NCBI GenBank assembly: GCA_026874595.1
Contig: CM049309.1
Coordinates: forward strand, 15,464,576 to 15,528,575
DNA from: Sipunculus nudus
Taxonomy: Eukaryota; Annelida; Sipuncula; Golfingiida; Sipunculidae
DNA length: 64,000 bases
Direction: 5' to 3'
Part shown: positions 1 through 64,000 of the stretch, in pieces
Layout of the letters: each line of letters opens with the position of its first letter
Numbering within the stretch: the stretch's first letter is position 1
Translations under genes and position numbers: made by a program
Notes under the pieces: model-generated
Databases searched by the model: none
What the model was told of the DNA's origin: nothing
What the model saw: only the letters and a program-made list of their open reading frames with translations

Positions 1-850
1 ACCATGTTTGCACAGTGTCCATCTGTTCGTCTGCCTTGGGTTAAAATCACTCATATCTCTGCAGTGGTTTGACTTATTCACCTGAAATTTGGCATGCGTA
101 TACATCCTGGATAGCTTTTCTGATTTTATGACAGGTGGCGCCACCTACATTCATGTTTATGCTGCAGACATCCAAGCTGATATCTCGGGAACTGTTTGAC
201 CGATTGGGCCAAAATTTTGCATGTGTATAGATCTCACATAGCTCTTTATCATACGCAAAACTGGTGGCGCCACCTGCAGCCATTTTTGCACAGCTCCCAT
301 CTATTTGTCTGCCATTGGATAAAATCACTCATATCTCAGCACTGGTTTGACATATCTGCCTAAAATTTTGCAGGTTTATACATCCCCAACAGCTCTCTTG
401 ATTTTATGACAGGTGGCGCCACCTACATTCTAGTTTATGCAGCAGATATCTAAGCTCATATCTTAGGAACCGTTTGACCAATTGGGCCAAAGTTTTGCAT
501 ATGTATAGTTCTCACATAGCTCTTTATCATATGCAAAACTGGTGGCGCCACCTGCAACCATTTTTGCACAGCGTCCATCTGTTTGTCTGCCAAGGGCAAA
601 AATCACTCATATACATGTAGTGGTTTGACTTATCTGCCTTAAATTTTGCATATGTATACAACTTGGACGGCTTTCTGGATTTTGTGGTAGGTGGCGCAAA
701 CTACATACACAATTTGGCTGCAGACATCCATGCTAATATGCAACACTTCACTCTATTTCCCCTTGCCACTCAATCCATGCCTCACTTCACCCGTTCCACT
801 CTGATTTAGAAGGATACACTTAGTCGCTTGTCGACTACCCGTATTCTAGT
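1..850 (+). mobile_element. Family B Helitron-like element, 3' part (left end outside window)
   Basis: The stretch consists of alternating modules of about 130 and 149 bp. Exact GGTGGCGCCACC palindromes lie at 133-144, 263-274, 412-423 and 541-552, with a decayed one near 690. The end is Helitron-like: stem TAGTCG (821-826), loop CTTGT, stem CGACTA (832-837), an 8 nt spacer, then CTAGT (846-850) followed by T. No coding capacity is visible, so it is a non-autonomous element. The 5' end is not in the window. Confidence 0.75.
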
Positions 851-1112
851 TTTATTATTGATGTTATTAAATGAAATATCAACATTATATATGATGACAT
901 GTTATTATGACGAACATATATCATATTTAATCAATGCATTTACATACTGGTTAAACTAGTAAATGTAAAGTTTTTATAATTTCTTTTGTTATTTAAGGAG
1001 AGATATTTGCTAAATTAAAAAAAAAAGATTTTGCCAGCTTGTTTAAATCAACTAATAAAATGTAGGCTTTACTCAGTTGGAATTACTTTATTTTGCGTGC
1101 TCTTTGCTGTAG
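851..1112 (+). other. AT-rich intron sequence upstream of first visible STPG1 exon
   Basis: This is unique-looking AT-rich sequence between the family B terminus and the splice acceptor at 1112. It has no repeat or gene that I can recognise, apart from the pyrimidine tract just before the exon. Confidence 0.6.
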
Positions 1113-1292
1113 GACCGACGTATCACAAAACATCAGTCCACCTGCAGTCCAGGGCCAGCTTTATATGGACTCCCAGGGACAATAGCATCACGCAAAGATT
1201 TCAACAAAGCAAGCACCAGTGTATTCCACAAGCCCATAGCCCAACCACAAGAGGAGAAAATGGCGAAAATACCTGCTCCAAATCAATATGAA
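1113..1292 (+). CDS. STPG1: STPG1 coding exon (first seen in window), 60 codons, phase 0/0
   Basis: The acceptor is the pyrimidine-rich TGCTCTTTGCTGTAG before 1113 and the donor is GTAAGA at 1293. The exon reads DRRITKHQSTC, then a PG-rich repeat SPGPALYGLPG, a conserved-looking SRKDFNKASTSVF segment, and a second repeat PAPNQYE at its end. Both ends are in phase 0 and the next exon continues openly. No exon is recognisable between the repeat at the left edge and this acceptor, so upstream coding exons lie outside the window. Confidence 0.85.
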
Positions 1293-1626
1293 GTAAGACC
1301 TCTTGCCATAATATGTTTTGTAACAACCTTCCCACTGAATTATATCTGAATTATACCAGGCTGATAGTTTAATATGTTAGATATTATTATGCCTCTATCG
1401 CTTGAGATGCTCCACTCCTATAGCTTTAAACACGATTGTCACTGATTCAGATGTTTAAATACAGTTTTGGGTCAGTTCCCTCTGTCTCTGCAGTCTGCAT
1501 GTAGTTTATTTTTTCAAACATTGCTCAGCTCACATTGAATGTCTATGGGCCTTTTGCAGGGCCTTTCCTGAAACTGTCAGTATTCTAGTTTTTGCCGTTA
1601 ATTATTATCTTTTATATGTATTTCAG

Positions 1627-1747
1627 ATAAATAAAGCAAGAAATTTACAAGGGAGAACCAATAATGTAACGGCAGATGCTGCCTTCAAATCAAGATCTCG
1701 CAGAGAAATGATGGGAGTGAAAGATGCCAGCGCTAAACCTGCACCAT
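1627..1747 (+). CDS. STPG1: STPG1 coding exon, phase 0/1
   Basis: The acceptor TATTTCAG ends at 1626 and the donor GTGAGT starts at 1748. The 121 nt give 40 codons plus one base. The peptide starts INKARNLQGRTNN, continues through AFKSRSRREM and ends DASAKPAP. The split codon joins to TGG, giving PAPWQY across the junction: a PG-rich repeat with Trp where Gly usually stands. Basic, low-complexity spacers between short Pro-Gly repeats are normal for this family. Confidence 0.85.
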
Positions 1748-1825
1748 GTGAGTATTTCATACACTTTTCCAAATTTCTAAGTTTTATTATATGTTTATAG
1801 TAATACACAGCTATAATATTTGCTC

Positions 1826-1828
<3 letters not shown>

Positions 1829-1895
<67 letters not shown>
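1829..1895. repeat. (TA)n microsatellite
   Basis: A nearly pure TA dinucleotide run in the second visible STPG1 intron, about 80 bp after the donor. Confidence 0.95.
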
Positions 1896-1898
<3 letters not shown>

Positions 1899-2345
1899 CA
1901 AAGTCTTTTTGTTGGATTTTGAAAGGACCAACAGGATTCTTCACTTTATTTATTAAAAAATTTGAAATGAAACAAGATTAATGCGAAAGTCCTGTCAGAA
2001 GAATTTTTTATGCAGTGAGAGGCTTATGTTACAGAAAATGAAACCAGATTTTTTATTTTAATATATTTTGATGGATGGACCATTCAAGTGACAAGGACAG
2101 TAACAATTAAAAAGTATTTGTAAAATTGTTTAATAACCTTTATGTGTATGTAAGTTATAGTTCCAGTTTGTAACAGCAGGTAGCAGCAGTGGTTGCTTTG
2201 GTAGTTTATACATGTTGGCAGTGAAAGCAAGTGTTCATCCTTATCTCAGCTACTTTTGATGGCCAAGGTTATCCAACATGCAATCCAGTTAATTTACTAA
2301 AATTGCCACAATTCTAAATTTTTGAATTTTTATATTCCTGTTTAT

Positions 2346-2838
2346 GACGGGACATATTGTGCTGTACCCATTATCCATCCATTGTCTGTGCATGATGTTT
2401 AGTGTCGCCTCAATAATTGACCAGGGATTTGATGGATTCTTTTGAAATTCACCCTAACTTCTTACCAATAGACACTCTTGCGTGAGTTCAATTTTAGGCA
2501 GGAACCATGCATATTTAATGAGGTCAGGTCACAAGGCTACTTTGTGGTGTCACCTTGATAACTTAACCAGGAATATGATGGATTTTGATAAAACACCAAA
2601 GAAACTTGCCTAAATTTCATTCCTAACAAAATCCTTGCATATTTAATGAAGTCAGAAGTCACCAGACTTTGGTTGCATCATAATGACTCAGAAAAAAATG
2701 ATGTTCATGAAACTCATTATAAATAATTCCCAGTAGAGTTTCCATATTAATTTAATTCTCTGCAAAACTTGCACATATTAATGAAGACAGAGGTCATAAG
2801 ACATACGACGGGTGTAGTATGTACCCTTGTGGTGCGTT
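2346..2838 (+). mobile_element. Family E non-autonomous repeat, copy 1
   Basis: The head reads GACGGGACATATTGTGCTGTACCC and the tail carries the related GACGGGTGTAGTATGTACCC. Between them are several related modules with phrases such as TTTGATGGATTnTnnTGAAA, GAGGTCAGAGGTCAC-like stretches and CTACTTTGTGGTGTCACC. A second copy at 4214-4743 shares head, modules and tail. There is no coding capacity, and I do not recognise a named family. Confidence 0.6.
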
Positions 2839-2933
2839 TTTTTTCTTTTTCTTTTTTTTTCAGTGAGCATCCGTCATGTACTCCTGTTACATTTCATGAC
2901 TGTGGTCAATTTGTTTTATTCATGTTGTTGCAG

Positions 2934-3037
2934 GGCAGTATCACGTCAGGGAAGAACTGGTGCGGGACAGTGTCAAGGTGCCGTACTCTTGCTTTAAATC
3001 TAGAACCAAGCGACAGATGCAGCCAGATCCATTAGCA
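2934..3037 (+). CDS. STPG1: STPG1 coding exon, phase 1/0
   Basis: The acceptor TGTTGTTGCAG ends at 2933 and the donor GTGAGT starts at 3038. Two bases complete the split Trp codon, then 34 codons read QYHVREELVRDSVKVPYSC, FKSRTKRQ and MQPDPLA. The SCFKSRTKR segment is one of the clearest resemblances to vertebrate STPG1 as I remember it. The phase 0 donor fits the next exon, which opens with a full PG-rich repeat. Confidence 0.85.
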
Positions 3038-4213
3038 GTGAGTGTTTTTATTTTTGTCCTTAAAGTGGCGCTGTTTGATAACCTATGAAATAATCCTACC
3101 ATAATGTTAAAAATAAATATATCAGGTTTGAAATTCTAACATTTACACAGGTGCCTCAATTAACATCTCCATGACAAAGATCCTGCTTTGACTTAGAACC
3201 AGCCTGCCACTCAGATATCGATATTTAACTTTTGGAGATATCCGGAAGACAGAAAAACCAAAGAGTTGTGACCAGTTCTAAGTTAAGCTGATGTTATTGC
3301 CATTTCTGACCATACACTGTCATGTTCATCTGCTTGTTAAATGTTATTTTCACAATAAGTTACCACATTCAGTATCAAGAACTGAAAATATCACTTCTTA
3401 AGTAACTTTACATAGTTCCATGCCATTATAACTGATAAGGAAGGCTTTTCCATCATGATATTGCTCAAATATCACTTGGATAAACAAATCTTCTTGGAAA
3501 TGGTATGCAAGACTGCAGACTTCATGGGACAGATTTACCTCACAGCTCTGTATCACTCAAAAATGAGAGTATCTGTGGGAGGTTCCTCTGTGTTATGACC
3601 CAGCAATGGGGATGATTACACACCCAGTGCCTGCAGTTGCAGTAGACACCAGGCCTGTGTGGTATCAGGATATAAAAAAGACAGAATGAGTGCTTCTGCC
3701 CTGTCATGTAGCCCCAAAACCGAAATGGAACTCTGCAGATGTAAATACTCAGCATAATAAGTAGATAATTCAGCATAAAAAAAAATGGAGGCTGTTACCC
3801 CTACCAAAAAAAATAAAACAAGCAAATTTGTGGAATTAATGTCCCAGCTTTGGGCTCCTGTTGTCTTTCATGTTTGATAAGCAACCAAAATTATGACATG
3901 TGGAGAAAATTTTGAGGGCACATGAAAACTTAAACAGATCCACCATGACATCCCAGCTCCGTGGATGCGGGGGACAAAAAAAGACTGCCATGGATGTACT
4001 GGGAAAGATTAAATAATTGTACAACCTATATAGGATAAAGGGTCTATATTGATGCTAAGTACAAGTCTGTATTATTATAATTACAAATCTCCCAGAAAAG
4101 AGTGCTTTTTCATGTATCAATATATGAATACACATGAATCCGTTTAAAAAAAAATATAATACTTGTGAACTAGTCTCAGATACCACTGGACTGTTTTTAC
4201 ACGCCTGTCATAT
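3038..4213 (+). other. STPG1 intron sequence, mostly unrecognised
   Basis: AT-rich intron DNA without an exon I can defend. At about 3841-3976 there is a weak, partly inverted resemblance to family I (GTCCC at one side, GGGGGAC at the other, and an AAAATTATGACATGTGGAGA phrase also seen near 28525). Confidence 0.5.
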
Positions 4214-4743
4214 AACGGGAGTAATATGGTATACCCATTGTTTTTTGTTTGTCTGTCCGCCCGTTAACTTTTAGTGTTGCTGCGATAACATACCGGGGCT
4301 TTGATGGATTTTCATGAAACTCGCCAAAACTGCTTACCAACATATTATCTCGCCCATTTTTATTATTGGCAACATCCACACATATTCAGTAAGTTTAAAA
4401 GGTCACTAGGCTACTTTGTGGTGTCACAACGATGACTTACGAAGAATATGAAGGATTTGGATAAAACTCAACAGAAATGTTAATCATTAAAATATCTCGC
4501 CTAAGTTCGATTGCCAGCAAAATCCATGCATATTTAATGAGGTCAGAGGTCACTGCACTTTGAAGGCACCTTAATGACTAATCAAAAATTCTATTGATTT
4601 TCATGAAACTATGTATACATTTTAACCATTGATAGAGTTTCTCACCTGAATTATCTTCTCATTGAAATTTATGCGTATTTAATAAGGTCAGAGGTCACCA
4701 GGTACACAACGGGCGTATTATGCACATTTGCGGTGCTCTTGTT
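4214..4743 (+). mobile_element. Family E non-autonomous repeat, copy 2
   Basis: The head is AACGGGAGTAATATGGTATACCC, followed by GTTTGTCTGTCCGCCCGTTAAC, then a core with CGATAACATACCGGGGCTTTGATGGATTTTCATGAAACTCG. The tail contains AACGGGCGTATTATGC and ends GGTGCTCTTGTTT. The middle repeats the CTACTTTGTGGTGTCAC and GAGGTCAGAGGTCAC phrases of copy 1. Stem-loop head, GTCTGTCCG stretch and degenerate core are the layout shared with other families in this window. Confidence 0.6.
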
Positions 4744-5197
4744 TGTATATATTTAGCATAGTATAAGTGAAACAATTTTGTAAAAGTTTCATTTGAAATG
4801 ATACCACTTGTTGTCTCAGTCAGTATTTTGATCTAATCCATGAAACAGCTGTTCAAATATGACTGGTGTCATGACTGGAAGGCTCAGATATATTGAAAAA
4901 AGGCCTGTGAATCATGTTTTCATTGCTAGCCTCAGCCACATTAAAATGTCATGGCTCACATATAGAGGGTTGTAAAATCACCTGGTAGCAATTTATTAAC
5001 AAATATACTTGCAGTGAAGCACAATGAATTATATATAAAAGCAGTTTGGCTGAGTGGGTGTAGAGTTGTATTCACACTAGTGCTGCTATTGTTACATGTA
5101 TGGTTGTATTTCTTTGCAATATATGACAACCTAGATCATCAGAATTAAAAATGCCATGGTGCCATTACACCAGGACTACAATTTTAAAGTATGTGCA

Positions 5198-5230
<33 letters not shown>

Positions 5231-8200
5231 CAGTATTCATACACCTATACAGTATACATACAGCAGAAGGTCTTTTTTCCAAAAGCATTGTGGGACAAGG
5301 TTTTTCTTTGGAAAAACAAACTTTCGGAAGAAACACAACAGAGATTAACTTAATGCCATTTTACTCATGTTTCTTTTCCACCTAGGTAATTGATGACTGA
5401 TACATAAAAAATATTGAATTTACTGCAGTGCCTGATTTGCAAAGTTTAGTCTTACCTGTTTTTAGGATACGTGTGTGCTATTTTAATTGATATAGTGGAT
5501 CTGTCAATGTTGAAATCCCTTTCCAACAATTGAGATGCTCAAGGATTGTCAGCTTGTCATCAAAACAATATGCTGTTTTTTTTCTCTGCTTTGATTCCAA
5601 ATCTCTGCCAAATGACAGTCAGGAAAACTTGTTTAAGCAGTTTTCTTCTTGACCGTAAAAGTGAAATGATGAATAAGCTGAATAATAGCAAGATTAAGTA
5701 GATGAAACAATTGCTCACAAGAGTGAACTTCTCATTTGTATTGCCAGGCTGGCATGCTATGGGCATGCAGTTAAACCTGCTCGAGCATAAGCGTTGTATG
5801 AATGTACCTAGCTTATGCTGATTCAAGTAATCTGCTCAGTTGTTTGGCCTGACATCCTTTTTCAAGCCGACGAACGATCTTGCTGAGTACAAGCAAGATA
5901 TGTTTGATATAACACAAGTGCTCTTAAATAAACTGTTCAGCCCCATTTTAGGGATATCGAGAGCTAAGGGATTTGTGGCTAACCTTAGTTTTCACAATTT
6001 TTCCCCTCCGACAACATCTGCCATGAAATAGTTAATTAAGGTCACCACAGGGCTTAAACACCTGACTGCAAGCCCTAGGGGTTCATAATTACAAAAATTA
6101 AATTTTGAGTATTTACACACTTGACAAATATTTCATAAATACAAAAAAAATTTTTCTGCCCAATTTAAACTTTTGGAAAAAGAATTTGGAAAAACAGCTG
6201 GAAAAATGTTCAACCCAATTTTAGAAATGTCAGTGAATTATTTTTCCCGCCAAACCTGTCATGAATGAATTCACATGCCGTGGATTTTTTTTACTTACCT
6301 CTTATTGGCTCTCTATCTATGACATGTCATTGCTCTGCCAATCACAAGAGCATTGGTGGGCACATTACCGGTTTCTGGCTTTATGCAAATCAATTGCCAA
6401 TCAAGGTTTTAATGTCAACAATACCATGCAGGCTGACAGTACGAATGGGGAGATAACCTTCATTTAATGTGACCACGATGGGCATGCCCAGTATATGCAA
6501 TAAAATGAGAGTGATTTCTGTTTGCTCAATATTTTCTCTGTGATAAGCCTATAACTATTTGTGCATATAAATATGTCAGATTTTGTTGATCCTATGCTCA
6601 TGCATGTGCTGTTTCACACAGGTGACGAAATCTTGGAGTGGTTTAGCAGCAGTTACACACTGGGTTGTTCATGTCATGCCCATGGCTTTTGGTAGGCTTT
6701 TAGACAAACAATTTTACAGTATTCCACCTTCCAAGGGCTACTCCATGCGGCATGATACTTGATGCCAGGTCATCCTGTGGGATGACATTTACTTGTACTG
6801 GCCTCATCCCAGTTGGTTTGAGATAATTTTTACGAGTTAAACCCCATTATTTTGACCACTGTGTCATATTATAATTCTCATCCAGTGATATGTATTGTTA
6901 ACATCCAGATGCAGGAGCATTAGAACATAAATAATGTGGCCTGAAATGGGGATGACAGTTCAGTGAATGGTATAGGCACAATAGAACCTCCACAAATACC
7001 ATTATTTTGTTCAGTACTAAGAATAATAAGGATAATTAACATATAAATGTTGGAGATTGCATATTTTAGGTAGATGAAGTGAACATGTCTTCTGTTTGAA
7101 TGCCATACTTATCTACCTTTAAATATGAAACCAATTGGTGTGAAGTGTAAAATATTTATGGTTACAATGTATTTGTCCTGACACCAGCCAAGGTGATATC
7201 AACTGTTGGGTGTGGACAAATTGTTGGTTGTCCTGAACTGCAGGGTGTTAAACAGCCCAAGAGGGGTTCTTTAAATAGTAAAAACATTTTGTTATCCCAG
7301 AGATTGTCCATTATACAGGCTGTTTGCCCTTGAGGGGTGTCCACAGTCCTGAGTTTTACTGCAATATTATGAAGGTATTCTTAAAAACATGGTTTGTTTA
7401 AATGAACTTGCCTTCCAATTTGTTTGCTGAACTGTGAGATCTGATCATGCAAGAAACCCGCTTGTTATCTGAGGTAATATAGTACTGATCAGTCAGTTAT
7501 TTAGCTATTTGCTTGCTATTTTCTGGTAAAAATTTGGAAAACCATGAGAACAAACTGTTTATGTGCACTTCAGGATTTTCTTCATATTGATCTAGCAATG
7601 CAGTTTAGAGAGTGCAGGAAACAAACACGCAGAACCCCCACTTTCTGAAAATTAATCGTTGGAAATATTTTAATATCTTGGTGAACCTAAAAGTCCACTG
7701 CATCCACCCATCATTTTGTGTGATTACTAAACCCCCCTTACTTCAACGATATATCTGAAATTTTGCCCAGCAAAAGCAAAAGCTGGTCAATTTGACAAAG
7801 GTTCGTTATTTAAGCAAGCTTGATTCAGTAATGTTTTATTGTAATTATTTTCTGCAAGCAAAAAATTGATAACCCTTACTGTTGATTGTGCCACTTATTA
7901 AGATAACAAAAGTATTACATTCACCATAAGAGTAGACAATGTCAGGTTAACATGTGGTCTGCTTACTGCCAAATTTAACATTATGCTTTAGAATTTTGCT
8001 CCATAGGTTAATCTTAAAATATTAAATCAATTTTGGGGGAAAAAATGGTAAACTGTTAACCAAGATTTGACCCATTATATGAAAGTGCCCCATGGTCTAT
8101 ACTTATTTGCTGTTCCTTAGTTGATTTTGAACTCCAGACAACTACTACTGCACCTTCTATATCTGTACAGGACCTTGGAAGATTCATGGAAAGCTGAGAT

Positions 8201-8371
8201 ACCCCTGCATTAACCATGCATGCTTTTCCCCTAAATAACTTTGAAAATATGACAAGGTTTGTGACATGAAAATGTGTTTTCTCATCTTTAATCTGAAATC
8301 ACCAAAAAAAACAAGAACATTTTGTAATGGCATGAGTGACACATATTGGGACATGTTTGTTTAATTTTCAG
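4744..8371 (+). other. STPG1 intron sequence with a short (TA)n run
   Basis: AT-rich intron DNA. A (TA)n microsatellite lies at 5198-5224. I see no other recognisable repeat and no exon with convincing splice borders. Confidence 0.5.
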
Positions 8372-8436
8372 ATTCCAGGCCCAGGCACATATAATCCACA
8401 TTCAAAACCAGACCCAGTGGACAAAATTGTTTTCCC
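8372..8436 (+). CDS. STPG1: STPG1 coding exon (65 nt) with PGPGTY repeat, phase 0/2
   Basis: The acceptor TTAATTTTCAG ends at 8371 and the perfect donor GTAAGT starts at 8437. The short exon encodes IPGPGTYNPHSKP and DPVDKIVFP, a canonical PGPGTY sperm-tail repeat. It ends two bases into a Pro codon, which the first base of the next exon completes. It lies alone between a 5.3 kb and a 4.0 kb intron, so the phase match on both sides is its main support besides the motif. Confidence 0.85.
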
Positions 8437-9826
8437 GTAAGTATTGTATTTTATTTTTTTTTTGGTTTACAATAAATAAAGGATTTATTCATGTTCTTGT
8501 CTGTGAAACCAAGCATCCTGCCATATGAAGAAACATTCCAGCATCTGCAGTTGGCATCTCTCATTCCTACCGTGATAGGAAAGCTTAAAGAAAAAATAGT
8601 AAAACAAACAGTGCTTCCACTCATGCACTGACTTAAACACATGGGCCCACCAAGCTCTTTATTAATTATTCAGCAGTTCCATTTTCTCTGCTGTTTTAAC
8701 AGCTTTTAGGATCAGTGAAGCCATTAAGAGTTAAAAAGTTCTTGACAATTTATTTGTATTATACAGGTGATCCTTCAAATCTGGATTTTTGCCAGTACAA
8801 CTGGTTAAGTTTGTGTGAAATGTTTATCAGAAGAATATTAGGTTTCTATTGCTAATGTAGAATTTGCTGGAAGTTGTGCAAAAAAAAGGGTAATTGTTCA
8901 AGTTGTTCATCACTAGTGGTGACAAATAAGTGATCGTTTATAGCCTCTGTGTTTTAAGCATTTAAACTTGTAGCTTTAACTTGCTTTTAATGTCAGCATA
9001 ATTTTGATGCTTTGTAATTCAGTGAAACGTTGATGACAAGATAGACCTTTAATTTGAATAGTACTATGCAGCCCATGATTTTAAAGTGAAAGTAAATAAA
9101 TGTATATTTAAAAAAAGTGTTACAGTGCTAAGCAAAAGGGATCCAATAATAAATGAAGATCACAATTTTAAGCTTAATAAGTGAATTTTTTACATCAGAG
9201 GGTTTTTTTTTTAGAAAATGCAAATGATCTTCCTATAATCTCATTCTGATCTCATGGGGGGGGGGGGGGGGGGGGGGTAGGACTCAAACCTAGGGCTTTT
9301 ATGGACATTCAACTCTGAAAAGCCTGCAATCTGTGCATGAAATGAGAGTACAAATACTGCAATATTGCTGGTTTGCAAATTTGTTCAGATATCTAATAAA
9401 AGTTAATAGTCATATGAAAATATTAAAGAATAAATATCTTACTATATATATATATATATATATATACTATGGTTTACTTTTTGTTTGCGATGGTTTCAAA
9501 TGCATGATATTTGCACAAGGGGAATTATCGCGGAAATAAAAACCCTCATGAATAAGAGTGATATTTTTTATGATATCAGATCTTTCCATTAGATCTTTCT
9601 AATTGTCTGCCATTAATGATAAATATTTTTGTTAATAGATTTTGTGCTCATAATATTTGATCTGATTAATTCACATTATAATGGTTCTATTCAGTGTTCA
9701 TAGGTGTTTTTTATTGTGAGATTGCCAAAATGGAACCCTCAAAAAACACTGAAAAAGTTAAAATCACAAAATTTTAACCCACAAATAGGAAAATCACCAC
9801 AGTACTATTATATGTGTATATATATA
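8437..9826 (+). other. STPG1 intron sequence with G-run and (TA)n
   Basis: AT-rich intron with a poly(G) run of about 22 bases at 9256-9277 and a (TA)n run at 9443-9467. On the minus strand near 9280-9300 the phrase GGTTTGAGTCCTACC resembles a tRNA B box, but no matching A box could be placed, so no SINE is called. Confidence 0.5.
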
Positions 9827-9990
9827 CAGTGGAACCCCACAATTACGACTGACCAAAGTGGTCATTGTGTGGGACGGGCGTATTTGTGAAACGGTAAGTT
9901 ACGTGAACTGTATATTAGGGACCAAGAAAAGTGGTTGTTATTGTGGGGGTGGTTGGAATTTCAAGGTTGTCGCAAGGCGGGGTTCAACTG
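9827..9990. mobile_element. MITE, pogo/Tc1-mariner-like termini
   Basis: The left end CAGTGGAACCCC pairs with the right end GGGGTTCAACTG (inverted, one mismatch). TA stands directly left of the element, and TTAA-type sequence follows on the right. Length is about 164 bp with no coding capacity. Termini beginning CAGTnGAACC and TA targets are typical of non-autonomous pogo/Tigger relatives. Confidence 0.6.
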
Positions 9991-10145
9991 TTAATATATA
10001 TATATATATACATATAAAAAACATATTTATATATAATCTCTTACTATACTGCTTTATCTAACATTCAGTATCCATGTGTTCAAATTTGGTGCCTTGGAAT
10101 TTTTTCTAAAATCTGTTATTCCTAGGAACTTTGTCATTGAAAATA

Positions 10146-10329
10146 CAGTGAAACCTTGTGGTGTCAAACTCGCTTAAGTCGAACACCCTGCTTATGTCGA
10201 AGTTACAGACTCGATGTTCCAGACAACTCTAGATAAATTATAACCAAATAAAACCTGCTTGTGTCGAACTTCTGATATGTTGAAGTTTTCTGAGGGTCCC
10301 TTCGACTTCGACACAACGAGGTTTCACTG
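10146..10329. mobile_element. MITE, pogo/Tigger-like, with TA target duplication
   Basis: The ends are CAGTGAAACCTTGTGGTGTC and, inverted, GACACAACGAGGTTTCACTG. TA flanks both sides (10144-10145 and 10330-10331). The 184 bp interior has TCGAA-rich phrases such as CTTAAGTCGAAC and CTTCGACTTCGACAC and no reading frame. The TIR sequence and TA duplication fit the pogo/Tigger branch of Tc1-mariner. It lies about 155 bp from a second MITE with related ends. Confidence 0.8.
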
Positions 10330-10638
10330 TATGTTGAAAAACACCCATGAATATATACTGTCACATGCTACGTCCTAGTGTTAACAAATTTGATATAAAC
10401 TCATATAAAACACTCATTCCAGGGTTATTTATACTTAGAAATTCACCAAATTTAATCACTTGGAGATTTTCACAATATCAGCATATATGATAAATTTCAG
10501 TAACATCCATGATAATTTTCTGCAAATATCTTTCTTACACACACACACACACACAGAGAATCAAGTGAAAACATGAGCCCTCACTGGATGCAGGGTTTAT
10601 AATATATTATCAATAATAGTAACATATAATTAATTGTA

Positions 10639-12358
10639 TCGCCAGACATAGTCTGGAGATACTATGGTTTAGGCATGGTTGCGCCGCCGCCGCCGCCGAG
10701 ATTTCTTTTGGACACAATAACTCAAAAAATATTTCAAGGATCTTTTTCAAACTTGACACATTTATAGATATAGGTAAGAGGACGAAGCCTATTTAAAATG
10801 GGGTCATGACCTCAACTAGGAGAGTGACCTTGACCTTGAATAGATCCATTTTTGGGGAAAATCACACAAATTCTTAAATATCTCAAGAAATCTTTCATGG
10901 ATTTATCCAAAAATCAAGTTGGACAAAGATCTTGGATAGTGATGTCATGTACCGGAAACTGGTGGTGCCACCTAGTATCCTTTTCTTGTTTTTGTGCCGT
11001 TTAATACCCCCATCATTGCCACTTGACAGTACTTTTAGCATCACAAGTCAAAAACTGATTGACAGATTTCTTTAATATTATGCATGTACATAGGTATGGG
11101 TTATGGGATGATGTATATTAAAATTGGGGTCATGACCTTTCCTTTGAGAGTGGCTTTGACCTTGAATATTACCATATATGGTGAAAATCACATAAAATCA
11201 TGAATATCTTAAAAAGGGATGCATGGATTGGTCCAAAAATCAAGTTGACGGAAGATCTTGAATAGTTTTGTCTTTTGCAGAAGATAGGTGGCGCCACCTG
11301 TTGTCCTTTTCTTGTTTTTTGTGCCTTTGAATACCCCATCATTGCCACTTGACAGTATATACTGTGAGCATTATAAGTCAAACAGTAATGGACAGATTTC
11401 TTTCATGTTATGCATGTATATAGATATGGTTTATGGAATGAGGTATATTTAATTTTAAATTTAATTTTAAAATTTAATTTGAATTTAAATTATTTTTTTT
11501 TTAATTTAATTTTTTTTTTCAATGTTGGATATTTTGGAAAGCAGTTTATTGATTTGGGGTCATGACCGTGACTATGAAAGTGACCTTGACCTTGAATATT
11601 CCCATATTTGGTGAAAAACATAAAATCATGAATATCTTAAAAAAGGCCACTTGACAGCACTGTGAGCATTATAAGTCAAAAACTAATGGACAGATTTCTT
11701 TATATTATGCATATACATAGATTTGGATTCATCCAACTGTTCCCTTTAGTTGTCTACACATCTCAGGTCAAACCCTCTCATACAACAGCACATCTTTCTC
11801 TCTCTAAATTATAAACTCTCCATCATATATACACCCCTCAACAAAGAAACTGATCAGACAAATTTATCATCCACTCATCAGCATTTGCCAATCAACATTT
11901 CCTATACATAGCCATGTAGCAGCCTTCACATCCACCCCTCTAATTACCCAACCCACTTCACACTCCTCAACCAGCAACTCTATCAACCCCCTCCTTGTCA
12001 AAGATAATTATCAACCCCCTGTTACACACTTACACTAACCATTATCATATCTCTCCATCTCTCTGAAATCCTATCTATCCATCTCTTTCTCTTTCTTTCT
12101 GCTTTACTCTATATTATTCTCAAACAAGTTACTCCAAACATACATATACAACTCAATACATCATTAAATATATACTTCTATTTATACATAACCTTTTACA
12201 TAACAATTGCCTTCACTTTAAATATTCCTATATTTTGTACAAATGTTTCTCACATTCATTGCTAAAATACAAATACATCACATTATATCAACAAAATACC
12301 ACAAAACCTCATTTGTCTGGCGATACTATGGCACCAGCGGTGCCAAGAAATGTCTAGT
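10639..12358 (+). mobile_element. Family C Helitron, complete and non-autonomous (1.72 kb)
   Basis: The 5' end is TC (10639-10640) directly after A, and starts TCGCCAGACATAGTCTGG, a small stem-loop. The 3' end has a 7 bp-stem hairpin TGGCACC-AGC-GGTGCCA (12329-12345), 8 nt, then CTAGT (12354-12358) and a T. This is the Helitron signature: A|TC...hairpin...CTAGT|T without target duplication. GTCTGGnGATACTATGG occurs near both ends. Inside are a (GCC)n tract, about three tandem modules of roughly 335 bp with GGTCATGACC (10802, 11129, 11559) and one exact GGTGGCGCCACC near 11287, then a G-poor stretch from about 11740 on. No Rep/helicase coding is present. Confidence 0.85.
12329..12358 (+). other. 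Helitron 3' terminal hairpin and CTAGT end
   Basis: A perfect 7 bp stem with loop AGC is followed by AGAAATGT and CTAGT, and the next host base is T. A subterminal hairpin about 8-12 nt before CTRRT is the classic 3' mark of Helitrons and is thought to stop rolling-circle transfer. Confidence 0.85.
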
Positions 12359-12421
12359 TATATTTATTATTATACTGTACCATCAGTTCGTAAAGACACC
12401 AGTGTTGATTATTTCTGCCAG

Positions 12422-12612
12422 GAGGAAGCACTACCTGTGTATATCTGCCCCAGCCATGGCCCTGCCGCAGACGCCCCCTCCCCCTGGACCAGGCAGCTAT
12501 GAGCTGGTTAACTATGAGGGTCCAGCCAAGCATTTTATGTCCAGCAGCGTGTTTGTGTCCAGCACCAGCCGGTGGACAGGAGACATCTCTGGCACAGATA
12601 GACCAGGACCAG
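12422..12612 (+). CDS. STPG1: STPG1 coding exon, two PG-rich repeats, phase 2/1
   Basis: The acceptor TTATTTCTGCCAG ends at 12421 and the donor GTCAGT starts at 12613. One base completes a Pro codon, 63 codons follow, and one base is left over. The peptide has RKHYLCISAPAMALP, a Pro run, PPGPGSYELVNYEGPAKHF, VFVSSTSRWT and TDRPGP. The last repeat finishes in the terminal exon. The base composition is much richer in G+C than the flanking intron. Only 63 bp separate the acceptor from the 3' end of a complete Helitron. Confidence 0.88.
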
Positions 12613-12750
12613 GTCAGTCTACTGCTTACATTTGTATTACATACTAATTTTGAAGCCTCCCTCGTAGGGAGGGAGGCTAATCAGGGTTAATTAGTTTATT
12701 TCTATATCAAAATTTTGTGCAAAACCATCAATTGCAAATGTTTTCGCTTT

Positions 12751-13433
12751 TTTAGCCCTCGGCCCTTTGGCTGATGGGCTATTGTTGTCACCAAAGCTGT
12801 CCATCCGTCTGTTCGGCATCCATTAATTTTTACTTTTTGAGCGGGAAATCTCTAAAAGGATTCACTGTAAAAATTTTATTTCTTTGGTGAAGATGTATAT
12901 CGACAAAATCTCAAGTTCAAAGATAACCTATATTTCTATGTTTAAGAGCTGATTATTGAAAAACACTTAGAAGCTTATTTCTCAGAACCATTGGGTGGAT
13001 TTTCACAAAACTTACTATGGCCATTGGGACTGCTGCACAAGTTTGGTGGAGCCACCGACATTTCTGATTTTTAATGAATTTTTATTGGATTTTTCAACTT
13101 TGGCCTTGTGCGCACGATATCTCCAAAGGTATTCAACACAGGAACTTCATTTCTTCAGTGGTGATGCATATTTACAAAATCTTGGTCAATTGAAAAGATG
13201 GGTGATCTTGACCATCTTTTCAAGGTCACAGAGCTAAGAATAGAAAAAAAACTTAAGAGCTTATTTCTCAGGAGGCATTTGGTGGATTGTTATGAAACAT
13301 GGTACATACCTCTCCAGTTGAAATTTTTAACTGAGACGTACAGACATACATCTATGTGAGAACAATATTTCATACTTGTTACTGTTACCACCTATAAACA
13401 CTGTTCTTTTGGCTGAGGGCTTCTGCTGATATT
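12751..13433 (+). mobile_element. Family D non-autonomous repeat (Helentron-like layout)
   Basis: It starts TTTAGCCCTCGGCCC, forming a stem-loop with GGCTGATGGGCTATTG. It ends with the inverted counterpart TTGGCTGAGGGCTTCTGCTG. Downstream of the head come GTCCATCCGTCTGTTCGGC and related core modules (GAACCATTGGGTGGATTTTCACAAAACTTAC near 12980; a second at about 13270). There is no coding capacity. Subterminal inverted repeats near both ends without target duplication resemble Helentron-associated elements, but this is inference. Confidence 0.55.
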
Positions 13434-13436
13434 CTT

Positions 13437-15975
13437 TTTTTTAGCTCAGGTGACTATAAGTCTTCTGAGCTATAGTCGTGGTCCTTTGTCTGTCGTCCGT
13501 CCGTCCGTTAACAGGGCACGTTTTTAAACCGTTGGACCAACGATTCCAAAAATTTGCATACCATTAGATATCCCCAAAATCTCCTACCATACCGAAAATT
13601 GGGTCATAAGGACTTCGTTCCTTATAGATATTAAGGAAAAACCTCCATTTTCCATAAAAAAGCCATTGTTACACTTCAAGGCTGCCCAATAGCAAAACCA
13701 CTGATCTGTTTTTGATCGTATTTAGTAGTATTCACATTCTTTCATACATTTTCTATGAACATACAAAAAATTAAGTCAGTGTTGGGTATTATTTTGAAGT
13801 TATGGGCCAAAATGTAATGCAATTTAAAAAAAATCAGGAAATATATTTACTCACCTAACATGAGAGTTGCTGAAGCTAGAGACTTTTTTTCAGGAATATA
13901 ACTTTATTTAATCAAGATTCAATTGTTTACCCAAAATTATATCTGAATTTTGCAAATTTTTCAAGTTATTAGCATAAATAAACAATCAATACCTTAAATT
14001 TTGTCCAACTTTGGCAATGGCACATTTTTTCCCTGTATGCACTGTTGATTTAATTTTCACAGCATATATATACATAAGGATTTAATCTTTTAAAATCTGA
14101 AATTTCAAAGGAATTGATTGAAAAGAGTAGCTTTTATTCAAGTTTTCATACACCATGTCAAGTGTTGTTTACATCTAGCCCACCTAGTAGTACAGCCTTC
14201 ACTTGCATTATGTAACCCACCCCAGGAAGCTAGCCTTGGCTCAGCTTGGCCACTACCAGCAGGCTTTCCCTCTGCCCTGCACTCCCCTCCCCCCCCCCCC
14301 CCCCCCCCCATCCAGATGTTGCATAAACTGGATGAATGTTATTATTTTCCGTATTTGATTCATTCTTATTCTAGGCTATGCTACATTTTACATTTTGTAT
14401 TGTACCACCAGGGTTACAATGATTAAAGTGCACCTTTAAATGTGTCCACAAAGTGGTGTATTGCTATGAAAGTGTGGATGTTCATCAGATAAGTAATTCC
14501 TTACTTCAGAAGAGTAAAAACTTCACCAGGTGTGAAATTGACTATTAATTCCAGTAATTAATTAAAGCTGGGATAGTAATTAGCACAATGATATTGTTTG
14601 TCCCTCATTCAACCGACAGTGTGTATACTTTATTTGAAAAGATGTTTTATTTTATCAAATTTACTGAATCTTTTATTTTATTTCGGTGAATAAAATTAAG
14701 CATATACTGAAAACTCCAATGTGCAAAACTTTTTAATAGTGATTGAAGGAATAATCTTATAGATGCCATGTTGTGGCATTATTTTCTTTTAAATTCAGTT
14801 GAAACATTTGTGATTTAAAAATAATAAAATATATGTGGATTATGACCCAATATGAGCTACACTCTGGATATATAATGATTGCAAATTTTGCAACAATTCT
14901 AATATTTTAACTTATATTTTCAGTTTTTTTTTACTCTGTATATATAATGATTGCAACTTTTGCAACAATTCTAATATTTTAACTTATATTTTCAGTTTTT
15001 TTATTAAAAATTTAAAAAACTTGTAAATAAAAAAATGATTCAGATAAAAACTTCTTAATGGAAAAAGTGGATATGCTAAAAAAAAGGCTTATGTATAAAC
15101 TTAAATGCAGTGAAATAAAGGTATTAGTCCATTCTGTCCACTTGCCTGTCCATCTGTAAATTTTCATATGCATCACAGTATCTCAAAACTTTTACTTTTT
15201 TCCTTCATGACAGTCTTGTCAGAGTATTAGTTTGCAATCATATATTTAGAACTTTACTACAACCAAGTAGGAGGGCCCCTTTACTCTTAGCTTCTCATAT
15301 TCTTATATAAATGAAAAACATTATAGAATATTTCTACAACCACCTCCATGCTGCCCTCACTTTTCCCTTCTCTGAACCCCATCTCAAAGTCAGCCTCAGT
15401 AAACAAGAACAAGATGAATCAGATATATTCATACTTTAAAATTTTGTATAACTATTCGTCCATAGGTACTTATGTACATGCCAGAAATTATGTCAATATT
15501 GTGTAATATGTAGACATAGTGGGCATCACAATAATGTACCTTGTCAAGACTAAAGAGATATTGTGTCATACAGTCACAAATTCATAAAAATCTCTTCATC
15601 AGCATAGTTAATCATAACATCATATCTATCAAATTGAAAGCTTGCAGACTCCCATACACTTTAGATCCTTCATCAAATAGCCTTATCATCATTCTACTAC
15701 TGCTTATTACAGCTGTCATTGCATTCATATTTGCTAAAATATATCACAATTTTCAACCCCTCCTAAATAAATAAACCACTATATTTTACTCTATTAATCC
15801 CTCAGTCAGGTAATTTCATTTATCATTTACTCACATATTACATTACATTCCTTTATAATAGCCCAACATGTCCATGATATTCATAAGCTTTATCAACTTG
15901 ATATAGGATCACAGTGGAGAAACATTTATAGTCCAATCACAATCAGCTGAGTGCCGTGACCCATGGGTCCCTTGT
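13437..15975 (+). mobile_element. Family A element, copy A1 (about 2.5 kb)
   Basis: The head TTTTAGCTCAGGTGACTATAAG folds on TCTTCTGAGCTATAG and is followed by GTCTGTCGTCCGTCCGTCCGTT. The tail has ATCAGCTGAGTGCCG, the hairpin GACCCATGGGTC and CCTTGT before TT. The subterminal AGCTCAG...CTGAGCT inversion and terminal hairpin fit a Helentron-like rolling-circle element. The last 600 bp are poor in G. A closely similar inverted copy lies at 32239-35372. No transposition protein is encoded; a short Cys/His-rich frame (15452-15553) and a hydrophobic frame ending near 15774 are shared by both copies. A C-run lies at 14285-14309. Confidence 0.7.
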
Positions 15976-17274
15976 TTCTTTCTCCTGCCATTTTCTGTAA
16001 GCGTTTGATCTCAAATATGGCTGATTTTCAAAAGCTGGTAATTTGGATGCAATATTAGTCATAGGTCACAGATTTGCACCTGATATTTATTTTTAAACTT
16101 GATCTTTTTGCAAATGTTTTAAAAACACTACGTACCCTTTTCCATTTTCGCCCTGTTTTCTCTAGATCTTTAACATTGCTAATTTTTTTTTTTACAATCG
16201 CCATTTTGTGACTATATTTCCAAATCCAATAGATATTTAGTAAGGTGAATTTTCAGTATCATAAACTAGCATATTAACCACATTTGCATTGGGATAGGTC
16301 TGTCTGTCATTGTTTATGTATGTTTCAGGCAAAACCAGGTTTAAATCTCGCTTATTGGAACATTTTCAATCCCTGAGTATTAGAACCAGGGTGGATGAAT
16401 TTTGTTTATTTGCTTTTATATGCACATGACAGGGATTAAAATCCCTACAGCTTTGCAAGTATGATTAATTAGAGGAAAAATACAATACAAAAAAAGATGT
16501 TATGTGCTAAACATTGCCAGATATATAAATGAATCATTCAATTACAGCACTAAAAATCATTATTACTTGAGCTTTAAATGTTGTCATCATATATTATAGG
16601 TTAAACATTCTTTTTCAGGTTTCTTAACTAATTTTAGTTTTGGACTGTCATAATAAACAAAAGCAATGGGAATTTCATATGTAAGACTTCCTGTCAGGTT
16701 ATTTTAACTGCTTTCAGTGAGTGCAATATTGATCAGTTGTCTCACTTACAGAAGCTTTAGTGAATATATGTCCCAATCATAGTTGGAATAATATAATTCC
16801 TTTTGCACTCTGTTCTGTTTGTTTTTATCAGTCTCAATTAAAGTGTCCTGAATCAGATTTAAAATGATTATGCTAATATGTGCAAGATGGCATCAGTTTC
16901 AGCTGCTACCAGATGCTCCTCTTGAAGTTTTCATTTATAACACACATTGAAGAACAGAATGCTCCTGTAGAGATAAAATTTAGAATCTTTCACATATATT
17001 TTTACAAAATGGCAGGGTAATTTTTCTCAGCTTTTAGATGCAGATATATAAAAAATATATAACAAAAGAAAGGAAATAAAACTTTTTTTACCAGGTGAAG
17101 CACTTCGAGTAAGGATGATACCAGTTGTGATAATAATTACAAATTAATTGTGGTATATTCTGATATTGTTACATCAGTATCTCGCCTCTGAACTCATGTC
17201 TTCATATCACAAATTTTACTTCTGCGATGTTTCATTCACTACCTAAATGTTTGAAAACAAACAAATGCTTTATT
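15976..17274 (+). other. Intron sequence, nothing recognised
   Basis: AT-rich DNA in the last STPG1 intron; no repeat family, gene or RNA was recognised. Confidence 0.5.
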
Positions 17275-17665
17275 CCGGAAATGAAGGCCACAGGCCCATA
17301 GTTTTTTATCTGCATTAATTTAGATTTTATAGAGAAAAAGCTTAAAAACCTTTAAAAATCTTTTTCTCTGAAACTGTCCAGCCAAATTGTCCAATATTTC
17401 ACAGAAATGATCCCTGGAACAATCTCTCACAAGTTTGTTCGAATGGTTCCAGTTCGGAGATTTTTGGCCGAGTTACAGGAGGTTGAACTTAGTCATATGT
17501 CCAAAAAAACACACTAAAATTAAAATCTCAGAAACGGCTAGAGCTATAATCACCAAATTTTATACCAATGTTTGTCACATATGTCATATCTGATTTTTAG
17601 GTATTGGTGGCGCCACCTTCATTGATGTGTTTTTTACAAGTGAAAATGTAATTTTAAACTCTTCT
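17275..17665 (+). repeat. Family F repeat module
   Basis: It starts near a GGCCACAGGCC palindrome and continues with phrases such as TCTCTGAAACTGTCCAGCC, GATCCCTGGAACAATCTCTC and GGTTCCAGTTCGGAGATTTTTGGC. The same phrases recur in order at 22990-23330. One exact GGTGGCGCCACC stands near 17607. It is probably part of a larger composite repeat; its exact borders are not visible. Confidence 0.55.
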
Positions 17666-17922
17666 AGCTTATACACTGATTTATGATGAAACTGTTAAGC
17701 TGATTGGTTTAAACTTTACAAGAATTATTCTATGGTAGGGTTCTGCTAGTTTTATAAGAATAGATTGGGTAAATACAGTTTTAAAAAAACATTGTAGCCA
17801 ATTGAAAAAGGCTTTCTGTATTTGAAAACAGATTTGAGTTTCAGCAGCCAAGTCAAGAGGTCAATCAGTACAAACAGGTGGGGTCCAGACATCACCATGG
17901 CAACTGACCTGGCTCGGAGGGA

Positions 17923-17973
17923 GTGTCTAGACAAGTGTCTAGACGTCTAGACACAGCGTCTAGACGTCTGGAC
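17923..17973. repeat. Cluster of GTCTAGAC palindromes
   Basis: Within about 50 bp GTCTAGAC or a one-base variant occurs five times, as in GTGTCTAGACAAGTGTCTAG and CGTCTAGACGTCTGGAC. Each unit is itself a palindrome, and the cluster can fold. It lies between family F and family B sequence, and its origin is unknown. Confidence 0.8.
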
Positions 17974-18069
17974 AATGTTTAGATGTAGAATTCCCAGATT
18001 ATTGGAACTATATCTTTCAACTGTTTGAAAAAACTTGGTTTGCATTTTAAGTGAATTGGGTTTATCATC

Positions 18070-19402
18070 AGGTCACATGTGAACTGCTGCGCCCTCTTTT
18101 TTGGTTGACCTCTGACCTTTCCTCGCTGCCTAGCGTCCATTTGTGCGTCTGTTTCCACACATAAACCCGCATATCTCGGGAACCATTTGACCGATCAGGC
18201 TAAAAATTTAGCACAAACGTAGCCCTCTGATAGCTTTATAACATACACTAAAAATGGTGGCACCACCTGCAACCATTTTTGCACAGCGTCCATCTGTTCA
18301 TCTGCCTTGGCGTAAAATCACTCATATCTCAGCAGTGGTTTGACTTATCCACCTGAAACTATGCAGGTTTATACATCCAGGAAAGCTTTCGATTTTATGA
18401 CAGGTGGCGCCACCTACATTCACGTTTACTCTGCAGACATCCAAGCTCATATCTCGGGAACCGTTTGACCGATTGGGCCAAAATTTAGCATGTATATAGA
18501 TCTCACATAGCTCTTCATCTTAGGCAAAACTGGTGGCGCTACCTGCAACCATTAATGCACAGCACCCATTTGTTCATCTGCCTTGGGATAAAATCACTCA
18601 TATTCTCAGAAGTGGTTTGACTTATCCACCTGAAATTTAGCAGGTTAATACATCCTGGAAAGCTTTCTCGATTTTATGACAGGTGGCGCCACCTACATTC
18701 ATGTTTACTCTGCAGACATCCAAGCTCATATCTCGGGAACCGTTTGACCAATTGGGCCAAAATTTTGCATGTGTGTAGATCTCAAATAGCTCTTCATCAT
18801 AGGCAAAACTGGTGGTGCCAACTGCAACCATTAATGCACAGCACCCATCTGTTCATCTGCCTTGGGATAAAATCACTCATATCTCAGAAGTGGTTTGACT
18901 TATCCACCTGAAATTTTGCAGGTTTATACATCCTGGACAGCTTTCTCGATTTTATGACAGGTGGCGCCACCTACATTCACGATTACTCTGCAGACATCCA
19001 AGCTCATATCTCGGGAACCATTTGACCGATTGGGCCAAAATTTTGCTTGTGTATAGATCTCACATAGCTCTTCATCATAAGCAAAACTGGTGGTGCCACC
19101 TGCAACCACTTATGAAAAGCGTCCATCTGTTCATCTGCCTTTGGATAAAATCACTCATATCTCAGCCGTGGTTTGACTTATCCACCTGAAATTTTGCAGG
19201 CAGGTTTATACATCCTGGACAATTTTCTCAATTTATGACAGGTGGCACCACCTACATTCATGTTCACTCTGCAGATATCCATGCTAATATGCAACACACC
19301 TCACTCTATTCCCCATGCCACTAAATCCATGCCTCACTTTACCTGTCCCACTCTGATTTCTGCGGATACACATAGTCGCTGGTCGACTACCCATATTCTA
19401 GT
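18070..19402 (+). mobile_element. Family B Helitron-like element, copy B2
   Basis: It opens near GGTCACATGTGAACTGCTGCGCC and GACCTCTGACCTTTCC, then carries eight GGTGGCRCCACC joints at alternating spacings of about 148 and 130 bp (near 18255, 18403, 18532, 18681, 18813, 18959, 19088, 19240; several exact). It ends with stem TAGTCG, loop CTGGT, stem CGACTA, 8 nt, CTAGT (19398-19402) and T. Homology to other copies continues a little upstream of the stated start, so the true 5' end is uncertain. No coding capacity. Confidence 0.75.
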
Positions 19403-20046
19403 TTTAAAATGTCCTAGTCTGAAATTTGCAGGTTCGAAATGTCCATTTTGATGAAATGATAATGACTAAGGTAGATATGCAGGATTTCAAAGGATTAATA
19501 TTAAATTTTAAAAAAAAAAACTCCATTCATACTCCCAAACTTTGCACAGGTTCGCATTAGGCCTGTAGGCTTTGTTTCCTATATGTTTACAAACAGAGGT
19601 GCAGACTGTCCATCCCATAGGTGGTCTGGGCCTAGTCTGGTCAAGCTGTTACAGTCCAGTCCAATCCAGTAGGTTGACTGGTCCAGGGGAGCAGTCCATT
19701 CATTTAAATATCATTAAAAATAAATTAAAACTCTGCTTTTGTTCTACATAATTTTTTCGTGACATATATTTATTCAAATTTTAAACATATCAGAATATCA
19801 CTTACACAGAAAACTGTGCAATAAATGTTATATTAAATTCTATGTGAATCCCAAGATCTGGGTTAAATTTTTTATTGACAATTTTAAAATATAATTTGAC
19901 AAGAGTAGAATATTTTGTGTTACTGTGTGGAACATGGTGGTCAGAATATAAACCATATTGTGCAGGGTGGGGCGAGCTGATTCAAAGAATTTGATTTTTG
20001 ATTTGACAATAGAAAATTTATGAATCTAATGTTAATGATTAAATAC

Positions 20047-20049
<3 letters not shown>
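19403..20049 (+). other. Intron sequence, nothing recognised
   Basis: AT-rich intron DNA without a recognisable element or gene. Confidence 0.5.

Positions 20050-20116
<67 letters not shown>
20050..20116. repeat. (TA)n microsatellite
   Basis: A pure TA run of roughly 67 bases in the last STPG1 intron. Confidence 0.95.
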
Positions 20117-20118
<2 letters not shown>

Positions 20119-20289
20119 CCTGTGTATTTCATGTATAGAATACAAAAAAAAGGATTCAGTTTTACATAACCATTAAAAATTTGATCAAATGATCTCCCAA
20201 CAGGATGCTCTAAACTCAGATGGGACTCTAATATTTTGGCCTGAGCTTCCCAGACTCATTTCTCCACAACTTACATCCCCTCATATATA

Positions 20290-20524
20290 TAATTGTTGTG
20301 ACACCTATGATGTCCAGATCTGTGTTATAATTACCATAACACCTATGATATCACAGACCTATATTATAATTACCATTACACCTATGATATCACAGATCTT
20401 TATTTTAATTACCATAACACCTATAATATCACAGACCTGTTTTATAATTACCATAACATCTATGATATAACAGACCTATATTAAAATTACTATAACACCT
20501 ATGATATCACAGACCTGTATTATC
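20290..20524 (+). repeat. Minisatellite, about six units of 38-39 bp
   Basis: The unit contains TTATAATTACCATAACACC and TATGATATCACAGACCT. Six copies follow each other with few changes; the first is the most diverged. Confidence 0.85.
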
Positions 20525-21285
20525 TTCTACTGATAATTAATTGACAGGCCCACATCTTGTTAGCATTGTTACCAAGACAACAGACAAATGTTGTAAACCC
20601 TGTTGAGCCAGGCACGTTTGCTAAATACGGCACCATTACAGAAAAGACTCATGTGGAGCTAAACAAGACATGGCTTATTTTATCTCTCCAGTCCACATGT
20701 TGAGAAGATACACTGCCACTAGTATCTGGAGGTTGATTCTAATAAGAAAATGGACATTGGATCAGTGATTTATTGTGGTCTGCTCTGTGGGGAGCTCCAT
20801 TTTCCAGTCCGACCTGAAGCTAGTGTGCTTTTGTTGATTATCCTTTCCATTTCTTGATCCCTGTTGTGTCATTTTACAGCACGAGGAAGCCGTTCCTCGC
20901 ATCCCCGCAGACGATTGAATTACCTTGGCCACTTTATATATATAGTCTTCACGAGTTTGGCATGAAAGAACCTGCCCTAAAATCTCAGGCAGGCACTGTC
21001 ATTGCTTCCCATAAACAAATTATTTTAAAATCATTTGCTAAATCTGTGTGCAGCAAAGCAGGGATGTTTTTTTACCCCAATACTGGTTTATAATTTTGTG
21101 TTGGTGTGCTACTTGTTCATACCGGAAAGACAAGCCATACTTATCACATATGATGTCACCTCAATCCTTGGGTGCAGGACAACAACCAACATGTCACAAA
21201 GGTCCAACAAAAAAAGTCCATCCATGACAGTGCATAGGAGGACAGAAACAATAGGATAGAAATTTAGCAGTGATGCAGTAGACAC
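20525..21285 (+). other. Intron sequence, nothing recognised
   Basis: No repeat family or exon could be supported here. Confidence 0.5.
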
Positions 21286-21715
21286 AATCCAAGTATGAGT
21301 CCAGGCTACTTGAGTCCGAGTGCTTGAGGTCCCAATCATTTGGAACCCAAGTCCAAGACAAATATACTTATAAAGCATTTTAAAATGGAAATTTTCAGAT
21401 TTTTATGTACATTTTTAAGTTAATTCACACATACTTTTACTGTAATGGTTTATTACATGTATAGCTCTCGATACTGATCAAAGCTTAGTATACATATTGT
21501 TATTATTTTGTAATAATATGTCAGCAGTTTGCACATATACATAATTCTTTATAAAATCTGATATAGTTTAATTTCTATTGGACTTGAGACTCTGCTGGAT
21601 TTCTCAAGTCCATACCTCCAATTTCGAGTAACAGACGAGTCCAGGACCCTCAAGTCCGAGTCACTAAAAAACTGGACTTGAGTCAGGTCAAGACTCAAGT
21701 TCTAAATCACTGAAA
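21286..21715. repeat. Family G repeat rich in GACTTGAGTCC-like words
   Basis: Both ends of this stretch are dense in short words such as GAGTCCGAGT, CAAGTCCGAGTCAC and GACTTGAGTCAGGTCAAG. An AT-rich middle separates them. A second stretch with the same vocabulary (GACTTGGACTCGAGTGGCC) lies at 50783-51262. Such words pair with each other, so the ends could fold together as in a MITE. No family name is assigned. Confidence 0.45.
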
Positions 21716-22190
21716 TTTGGACACTTATTGTTCAGATGTTGAATTTACATAGTTCTGTTTCTGAATATAATCACTTACAGTTTGTAGCTGTGTACAGTGT
21801 ATAGTGTACAGTTGAAAATAGGTGAAAATGGATTTTTGCTTATGAATTATTGAAATTATTAAAAACACTGCTTCAAACTAGACGGAAAGCCGATGAAGTA
21901 AACCAAGATCACTCTGGCTTCATTCAAAATAAAGGTTCTAGACTTAGTGCCAAACTGCATAATGGTGGCTTTGGTGTTCAGGCCCTCATTACAGAGTGGG
22001 CATGGTTGCTGCTGCTCTTCTGGTGCGTCCCACTTCTATTCTTGACCATGGTGCCTTGCATTCTGGAGCTAACCTGGGGAGGGGTCTGGATACCTTTGTG
22101 CTTTGCATGGAGTTTCATCAACAAATACGTTCAAAGACTTAGCTTATATTTCTCCTTACAGTATTTAGAAGCCAAACACTGGGAAACCGG
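21716..22190 (+). other. Intron sequence, nothing recognised
   Basis: No feature supported, apart from open frames without family resemblance. Confidence 0.5.
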
Positions 22191-22989
22191 TTTTTAGCTC
22201 AGCTGACTTTCAGTCATGCTGAGCTATAGCAATCACTCTTTGTCCGTCTGTCTGTCCGTTAACCTGGTTACCTGGCACAAATCGTAACCGCTGGACTTAG
22301 AATTTTGTAACTTGACATTCTGAGAAGTCGATGAAAAATCTCCTTGGAAACCAGAAATTAGGTCTCTGTTACCCATATCCTTCGAGCTATTGGGCCCCAA
22401 AGTACCCCCCAGGATAGTCAAAAATTTCATACAAAAATCTCGCTAACTACATCACTGATGGTCATGATTTTCGGCATACATATTGATCATGAGATGTTCC
22501 ATCAGTTCCTGCAGTCTGGTGGCGCCACCTGTATTTTTCGATTTTTTACGAATTTTTTTCTCTATTTTTGAGACGTTTAAAAATGTGAACATCTGTTAAC
22601 AGGGCACAAATCGTAAAAACTGGACCTAGAATCTTCATTCTTGACACAGTGAGGAACCTATGAAAAGCCTCCATGGAAACCAGAAATTAGGTCTCTGTTA
22701 CCCATCTCCTTCGAGCTATGGGGCCCCAAAGTACCCCCCAGAATAGTAAAAAATTTCATACAAAAACTTCAAAATCTCATTAACTACATCACTGATGGTC
22801 ATGATTTTTGGCATACATATTGATCATGAGATGTTTCATCAGTTTCTGCAGACTGGTGGTGTCGTGCGTCATCTGTACGTTAACCGTAGCTATTTCAAAA
22901 ACGGCAGGAGCTAGCATCACCATATTTTTTGCAAATAATCAGTCATCCAAAAAACTATATCGGATTTTGATTATTTTTTTTCTAACTGC

Positions 22990-23860
22990 ATTTTCTTAGA
23001 TTTTATAGGGAAAAAGCTAAAAAAGCTTTAAAAATCTTCTTCTCCGAAACTGTCTAGCCAAATTGTCCAATATTTCACAGAAATGATCCCTGGAATGATT
23101 TTTCCAAAGTTTGTTCAAATGGTTCCAGTTCGGAGATTTTTTGCCGAGTTACAGGAGGTTGAACTTTGTTAACTGTGCAAAAGAGCATATTAAAATTTAA
23201 ATCTCAGAAACCGCTGGAGCTATCATCACCAAATTTTATGCCAATGTTGTTCACATAGGTCATATCTGAAATTGAGGTATTGGTGGCACCACCTGCGTCG
23301 GCCTTTTTTGTACAGGGTCATCAGTGCCTGTATCACACTGAGGGCTACAAAAAACTTCTTCTCTGAAAACCATATGGCCAAAATGTTTAACATCGCACAG
23401 AAATGATCCTAGGGTAGTGCCTTCTGAAGTTTGTTCAAATGGTCTCTTTTCAGTGACTTTTGGCTAAGTTATGGGAAGCTGAATTTAGTCATATGCCATA
23501 ACAGCCCATTTTAGCTCAGTGGCTACAAAGATCTTCTCCTCAAAAACCACTGGGCCAAATTCTTAAAATCTCACATATTAATTATCCTCAGATGTTGATA
23601 ATTCAAGTTTGTTCAAATGGTTTTGGTTCAGCGCTTTTTGGCTGTCAATTACGGGAAGCTGAACTTATCCAGTTTGCTGTATCTTCCTGTATGAGTTATA
23701 AACCTGTGAAACATTTTTCGACTAATGCCACTAAAGCCATTTTGTTAAATATTTTACAAGAATAATCCCTACAATAATTCTTATAATAATTGTCATTAAT
23801 GGTTCCACATGAATGATTTTTGGCTGAATTATGGAGATTGAATTGAGTCGTTTTACCATA
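22990..23860 (+). repeat. Family F modules in tandem inside copy A3
   Basis: Roughly four diverging units of 165-190 bp repeat the phrases CTnCTCTGAAAnC, CACAGAAATGATCC, AGTTTGTTCAAATGGT and TTTTTGGCnnAGTTA. The first unit closely matches 17334-17540. Later units are more decayed. Confidence 0.6.
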
Positions 23861-24399
23861 TATGTCAGCTGTGTTATGCTGTTACATCTAGCCTGGCACC
23901 AGTTTATCAGCATCTATTACATCATGCCACTAGACATTAAATTTCAGGTTATCTTTGGTTAATATTGACAAGAAAGTTTTTTTTAAAAGCTTTTAAAAAA
24001 TTTAGATTTATGATTCAAGTTATTCATCATACCAGGCAATGTTACAATCATGGATATTCAGCTCTCTGTGGCTATATAAAGACAACGGTATGTGGATTAT
24101 AAATTATTGGTATCCCCACTCAACTTAATTCAAGAATTTGCCATTAATGAGATATATCTGTATTTTAATTTTGCATTCAGTATGCATCCATAATAATTTT
24201 ACATATATTCCTGATATTTTTTTTTATAAAAAGTCAGCTGAAAAACATCTTGTATTGGGAAAATAAATTTCAAAGTTATTTCAAGTAGGGACCACTTTTG
24301 TGTACAGATGGCAGCACGTGGTTTACCATTGGCAGATTGCCAGTGCCTTGATGTTGGCCATTAGCCAAGATGATGTCAACTCAATAAATAGAAAGCTTT

Positions 24400-25245
24400 C
24401 TAACATACACTAAAAATGGTGGTGCCACCTGCAACCATTTTGCACAGCGTCTATCTGTTCATCTGCCTTGGGATAAAATCACTCATTATCTCTGCAGTGG
24501 TTTGACTAATTCACCTGAAATTTTGCATGTGTATACATCCTGGACAGCTTTCTTGATTTAATGACAGGTGGCACCACCTACATTCACGTTTAAGCTGCAG
24601 ACATCCAAGCTCATATCTCGGGAATGTTTTACCAGTTGGGCCTAAATTTTGCATGTGTATAGATCTCCCATAGCTCTTTATTATACGCAAAACTGGTGGT
24701 GCCACCTGCAACCATTTTTGCACAGCGTCCATCTGTTCATCTGCCTTAGGATAAAATGACATATCTTTGCAGTGGTTTGACTTATCCACCTGATATTTTG
24801 CAGGTTTATACATCCTTGACAGCTTTCATGATTTTATGACAGGTGGCGCCACCTACATTCAAATTTACGCTGCAGACATCCAAGCTCATATCAGGAACCA
24901 ATTGACCGATTTGGCAAAAATTTTGCATGTTTATAGATCTCACATAGCTATTTATCATACGCAAAAGCGTCCGTCTGTTTGTTTACCGTGGGATAAAATC
25001 ACTCATATCTCGGCAGTGGTTTGACATATCTGCCTAAGATTTTGCAGGTTTATACATCTTGGATAGCTTTCTGGATTTTGTGGCAGGTGGCGCCACCTAC
25101 ATTTATGTATACGCTGCAGACATTCAGGCTTATATCACAGAACTGGTTTGACATATCCCCCTGAAATTTTGCATGTGTATAGATCTCACACATAGCTCTT
25201 AATCATACACAGAATTGGTGGTGCCACCTGCCACCATTTTTGCAC
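24400..25245 (+). repeat. Family B modules (B3) without a Helitron terminus, inside copy A3
   Basis: GGTGGnGCCACC joints recur at the usual alternating spacing, with exact palindromes near 24841 and 25085. The block stops after CCACCATTTTTGCACAAC, before the hairpin and CTAGT seen in other copies. It is a truncated or exchanged block rather than a full insertion. Confidence 0.6.
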
Positions 25246-26102
25246 AACATCGGTTTAGTGTTTAGTACTTGCATTGTTCATATACATGTTACACATGTTC
25301 TTGAAAAGTTATGGTCCAGCATTGAAGCATTATACCTGGTGTAATCTCGATGCATAGGTTCGCAATAGGCCTGTAGGCCTTGTTTCAAATTTTTACAATT
25401 TTTTTTTCTCTATTTATGAGACCTTTCTGGATGTAGTTATCTGTCAACAGGGTACAAATCGTAATGACCGGACCTAGAATCTTCATTCTTGACACACAGG
25501 GAGACCCATGAAAAGTCTCCATGGAAACCTGAAATTAGGTCTCTGTTACCCATATCCTTTGAGCTATGGCACTCCAAAGTACAGCTCGGAATAATGGATA
25601 ATTTGATACAAAAGCTGAAGTATCTGAACAACTAAAGCAGAGATCACCATAATTGTGTGCATGGATATTAATCATGGAATGTTTCATCAGTTTCTGCAGA
25701 CTGGTGGCACCACCTATAAAAGTGCCTGTGGAAACCTGAAATAAGGTCTCTGTTTCCCATATCCTTCGAGCTATATGACTCCGAAGTTTCCCTCAGAATA
25801 ATGAACAATTTGATACAAAAGCTGAAGTATCTGAACAACTAATGCAGAGATCACCATGATTCTTTGCATGGATATTGATTTCATCAGTTTCTGCCGACTG
25901 GTGGTGCCACCTTTATTTTATTCAATTTTTCAAATTTTTTTCTCTATTTTTTAGATATATAAATACAGACACAATCTTGGCCTGTTGGTTAATCTGTTTG
26001 ATGCTTCAGTTGAATGGGTATATACTACCATTCAGATGATAAAATTTCCTTTTGCGAATCTCTTCGCAGTCAGCTGAGCGTCATGACCCAAGGGTCACTT
26101 GT

Positions 26103-27835
26103 TCTTAACTGTTGTCTTTCAAGACTGAGGGAGCCAATGTGGGTCCCAGCTTGCTGGAGTCAGCGTGATCAGCTCGAACTCCAACTCTACTTTTTCAATT
26201 AGATTTGAAAATAAACTTTGGCTGTTGGTTTACTTTGAATGAGAACATATCATGAAAGATACAATAGAAGTTGAATTACCACTGTTAATGCTAGCTTAGA
26301 GTTTGCATAGGCATCCCACTGAGATAAACCTGTCAAAGCTACTAGTTTAGCTGAAACATATCTGTACAAATATATGCTTTCCATATAACAATAACTGAAA
26401 CAATAGATTGAGTCAGCTATAATCTGGAAATTAAATGTTTTAAAGAAGAAAATTTCAGCATATGTCTTGTTACTGGTTTCTTATTTTAAACATATGGTTT
26501 CCTGTGTGTGAAGTTTAAGTTCAGCAACTAACAACTTGGAATTGAGACAGCTAACTAAAACAGATCAGTAAATTTAATAAGTCCCCTGTTTAAAGTGGAC
26601 AGCTCACTGAGGTGCCTGTATCAAATAATAATCAAAATGAATAAATTTTGAGGCTATGAATCGATTAAAGTTTAAACATTGTGTTGCAATTCAATGCATA
26701 GATTATTTGATGCAATGTTGTACTCCTGATGGAAATTACACATTGTTGAAAGATGAAAGTTTCTTCATCTTAGGAAACTGAACGGGCCAACTTGTCTCTT
26801 AAATTTCAACACTTAATGTGAGCTGTACATTTTACTGAATGTCTGGGCAGGATCATATAAGTATCATATACTTTCATTTCACGCGCAATCAGTTTCATTA
26901 GTTGTCCCTGGATATGACAGCATTGAACAAGCTGTCAGCATATGCCAGAGATCATTGTATCCACAGATAGTCGCATTTTCATCCTCCCACCTTATATTCA
27001 TGTTCCTTAATCAGCTAGATTCTGTGAGCACGGTGTCTTATTTTCCCACCTGGCTACAATCATATTCCCACCTGGCTACAGTTCTTCTTGATGACTTTTT
27101 ACTGCTTTCTGTTGCATCCAGAGGCAGATGTTTTAACATGTGATTATACAGCAGATGGATCTCAAATAACCGCTTGCGGCGCCCTGGCATTGATTAGGTC
27201 CCAGCCAACCTGAGCCTGCTTAAGACACTTCTCGTGGCCAGTAGTCATCAGAATTACTGTATTTGTGGAGGGTCAGTTTATTCATACGTCAAAATACCTT
27301 ACAATAAGGCAGTAGTTACTTCAACTACATATCCAGCGGGAATCCACCATCCATGCAGCAAAAATATTGAAACTTATAACAGATACTTCCATGCATTTCA
27401 TAGAGGGAGTTGATTGGAATCTTCCATTTATTTATTTTTTTTTTAATCTTTTTATTTATTTATTTTGTTCAATGAAAAATTATTTGAAGAAGTAGAAAAA
27501 TAGACAATAGAGATGGGGACAAATTGTTTGGGAAAAACTGGATAGATGCCAAGGGAATTTTGTGAAATATAGTGTGGAAAATTATGTATTTGCTCAGTCC
27601 CAAGTTGTTCTTATAAAATGGCAGAAGAAATTGAGGCTTATCAGTTTGCACCATATGTTTCAGGCAAAGCTGGGAGGACTGAATTGACAGCCCCTGGACA
27701 GTAAACTATATGCTCATACAGTTTCTTCCTGCATGTGTAATTATACTTTACTGCTTTTGTTCTCTGGATGTGTAATTTATTATCCATGGTACATCACAGT
27801 ATTTAAGCAAAGTGTGAAAGGTTTAAGTTCTTGTT
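26103..27835 (+). other. Intron sequence, nothing recognised
   Basis: Mostly AT-rich DNA with no repeat family I can place and no exon with supported borders. Confidence 0.5.
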
Positions 27836-28080
27836 AACCCATGGCGAAGCGAGGGTTACTGTTTTCACTGGATTATGTGTGTGTGTGTGTGTGTGTGTGT
27901 CCGCAAGATATGTGAAGGAAGGTATCACAGATGCTATTGAAATTTATCATACAGGTTGGTTTTGTGAAAATGTCCAAGAAATTCACTTTGGTGTAAATCC
28001 ATGTGTAAATAACCCCAGATTGAGTGTTTTGTGGAGTTTTATATCACATTTGATTACACTGAGACGTTGCATGTGACAAT
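27836..28080 (+). repeat. Family H fragment: stem-loop head plus (GT)n
   Basis: AACCCATGGCGAAGCGAGGGTT forms a short stem-loop head like those of other families here. A (GT)n run (27875-27900) and a core-like phrase (AGATATGTGAAGG...GATGCTATTGAAATTTATCATACAGG) follow. Only one copy is seen and no tail was found. Confidence 0.35.
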
Positions 28081-28268
28081 ATGGCCATCTTTGATGTGAG
28101 AGTCGTGACGTCTTAGAGGACAAGGATGTCCCTCCACATGTACGTGCCATTTCCCTGAAAGGTGTCCTTCATTTGTATGTAAATCAAAGCTGTAGGTGTG
28201 TGTAGATAATTAATTTGTTGTTTGTCTGCATATATTAAAGGTTATTTTTTTAAGTTTGGGGTTTTTAA

Positions 28269-28555
28269 TTGTCCCCTGCTTCCGCAGGACTTGGGACATT
28301 GATTTGGGTTTGTCTGTCTGTCCCACTGTCTGTCAGTCCGTCAGGTTTTCGTTTCCATGCGATAACTTTCCTAAATATTATCCAATTTCATTCAAATTTA
28401 GGTCAGTGATTGCTCTCATGCATACCTTGGTTGGGATTAGTTTTGGGGTGTCTGTCTGAAAATTTATTATCACCAGCTCCAAAACAAAACAAAATTTTCC
28501 TTTTGTTCCCAATTCACAACAAAAATTATGACATGGAGACATCTTCAGGGGACAA
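28269..28555. mobile_element. Family I MITE-like element (287 bp)
   Basis: The ends are perfect 10 bp inverted repeats: TTGTCCCCTG at 28269-28278 and CAGGGGACAA at 28546-28555. The left end also folds (GTCCC...GGGAC) and leads into GTCTGTCTGTCCCACTGTC. The core CGATAACTTTCC...CCAATTTCATTCAAATTTAGG follows. No target duplication was identified and there is no coding capacity. Confidence 0.55.
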
Positions 28556-28649
28556 TAACATTTAAAACATATTGAGAAGGCAAGCATGAAGACCACAGGA
28601 AGCTAAAATAACAAGAGGCAGAAGCGGAGGACGTAAATTCCACAAATTT

Positions 28650-29220
28650 GCTTGTTAATATTAATATTTCATTATTACTGTACAAATAGTTGATTACATA
28701 GGTCAGCGTTTACTGATAACAACACATTATGCTTTTAATGCTTGATTGCCCCTTCATGATCAGTGTTTTGCCAATTAAACCTGTCTACAGATGTATCAGA
28801 TATTATTCAAGTATCGTTCTAGTCAATTGCATTATTTTACATGGCTATATATATATATATATATATTGAGTTGGGATTTTTCCTTTATTCCAGTTAATAT
28901 CTCTTGCTGTCCAGTATCTTTGACTCATTGCAAAAATATATTGATGAACAACTTTCAATTACCAAAGCCTTGTTCTAATCATGCATGCAGAAATCCATAC
29001 CTGTTAATTAAAAACTAAAGTTTCTGTTATCATATTATTATTTAACCCAAGCCAGGTACTGCATTTGTATGGCTGCATCATGCCTGGTAGGGGCATGTGG
29101 TAAGCATTGATATCAAACTGGCTTGATGATCTGGCCTTTGCACCATTTATAAATGATCAAGCATCACCTACATGAAAAAGAAATCCTGTTCAAGGTTGAT
29201 TTCCAAGTTTATCATCTTGA
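28650..29220 (+). other. Intron sequence with a short (TA)n
   Basis: A short TA run lies at about 28849-28866. Otherwise nothing is recognised. Confidence 0.5.
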
Positions 29221-29357
29221 TTTTTTTTTAGCTCAGTTTTCATGCTTACTAAATTGTACCTTCAGTAATGGAAGGACAGAATGTTCTTGAAAGAGAATGG
29301 TTGCAGATTTTGTTATCTGAGATAGTCAGCTGAGCATTATGACCAATGGGTCATATA
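29221..29357 (+). mobile_element. Miniature family A derivative
   Basis: It begins TTTTTTTTTAGCTCAGTTTTC and ends AGTCAGCTGAGCATTATGACC, AATGGGTCA. These are the head and tail of family A only about 135 bp apart. The internal units are missing, so it looks like an internally deleted copy. Confidence 0.6.
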
Positions 29358-30479
29358 CATGTGTTAATTACATAAAAAAAGTGGTGAAATATGGGACTGT
29401 TTTATGATGAGGTGGCAGATAAATTGGCTCCATTTTCTAAATATAACAAATCTGGACATTTCACACTTGATAAAATATTACCAAGATTGAGTCCATTTTA
29501 CCCCGAGGAGATCCCTTGTGGCCCACCGTATCCAGCTCCTGATCGAGGTGGTCTTGATGTATGGCCGCCACTAAGAGAACAGTCAGGTCTAGCTGCTTTG
29601 CAATATCCATTTATCTCCCAATGTAACCAGCATATGTTTTGTTAGTCTGTTTGCCTGGAAGACCTGCACTCAGGTGTTGATGCCAAGACCCGGAGACAAT
29701 TTGTTATTGTAGCCACATTATATAAATGATGCCATCGCTGTTGGTTTACGCCAAGGCTGCTCCGCCTAGGAGCAGGCTGTCTGTGGGCAGCAGGATGAAA
29801 GCTTGCAGATTAATGAGTCAGCAATAATGCATTGTTTTCTGAAGCCTGTTGCTTCAAAGCTTATAAATCTGTAGACACGCACTGTCAGTCCTTGCATAAA
29901 GCATCTTTGTTTGTGCCTGATGCTGATCTCAGTTTTTCTTCCAGGGATAAACTTAGTTTGTCATGTGATTTTTATTGAGAGCTTCCTGCCCAGGAGCTGT
30001 GGAGCTTAAGTAACAGTGACTTGATGAAATTCCCTGGAAACTGAAGAAATATGATATTAATACTGATCCTGGCGGGACTTCTAGCTCATGGTCACAAAAC
30101 GTATTACCTAAACAGATCTTTGAACAGCAACATAATATGCTCTTGTTCCAAACTTGTGGTTCATACTGTTTTAGTTAGGCAGCATTTTGTCATTTATGGA
30201 TATGAACTGGATATGACTGGATATGAATTATGTCTCATCCCTCGCATGGGCGGAGACATACAGTGGTTGGTCTGTTGCTTAATCAGCTGAAATTAAGAAA
30301 GGTGTTTATGAACACCAGGACTTCTCGACCACTCAATATGTTTTCATGATTTTTATATGCAAATTGTTTTTTACAGTGACCATTACCTTTATCTTCAAGG
30401 TCAAATCAGCTAAAAATTTGTTTATGAAAGTCCACATATTTGTATCTGCCAAAACAGAGTTTTACAGATACAATGTTTT
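29358..30479 (+). other. Intron sequence, nothing recognised
   Basis: An open frame at 29391-29645 (84 codons) has no splice borders or family resemblance I can defend. No other feature. Confidence 0.5.
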
Positions 30480-31787
30480 CAATCCACCTCCGCCGCTGCG
30501 TAGGTGTCCCAAGAAGGCCTACGTAACCACTGGGCGGAATTTTATGAAACCCGGGATTATGTTCGGGTCACATGTGAACTGCTGCGCCGCGATTTTATTA
30601 TGACCTCTGACCTTTCCTCTCTCCAGTGCGTCCATCTGTGTATCTGTTTTGACACATTAATCCACATATCTCAGGAACCGTTTGACTGATCCGGAAAAAA
30701 ATTTTGCACAAATGTAGCCCTTGGATACCTTTATAACAAACATAAAAAATGGTGGCGCCACCTGCAACCCTTTTGGCACAGCGTCCATCTGTTCATCTGC
30801 CTTGGGATAAAATCACTCATATCTCTGCATTGGTTGGACTTATCCACCTGAAATTTTGCATGTGTTTACATCCTGGACAGCTTTCTTGATTTAATGACAG
30901 GTGGCGCTACCTACATTCATGTTTACGCTGCAGACATCCAAGCGCATATATTGGGAACCGTTTGACCGATTGGGCCAAAATTTTGCATGTGTATAGGTCT
31001 CACATAGCTCTTTATCATACTCAAAACTGATGGTGGCACCTGCAACCATTTATGCACAGCATCTGTCTGTTTGTCTGCCGTGGGATAAAATCACTCCTAT
31101 CTCGGCACTGGTTTGACTTATCTGCCTAAAAATTTTGCAGGTTTTTACATCTTGGATAGCTTTCTAGATTTTGTGGCTGGTGGCGCCACCTACATTTGTT
31201 TACACTGCAGACATCCAGGCTTATATCTCAGGAACCGTACTCCAACCATTTTTGCACAGTGTCCGTCTGTTTGTCTGCCATGGAATAAAATCACTCCTAT
31301 CTCAGCAGGGGTTTGACTTATCTGCCTAAAATTTTGCAGGTTTATACATCTTGGATAGTGTTCTTGATTTTAGGTGGCGCCACCTACATTCACAATTATG
31401 CTGCAGACATCCAAGCTCATATCTCGGGAACCGTTTGGCCTATAGGGCCAAAATTATGGCATGTTTATAGATCTTACATATCTCTTTATCATATGCAAAA
31501 CTGGTGGCGCCACCTGCAGCCATTTTTGCACAGCGTCCGTCTGTTTGTCTGTCATGGGATAAAGTCACTCATATCTCGGCAGTGATTGGACTTTTGCATT
31601 TGTATATAACTTTGATAGCTTTATGGATTTTTTGGTAGGTGGCACAACCTACATACACATTTTGGCTGCAGACATCCATGCTAATATGCAACACACCTCA
31701 CTCAATTTCCCCTTGTTACTCAATCCATGCCTCACTTCACCAGTCCAACTCTGATTTTGGCTGATACACAAAGACGCTTGTACTAGT
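30480..31787 (+). mobile_element. Family B Helitron-like element, copy B4
   Basis: The left part begins near TCCACCTCCGCCGCTGCG, a phrase also found left of copy B5. It is followed by GGGTCACATGTGAACTGCTG and the alternating modules. Exact GGTGGCGCCACC stand near 30751, 31181, 31374 and 31503. The 3' end has lost the hairpin (AAGACGCTTGTA) but keeps CTAGT (31783-31787) before T. Boundaries on the left are approximate. Confidence 0.7.
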
Positions 31788-32238
31788 TTTCCTTAAATTT
31801 GGGGGAGGATGGTATAGGGAGGGAAGACATTTATATGTTTGTTTTTGCAACTGCAAACTCATTCTAGTTACAAGTGTATATTTTATTCAGTTAAAGCCCC
31901 CTATAATGGTTTGTAACACTGGAAAAGGTCTGGCAGAGGTATCTGTTTCTATATGGAGTAATGCAGCATTTAGCATTTTCAAATGTAAAAGGATGTTACA
32001 TGTTTTGACTGTGATACGTCTTTTATTTTCTAACACAAGTCAATAGAGTATTAAATAAATTCACACTAGTTGAGGTTTAACCACCAGTCTTAATTACCAA
32101 GCAGAGAATTATGGGGTTAATGTTCTTTAGGGTAAACTTTTTTTTGGATACTTTCACCAGAACAGTTTTCTAATGGGTTACTTCTGGTTCTGAAAAATAC
32201 TGTCATGTGAATTTTGAACACATTTGCTCCTGATAAAA
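31788..32238 (+). other. Intron sequence, nothing recognised
   Basis: AT-rich DNA between two repeat copies; no feature supported. Confidence 0.5.
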
Positions 32239-35200
32239 ACAAGGGACCCATGGGTCACGGCGCTCAGCTGATCGTGATTGGACTATAAATGTTTCTCCAC
32301 TGTGATACTATATCGAGTCGATAAAGCTTATAAATATCATGTACATGTTGGGCTATTATAAAGGAAAGTAATGTAATATGTGAGTAAATGATAAATGAAA
32401 TTACCTGACTGATGGATTAATAGAGTCAAATAAAGTGGTTTATTTTTTATTTATTTAGGAGGGGTTGAAAATTGTGATATATTTGAGCAAATATGAATGC
32501 AATGACAGCAGTAATAAGCAGTAGTAGAATGATGATAAGGCTATTTGTTGAAGGATCTAAAGTGTATGGTAGTCTGCAAGCGTTCAATTTGACAGATATG
32601 ATGTTATGATTAACTATGCTGATGAAGTGATTTATGAATATGTGACTGTATGACACAGTATCTCTTTAGTCTTGACAAGGTACATTATTGTGATGCCCAC
32701 TATGTCTACATATTACACAATATTGACATAATTTCTGGCATGTACATAGGTACCTATGGACGAATAGTTATACAAAATATTAAAGTATGAATATATCTGA
32801 TTCATCTTGTTCTTGCTTACTGAGGCTAACTTTGGGATGGGGTTCGGAGAAGGGAAAAGTGAGGGCAGCACGAAGGTGGATGTAGAAATATTCTATTGTA
32901 ATGTTTTTCATTTATATAAGAATATGAAAAGCTAAGAGGAAAGGGGCCCTCCTACTTGGTTATAGTAAAATTCTAAATATATGATTGCAAACTAATACTC
33001 TGACAAGACTGTCATGAAGAAAAATGGTAAAAGTTTTGAGATACTGTGTTGCATACGAAAATATACAGATGGACAGGCAAGTGGACAGAATGGACTAATA
33101 CCTTTATTTCACTTTCAAGAGAATAATGCATTTAAGTTTATATATAATCCTATTTTTTTAAGCAGATCCACTTTTTCCATTAAGAAGTTTTTATCTGAAT
33201 CATTTTTTTAATAACAGGTTTATAAATTTTTAATTAAAAAACCTGAAAATATAAGTTAAAATATTAGAATTGTTGCAAAAGTTGCAATCATTATATATAC
33301 AGAGTAAAAAATATTGGGTCATATTATGCATACACATATATTTTATAATTTTTAAATCATAAATGTTTAAACTAATTTTAAAAGAAAATAATGCCACAAC
33401 ATGGCATCTACAAGAATATTCCTTGAATCACTATTAAAAAGTTTTGCACATTGCAATTTTATTCACCAAAATAAAATAAAAGTAAATTTGATAAAATAAA
33501 ACATCTTTTCAAATAAAGTATACACACTGTTGGTTGAATGAGGGACAAACAATATCATTGTGCTAATTACTATCCCAGTTTTAATTAATTACTGGAATTA
33601 ATAGTCAATTTCACACCTGGTGAAGTTTTTACTCTTCTGAAGTAAGGAATTACTTATCTCATGAACATCCACACTTTCACAGCAATACACCACTTTGTGG
33701 ACACAATTAAATGTACACTTTAATCATTGTAACCCTGGTGGTTCAATACAAAATCTAAAATGTAGCATGTCCAAGAATAAAATAAAATACAGAAAAATTA
33801 TAACATTCATCTAGTTTATGCACCAGCTGGGGGGATGAGTGCAGGGCAGAGGGGAAGCCTGCTAGTAGTGGCCAAGCTGGGCCAAGGTAAGCTGCCTGGG
33901 GTGGGTTACATAATGCAAGTGAAGGCTGTACTACTAGGTGGGCTAGATGTAAACAACACTTGACATGGTGTATGAAAACATGAATAAAAGCTATTCATTC
34001 CAATCAATTTCTTTTGAAAGTTCAGATTTTAAAAGATTAAATCCTTATGCATATATGCTGGGAAAATTAAATCAGCAGTGCCAAAGTTGGACAAAATTTA
34101 AGGTATTGATTTTTTATTAATGCTAATAACTTGAAAAATTTGCAAAATTCAGATCTAATTTTGGGTAAACAATTGAATCTTGATTAAATAAAGTTATATT
34201 CCTGAAAAAAAGTCTCTAGGTTCAGCAATTCTCATGTTAGGTGAGTAAATATATTTCCTGATTTTTTTAAAAATTGCATTATGTTTTGGCCCATAACTTC
34301 AAAATAATACCCAATACTGACCTAATTTTTGGTATGTTCATAGAAAATGTATAAAAGAATGTGAATACTAAATACAATCAAAAACAGATCAGTGGTTTTG
34401 ATATTAGGCAGCCTTGAAGTGTAACAATGGCTTTTTTTTATGGAAAACAGAGTTTTTTTTCCTTAATATCTCGAAGGAACAAAGTCCTAATGACCCAATT
34501 TTCGGTATGGTAGGAGATTTTGGGGACATCTAAAATTATGTCAACAGCCTGGGGAGCATAGAGATGTGCACTGAATGACCTACAGTCATCAAAGTGGACT
34601 GCTTGACAATGTAAGGGAATACAACAAGAGCCTCCAAAAAATTCAACAACTAGCCTAATTTTGCAGCTTTTATTTTCAAATTTCAGATTTTAACAGATTA
34701 AATCCTTATGTATACATGGTGTGAAAATTATATCCACAGTACTTACAGGAAAAAAACGTGCCATGGCCAAAGTTGGGCAAAATTTAAGGTACCAATTTTA
34801 TATTTTTGCCAATATTTAAAAAAATTTAACAGATTTTGATCTAATTTTTGGTATACAATTAAATTTTGATTAATTAAAGTTGTATTACTGGAAAAAAGTC
34901 CCTACCTTTAACACTTATGGTCTTAAGTGACCAAATATCTTCCTGATTTTTTTACAAAGTCCATTATGTTTGGGCCCATAACTTTTTTTAATTATATAAT
35001 ACTGACTTAATATCTGGCATGTACATAGGAACTATATAGAGGAATATTTATGGTAAATATGAAGAAAACCAGATGAGTGGTTTTGATATTAGGCAGTCCT
35101 GAAGTGTGAAAATAGATTTCTAATAAAAAATTGAGGTTTTTCCTTAATATCTCAAAGGAACGAAGTCCTATTGACCCAATTTTTGGCATGGTAGGAGATT

Positions 35201-35372
35201 ATGGGGACATCTAACTGTATGCCGAAATTCAGATTCGTAGGTCCAAAGGTGTCGAAACGTGCCAGTCTTACGGAAGGACATCCAGACGGACGGACGGACA
35301 GATAGACGGACGGACGACGGACAATGGACCATGACTATAGCTCAGATGACTTATAGTCAGCTGAGCTAAAAA
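32239..35372 (-). mobile_element. Family A element, copy A2, inverted relative to A1 (about 3.1 kb)
   Basis: Read on the minus strand it starts TTTTTAGCTCAGCTGACTATAAG and ends CAGCTGAGCGCCGTGACC, CATGGGTCCCTTGTT. It matches A1 throughout; in a 150 bp stretch compared by eye (hydrophobic frame) only about six bases differ. It has two tandem copies of an internal unit of roughly 670 bp (34010-34540 and 34680-35220) where A1 has one. It lies in the same intron as A1, about 16 kb away, so transcripts of the intron could fold the two copies together. Confidence 0.7.
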
Positions 35373-37135
35373 TGTAAAAATGTGGATAGAAACTTAAGCA
35401 TGATATGAGTTTTTAATTGGCAGAATAAAAGTTTTGATAAATGGGCAGACTATCAAAGTGTGCCAGACTTCTCACCCTATTATGTTGGATACTGTGGCTT
35501 GAGCTGTTATTGTTACTGTTCATGTTTAAGAGAACACAGCAGCAGGAGGCAGAGGTTGGTCACTGGCTTTAATCAAGTCTTGTTAATGAAGTTGAGCAAT
35601 ATTTACACAGGACTTTACAGGAAACAAGCAGTTGCAATTTGTGGCCATTTCCATAGATTACATCTTTTGGTTGGTAAAAAGAGGGTTGGGATGTGAATGA
35701 GATGCGAGCTACAGGACGAGGATGAGGATTATAGAACTTTAAGCCAAGGATGAAAATATAATTACTGCCAAGATACATAGTGAAATTATTCTTGCTACAG
35801 AATTTTTAAAGCTCAAAATCTGTAAAGGGGTGAAGGGGTTGTCCTGAAAGTTTTCTGGAGTGATAGATAAAAAAAGGACAGGACTTTCCATTTTTGCAAG
35901 AAGTTTTCCTCATACAGTGTAGAATTAAAATTTCTCATCCAATGAAACTTATGAATATGGAATCTTTGATTCTGTCATGAAATTAATTATATTTTCATTC
36001 CATAGACAGTGCCACCTACAGGCAGCAGTGTTATCATGTAAAAAATGAGAAAGTCAATTGATTGAAAGAAGTCATAACTGCACCAGAGACAAACAGAATG
36101 TCAATGCCCTATCTAATATGTTAGATCAGCTTGACATTTTATGTCTGCAAAATCTTCTCTATCCCTCAGGTTATTAGTCACAGCTCACATATTGTTTACC
36201 AGGCTTTGATACTATCTGGTAACACCTGCGTATCATTCACAGCATGGATATATCATGAGTTTAGCACTTTCTACGATACCATCCAGGGTTTCCAATACAC
36301 AGCTACTTGTCCAGGCACGAATGGATAGGTTGTATGCTCAAAGCGGCTTTTTGGGATATTTTTATCATTCCCATGGAAAAAAGGTGGATTTATCTTGGCT
36401 CTATATATTGACTGTCTGCAGCCTGTAATTCAGTTTTCTCAGTGTGTCTAGAATGGCAGGTATGCCTCTGCATTTATTATTATGAGAAAAAGCAATTTAC
36501 TTTCCAGCGATATGGCAGATCCTATTTATAATGTACATATTTTGCTACTGAGTGTATTATCCAGGGATAACCTTCAGGCCGCTAATGTAATCATGTCATC
36601 TCCATATTTAATCAAATAAAGAGAGAGTAGGGTTAATGCCTGATAGGCCTTTGTCTTGTGAATAAAATAATTATGTTAACAATAGTGAAGGATTGTTTTA
36701 TAAACAGAAAAGAGGCATAGTGTTTTATCATTGAGATTAAATAATATGCAACATTTAATTGACTTGAATGAACAAAGTCTGAAAATTTCCTTGAAAAGAC
36801 TTCTGATGTCTAGCTTCGGCTGACTAAGAGAAGTATAGCATACTTTAACATGTTTATAAAGATTTCAATATGTTAATAACATAGACGTGTGTATAAAAAT
36901 GGTGAATAAAATATAGGAAAACAGGGAAATATTGCACTGCCGAGGGGATGGTAAAGTAAGCTACAAAATAACAAATGGCCTTAAATTCAAAATCTTATTT
37001 GATATCCTTGAAAACATTTTTGAAATCTAAACATTTGTGAGAACCTTGAAAACTCAATGGTTATCTCTAAGTGAAGGTGATATTTGTGCAGGTTTGTCTA
37101 TCCAAACTGTTATCAAGGTTTTTGGATTTTGTATC

Positions 37136-37177
<42 letters not shown>

Positions 37178-37384
37178 TATGTCATAAAATATAACATCTT
37201 GATTGTTTACACTAGACGCCATTTTAGGAGATATGCATTCCATATGTGAAATATAAACTGAAATTTGTGTTTTTATGCTGTTTCGTGAACCATAGATGGA
37301 ATAGTCCTGTGCTTGACAATTTTAAACACAAGTAGTTGTATTAAATAAGCATGACATTTTACCGCTTTTTCTCTATATTTGCAG
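35373..37384 (+). other. Intron sequence before the last STPG1 exon, with (TA)n
   Basis: Unrecognised AT-rich DNA. A (TA)n microsatellite lies at 37140-37172, about 210 bp upstream of the last splice acceptor. Confidence 0.5.
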
Positions 37385-37452
37385 CTCACTATCATCCTCG
37401 TGGAGCCAACAGACAGTCCTTCATCTATAATGCTGCAGGAAGATGGATCTAG
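37385..37452 (+). CDS. STPG1: STPG1 terminal coding exon with TAG stop
   Basis: The acceptor CTATATTTGCAG ends at 37384. Two bases complete an Ala codon, so the repeat reads PGPAHY across the junction; the exon then encodes HPRGANRQSFIYNAAGRWI and TAG at 37450-37452. A short basic tail with QSFxYN and a Trp near the C-terminus matches the end of STPG1 as I recall it. It is separated from the previous exon by about 24.8 kb of repeat-filled intron; the exact phase match and the C-terminal resemblance support the link. Confidence 0.85.
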
Positions 37453-37495
37453 AAGAACAGTCCAGGGATAAACTCATTTCTACATATCAGATGGC

Positions 37496-37498
<3 letters not shown>

Positions 37499-37551
<53 letters not shown>
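37499..37551. repeat. (TA)n(CA)n microsatellite in STPG1 3' UTR or flank
   Basis: A TA run passes into CACACACACA about 50 bp after the stop codon, so it would lie in the 3' UTR. Confidence 0.9.
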
Positions 37552-37859
37552 TGTACACAATAATACAAGCATAAGCAAATGCTTATGAACAGCCTTTCAA
37601 ACCTGTTCCATTATACTTTACAACATTTTTTTGTACATACAAGAATATTTATACATTAGTTTGCTTCATTTATTGATGATAAGGACCATTGTCTGTGCCC
37701 CTTGAAAGTATTATATTTGTGATTTTTTTTAATTTGTATTCAAAGGTCAAATCCAGAATGAGTTAACTACAGTATTATTGGCTATATCCATATTCATTCC
37801 AGTTGCCCTTTGGTCTATTGAAGCCTTGTGATACCTCGACTCTTTCAAACTTCCAGATC

Positions 37860-39200
37860 TATCGTACTGGAATGGGTAAGAACCTGATGTTACTTGAAAT
37901 ATTCCCAGTCACATAATGATTCCGCATTGACCAAAATCTTATGATTTGTCTTCAGAATTCCAACCCAATCTGATATTTTCCCAAAAGCTTTGATCCATGG
38001 TTTTGGAGTATATGCCAGTGATATTCTTATAGTTGCACTTCTTTTGAAAAAATATGAAAACTTTATCAAAAAGAGTTGATAAAATATCTCCCCATGCTCC
38101 AAATTGTTTTATAAACCTAGTGCCACACATCTTTTATTCCGCTGGAACCTTAGCAGCTGCACTAATAAGAAGCAGGTCCAATCTGAAATTACGACTGAAC
38201 AGTTTTTAGGGATCTACAATAAATTTAGCATCTCTTAAATTCTCCAAGAACTTTAAGCTATGCTGCTGTAGACTGCCCTGTCTTACGCCATTCCAGCACC
38301 AATTGAACTAGGGATTTCAGAATGTCTAGCTAATATGAATCCATCCAGACTCAGAGGCCAGGCTCATATAGGAAGCCAGCCTCATCTGAAGTTACTCCTG
38401 GACCTATTGAGGCAGGTGCTCTATCCCACCTACCCACTCTTTTGCCACTCTTACTTTAGAACATGAAATTTCTTGGAATTCTGAAATTATACTAAATCTT
38501 GATCTGGGCTTTCTGGAATGCCTAGCCATTTGAAATTCTCCCAGTTCCTTTTTGAGCCATGCTGTTAGAAATGCATGGTTTTTCTGAAAATCTCCCATGT
38601 TCTTATGGACCTTGCAGTTTGGGTGATTACCTAATGGAAATGCCCTTGATTCTTTTGATCCATGGTTTCCAGCATGTTTTGACAATCGCAGATTTTCCCA
38701 TTATTTCAGGCACAGGCTATTCAGGAACTCTGACCAGAACCTTTAAGCCAGACATTCCAATATTCTCCCCTTACTAATTTGCAGTCATCCTAGGAGAATG
38801 CCCTTAATCAAAGTCATATAAAACTGGTTGAAACAGGTTTGAATAAATCCAGTTGGTTCCAGAATTTGAACAAAATATGAGTAAACTCAGTTGAATAAGT
38901 TTTGGAAATCTTTGTGTTTTCAAGAACCAAACATGATCCTGGAAGTTTTTCACAGATGTCTCAGGGATTTGTACCCAACTGGATGCAATGGAAAAGAGAA
39001 AATATTTTCTTTCACCACAGAACAGCTTGTCTCCTTAACTCCAACCCATACTGACACTCTCCCAAACTTATTGGAGGCATTGTGGATTTTGAAAGATGCT
39101 GAACTCGTCAGATTTCCACAATATGTTATAATTCTGAGGGTTTGAGAAAGTAGTGGTTCATCTTGCTGCTCTTCGACATGGGTGACATTCAGGACATCCC
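37860..39200. repeat. Weakly periodic, satellite-like tract
   Basis: Phrases of the type GGAAT..CTAGC, AATTCTCCCAGTTCCTTTT and GA(G/T)CCATGGTTT recur at roughly 70-80 bp with strong divergence (for example near 37960, 38230, 38500, 38570, 38640). It looks like an old tandem array. The periodicity was judged by eye only. Confidence 0.4.
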
Positions 39201-41766
39201 AATTGCGAGTCCATGATGTAGTGTTATCCCAGTCAGGGATTTGTTGTCTATCCAGTCTCGATGCATGACACTGTGAGGATTGGGAGGAAGACCTGATCTG
39301 GCCCTCAAGTCCTGTGGATTCCATTCAAAATATTCCCTCATAAATGCAGACCTCGTGAGAGAGAATCTCAATCCACAAAATTGACCAGTTTGAACAGCTC
39401 TGTTTACAAAATCTATCTCTGTAACATGTATAAACAGTCTTTTGTTTTAAAATACAAGGTTATTTTTCCTGCAACTGGATATGCTTATTATACCTTGGAC
39501 TCTTCTGAATATTGACATACAGGAATATGTTGATTGTGCTTCAACACACATTTATCCTTCATTCTTGAAAATAGCGCCAGCCACTTTTTCTGACGATTCT
39601 GATATTCACTCGTCCCCATAAAAAAATGGGAATGTTTTCTCCTTTGTTTGTATGTTTGAACCAGTTTTGTATACAATGTTGGAGGGAAAATTATATTCTG
39701 GTTTTATTTCGCTGCCCCTTTTTTTAGGGGAGCAGGTTCATTTCTTCTTTTGGTAAACTATCTGGATGTTATGAAGAGAAGAATTTGGAACTTGTTGCAA
39801 TTGTTTTGTACCAACTTCTTCGCAGGTTCCACCCAGACAAAGAAATGGGAAAAATGACAGAACTGAATATCAACTCTGGTTGATTTTCTATTTTTCAGGT
39901 GTGCTCTGTATAACTTCGTTTGTTTGACGTCATTGCAAATGAGAACCATTGTTTACTGTATGCTTCTTGTGTGCCAAAATGTAATAGCCATTGTATCAAA
40001 CCAAATGATAATCATGTGATATTCTGTGCCAAATATGTAAGGTGATTGTTATACCTGGTTTTATAAGTATTATGAATGAACAACTTTAAACTTTTAGAGA
40101 AGAAGTTGCATTTATTGTCTCCTGATTTTAAAAAGAGGGGGACTCCATTGAATGAAATTTAACCAGTTTTTTCCTAATGCCTATGTAAAAGCCCTGCACC
40201 AGCATGTAATTTTGATGAAACAGTGTGGGCGAATGACAAATCTGCAGCCAAAAGTGGCTTTGCAGAAATAGCAGAGCTTGTAAAGAGATCAGGATAAAAA
40301 ACAACCTTGAATATTGTGTTTAAATGAAGAAAATTTGTTTTTCAAACCAGATATTTGTATCAATGACTTGATGACGACATAAATTCAGATTAATCTGCAT
40401 ATAAGAACTGTTTTAAAAGTTTTGTCTTATGCATTTGAGGAAGAACGGTGTACTTCAGGAAGACCTGTGCACTTACATACATCTTATGTAGTTTTTGTAT
40501 TGTTTTATTTGCAATAATTTTTTGCCATGGGTGAAGCCATTTTTGCCCAGACGTTGAAGCACAGTATCAAAATATGTTTAGGTACTTCATTTTTCAATAA
40601 GGCTCATTAACAAAACATGAAATTCGATCAGATAAAAATTCTTCAAGTCTACATCAAGTTATGCTGTACATCCGAATATTGCAGTTTAACTATAAATTGT
40701 GTTCCTTGATTTACAGTATAGGCTGTTTAAAAAATAGGACTGGACTTGGTGGTTTTGCACTGTGATTTTATATGCATATGCAGAGATGTACATGGGGAAT
40801 TGTGAGAATTTGATTTGAATTATTGCCGTGATGAATGGGACAGCCTGCCCTTGCGGAATTTTAAACGAATAATTTACCATTGTTATCTGTTATACGGAAT
40901 TATTTAACGTGAGGCTGGTGTTTCATTTTCACATTAAGGCTGACCATTGGTAAATGTTGGGCATTTTTGTTCGGCAGTGTATACTTCATGTGCAGGGTGT
41001 ATTCTAAAACACAGACACGCACGCTCCTATACATGACAAATTTCAACATCAGCAGACGTTGCTCGTGTGTGGCAAAATGAACCCCTTATCTCTTTGACAC
41101 CCCTGTAACGACTTAGTTCACTTTCAGGAACACGTTCTTTCTTCCCTGAATGTTCCTCCTGTGTTTTGAATCGGCCATGAATTTTACACGAGATAATTGA
41201 CAGAGAAACCTGGGGATCACTTACCATTCCTCAAACTGGCATTTGCAGTCTTATTCGAGGACTTTTATGCCTTTTCCAAATAACACATAAATGGACGCCC
41301 AATCAGCAAAGCACAATTCCCCTTGTAATTGTGGAGTGGAAATTGACACTTGCGGTTTAAACTTGTGGCTGGAAGCGGGCTGCTTCTGGCAAGTCGGGTT
41401 AAATATTAACGGACTAATATTAACCATTCCGGAAGGCGCTTGTTGAAATCCATGTAATTGCTACAAAAGAACTGTACAGGAAACCCAATTTCTGCATTTC
41501 TGTCACTTAAAAACGTCATTCCGCGTAGCTTTATAACGTATTTATAGTGGTTGGAGGAATAAACCTGTCATCGTCCGGCAGTTAGTGTTGCTTTAGAACA
41601 GAGACAGAATTTCATCTACTTTTATAGAAAGAGTCGTTACAATCAGTATTGCATTGTATAGCGAAAGGACATATTGTACCCTGAATAAATATTTTATTTA
41701 ATTTGTCCCTTTTATATTTTGATTTGAAGTGTTTTCCAACCTAAGAAAAATGACACTACAGTTTGG
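39201..41766. other. Intergenic sequence, nothing recognised
   Basis: No host exon, RNA gene or known repeat could be supported. Around 41000-41450 the sequence is less AT-rich than its surroundings. Confidence 0.5.
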
Positions 41767-41785
41767 TTTTTAGCTCAGCTGACTG

Positions 41786-41801
41786 AAAGTCATCTGAGCT
41801 A
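41786..41801 (+). repeat. LINE target-site duplication, left copy
   Basis: AAAGTCATCTGAGCTA (16 bp) is repeated exactly at 47708-47723, after the LINE's A-rich tail. The first As could also belong to the tail, so the true length is 13-16 bp. Confidence 0.85.
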
Positions 41802-41898
41802 GACTTCCGGTCACATGACAAGTGAGTGAGGACGTGTTTTCTCAGAGCTCCCGCTACCTGGATATTATATTCTGTAGGAGTGCCATAAAACCAGCAAC

Positions 41899-42822
41899 AT
41901 GACAAGGCAAAACAAATCTGGGAAAAAGCCAAGTCAGTCATCCTCAAATATGGACAAATATTTGTTAAATGAAGCACAAGCTCAAGCTGAGACTGACGAA
42001 AGTACAAGCGCTGCGGTGAGTGACCTTGATATTCAAACCCAATTGAAACACGCACTAACTGAAATGAAACATTTAGTAAAAACCTCGAACGAGGACATAA
42101 GACAGTCAATAAATAACATGCATGAAGAACTGAAGACACAATTAGAAGGTCTGTCCACAGAGCAGAAGAAGATAAAGGAAAACATACAAACGATAGAATC
42201 TGGCTTTACCACGTTAGACACTACAGTTACTGAACTTAAAGGGGGTGAGAGAGAATTAAGAAGACAAGTAGTGGAACTGAAAAAAGAGTTAGAACTTGTT
42301 AAAGAGCAAAATAAAAGCAAAGATGCACAAATTGAAAGTATGCAGCTGAAAGTCTCAGAAGAGCTAAATAAGGTAGAGCGATACCAGAGAGAGTGGAATC
42401 TGAGGATAGTTGGAGTGGGAGAAATCGGTGAAGCGGAAAACTGTAAAACAACCGCAGCTAAAATAATAGCCCAGAATAAACTGGCAGGGGACATGGAGGA
42501 AACTGAAGTTGCTAAAGCAATAGAAAATGCCCACAGAACAGGCCGGAAAGGTTCCAGACCGAGACATATTTTAGTTAGACTTTATAGCAGACCACTCAGA
42601 AACTTGACAATAATAAAGAGTAAAAAATCGGTGAGAGGTAACGAAGTCAGGTTCACTGAAGACTTGACAGCAGTGGACTTTCAATTAAAACAAAAGGCGA
42701 AACCGCAAATGACAAAAGCCTACAACGATGGCCTGAAGGCTCGTTTCTGGAGGGGGAAGCTTTACATTAACGGCCAGCCTGTCCGCATTCAAGAACTGAC
42801 CGCAAACCCAACCTCTGAATAA
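41899..42822 (+). CDS. LINE ORF1 protein (307 aa), intact
   Basis: The frame opens at ATG 41899 just after the short leader and ends with TAA. Residues 1-45 are polar. Residues about 45-165 are heptad-rich and highly charged (TQLKHALTEMKHLV, ELRRQVVELKKELELVKEQ), a long coiled coil expected to trimerise. Residues about 160-260 start with RYQREWNLRIVGVGE and include the HRTGRKGSRPRHILVRL stretch, as in the RRM-like Transposase_22 region of L1 ORF1p. The tail (260-307, FWRGKLYINGQPV) fits the C-terminal RNA-binding domain. Its likely role is binding the element's RNA as a chaperone. It is uninterrupted, unlike ORF2. Confidence 0.88.
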   Translation: MTRQNKSGKKPSQSSSNMDKYLLNEAQAQAETDESTSAAVSDLDIQTQLKHALTEMKHLVKTSNEDIRQSINNMHEELKTQLEGLSTEQKKIKENIQTIESGFTTLDTTVTELKGGERELRRQVVELKKELELVKEQNKSKDAQIESMQLKVSEELNKVERYQREWNLRIVGVGEIGEAENCKTTAAKIIAQNKLAGDMEETEVAKAIENAHRTGRKGSRPRHILVRLYSRPLRNLTIIKSKKSVRGNEVRFTEDLTAVDFQLKQKAKPQMTKAYNDGLKARFWRGKLYINGQPVRIQELTANPTSE

Positions 42823-43581
42823 GATTTATCGGCGGCGTGAGGGTGAAAAGTTCAAAACTCCGAGACCTTTCTCCATCCAGTGTTGGCCCCCCCCCCATGC
42901 AAGTAACAATCGCTAAGCGACCTTTCTTTTATTTTACAATGACGGGGATCACAATCCAATGCACGTGGAACGCACATCACGCATGCGCACCAAACCAGTA
43001 GGACAGTCACAACACCGGTCAAGAGATGACAGCAGTGCCACGCTCAGAAACTCGCCGATAGACGGCAGCAGCTTCGCAGATAGCAGATGGCAACAAACAA
43101 GTGACAATTGGGATCTCTAGTGAAGAACAGCATTGAAACACAGTCTCATAAAGTTTAGATCTGTCGTGTGAGGAGCACTTATTACTTTTATCAGTATATT
43201 TACTTTTTTTTCTCGCTTTACAAAGTTTCCAAGGTTGTGCATGTTCATCATTAATTATTCTGTCCAAATCATTAATATTGTGAAATGTCACATAGCATTA
43301 CTCCTAATGTTATTGTTAATGTTACTGACAATACTGGTGTTAGCTACAGTACCTATGCAGCTCAGAGCTGTTACATTGCCGTTTAGCAAGCTGAGAATTA
43401 TAATGAATGTTTATACTATAACTAAAACAATTCTCCACATTTATCAACAGTCGTGTGCATATAGTGACATATCTATGTGCATATGTATATACATATATGA
43501 GTATATATGGGCACACTTTATGTATGCAAAGGTATATATGCATACCTCCCAAAGCCAGGATGTTAACATACAATTTTATCA
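42823..43581 (+). other. LINE spacer between ORF1 and ORF2
   Basis: About 0.76 kb without a supported reading frame; it contains a C-run near 42888. Spacers of this size are common between the ORFs of Tx1/L1-like elements. How ORF2 would be translated is not evident from the sequence. Confidence 0.6.
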
Positions 43582-46500
43582 ATGATGAGTAAAGTAAGAA
43601 TACTCTCACTAAATGTGAGAGGTTTGAGTAACAACAGTAAAAGAAGAGAAATCTTCTACTGGCTGCAAAACAAGCCACATAATGTCATTTTTTTACAAGA
43701 AACTCACAGCACACTTAAAACCTCAGCCCTTTTGAGAGCAGAGTGGGGACACACATTTATATTTAGCCATGGTGCACACAATGCACGTGGTGTAGCCATC
43801 CTTATAAAAAATAATGTCAACTATGAAATACACAGTACATTTAAGGATAATGAGGGAAGATTAATAATATTAGATATCACTCTGGATAATGTCAGATTAA
43901 ACTTGATTAACTTGTATGGACCTAATAGTGTAGACACCCGATTTTATTCTAAAATATTTAGCAAACTGGAAAATAGTAACAATGAAAATAATATAGTAGG
44001 AGGAGACTGGAATGCTGTTTTAGATATGAAATATGACAGAACTAGTCAAGTCGGTTCAAGAAACAAACAGAGTGGAATACTTAATGAATGGATGAATGAA
44101 CTAGACCTTATTGATGTTTGGCGTTATTTGAATCCAAAGGTTAAAACATTTACTTGGTCAAGACAGAATCCTACATATACTGCAAGTAGATTGGATTATT
44201 TTCTGATTTCTAAAGGTCTCCTGAAATATGTAAATAGTGCAGAAATATTGCCAGCCCACAAAACGGATCACTGTGCAATAGATATATGTCTGCAAATATT
44301 AAAAACTGAGAGAGGACGCGGCTTTTGGAAATTTAACTCCTCACTACTGCATGATAAACTATTTGTTGACAAAATTAAAACATGTATTAAAAATACTGCA
44401 GATGAAAACAAAGAAGCTTCTCCACCTCTCTTGTGGGACACCATAAAAATGGCAATCAGAAGAACATGTATTAGCTATAGTATTCATAAACAAAAAAAAT
44501 ACACGAACTAACATTTTGGAATTGGAAAATAAAATTTGCAAATTAAAAAAAGAAGATAGCATTCACACTAGGGATACTAGGAGAGAAGAATTAAGAGAAA
44601 CCGAGGAAAAGCTACAGAAATTTATAGAAGAGAAAAGTAAAGGGTCTATAGTCAGGAGTAAAGTGAGATGGTACGAAGAAGGGTAGAAGTCAACAAAGTA
44701 CTTTTTGAACATGGAAAAACGGAATTATAACATGAAAGTAATAAACGAACTTAATATTAATGATAATATAGTAACTGATCCCAAAGAAATTTTAACATTA
44801 GAAAAAAACTTCTATGGAAACTTATACACTTCTGACACAATGCATAATATACATAAATTTGATAACTTTATTGACAAATACACTATCGTTCCCCGAAAAT
44901 TACAAGGTACACAATGGCCAGTACATTTATCAGAAAAAGAGATATTAGACAGTATAAAATCTTTTCCAAATGGTAAATCACCAGGAACCGATGGACTTCA
45001 GGCCGAATTTTATAAATTCTTTTGGCAGGATATTAAAGAATACTTTATGAATAGCATTAAATATAGCTTTGAGAATGGTTCACTGTCTATCACACAGAAA
45101 CAAGGGATCATCAGCTTACTACCAAAGAAAGCCAAAGATCTCCGATATTTAAAAAATTGGCGTCCACTCACATTACTTAATTGTGATTATAAAATAATTT
45201 CAAAATGCATAGCTAATAGAATTAAACCAATAATCAAAAATCTAATTCATGAAGACCAGTCTGGCTTTATTAAAGGGAGATACATTGGTGAAAATATTAA
45301 CAAAACTATATCTTTAATAAATTATGTATCCAATAAAAAATCAAAAGCCTTTATTATGACGGTAGATTATGAAAAAGCTTTCGATAGACTGGAATGGGAT
45401 TATATTTATAAGATACTTAATTTAATGAATTTCGATAGGCTTGCTATATCCATGATAAAGGTACTATATAAGGATTTGACGAGCTGTGTAATAAATGATG
45501 GCCACCCCTCGGAATTCTTTAAAGTGTCCAGAGGAGTAAGACAAGGCTGTCCTCTCTCCCCTTACCTATTCATACTATGTATAGAATTACTCGCTATTGC
45601 TATTAGAAAAAATAAAAACATACATGGCATCCCATACAAATCAGGTACTTTTAAGCTATCACAATATGCAGATGACACAATTTTGTTTGTTACAGATTTT
45701 GAAAGCATAAAATCTGCATTAGAGGTATTCAAAGATTTTCAACTTATTTCAGGCCTGAAGATCAATTTAGAAAAAACAGCGATTATGCCACTTGTAAAAA
45801 ATAGTAACTACATTGAAAAAGAAAAAATAAAAAACATTGGTTTAACTTGGATTGAAGATAATATCAATATCCTGGGTATAACTATTACTCCATCTTTGGA
45901 AAATATTATTGACTTAAATTACACTCCTAAAATAGCTAAAATGAAGAATATAATAGCTGTATGGTCATAGAGAAAACTTACCCCAGTTGGCAAAATCATC
46001 GTGTTAAAAAGTTTCATCATATCACAATTTCTTTATCTTCTTGCAGTTCTTCCAAGTCCAACAAAAGAAATATTTAAACAGGTAGAAAAATTACTCTATA
46101 GTTTTGTATGGAATAAAGGAAGAGAATTAATTAAAAGGAACACCTTAATTGCGCCGGCATGCGAAGGTGGATTAGATATGGTTCACTTACCGACAAAAAA
46201 TAATGCCCGTAAAATTGCTTGGGTTAAACGTGTACTCTTAAAACCAGAACATGATATTTGGAGACTACTTATCCTAGATAATTTAAAGCTTAAGGAATTA
46301 TCATTTAAATGCAACTTAGCAACGAATGACTCAACAAATCTACTTTGTACGCCATGCCCGTTCTGGGAAGATGTTCTTCGAGCGTGGTGTTCATATAATT
46401 TCTTTAATCCAACAAAAACTCCGGAAATAATGTCTCAGTGTTTATGGTTTAACTCGCATATTAAAAGGGAGGGTAAAGTTATGTTTTATAAAACATTATA

Positions 46501-47365
46501 TGAGGCAGGAGTTAACTATATTTCAGATCTGTATGATCACACGAATAAAAGGTCTCTTTGGTTGAGCCACAAAACATTCTGTCAAAAATATTCAGTTAAT
46601 ATAGATTTTTTAAGTTATAATTGTATTCTAGCATCATTTCCAGATGAATGGAAAATTATTCTAGGAAAAGAGGAAACTGGTATGGAAACTGGAGCATATT
46701 TAGACGGACTGAGTAACTTTCTTTTAAAGACAAATACAGTTAAAAAAGTATATATGAAATTAATAAAGGAATATACAGAGAAGCCAAGCAACAGTATCCT
46801 TAAATGGAAAATAGATCTGACGCTTGACTCTGATGATGAAATATACAAAGGATTTTGTAATGTATATTATTCTACTATATCTGTTAAAATGAGAAGTTTC
46901 CAGTTCCACATACTTCATCGTCGTATTACTTTAAATCCTTTCTTACATAAAATCAATATTGTAGAAAGTGCTGATTGCACATTTTGTCGAAATGAGAAGG
47001 AAACTTTGATACATCTTCTATGGGACTGCACCTTTTCGAAACTTATATGGGATGGAATCTTGCAAGTGTTGAAACTACATAAGTCAGTAAACCCTTCGTT
47101 TACATTATTGATAGAAAAAGTTATACTGGGTAGCTATGAACACCAATGGTTGAATTCTCTAACTTTGATGATAAAACGGTACTTGTATGTCAGTAGATGT
47201 TATAAACAGAAACCAACACAGCAGGGAATCCGACATTTTATAGAAAATATACACCAAATAGAAAAGTGTATAGCTCTAAACAGAGGGAAGATGGAAACAC
47301 ATATAAATAAATGGGCTCCTATTAAGTGTATACTTATGGAGCGGATAGAAGAGTTATCTTCATAA
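43582..47365 (+). pseudogene. LINE ORF2 (endonuclease-reverse transcriptase), disrupted
   Basis: Frame 43582-44511 is an APE-type endonuclease with the expected catalytic places: N11 in NVRG, E40 in QETH, Y112 in LYGPN, D142 and N144 in GDWN, D205 in RLDY, D229-H230 in KTDH. A frame change falls at the A8 run near 44492-44499. The coding then continues in another frame to a TAG at 44684-44686. It resumes to 45970 with reverse transcriptase motifs: PGTDGL, NWRPLTLLN, D221 in VDYEKAFDRL, RQGCPLSP, and D323-D324 in QYADDTILF (numbering from Met at 44705). A second TAG at 45968-45970 precedes 46001-47365 in the same frame, which includes CTFC...H...C near 46977-47030, the zf-RVT zinc-binding pattern. 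In total about 1,260 codons, the usual ORF2 size. Confidence 0.88.
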
Positions 47366-47474
47366 AGTATATGAATATTACAATCACACCCAACTTATTT
47401 TTGTTTATATTAAATAGTAGGCAAACTGTGTCACTGGATGATAAGGTAATTTTTGCTTTATCTAATTCAAAGCG

Positions 47475-47505
<31 letters not shown>

Positions 47506-47707
47506 ATTTTACAGATTATGAACTTTTTAAAACCATCATTCAGAGACTTGTAACACCATATGTGATAGTGATACCCAAGTACCTCTTACCTATATATGAA
47601 GTAATGCTTTTGTATATGTACATGCACAGTATAATGCTTGTATGATTTGATATATATATATATATGTATAAAAAAAAAAAAAAAGAAAAAAAAAGAAAAA
47701 AAAAAAA
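47366..47707 (+). other. LINE 3' UTR and A-rich tail
   Basis: A T-run of about 26 bases at 47480-47505, a short TA stretch near 47652, and then an A-rich tail with scattered G before the right target duplication. An A-rich 3' end agrees with target-primed reverse transcription. Confidence 0.8.
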
Positions 47708-47723
47708 AAAGTCATCTGAGCTA
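47708..47723 (+). repeat. LINE target-site duplication, right copy
   Basis: Exact 16 bp copy of the left duplication. Removing the LINE and one copy restores the unbroken head of a family A element as seen at 22200-22235. Confidence 0.85.
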
Positions 47724-49465
47724 TAGCGATCACTCTGTGTCCGTCGTCCGTCTGTCTGTCCGTCTGTCCGTTAACCAGGCACAAATCGTAACCGCTGGAC
47801 TTAGAACCTTGTAACTTGGGATTCTGAGAGGTCCATGAAAAATCTCCTAGGAAACCAGAAATTAGGTTTCTGTTACCCATATCCTTCGAGCTATGGGGCC
47901 CCAAAGTACCCCCCAGAAAAGTAAAAAATTTCATACAAAAACTTCAATATCTCATTAACTACTTGACTAATGGTCATGATTTTTGGCATACATATTGATC
48001 ATGAGATGTTCCATCAATTCCTGCAGACTGGTGGCGCCACCTGTATTTTTAGATTTTTTACAATTTTTTTTCTCTATTTTTTAGACCTTTAAAAATGTGA
48101 ACATCTGTTAACAAGGCACAAATCGTAAAGACTGGACCTAGAATCTTAATTCTTGACGCACTGAGAGGTCCATGAAAAATCTTCTTGGAAACCAGAAATT
48201 AGGTCTCTGTTACCCATATCCTTCGAGCTATGGGGCCCCAAAGTACCCCCCAGATTAGTCAAAAATTTCATACAAAAACTTCAATATCTCAATAACTACA
48301 TCACTGATGGTCATGATTTCTGGCATACATATTGATCATGAGATGTTCCATCAGTTCCTGCAGACTGGGGGCGCCACCAGTATTGTTCGATTTTTTACCA
48401 TTTTTTCCTCTATTTTTGAGACCTTTAAGGATGCTGTCATCTGTTAACGTGGCACAAATCGTAACGACTGGACCTAGAATCTTCATTCTCCCCACACTGA
48501 GAGAACTATGAAAAGTCTCCATGGAAACCAGGAATTAGGTTTCTGTTACCCATATCCTTTGAGCTATTGGACCCCAAAGTACCCCCCAGAATAGTCAAAA
48601 ATTTCATACAAAAACTTCAATATCTCATTAACTACATCACTGATGGTCATGATTTTTGGCATCATGAGATGTTTCATCAATTTCTGCAGACTGGTGGCGC
48701 CACCTGTATTTTTCAATTTTGACGAATTGTTTTCTCAATTTTTGAGACCTTTAAAAATGTGAACAGCTGTTAACAGGGCACAAATCATAAAGACGACCTA
48801 GAATCTTCATTCTTGACACACGGAGAGGTCCATGAAAAGTCTCCATGGAAACCTGAATTAAGGTCTCTGTTACCCATATCCTTTGAGCTGGGGGGGGGGG
48901 GCTCCCAATAACCCCCCCCCCCCCAGAATAATGGAAAATTTGATAAAAAAACAAACTGCAACATCTCAATAACTACAACACTGATGGTCATGATTTTTGG
49001 CATACATATTGATCAAGAGGTGTTCCATCAGTTCCTGCAGACTGGTGGCGCCACCTGTATTTTTCAAATTTTCACAATTTATTTTCTTTATTTTGAGACC
49101 TTTAAGGATGTAGTTATCTGTCAACAGGGTACAAATCGTAACGACTGGACCTAGAATCTTCATTCTTGACACATAGGGAGACCCATGATAAGTCTACATG
49201 GAAATCTGAAATTAGGTCTCTGTTACCCATATCCTTTGAGCTATGGCACTCTAAAGTACAGCTCAGAATAATGGAAAATTTGATACAAAAGCTGAAGTAT
49301 CTGAACAGCTAATGCAGAGATCACCATAATTGTTTGCATGGATATTGATCATGGAGTGTTTCATCAGTTTCTGCAGACTGGTGGCACCACCTGTATTTGT
49401 TTGGGTTTTTTCACGAAATTTTTCTCTATTTTTGAGACCTTTAAAGATATGAACATATCTTTACC

Positions 49466-50588
49466 GGGTTCCTCCGCCGCTGCCACGTTCATTTCCAGAG
49501 AGCTCCTCTGAGACTAATGGACCGATTTTTCCGAAACTTACACAAATTATCGGGTCACATGTGAACTGGTGCCTAACCAATTTGCGTTGACCTCTGACCT
49601 TTCCTCTCTATCCAGCGTCTATTTGTGCGTCTGTTTCCACACATAAACCCTCATATCTCGGGAACCGTTTGACCGATCAGGAAATAAAATTTATACAAAT
49701 GTAGCCCTTGGATTGCTTTATAACATACACAAAAAATGGTGGCTTCCTGTAACTATGTTTGCACAGTGTCCATCTGTTCATCTGCCTTGGGTTAAAATCA
49801 CTCATATCTCTGCAGCGAATTGACTAATTTACCTGAAATTTGTCATGCGTATACATCCTGGATAACTTTCTTGATTTTATGACAGGTGGCACTACCTACA
49901 TTCACGTTCACGCTGATGACATCCAAGCTCATATCTCGGGAACCGTTTGACCGATCAGGAAATAAAATTTATACAAATGTAGCCCTTGGATAGCTCTATA
50001 ACATACACAAAAAATGGTGGCGCCACCTGTAACCATGTTTGCACAGTGTCCATCTGTTCATCTGCCTTGGGTTAAAATCACTCATATCTCTGCAGTTAAT
50101 TGACTAATTCACCTGAAATTCGGCATGCGTATACATCCAGGATAGCTTTCTTGATTTTATGACAGGTAGCGCCACCTACATTCTAGTTAACGTTGCACAC
50201 ATCCAAGCATTTGACCGATTGGGCCAAAATTGTGCATGTGTTTAGATCTCCTATAGGTCTTTATCATACACAAAACTGGAGGGGCCACCTGCAACCATTT
50301 TTGCACAGCGTCTGTCTGTTTGTCTGCCGTGGGCTAAAATCACTCATATACTTGTAGTGGTTTGACTTTTCTGCCTAAGATTTTGCGTATGTATACAACT
50401 TGGACAGCTTTCTGGATCTGTGGTAGGTGGCACAACCTACATACACATTTAGGCTGCAGACATCCATGCTAATATGCAACATACCTCACTCTACGTCCCC
50501 TTGCCACTCAATCCATGCCTCACTTCACCCGTTCCACTCTGATTTTGGCGGATACATGTAGTCACTTGTCGGCTACCCGTATACTAGT
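49466..50588 (+). mobile_element. Family B Helitron-like element, copy B5, nested in copy A4
   Basis: It starts near CCTCCGCCGCTGCC and GGGTCACATGTGAACTGGTG, runs through alternating modules (one exact GGTGGCGCCACC near 50015), and ends with a degenerate hairpin TAGTCACTTGTCGGCTA and CTAGT (50584-50588) followed by T. Family A sequence continues directly afterwards (TTTCTCTTTTTTTGAGATAT), which supports insertion into A4. The 5' border is approximate. Confidence 0.65.
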
Positions 50589-50782
50589 TTTTAAAGTTTA
50601 CACATTTTTCTCTTTTTTTGAGATATATAAATACAGACTAAATCTTGGCCTGTTGGTTAATCTGTTTGATGCTTCAGTTGAATGGGTATATACTACCATT
50701 CTGATGATAAAAATTTCCTTTTGCGAATCTCTTCCCAGTCAGATGAGCGTCATGACCCATGGGTCACTTGTAAGTAGTGGTG

Positions 50783-51262
50783 TGATCGGGGCGGTTGTTT
50801 GTTTGTTTGTTTTGGGGTCCTCAGAGCTTAAGACCTGTAATACGAGTGATGTAGCACGAGCGTTTTACTCTAATCCACTTTGAAATGGACTCTGACTTGG
50901 ACTCGAGGATCCAGGACTCTGACTTGTACTCTTGACTCTGAGTTAAGGACTCTAGATGTCGAGCAAAGTCCAACTCAAGTCCAGTCCGTACATATGGTAA
51001 AGAGCTCTACACTTTTGCGAACTATAAACAGATTATATACAAAAAACGACTATTTACCAAGCTTCAGCTCTGCATCGTTATCTAAATTCAGTGCTGTCAC
51101 TATATTAACTACATATAAAAGTAACACTTTTTTAGGACTCGTGACTTGGACTCAAGTGGCCTGGACTCTTGACTTGGACTCGAGTGGCCTGGACTCTTGA
51201 CTCTCACTCGACTGGCCAGGACTCTTTGACTTTCACTCGAATAGTCTGGACTCAGTCTTGCA
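50783..51262. repeat. Family G repeat, second stretch
   Basis: Dense in GACTTGGACTCGAGTGGCC and GACTCTGACTTG-type words at both ends with an AT-rich centre, like 21286-21715. In the last part the unit ACTCGAGTGGCCTGGACTCTTG repeats in tandem about three times. Confidence 0.45.
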
Positions 51263-51697
51263 TTGAATCGATTAGATTTTGGTGTGCAACCGGGATATGA
51301 TCCTAATTCAGGGACGTGGAATATTCACAAATGTAGAGTTTTTTACTCAGCGCTTTACCTGTAGGCCTACTACCTATATCTCATTCGCTGTTTTTATTTA
51401 TTTATTTATTTATTTTTTTTGCCTGGTCTTCTGGGTCCCTACAAGAGAGAGGAGCATTTTATGTTGGGCCAATCAGGTGAGACCCGGTACTGGAAGTAAC
51501 ATCCTCTATGATTGGTTTATAGCAAATATAAATGCGGTTGGCAAAATATTTTTAGGAGTGGAAGAGGCCATTGATCATGAGCTAGACCATAAACTACTTA
51601 CATTAATATTTGTGGTCCTCTTGCCTTTAATTAAATGTTGCCCGAAACGCGACACACAACTGATGCGACAAGAAATCTACATTATTATCGGGACGTA
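51263..51697. other. Intergenic sequence, nothing recognised
   Basis: An open frame crosses this stretch and the following MITE but shows no family resemblance, and its second half is repeat sequence; no gene is called. Confidence 0.5.
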
Positions 51698-51954
51698 TTG
51701 CCAGCAAACCGAATACCAGCCAAGCGAGGAATGCACGAGACCAATATTGTTACATTTCGTTTTGAGTGACAGCTCATCGACCCGGCGACCGTTTGGAGAG
51801 GCCACAGGCTCAGAAAGAATTGCTCGACACTTAGTTGGCACAGGTACTTGCGCACACAGGATGCCCGGCCACTTGAGCGAGCTGTCACTCAAACGTATTG
51901 TGACAACATTGGCTCCGTCATACCTCGCTTGACTGGTATCCGTTTTGCTGGCAA
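51698..51954. mobile_element. MITE with long terminal inverted repeats (257 bp)
   Basis: About 78 bp at each end are inverted copies: TTGCCAGCAAACCGAATACC against the complement of GGTATCCGTTTTGCTGGCAA, continuing through CAAGCGAGG and GAGTGACAGCTC with scattered mismatches. A unique centre of about 100 bp lies between. No clear target duplication was found, so the superfamily is not assigned. Confidence 0.75.
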
Positions 51955-52528
51955 CGGATACATGGCTACGCTAACATAGTCTTAATGTCATAATTGGTTG
52001 ATGATGCGAGAACGCAGAGGGAGCAAATTTGGACCTTTTATTTACTTAGAGTAAATATAAATCTGTCATCAATCGGCGCTTGAAGCGTAGCTATGGACGG
52101 AGCCATGTTGCCTGTCCGCTGTTTGTTAACTGGCATTTGGTAGGCTGCTAGTCGCATCAGGCGCACGATTTGTTTCAGCGGACACCGACCGGCCACCTGG
52201 TGTTTAGGTCTATCATTACCGGTCATACCAGGCAGCGGTTAAATTAGTAGCTTCTGTAGAAGCGCAAGATTTCCGCTGCCTCGTGAGCGTAATGCGCGAA
52301 TGAACTTGGCAATACTTGCCGAAAAGGTCAATGCAAACACGATTTTGTACACCCATTTTCATACAGACTCTTCATTGTAAAAATAAAACGAGGAAACCCG
52401 AATTACCAACGAGCAAGTCTGTGCACACAATACTGAAGAAGATTAAATTAACAAAAAAATCGGTAAAGAAAACAAATTCAGTATTTCTGTATCTCTAATT
52501 AAGTGTTTTATAAGCGGAACCAAAATAT

Positions 52529-52563
<35 letters not shown>

Positions 52564-54429
52564 CATATCCAATATTCAGATCGTGAGAGAAAACCATCAA
52601 AAATTATTAATCTGAATTATTTTTCGGATAAAACGGGTGAACATGGAATTGATAATCGGTATAAATATTTACAATAAGAATATCCATAAAGGTGATGCGA
52701 TAAAGAAAGTGCCTGGTTAAACGACAATTCTCTATACCAGTGGGGCATCTTGAACGGTTAATTCAACATGCAGCGAGTTTCTAATAATTCTGGTTTTATA
52801 ACAATTTCAGTCATATTCATGGACAAGCTTCAGGAATTCCATTACTCTGAGACGAATATAACTTGAAGCGCAGCGTAGCTTCCACCGCACCACACAGTAA
52901 TAGTTATACTATATGGGGATAATTAAATTCCTTGCGCTTTCTGGCCTCTGTGGAGTCACTATAATCCCCTCAAACAAAATCGATAATGACACAGTTTTTC
53001 GCATTATTTTTTGTCGTATAATTTTCGGCTAGGTTGTGAACAGATAAAAGAGCCCATAAAATGAGATCGATTCTGCCGTGATGAAGTATGTTTGTTACCA
53101 TCCCGGCGACGAAAACAACCTCGTTTGTCACGTGGTTCGTCACCTGGATGACGCGGATCGGGCACTTTCCCTATGATCACGCTTTTTGTGTTGGCCCGCT
53201 AGGGGCCCAGTCCTACATTGACGGATTGTCAGCCTTTTCGGGGTTTTTTAGACCTGATTTGGCCGTTTCTCCATCTTGTTTACGATGAGACCCTGTTTTC
53301 TTTTAGCCGTAGCCGTTGGGAAGTGAAAGGGCTTAATCAGAAGCAGCCAGAAGCAAGCTTGGTAATGATGGCAGTATTTTATGAGTACACCGCCGACGGT
53401 TCATTGCCGCTTGTTCCCTATATATGAAAGCGCTATTTTTACTTGTTTCTATGATACCTTTGGGATTATCCTCTTCCCTTTTCTGTTCAGCCGAATAGCT
53501 TATATTTCACGGATAGAATTAACAATGGCGGATCTAGAGGCGCCCCCCCCCCCCCTCGTTGAGCTGTTACATCTTTCATTTTATCTATTCATTTTCCCAA
53601 TTTTTGTGACTCATTTTCATTTTCCGGATTTATTTTGTATTTTTAGCAATAAGAGTTTTAAGTTATTCACGGTTTTATACTTTCAAATTCATTGGTTGAG
53701 GATATTAATGAGCAGCTGTGTGATATGCTCCGTGAGGGTATAGCATCCAAATAATTCTATACTTTGGGATCGAGTCTTTTCGTTATTATACTCTAATGGG
53801 TCATAACACCCAAGGAACTCGCCCAGGTCGAATTCGTGTGTCAGTGAGGCACGACCTTCCCGGTAACCGGCAGAGCGCAAGACCTGTGTTGGGGTCGAGA
53901 GTGAAAACTCTCACTGGCACCGGTGCACGATCTCAGGATCTGTGTTCTGCTGAGTCCTGTGTGCTGCCGAGACCACAGAAGCCGGTTTTAAGTTTAATAT
54001 AAGAGAGTTTAACATTTATTCAATTACTTTGCACCGAGCATTACATTTGAAAGACATTTTGTAAGTAACAAACATGGATGCGCCTTTGCACCATTATCAT
54101 CAACATATTGAAAACGATTAAAAAGTTTACATCCTAAGTTTGACGAAATATATATATTAAATATTGAACTACTCTAAAGTTTCCTGACTATATTATGCAA
54201 AAACCTTTAAGAGGACAGTTTCTGAGGAACAGAAACTCCTCAAATTTTTTTGTGAAAAAAACCTTAAAAGGTCCTCTATACTTTGCATTTTTTATAAGTT
54301 TCCAAGTGTCTCAGGAGGAGAACCCCTCCCATACCCTCCTCCATGTACCTTAATAAAAGCATAATATTTCCTTATTGAACGAAAAATCATCCATAACACC
54401 TTTCAACCGCGAAAGCAGTATTAGCGTCA
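51955..54429. other. Intergenic sequence with homopolymer runs
   Basis: Less AT-rich in places than the left half of the window. It contains a T-run (52530-52561) and a C-run near 53540. GCGGATCTAGAGGCGCC near 53526 recalls the ends of the element at 62129-62338 but has no partner end. No gene or RNA was supported. Confidence 0.5.
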
Positions 54430-55526
54430 GCTGCAACCATTTTTGCACAGCGTCCTTCTGTACATCGGCCTTTGGTTAAAATCCTTCGTATCTCTGCAGT
54501 GGTTGGACCTGCAATTCTGCAAGTGTATACCTTCTGGATAGCTTTCTTAGTTTTATATCAAGTGGCGCCACCTACATTCAAGTTCAGGCTGCAGACATCC
54601 AGGCTACTATCTCAAGACTAGTTTGACGTATCCCCCTGAAATTTTGCATGTGTATAGATCTCACATTGCTTTTTATCATACGTAACACTGGTGGTGCCAC
54701 CTTTAACCATTTTTGCACAGCGTCCGTCTGTTTGTCTGCCATGGGATAAAATCACTCGTATCTCGGCAGTGGTTTGACTTATCTGCCTAAAATTTAGCAT
54801 GTATCTTGGGTAGCTTTCACGATTTTATGGCAGGTTGCGCCACCTACATTTATGTTTACGCTGCAGACATCAATGCTAATATTTCAGAACTAGTAAGACG
54901 TATGAGCATGAAATTCTGCATGCGTATAGAGCTGACATATCTCTTTATCATACACATTGTGTGACAAGCGGGTGGCGCCACTTGCAACCATTTTTGCACA
55001 GCGTTTGACCTTTGGATCAAAACACTCATATCTCAGAAGTGGTTTGACTTTAAAAAAATTGCTTATGTTTACATCTTGGATAACTTTCTAGGCGCCACTT
55101 ACATACACATTTCGGCTGCATACATCCATGCTATTATCTCAGGACTGGTTTGTCGTATCGGCCTGACATTTTGCATGAGTAAAGATCTTCCATAGCTCTA
55201 CAGCTTATACAAATTTGGTGGCCCAACATACAACCATTTTTGCATGGTGTCCATCTGTTCATCAGCCTAGGGTATAAACCACTCATATCTCAGCAGTGGT
55301 TTGACTTATCCACCTAAAACTTTGCATCTGTATACATCTTTAATAGCTTTCTCTTTCAAATATCAGGTGGCGCCGCCTACAATCATGTTTTCATGGCAGA
55401 TATACATGCTAATATGCAACACATCACACGTTATTTCCCCTTGCCAGTCAATCTATGTCTCATTTCACCCGTCCCATTCTGATTGGCGGATACACGTAGT
55501 CGCTTGTCGACCACCCGTATTCTAGT
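54430..55526 (+). mobile_element. Family B Helitron-like element, copy B6, diverged
   Basis: The alternating modules are recognisable but more decayed, with AGTGGCGCCACC near 54562 and GGTGGCGCCGCC near 55367 at the joints. The end keeps GTAGTCGCTTGTCGACCAC, the spacer and CTAGT (55522-55526) before T. The left border is uncertain. Confidence 0.65.
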
Positions 55527-56014
55527 TAAATGTATATATTATTCATATGTATTAACTATATATGTTAATTATGCATGTATATGTTTTATTTAATATATTA
55601 TATTATACTATATATAAAACATATGCATAATACATGCATTCATATAACGGCTTGATTTTTGTATTCTAATCAAATACACCACGCCTGTTCCCTTTGCGCA
55701 CTCCTGCTGGTTGGGGGTATTGATTTCATTATATCTAACATGTATACATGCTTTCCACGGGGCATATAGAATTGTGTTAAATCCCCGTTGGACTGTGAGC
55801 AGCCAGTTTATTCGCCAATAACATTAAGTGGATAAGCCTGTCCTAACAGTGGCGAGCCCCGAAATCCCCGGGGGTTGCTGGTCAGATCATCTTCCGTTGG
55901 CCTCCCGGTCGAGGAGAGGACATTGGTGGTCAGGAAATATGTCTTATAAAATAATTATATTCATACGGCATCCGGTATTAAATCAACTCTTGCGGTGTCC
56001 ACCATTTTTCATAA
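55527..56014. other. AT-rich foldable stretch and unrecognised sequence
   Basis: At 55560-55635 ATGCATGTATATGTTTTAT and the complementary ATAAAACATATGCATAAT can pair across a TA-rich loop. The rest is unrecognised. Confidence 0.45.
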
Positions 56015-56478
56015 TTATAGTTCATCTGACTCTGCCGTGTTACGCTATATATATAGCGATGGGTAGGCCTATTTGTCGGTCTGTCCTTCCGTCCGTTAGC
56101 AGGGCAAATCCTAACCGTTAGACGGCCTAGAGTGTTGTAACATCAAGTAAATTCAGACAAAATCTTTTTGGAAACCTAAAATTAGATCAGAGTCAACTAT
56201 ATTTTAGGAGCTACGTAGCTAAAACACGCCTTTGTGTACCAGGATGAAACATGATAATTATAATAATATAACCTAATTACCTTAATTACACATGCCCATC
56301 AGCATGCAGTTTGCACGCTATTTAGAGTGAAAATCATCATATATAATTGCTCTATAATTCTTACATCGATTGCCTTAATTTTTCATGCATGTCACAATGA
56401 TTATTTTGAGTCGTCAATGTAGGCTATATGGCCAAGTTTGTCAGCTGTGCGCTATGACTCATGGGTATACATGAGTCC
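56015..56478 (+). mobile_element. Family A element, degenerate short copy (A5)
   Basis: A decayed head (TTCATCTGACTCTGCCG, then GCTATATATATAGCGATGGG) leads into GTCGGTCTGTCCTTCCGTCC and GTTAGCAGGGCAAATCCTAAC. The tail GTCAGCTGTGCGCTATGAC, CATGGGT follows after about 400 bp. Confidence 0.5.
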
Positions 56479-59400
56479 ATGTATTCCATTCACGAAACAA
56501 GATTACTATTTGATAGGCTCTCTTTCTGTAATCGTTTGTGTAAGCCAACTTACTGCGGGAAAAAGTTTCCAGCGAAACGCTGGACTCCTCCTTCCGGACA
56601 TTGCCTGGTTGTATTTGACTGAGCTAAGCGAGATACAATACGGTTAATTTAATCAAGTCCTTCCAATAATTAATCATTATACATTTATTTAAACATTTAT
56701 TTTACCAATGTTAAAATTTCAGTAATCTTCTTTATTTTAATTGAGTAAATATAGAAGAGAACGAGATTTAGTTTCTTATAATAAGATGCTGTTAAAGGGA
56801 CCGTTTCTGATAACAGGTTTGATAAATATACATAAAAAGATAGTGTATTCTCCATAAAATTACGATATTTGTCAAAATTTTGCTCTAAAACCGTTAGCTT
56901 ACTCTTGTGCACAAGTAGAAAAAAAAATGCACTTGGCGAGATCATTAGTGCCAAGCATGAACTCAGCGCCCGCCACCTTGTGACCGAACAGCGCAACTTT
57001 TCAAGCTTCAAAAGGGCGTTTCTTCTGTATTTCTTTCTTGTTTAATCTCCTTGTTTGGGAGGTCGGGCCTGTGATCTTTTAATGGCAAACAGACACGTTG
57101 GTTGTGTTTACTCACGCGCAGAATCATTACAAAAGGTGAATTGGATATCCGTGTGCTGTGATGGGTTTGCTGAGAAACGTTTGTGTTCAGCCAAAAGGAA
57201 CTAAAAGCATGATATGACATATATATTATTACAAATGATTATCTTTAATTTTGGTCTCTTAAGATATCCTAGCCAAGAGAAAGACGTTTTTTAAACTGCT
57301 ATATACCCAGATACGATACTCCACAATAAATCTTTAAATTAAAGATTTAAATTCAAGCTTGATATCACAAGGCTGACACTGTTACTATAGTCCGTTTCAC
57401 TACCTGTTTTGTATAGATAATTTTCAGTAATTTCTTGAAATCTGCATATAGAAGTGACAACCTAATATTGACAATTAAGAATTTTACAGTTAATCCCCAA
57501 TTTCTGATTCCCAATTTTTAATCTCTTCACAATGATCAGGCAGATATGTGTCCCTGCATGAGTAGCCATCTTTGGTTAAGCTGGTTATATTTTTAGGCGT
57601 GTTAAAGTGACATCATCCAATCAGCAGCTTTCACCTGAGGATGTTTTTGCATATTACCTTGACCGCCATATATGGGTCTGATATGTTGTAAAATGTAGAC
57701 TGATTTCGCATATTTTTAAATAATTCTGTTTCCTAAATAAAGAGTAAGGTAGGTATTTATTTACCTTGGTGAAAATTAGGTCCTTTAATCATCTACACTA
57801 TAATTGTTTCCCTTAAAATGTAACTAATAAAAAAGTCATAGCAAAAAACAGGTGGATTTGAGGGGATGAAAGGAACTTATATTCGCTGTGGCCAGCATTC
57901 TGCGATTTATATAGCACTCGGCTTCTGTCAGTTTGACATGTTTAACCAGATATTCAGTTGGGATGGCCCTAAAGTTCCTGTGAGGACAAAGGTGCTATCA
58001 GTCTGATATTTGTTTTTTTTTTTTACGCTTCATGGCTCTCTATCGTACAAATACACGACTAATATAGGGCAAAATAAAGTATGGTTCTCAGGCACTTTTT
58101 TTCATAAATCAGTGCGGGCGGGCGATTTTTTGTTGACCCTTTTCTGTATGTTTCGATCAAAATGTCATATGATCGGGAAAAGCATGAAAATACCAGAATT
58201 TTCTTGCTAAACATGCAGATGAAAAGCAATTAATAACAAAGGAATTCTTATCAAAACTGTATTGTTTTATCCTCCTGAAAGATGAAAATCTAAATAAAGA
58301 ATGAGAACCATATCTTTTATTTATTTATTTATTTGGGGGGGGGGGGGGACCAGAAATGAGCTCATGCCGTGGAGATGGCGATGGAAAGGACATATATTTG
58401 TAGGGTGGAGCACATGTAGTACTTGGATTTAAAATATTAACTTGACAAGCTTTATCGAGGGACTTTATCTGGATTTGCTATAAATCGGATTCCACCAGCT
58501 TACTCATCGGAAGGCAATGACTCGGACTCAGTGTCCCGGGCCGAGGAGGGGCCCGCTAATTTTAGTCTGCTTCATTACTGAAGCGTATTGAAAATCAAGG
58601 ATAAGATATCTCATCATAGATATTCCCCATGAAAAAAAAACCACACCTTTAAATTAATTTATGAATCTCCTTACTTTACTGACTATATAGATGGAGCGTT
58701 TGTATGCACCAGGAAACCTTGTGAAAATTCCAAAGAAAATGATAAAAAATAGGCGTACCTTAATCTAGAACAGATAATATGAAAATACCCCCTATTTGCG
58801 AGAAACAGATTGAATTATTTAAATCTTCAAAACCAATTCCTTTTTTTTTCACCTTTCCACCAAAAGAGCAGGAAGTTTTAAGACTACCCAAAATCTTTGA
58901 ATCTGCATTCTAAGGAATGCAAGCCTCCGCCATGTGGGGGTTACTATTTTGTGGAATGCTCCCACAACCGTGTTTGCTTGGCCAATATTCCCAGGGTCAT
59001 TCGTGCATAAGTGACTCCGGTTTATGTGTAGGATCGACACCAAAATCTGATCGATTTTTCTTGTGTCCATTTCCGAAATGCCCTATAAATTTCATGAGAT
59101 TGCGTTCAACATTGCGTGACTTATACTGTAAATAAACACGCACACAAACACACACACATGAACGGGAATGAACGCATACCCTCCCGGCGGAGGCAACAAT
59201 TAATACGCGTGTGCACTATTGATAACGCGAGGAGTTGTTGAACCGTTTTGTGTTCCTTTGCGTGTCATAATTCCTCGGTGTGAGAATCCCTAATTTCCAA
59301 CACTCCGCTGACTTTAGGTCTGTATCTGCTGTTCTGCGTGATTCGATTTAAAGCCACAGTCTCAATCCCAGATGAAAAGCAGCTGAAACCCAGGCTGACA

Positions 59401-59597
59401 GGTTCTGCACAATTGGGGTCGTGTTCGTGACACTGGCCGTTCTAATCACTTCATGGACTCGTCGTGCAATCACGAGATCCTTGTGTTGAACTGCATACAA
59501 CGTCATGGAAACGATGTGCCCACTCAATAAGTTGGAGGCCCAGCAGTAAGCCTATGGAAGTATAAAACGCCCTGGAAAATGTTCCGCCTTTTTGGTC
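56479..59597. other. Intergenic sequence, nothing recognised
   Basis: It contains a G-run near 58335-58348 and a CA-rich patch near 59138-59158. No gene, RNA or placed repeat. Confidence 0.5.
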
Positions 59598-59960
59598 TTA
59601 AGCCGTCTTCCCTTCGGCTGATCGGAAAAAAATCGGTAGGATCGGATGTGAGGGTTTTAAAATCCAGCACTAAAAATCGGCTGCAAAAATCCTAGACAAT
59701 GTTAAGGGTTTTTCTGCCGATTTTTTATCCGGCTAGAAAATTCGGAAGATATGTTTAAAACCAACATTTCCACCTTTTTATTATTTCTGACGCCATTAAT
59801 ATTATAATCCTTGAGACGAAATTAGAAGTGACCAAAATGACCGGAGAATAGTGGTCAGGTGTAATGCAGGAAAAATCGGTAGGGGTGTTGGCACCCAGCA
59901 GCCGGCGAGACTTGTAGATTTTTCCGGCCGGAAAGATGGGTAGATGGGAAGCCAGCTTTA
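59598..59960. mobile_element. MITE, PIF/Harbinger-like TTA target (about 363 bp)
   Basis: The left end TTA-AGCCGTCTTCCC and the right end GGGAAGCCAGCT-TTA are inverted (10 of 12 terminal bases match) and flanked by TTA. Just inside, AAAAATCGGTAGG-like phrases occur on both sides in opposite orientation. No coding. TTA duplications point to PIF/Harbinger relatives, but the assignment is tentative. Confidence 0.55.
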
Positions 59961-59979
59961 GAGTATCAAAGCATATAAG

Positions 59980-59985
<6 letters not shown>

Positions 59986-60010
<25 letters not shown>
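59986..60010. repeat. (TA)n microsatellite
   Basis: A short TA run just right of the MITE. Confidence 0.85.
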
Positions 60011-60459
60011 ACGGCTGTATCGATAATCCGTTATATCGATTCGAATCGATACACTACTTCGGTACATTTACGGATATCCTTAACAGGCTGTAAGCATGAA
60101 GGAGTGACTGCTAACAAAATATGGCTACAACTCATAACTTAAAAAAATTTTATTAAAAAAACTTCTCCTTGGTTGTCTATATTAATATAGTATGTTTATA
60201 ATACAAACTGGATTAGAAAGGTTTATTCGCAAATCAGAGTCTTCCATGACACTGAAGAAATTTATTAAACGGTCTTCTTTACCAATGAATTTTTTGCATT
60301 GATGATTTCATTTGGTAATCTCAGCAAGGCATTTACTTAAGTCCCCTCCCCCCAACGCAGGGATTTTGATGAATTTATTTCTACATTAATATTTTGGTCA
60401 ACATATTTTTGGGTGGACTTTCTTAATTTTCCAAGAGTGTAAAACGATTTTTTACTTTC

Positions 60460-60572
60460 ATCGATTACAATTTTTTTTCTTTCAACGATTACCATTTTTC
60501 TTTCATCGATTTCTATTTTTCTTTCATTGATTACATTTTTTTTTCTTTTATTGATTACAATTTTTTCTTTAT
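60460..60572. repeat. Minisatellite, about five units of 21-24 bp
   Basis: Units follow the pattern ATCGATTACAATTTTTTTTC plus TTTC with few changes. Read on the minus strand it gives a run of charged residues, an artefact of the array. Confidence 0.8.
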
Positions 60573-60689
60573 ATATCTTCAATATATATCTTTTAATCTT
60601 TCTCGTATTACAAAGGGGGTCTATATGCACTTTTTTAAGAAAAAAAATAATTGATTTGTTCGTTATTTTTATAATTATGATTAAAAATA

Positions 60690-60728
60690 AAACGGCTTCC
60701 GACTTCCGAAGGCTTCCGACTTCCGAGT
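60690..60728. repeat. Short tandem duplication
   Basis: GGCTTCCGACTTCCGAA occurs twice in direct succession with one terminal change. Confidence 0.8.
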
Positions 60729-61231
60729 TTTATCTATTGCCGTAGTTGGCTTTATAATCAATCACGGCCAATAATGACCACCCGACGGCTTGTCAAAGGC
60801 TAAAAAGGGCTAAAGTTGTCATATTTCTTTAAACCTTTACCGAGCATAAGGGATCTCACTTTATATTTATTAAGTCAATAGTGATTTTTTCCGCATTCCG
60901 TACATATAAGGAATCTCAGCTTTATTCATAACTCTGTTTTCGACAGCAGGGGAAACAAATGACCGATGCCTCGGGCAAAATCAAATAAACGAGGGAAATG
61001 TGATTATTTGGATCCATATTCCCTAGCTTCGTATGACCAAGTCTGTGACATGACCACGTAATCGCAGATCTGTGAAATGATATTCCTCGAAATACCCACT
61101 GCGCAGACTCGGACTCACAAGAGTACGACTCTACTGTTTAAGGAATTTTGGAGTCAAAGTGCGACTCTACTGTTTAGCCCCCCCCCCCCCCCCCCCTTGT
61201 GACTTTAAAGCAGGTAAATGACCGAAAAAAG

Positions 61232-61416
61232 GGTAAGTGTTCTGGTGAATAAAGAGTGGAAACATAGTAAAATTAACGGCAATTTCCATTTTTTAAATTA
61301 AAAAACTAGCTAATGATGCCATTAAAGTGTAAGTGTTCTGGTGAATAAAGGGTTGAAACAAAGTAAAATTAACTGCAATTTCCCATTTTTAAATCAAAAA
61401 CTGGCTAATGATGTCC
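61232..61416. repeat. Tandem duplication of about 97 bp, two copies
   Basis: GTAAGTGTTCTGGTGAATAA, the following AGTAAAATTAACnGCAATTT and CTAATGATG occur in the same order in both copies. A C-run lies just upstream at 61178-61196. Confidence 0.8.
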
Positions 61417-62128
61417 TTTGCATACCAAGTATGTGAATATATATCGCTCCAAAAGTCAGAAACATACGTTGCACATCCCCTGCACGAATATGAGGGCATT
61501 TTCTACACACTGTGACACATGCTTGACATTTTGCAAACCCACAAATTACGAAGTGTCCCATAACTGGATCTTTATAGCAGGAGAGAAATAGTATATATGA
61601 ACAGTTTTTAAATAGTAAAAAAGAGTCCTGCCAAAAAAGAGTGGAAAAAGAGTTATAAGCTTTAGTAATTCCTAAAAACAGAGAGCGACTCTTTTTGACA
61701 GGCCTGTTAAAGGTGATAAGGACAACATTTCAGTCTTTAACATTTTTGTATTATTATTTTCAGTGGAAATTAAAATGTAAGAACTTTATTGTAAGAAATA
61801 AGAGTTTGGTATTTGTTATTCAAAGCAAAAAGAATATTTTTCCAAAAGGGGATCAAATACTGTGTACCTTATTTGGACGTGTGCCAAATCGGATTGGGAG
61901 CATTCACACGGGAAATCTAAGAGCCTGGATGTACAGCACGTTTGAACTCGACCTTTCACAGCGGATTGTATGGGGCAAAGGCGCTTTTAAAATCGGAAGA
62001 GTACATATAGTAACACATTAAAAAAACTTTACACACTTGTAACATAATAAATCCCAGACTGCAACATAAACTATCTGAATAAAGTAGGATCAATGTCGAA
62101 AGTATCTACCTTATGGGACCCTCTGTTC
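61417..62128. other. Intergenic sequence, nothing recognised
   Basis: No supported gene or repeat in this stretch. Confidence 0.5.
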
Positions 62129-62338
62129 CAGAGGCGGATCTAGGGAGGGGTCCAGGGGTTTCCAGACCAGTCCCCCGCCCCCTTCTAGCCACCGCAACAT
62201 TTTTAAGGGTTTCAGACCAATATTTGCGGCCTGGACCCCCCCCCCCCCCGCCCTTTTTTTCCAGACCTTTTTCAAGGTGTTGTCATTTGTCTTCATGGAT
62301 TATAACCCTCCTTTTCCTAAATCCTGGATCCGCCCCTG
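62129..62338. mobile_element. MITE with GGCGGATC-type inverted ends (210 bp)
   Basis: The left end CAGAGGCGGATCTAGG and the right end CCTGGATCCGCCCCTG are inverted with two mismatches in 16. A C-run lies in the middle. CAGnGGCGGATCCAGG-type ends are widespread in animal non-autonomous DNA transposons. No target duplication was clear, so the superfamily is left open. Confidence 0.65.
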
Positions 62339-64000
62339 TATATTAAATTCCTCTGCTCGCCCCTGAAACTGACTTGCGTGCTGACTCATACAGATACACA
62401 AAGAGAACAATCTGCAACGATCAACATTTATTGACAACTTGGTATTGAGGTACACCTAAGGCAGGTTCTGGGGCTTCTGAACAACACAACATTGTTTTAA
62501 TATGATAATTAACCAATTATATATGTCCTGTGTATCTGTCAGAGCAGCATAATGCACATCAAGTTATAATGTATATTTCTTCTTTATATAGACACATCAA
62601 ACCAAGCTAGACTTGAACAACATATCATATTATGCGGTTAATATGCAGGAGTATTATTGTATTGAATCATTACATCAAAAAATGAATTGTGGGAAAATTC
62701 TATAATGTTTCAACAGAATTGGTTTATACTACAGTGAATCAAACCTAAATAACTGATCATTCAACCAACACTGACACTGACGACATTAAACCGGTAGAAA
62801 TAAATGTCAGGAGCCTTTTGATTGTTATGCTGTATTTGTGCTAAAGTGTATAACAACCAATTAATGTTCATCACTCTCATCATCCGCTGATGATAATATA
62901 TTAATAGATATCAATAATATAGGTTTGGTAATTTGACTCGTAATACCAGTGATTGTTTCATTTAATATGGTGTTTGACGAAATTAATAGTTAACATGACA
63001 AAATATATATATAAAAGAGAGAGAGCTGACAATGATACTGTCACATTATCGAAAGCTCTCCCATATCAAGAACACAATTGTGCATTTCTTGCGATTGAAT
63101 CCGCACCCGGATATACCAGTATCTTGCATTTGTTTTTCTGTAAATTATCAAGTAACCTATGACAATGATTTACCTATTTGGAATTGCTTCCATTGTGGCC
63201 GTGCATTCATGTGGGTAACTAAGCCAGTATCATTTGGTCCTACTGTTACGTAATTGTCCACTAATGGTCTATTTATAGATGAATCATGAAACCTTACGTC
63301 ATGTGCTTTCGTATGCAGATAAAGAGCAACATAGTCATGTGACAACCTCATTGGCGAAATCTAAATATGCTCTCATTGTGAAAAGATGTGACACTAATTT
63401 CTACATTTATTATAATATTATTGTCAGCTGCAGTGAAGATAAGATCTTCTCATTCATACATAATGTGTCCTTAATTTAATGCCTGCACGGAACATGACAT
63501 AAGATTCCAAGATTTTCTAAAATATCACAGAAGTCATCAGTCAAGAAAACATAACATCATTAATGCATTTTCCTAAATCTGATTATATTTTCCACCTAAA
63601 TAATGTTGATATCCACAATGTCATGTAGCTTCAAATAATATTTGATTTTATCATTCTTAAATGAAAAGTAAAATATTCCTGTTTAACAAAATGCGATTTA
63701 TACTATGCTTTGTTGTAAAATTTTGATTGTTCACGATGATCAGTTTTATACCACTTCGAATTAAAAATAATTAAAAATTAAATAGTGAACAAATCAGTAA
63801 CAAACTAAACAACGGTGTTAAACTGCCAAAAATAATTTTCTTGAAAAGAAATTCATCCAAAGAAATTTTCTGTAGTCAGGAAAATCTCAAGTTATGATCT
63901 TTGCTTGGTTTATAGACATCGTTCTTGAGGTAAAAAAATAGCTATAGTTTTTTAAGACAAGATATCATAAAAAAGCTACCTTCATAAAAAAAAAAATTCT
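62339..64000. other. Intergenic sequence to right edge, nothing recognised
   Basis: AT-rich DNA with only short unsupported frames and no placed repeat. Confidence 0.5.

Follow-up and report, generated by a model that had tools for sequence, protein, structure and literature searches.

Two short boxes at a set distance recur in the repeat arrays of HINE-type elements with unlike ends in Sipunculus nudus

Mobile elements that look unrelated at their ends may still share something within them, which raises the question of what exactly is shared and why it has been kept. The stretch of the Sipunculus nudus genome considered here (64,000 nucleotides, positions 15,464,576 to 15,528,575 of contig CM049309.1, hereafter the window) is a case in point. 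An initial annotation saw in it several families, each with its own stem-loop head and all with one layout and a loose core, and proposed either that a module is exchanged among rolling-circle elements or that the core is selected. Further analysis, with genome-wide counts referring to a host assembly of 1.43 Gb in 153 contigs, establishes that the window is crowded with non-autonomous rolling-circle elements of the HINE type. Together with the arrays and fragments that accompany them, they are listed below; 'palindrome' refers to a 12-bp sequence, GGTGGCGCCACC, to which we return.

1..850, + strand: 3' part of a family A element that starts outside the window; palindromes at 134, 263, 412 and 541, and at 690 with two mismatches
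2341..2845, + strand: family E element, delimited by eye, without the palindrome module
4200..4742, + strand: family E element, delimited by eye, with a weak core at 4300-4325, without the palindrome module
10634..12359, + strand: family D element, ends taken from genome matches; palindromes at 10961 and 11287; second core-like subunit at 11048-11095
12748..13430, + strand: family C element; palindrome variant at 13045; shorter spacer; second core-like match at 13263-13305
13437..15975, + strand: B2 element with B-like ends; core at 13527-13569; without the palindrome module
17280..17720, + strand: fragment of array type X; palindrome at 17606
18130..19402, + strand: family A array and 3' end; eight palindrome sites (up to two mismatches) within 18256-19241
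22190..22900, + strand: family B head and B units; palindrome at 22518
22901..23950, + strand: array type X, adjoining the preceding B units; palindrome variant at 23282
24390..25250, + strand: family A array fragment
25400..26102, + strand: family B units and 3' end; palindrome variants at 25703 and 25900
28262..28655, + strand: family F element, delimited by eye; core unsupported; without palindrome
30439..31787, + strand: family A element with head and tail
47711..50771, + strand: family B element with 336-bp units; palindromes at 48030, 48693 and 49044, variants at 48367 and 49380
49470..50587, + strand: family A element nested in the family B element 47711..50771, whose tail resumes 3' of it
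54430..55526, + strand: family A element, diverged, with its 3' end kept

Among the best 40 of some 4,000-6,600 candidates scored in each genome search, copies of family A are 95-96% identical and those of family D, compared across their initial 1,100 bases, 97-98%; family C is older, its copies being mostly 79-87% identical. Tandem periods are 278 bp in A (1-739), 336 bp in B (47770-49456) and 326 bp in D (10793-11449). These periods resemble dimers of a 140-168-bp unit, and second core-like subunits are present in D and C at the places listed above. The window further contains tandem repeats unconnected with what follows, at 51135-51253 (28 bp), 20301-20523 (39 bp) and 60447-60570 (about 21-24 bp), and, between the D and C elements, a proline-rich, exon-like frame (12424-12612), whose 62-aa peptide, read by eye, had no match in a Pfam scan.

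The layout was established on family A, of which 20 genome copies were fetched with their flanks. The head GTATCCGCCAAAACAGAGTTTTGCGGATAC (up to four edits), with TT before it, is present in 18 of them, the other two starting later. It is made of a subterminal and an internal inverted repeat, and leads into a (CCG)n microsatellite and then the array. Beyond the array lie GGCGGATAC, the palindrome GTAGTCGCTTGTCGACTAC and the 3' terminus, CCGTATTCTAGTT or a near variant in 20/20 copies, after which the flanking DNA is dissimilar. The available parts of the published accounts describe such a plan for HINEs of mite and Drosophila (PMC4067079) and of oyster (PMC7492417). The 5' subterminal repeat with a nearby internal inverted repeat was found as the hairpin of 18/20 A copies and, by eye, in D, B and C; the microsatellite and central tandem repeats are there; the 3' subterminal repeat followed by a short palindrome was found in the tail of 20/20 A copies and by eye in D and B; TT is found at both ends of A (3' in 20/20, 5' in 18/18, the latter counted by eye). 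Family D follows this A-like plan, with its ends placed by genome matches and its tail by eye, and family B does so by eye, while the tail of C shows no visible palindrome. Hence the layout is not new: wherever ends can be defined it is real, yet already known as that of HINEs, the non-autonomous Helentrons. A canonical Helitron, with 5' TC, a 3' hairpin plus CTRR and A/T insertion, was considered and rejected for family A, as copies end with a hairpin and CTAG, yet begin with TTG(T/C)ATCC and are flanked by TT.

Of the features reported initially, the hairpins at the heads, the stretches rich in GTC and the tandem arrays were borne out: GTCTGTCCGTC (up to two mismatches) occurs 36 times on the + strand and 11 times on the - strand, against a mean of 2.2 and a maximum of 6 in 50 shuffles. 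The remark that no description of such a class was known gives way to the published HINEs, as far as the available parts of PMC4067079 and PMC7492417 go. Its single class also puts E and F, where the palindrome is absent, alongside A, B, C and D, where it is present. As for the heads, said to be all different, they were compared like the tails in 21 pairs, with 500 shuffles per pair, rather than placed in trees, these ends being short and unlike. No shuffle was as good for heads A-D, B-B2 and E-F, two were for D-E and for B2-E, and nine for B2-F; for the remaining 15 of the 21 pairs at least 54 of the 500 were. Heads are unlike in most pairs, as claimed, but A-D, B-B2 and E-F (with D-E and B2-E) are alike, the likeness of E to F, and others that involve E or F, coming in part from the common GTC stretch. 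Among tails, B-B2 (0) is the sole pair to stand out.

Autonomous relatives were sought through the RepHel domain (PF14214), which has 143 matches in the genome, 14 of them in stop-free open frames of at least 1000 aa (among the best 150 of 195 candidates); these frames, at least 14 in number, suggest autonomous elements that may have been active recently. A blastn comparison of two RepHel regions with the window found no shared ends, although short ends may escape it, and GGTGGCGCCACC (up to one mismatch) was absent around autonomous RepHel genes in two 15-kb regions and four shorter loci. One RepHel region (L068/L069, C11:50376501-50391500, - strand) carries a 69-bp repeat of about 17 copies that runs into the start of a 2,235-aa frame, with a separate 147-bp array 4 kb downstream.

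The loose core is unevenly distributed. A profile seeded with two A units gave 39 matches in A regions (E <=0.0014); of the next 17 listed matches, 12 fell in D, B, X, B2 and C arrays, all on the + strand, and the other five elsewhere, three of them on the - strand. When families were left out one at a time, the palindrome being removed and the best score compared with dinucleotide shuffles, none of 500 shuffles was as good for X, C and B2 (13441), one was for D and five for E, at a place (4300-4325) cited in the initial annotation. For B the figure was 34 of 500, non-significant alone, and F gave no match. A variant run with some B units misplaced gave 0/200 for B, X, C and B2, 3/200 for D, 2/200 for E and nothing for F, and put the best E match at about 4453-4487, away from the former place. 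The expectation that the core would beat shuffled sequence was thus upheld in X, C, B2 and D, and weakly in E; the view that B and F also carry it holds for B2, but not in this test for B alone nor for F, where a core at 28360-28410 had been proposed. These p-values are only indicative, because in 28 kb of supposedly element-free window one match (32721-32752) exceeded all 100 shuffles; in the variant run 8 of 60 shuffles equalled the best score of this region. The stretch may hold an unannotated element, or the core test may be lenient. Exact core patterns had no match in viral_contigs and genome_contigs, collections of viruses and prokaryotes with little bearing on animals. Two other roles were considered and set aside: coding by the A1 module, which meets a stop after 16 codons in the frame from ATATCTC (by eye, in that frame), and structured RNA, the window having no Rfam match at gathering score.

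The strongest signal, overlooked in the initial annotation, is the 12-bp palindrome GGTGGCGCCACC with ATCTC at a set distance. The window holds 20 exact sites, 42 with up to one and 49 with up to two mismatches (one of the 49 lying within the GCC-rich stretch of the D head, at 10677), where shuffled windows average 0, 0.05 and 0.3, with no exact site in 20 shuffles. Sites lie in the arrays of A, B, C, D and X; none was found, up to two mismatches, in the E, F and B2 elements of the window, so that the palindrome is dispensable for some HINEs there. The genome as a whole holds 111,729 copies of the exact word, while its reversal is found 14 times. Over the 221,537 bases of loci that were fetched, 164 sites (up to one mismatch) fell inside A-D matches and three outside, a count biased by the choice of most loci as A or C copies; by eye, these three adjoin core-like sequence, upstream in register in L036 and in a neighbouring unit in L011 and L035. 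Five random 10-kb stretches contained six sites, all six in A.

Unit consensuses place the first base of ATCTC (TTCTC in C) 81 nt upstream of the palindrome in A1, B, C, D and X, and 79 nt upstream in unit A2; the C consensus was made from 37 genome units, the copy in the window having a shorter spacer. Around 122 exact palindromes of the fetched sequence and the window, 83 ATCTC lie at 79-83 nt, against 27 at 8-76 or 86-112 nt with both strands summed, and 16 of these 27 sit at 32 nt, as the TAGATCTC part of A1. The pattern ATCTC-N76-palindrome occurs 27,865 times in the genome (13,899 + 13,966), to be set against 0 + 0 for the reversed pattern, a hand expectation of about 240 from base composition, and the local distance histogram; the 16 matches listed include, by eye, A1, B, C, D and X types. 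In 20 stretches sampled close to the beginning of C1 there are 35 palindromes, of which 15 have enough core-strand sequence; 12 of these 15 have a box variant at 79-83, the exceptions being a changed box in L076 (150) and L083 (152), and L089, at 94. In 19 further or completed single sites, a box variant stands at 79-83 in 15/19 on the core strand and 1/19 on the other, with L072, L084, L086 (GTCTC at 81) and L107 as misses. Under neutral simulation, five equal spacer lengths have P <=0.0005 at indel/substitution ratios of at least 0.05 and P 0.016-0.023 at a ratio of 0.02, the ratio measured in 20 A copies being 11/267 = 0.041; this simulation used a star tree and boxes picked by the analyst. 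A spacer length range of at most 2 has P 0.077 or 0.007 at a ratio of 0.05, which makes the argument from spacing a moderate one.

How much of the remaining unit is also shared? Between six unit consensuses, identity is 0.95 in the palindrome, 0.71 in the ATATCTC block, 0.47 in the remaining core, 0.39 in the spacer and 0.34 and 0.41 in the flanks, the alignment behind the 0.95, 0.71 and 0.34-0.47 values having been disturbed by the window C copy with its shorter spacer. With the 37 genome units of C used instead, the middle of the core is in register between families (0.417, where none of 32 shifts exceeds 0.330), and there is a slight excess of observed identity over the shifted maximum in the spacer (0.319/0.302), downstream (0.365/0.352) and upstream (0.367/0.344). 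Diverged spacers have a mean identity of 0.42, against 0.27 by chance, so that plain descent accounts for part of the likeness. Judged from these alignments, the entire monomer is probably homologous but strongly diverged, with about 1.1 substitutions per site. Within family A, mutations were counted in 20 copies (that of the window and 19 of the 20 fetched, the divergent L057 being excluded). In the palindrome, 10/1000 positions outside CpG are changed, against 169/14231 elsewhere, and 13/200 CpG positions, against 75/859 elsewhere; CpG mutates about seven times faster than other positions in these copies (75/859 against 169/14231). Inserted A copies decay freely, boxes included. The palindrome, centred on CpG, nonetheless persists between families, and since inserted copies are unprotected, selection on the boxes, if real, must act in source elements. 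The selection proposed initially is favoured by two short boxes (0.95 and 0.71) with equal spacing in five consensuses, but finds no counterpart in a constraint on inserted copies.

Several processes other than selection could have left such a pattern. Neutral common descent, from an ancestral HINE monomer inherited by all families while their ends changed with their partners, would explain why the module stays in register in its middle part, and less clearly in spacer and flanks, why the A and D heads are related, and why inserted copies are unconstrained. The boxes would then survive by chance or low mutability. Yet identity is concentrated in the boxes, the palindrome contains a fast-decaying CpG and its other positions change no more slowly than the remainder of A (10/1000 against 169/14231), and spacer lengths are equal, which makes this account rather unlikely. 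Exchange of the unit among HINE families, through recombination or template switching, would fit a module common to A, B and C despite their unlike ends, as well as B and B2, alike at their ends with palindrome units only in B. In its recent form it is unsupported because units cluster by family and sequence outside the boxes is far diverged (0.34-0.47). In a tree of analyst-chosen units, local support is 0.88 for A against the rest, 0.97 for A2, 0.91 for B, 0.97 for C, 0.99 for D and 0.99 for X; the A1/A0 split has 0.57-0.62, and the order among B, C, D and X 0.06-0.75. An old exchange would be compatible with this divergence, but exchange in general seems to us very improbable.

A different type of explanation looks to the palindrome itself. 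CTCF binds asymmetric sites, with CCASYAGRKGGC as consensus. Unit consensuses match it at 8-10 of 12 positions, which might point to CTCF-type sites (GGTGGCGC) spread by the elements. The best match in B, however, lies off the palindrome, what is kept is a symmetric 12-mer, and its flanks are unlike between families; with 8-10/12 at best and unconserved flanks, where an asymmetric consensus of at least 12 positions would be expected, the candidate was rejected and deserves hardly any credence. Alternatively, the palindrome could act as a DNA structure, folding in the single-stranded rolling-circle intermediate, promoting template switching and thereby building and keeping arrays. In favour of this, the sites are perfect 12-bp palindromes within tandem arrays, and, from the available parts of the sources, the clam element DTC84 is reported to have a palindrome near repeat junctions (PMC5139131) and a stem-loop copying model has been discussed (PMC8268682). 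But one particular sequence is kept rather than any palindrome, mutations in the palindromes of the window are unpaired (by eye), and the ATATCTC box and its spacing would be left unexplained; we regard a structural role as quite improbable.

We prefer a reading, with a probability of roughly 0.45, in which selection on source elements has preserved the two boxes of an ancient monomer and the distance between them, probably as a site for protein binding. This single monomer would be the ancestor of all the arrays in A, B, C, D and X. It would have retained the ATATCTC block together with the 12-bp GGTGGCGCCACC at a distance of 81 nt (79 in A2), while the intervening DNA diverged. Source elements retaining both boxes would have spread better. 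The palindrome is a predicted site of a dimeric DNA-binding protein, encoded by the host or by the element, and ATATCTC would be a second contact, about 84 bp away from centre to centre. Binding may aid the copying or the upkeep of source elements, much as a bound protein holds a box in drifting satellite monomers. That a pair of boxes stands at a set distance in families with unlike ends suggests, at the level of sequence, that something recognises it; the binding role itself, acting on source elements, is a tentative prediction, somewhat short of even odds. Still more doubtful, and on the whole improbable, is a further step, in which several rolling-circle families that retained, or converged on, one putative host DNA-binding factor would have seeded the genome with over 100,000 copies of the two-part site. 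If this were true, the elements would exploit a host factor, and the genome would now hold a dispersed network of its sites. Internal repeats of the Helentron type are generally regarded as passengers; if the pair is kept at a set distance in otherwise drifting arrays, these repeats do work for the element. The 12-mer and its spacing provide an exact probe for a putative binding factor and for other genomes.

In known systems, the CENP-B box is a short box held by a bound protein in satellite monomers that otherwise drift. It differs from the present pair in sequence, and the arrays seen here are dispersed inside transposons. In literature text, as distinct from figures and supplements, GGTGGCGCCACC was found only in an unrelated context and six core strings were absent; the literature searched yielded no description of two boxes that keep a set distance in families whose ends are unlike. 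Closest in plan, in the available parts of the sources, are Cg_HINE of Crassostrea gigas (PMC7492417), HINE-Mo and DINE-1 (PMC4067079), with the same 5' subterminal and internal inverted repeats, a microsatellite (GTCY, GTCC or GTCK in oyster), central tandem repeats, a 3' subterminal repeat with a palindrome, and a preference for TT; the portions of these two papers that describe HINEs mention no box pair at fixed spacing. In oyster HINEs the repeat type is tied to the flanks, and there is a group in which the flanks are related but the repeats are not (from part of PMC7492417), unlike S. nudus, where a single module runs across unlike ends. The BIV160 and Cg170 (HindIII) satellites and the pearl elements have monomers of about 160-170 bp in arrays, partly within such elements, where periods here are 278, 326 and 336 bp; BIV160/Cg170 also have two conserved motifs in diverged monomers, a likeness by description only (PMC5139131 and PMC7492417, in part). 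DTC84 of Donax trunculus has a conserved palindrome in its repeats, likened again by description only (PMC5139131, in part). Compared by description, from the available parts of these accounts, the conserved monomer segments of oyster and clam and the palindrome of DTC84 are the nearest precedents of the box pair (PMC7492417, PMC5139131).
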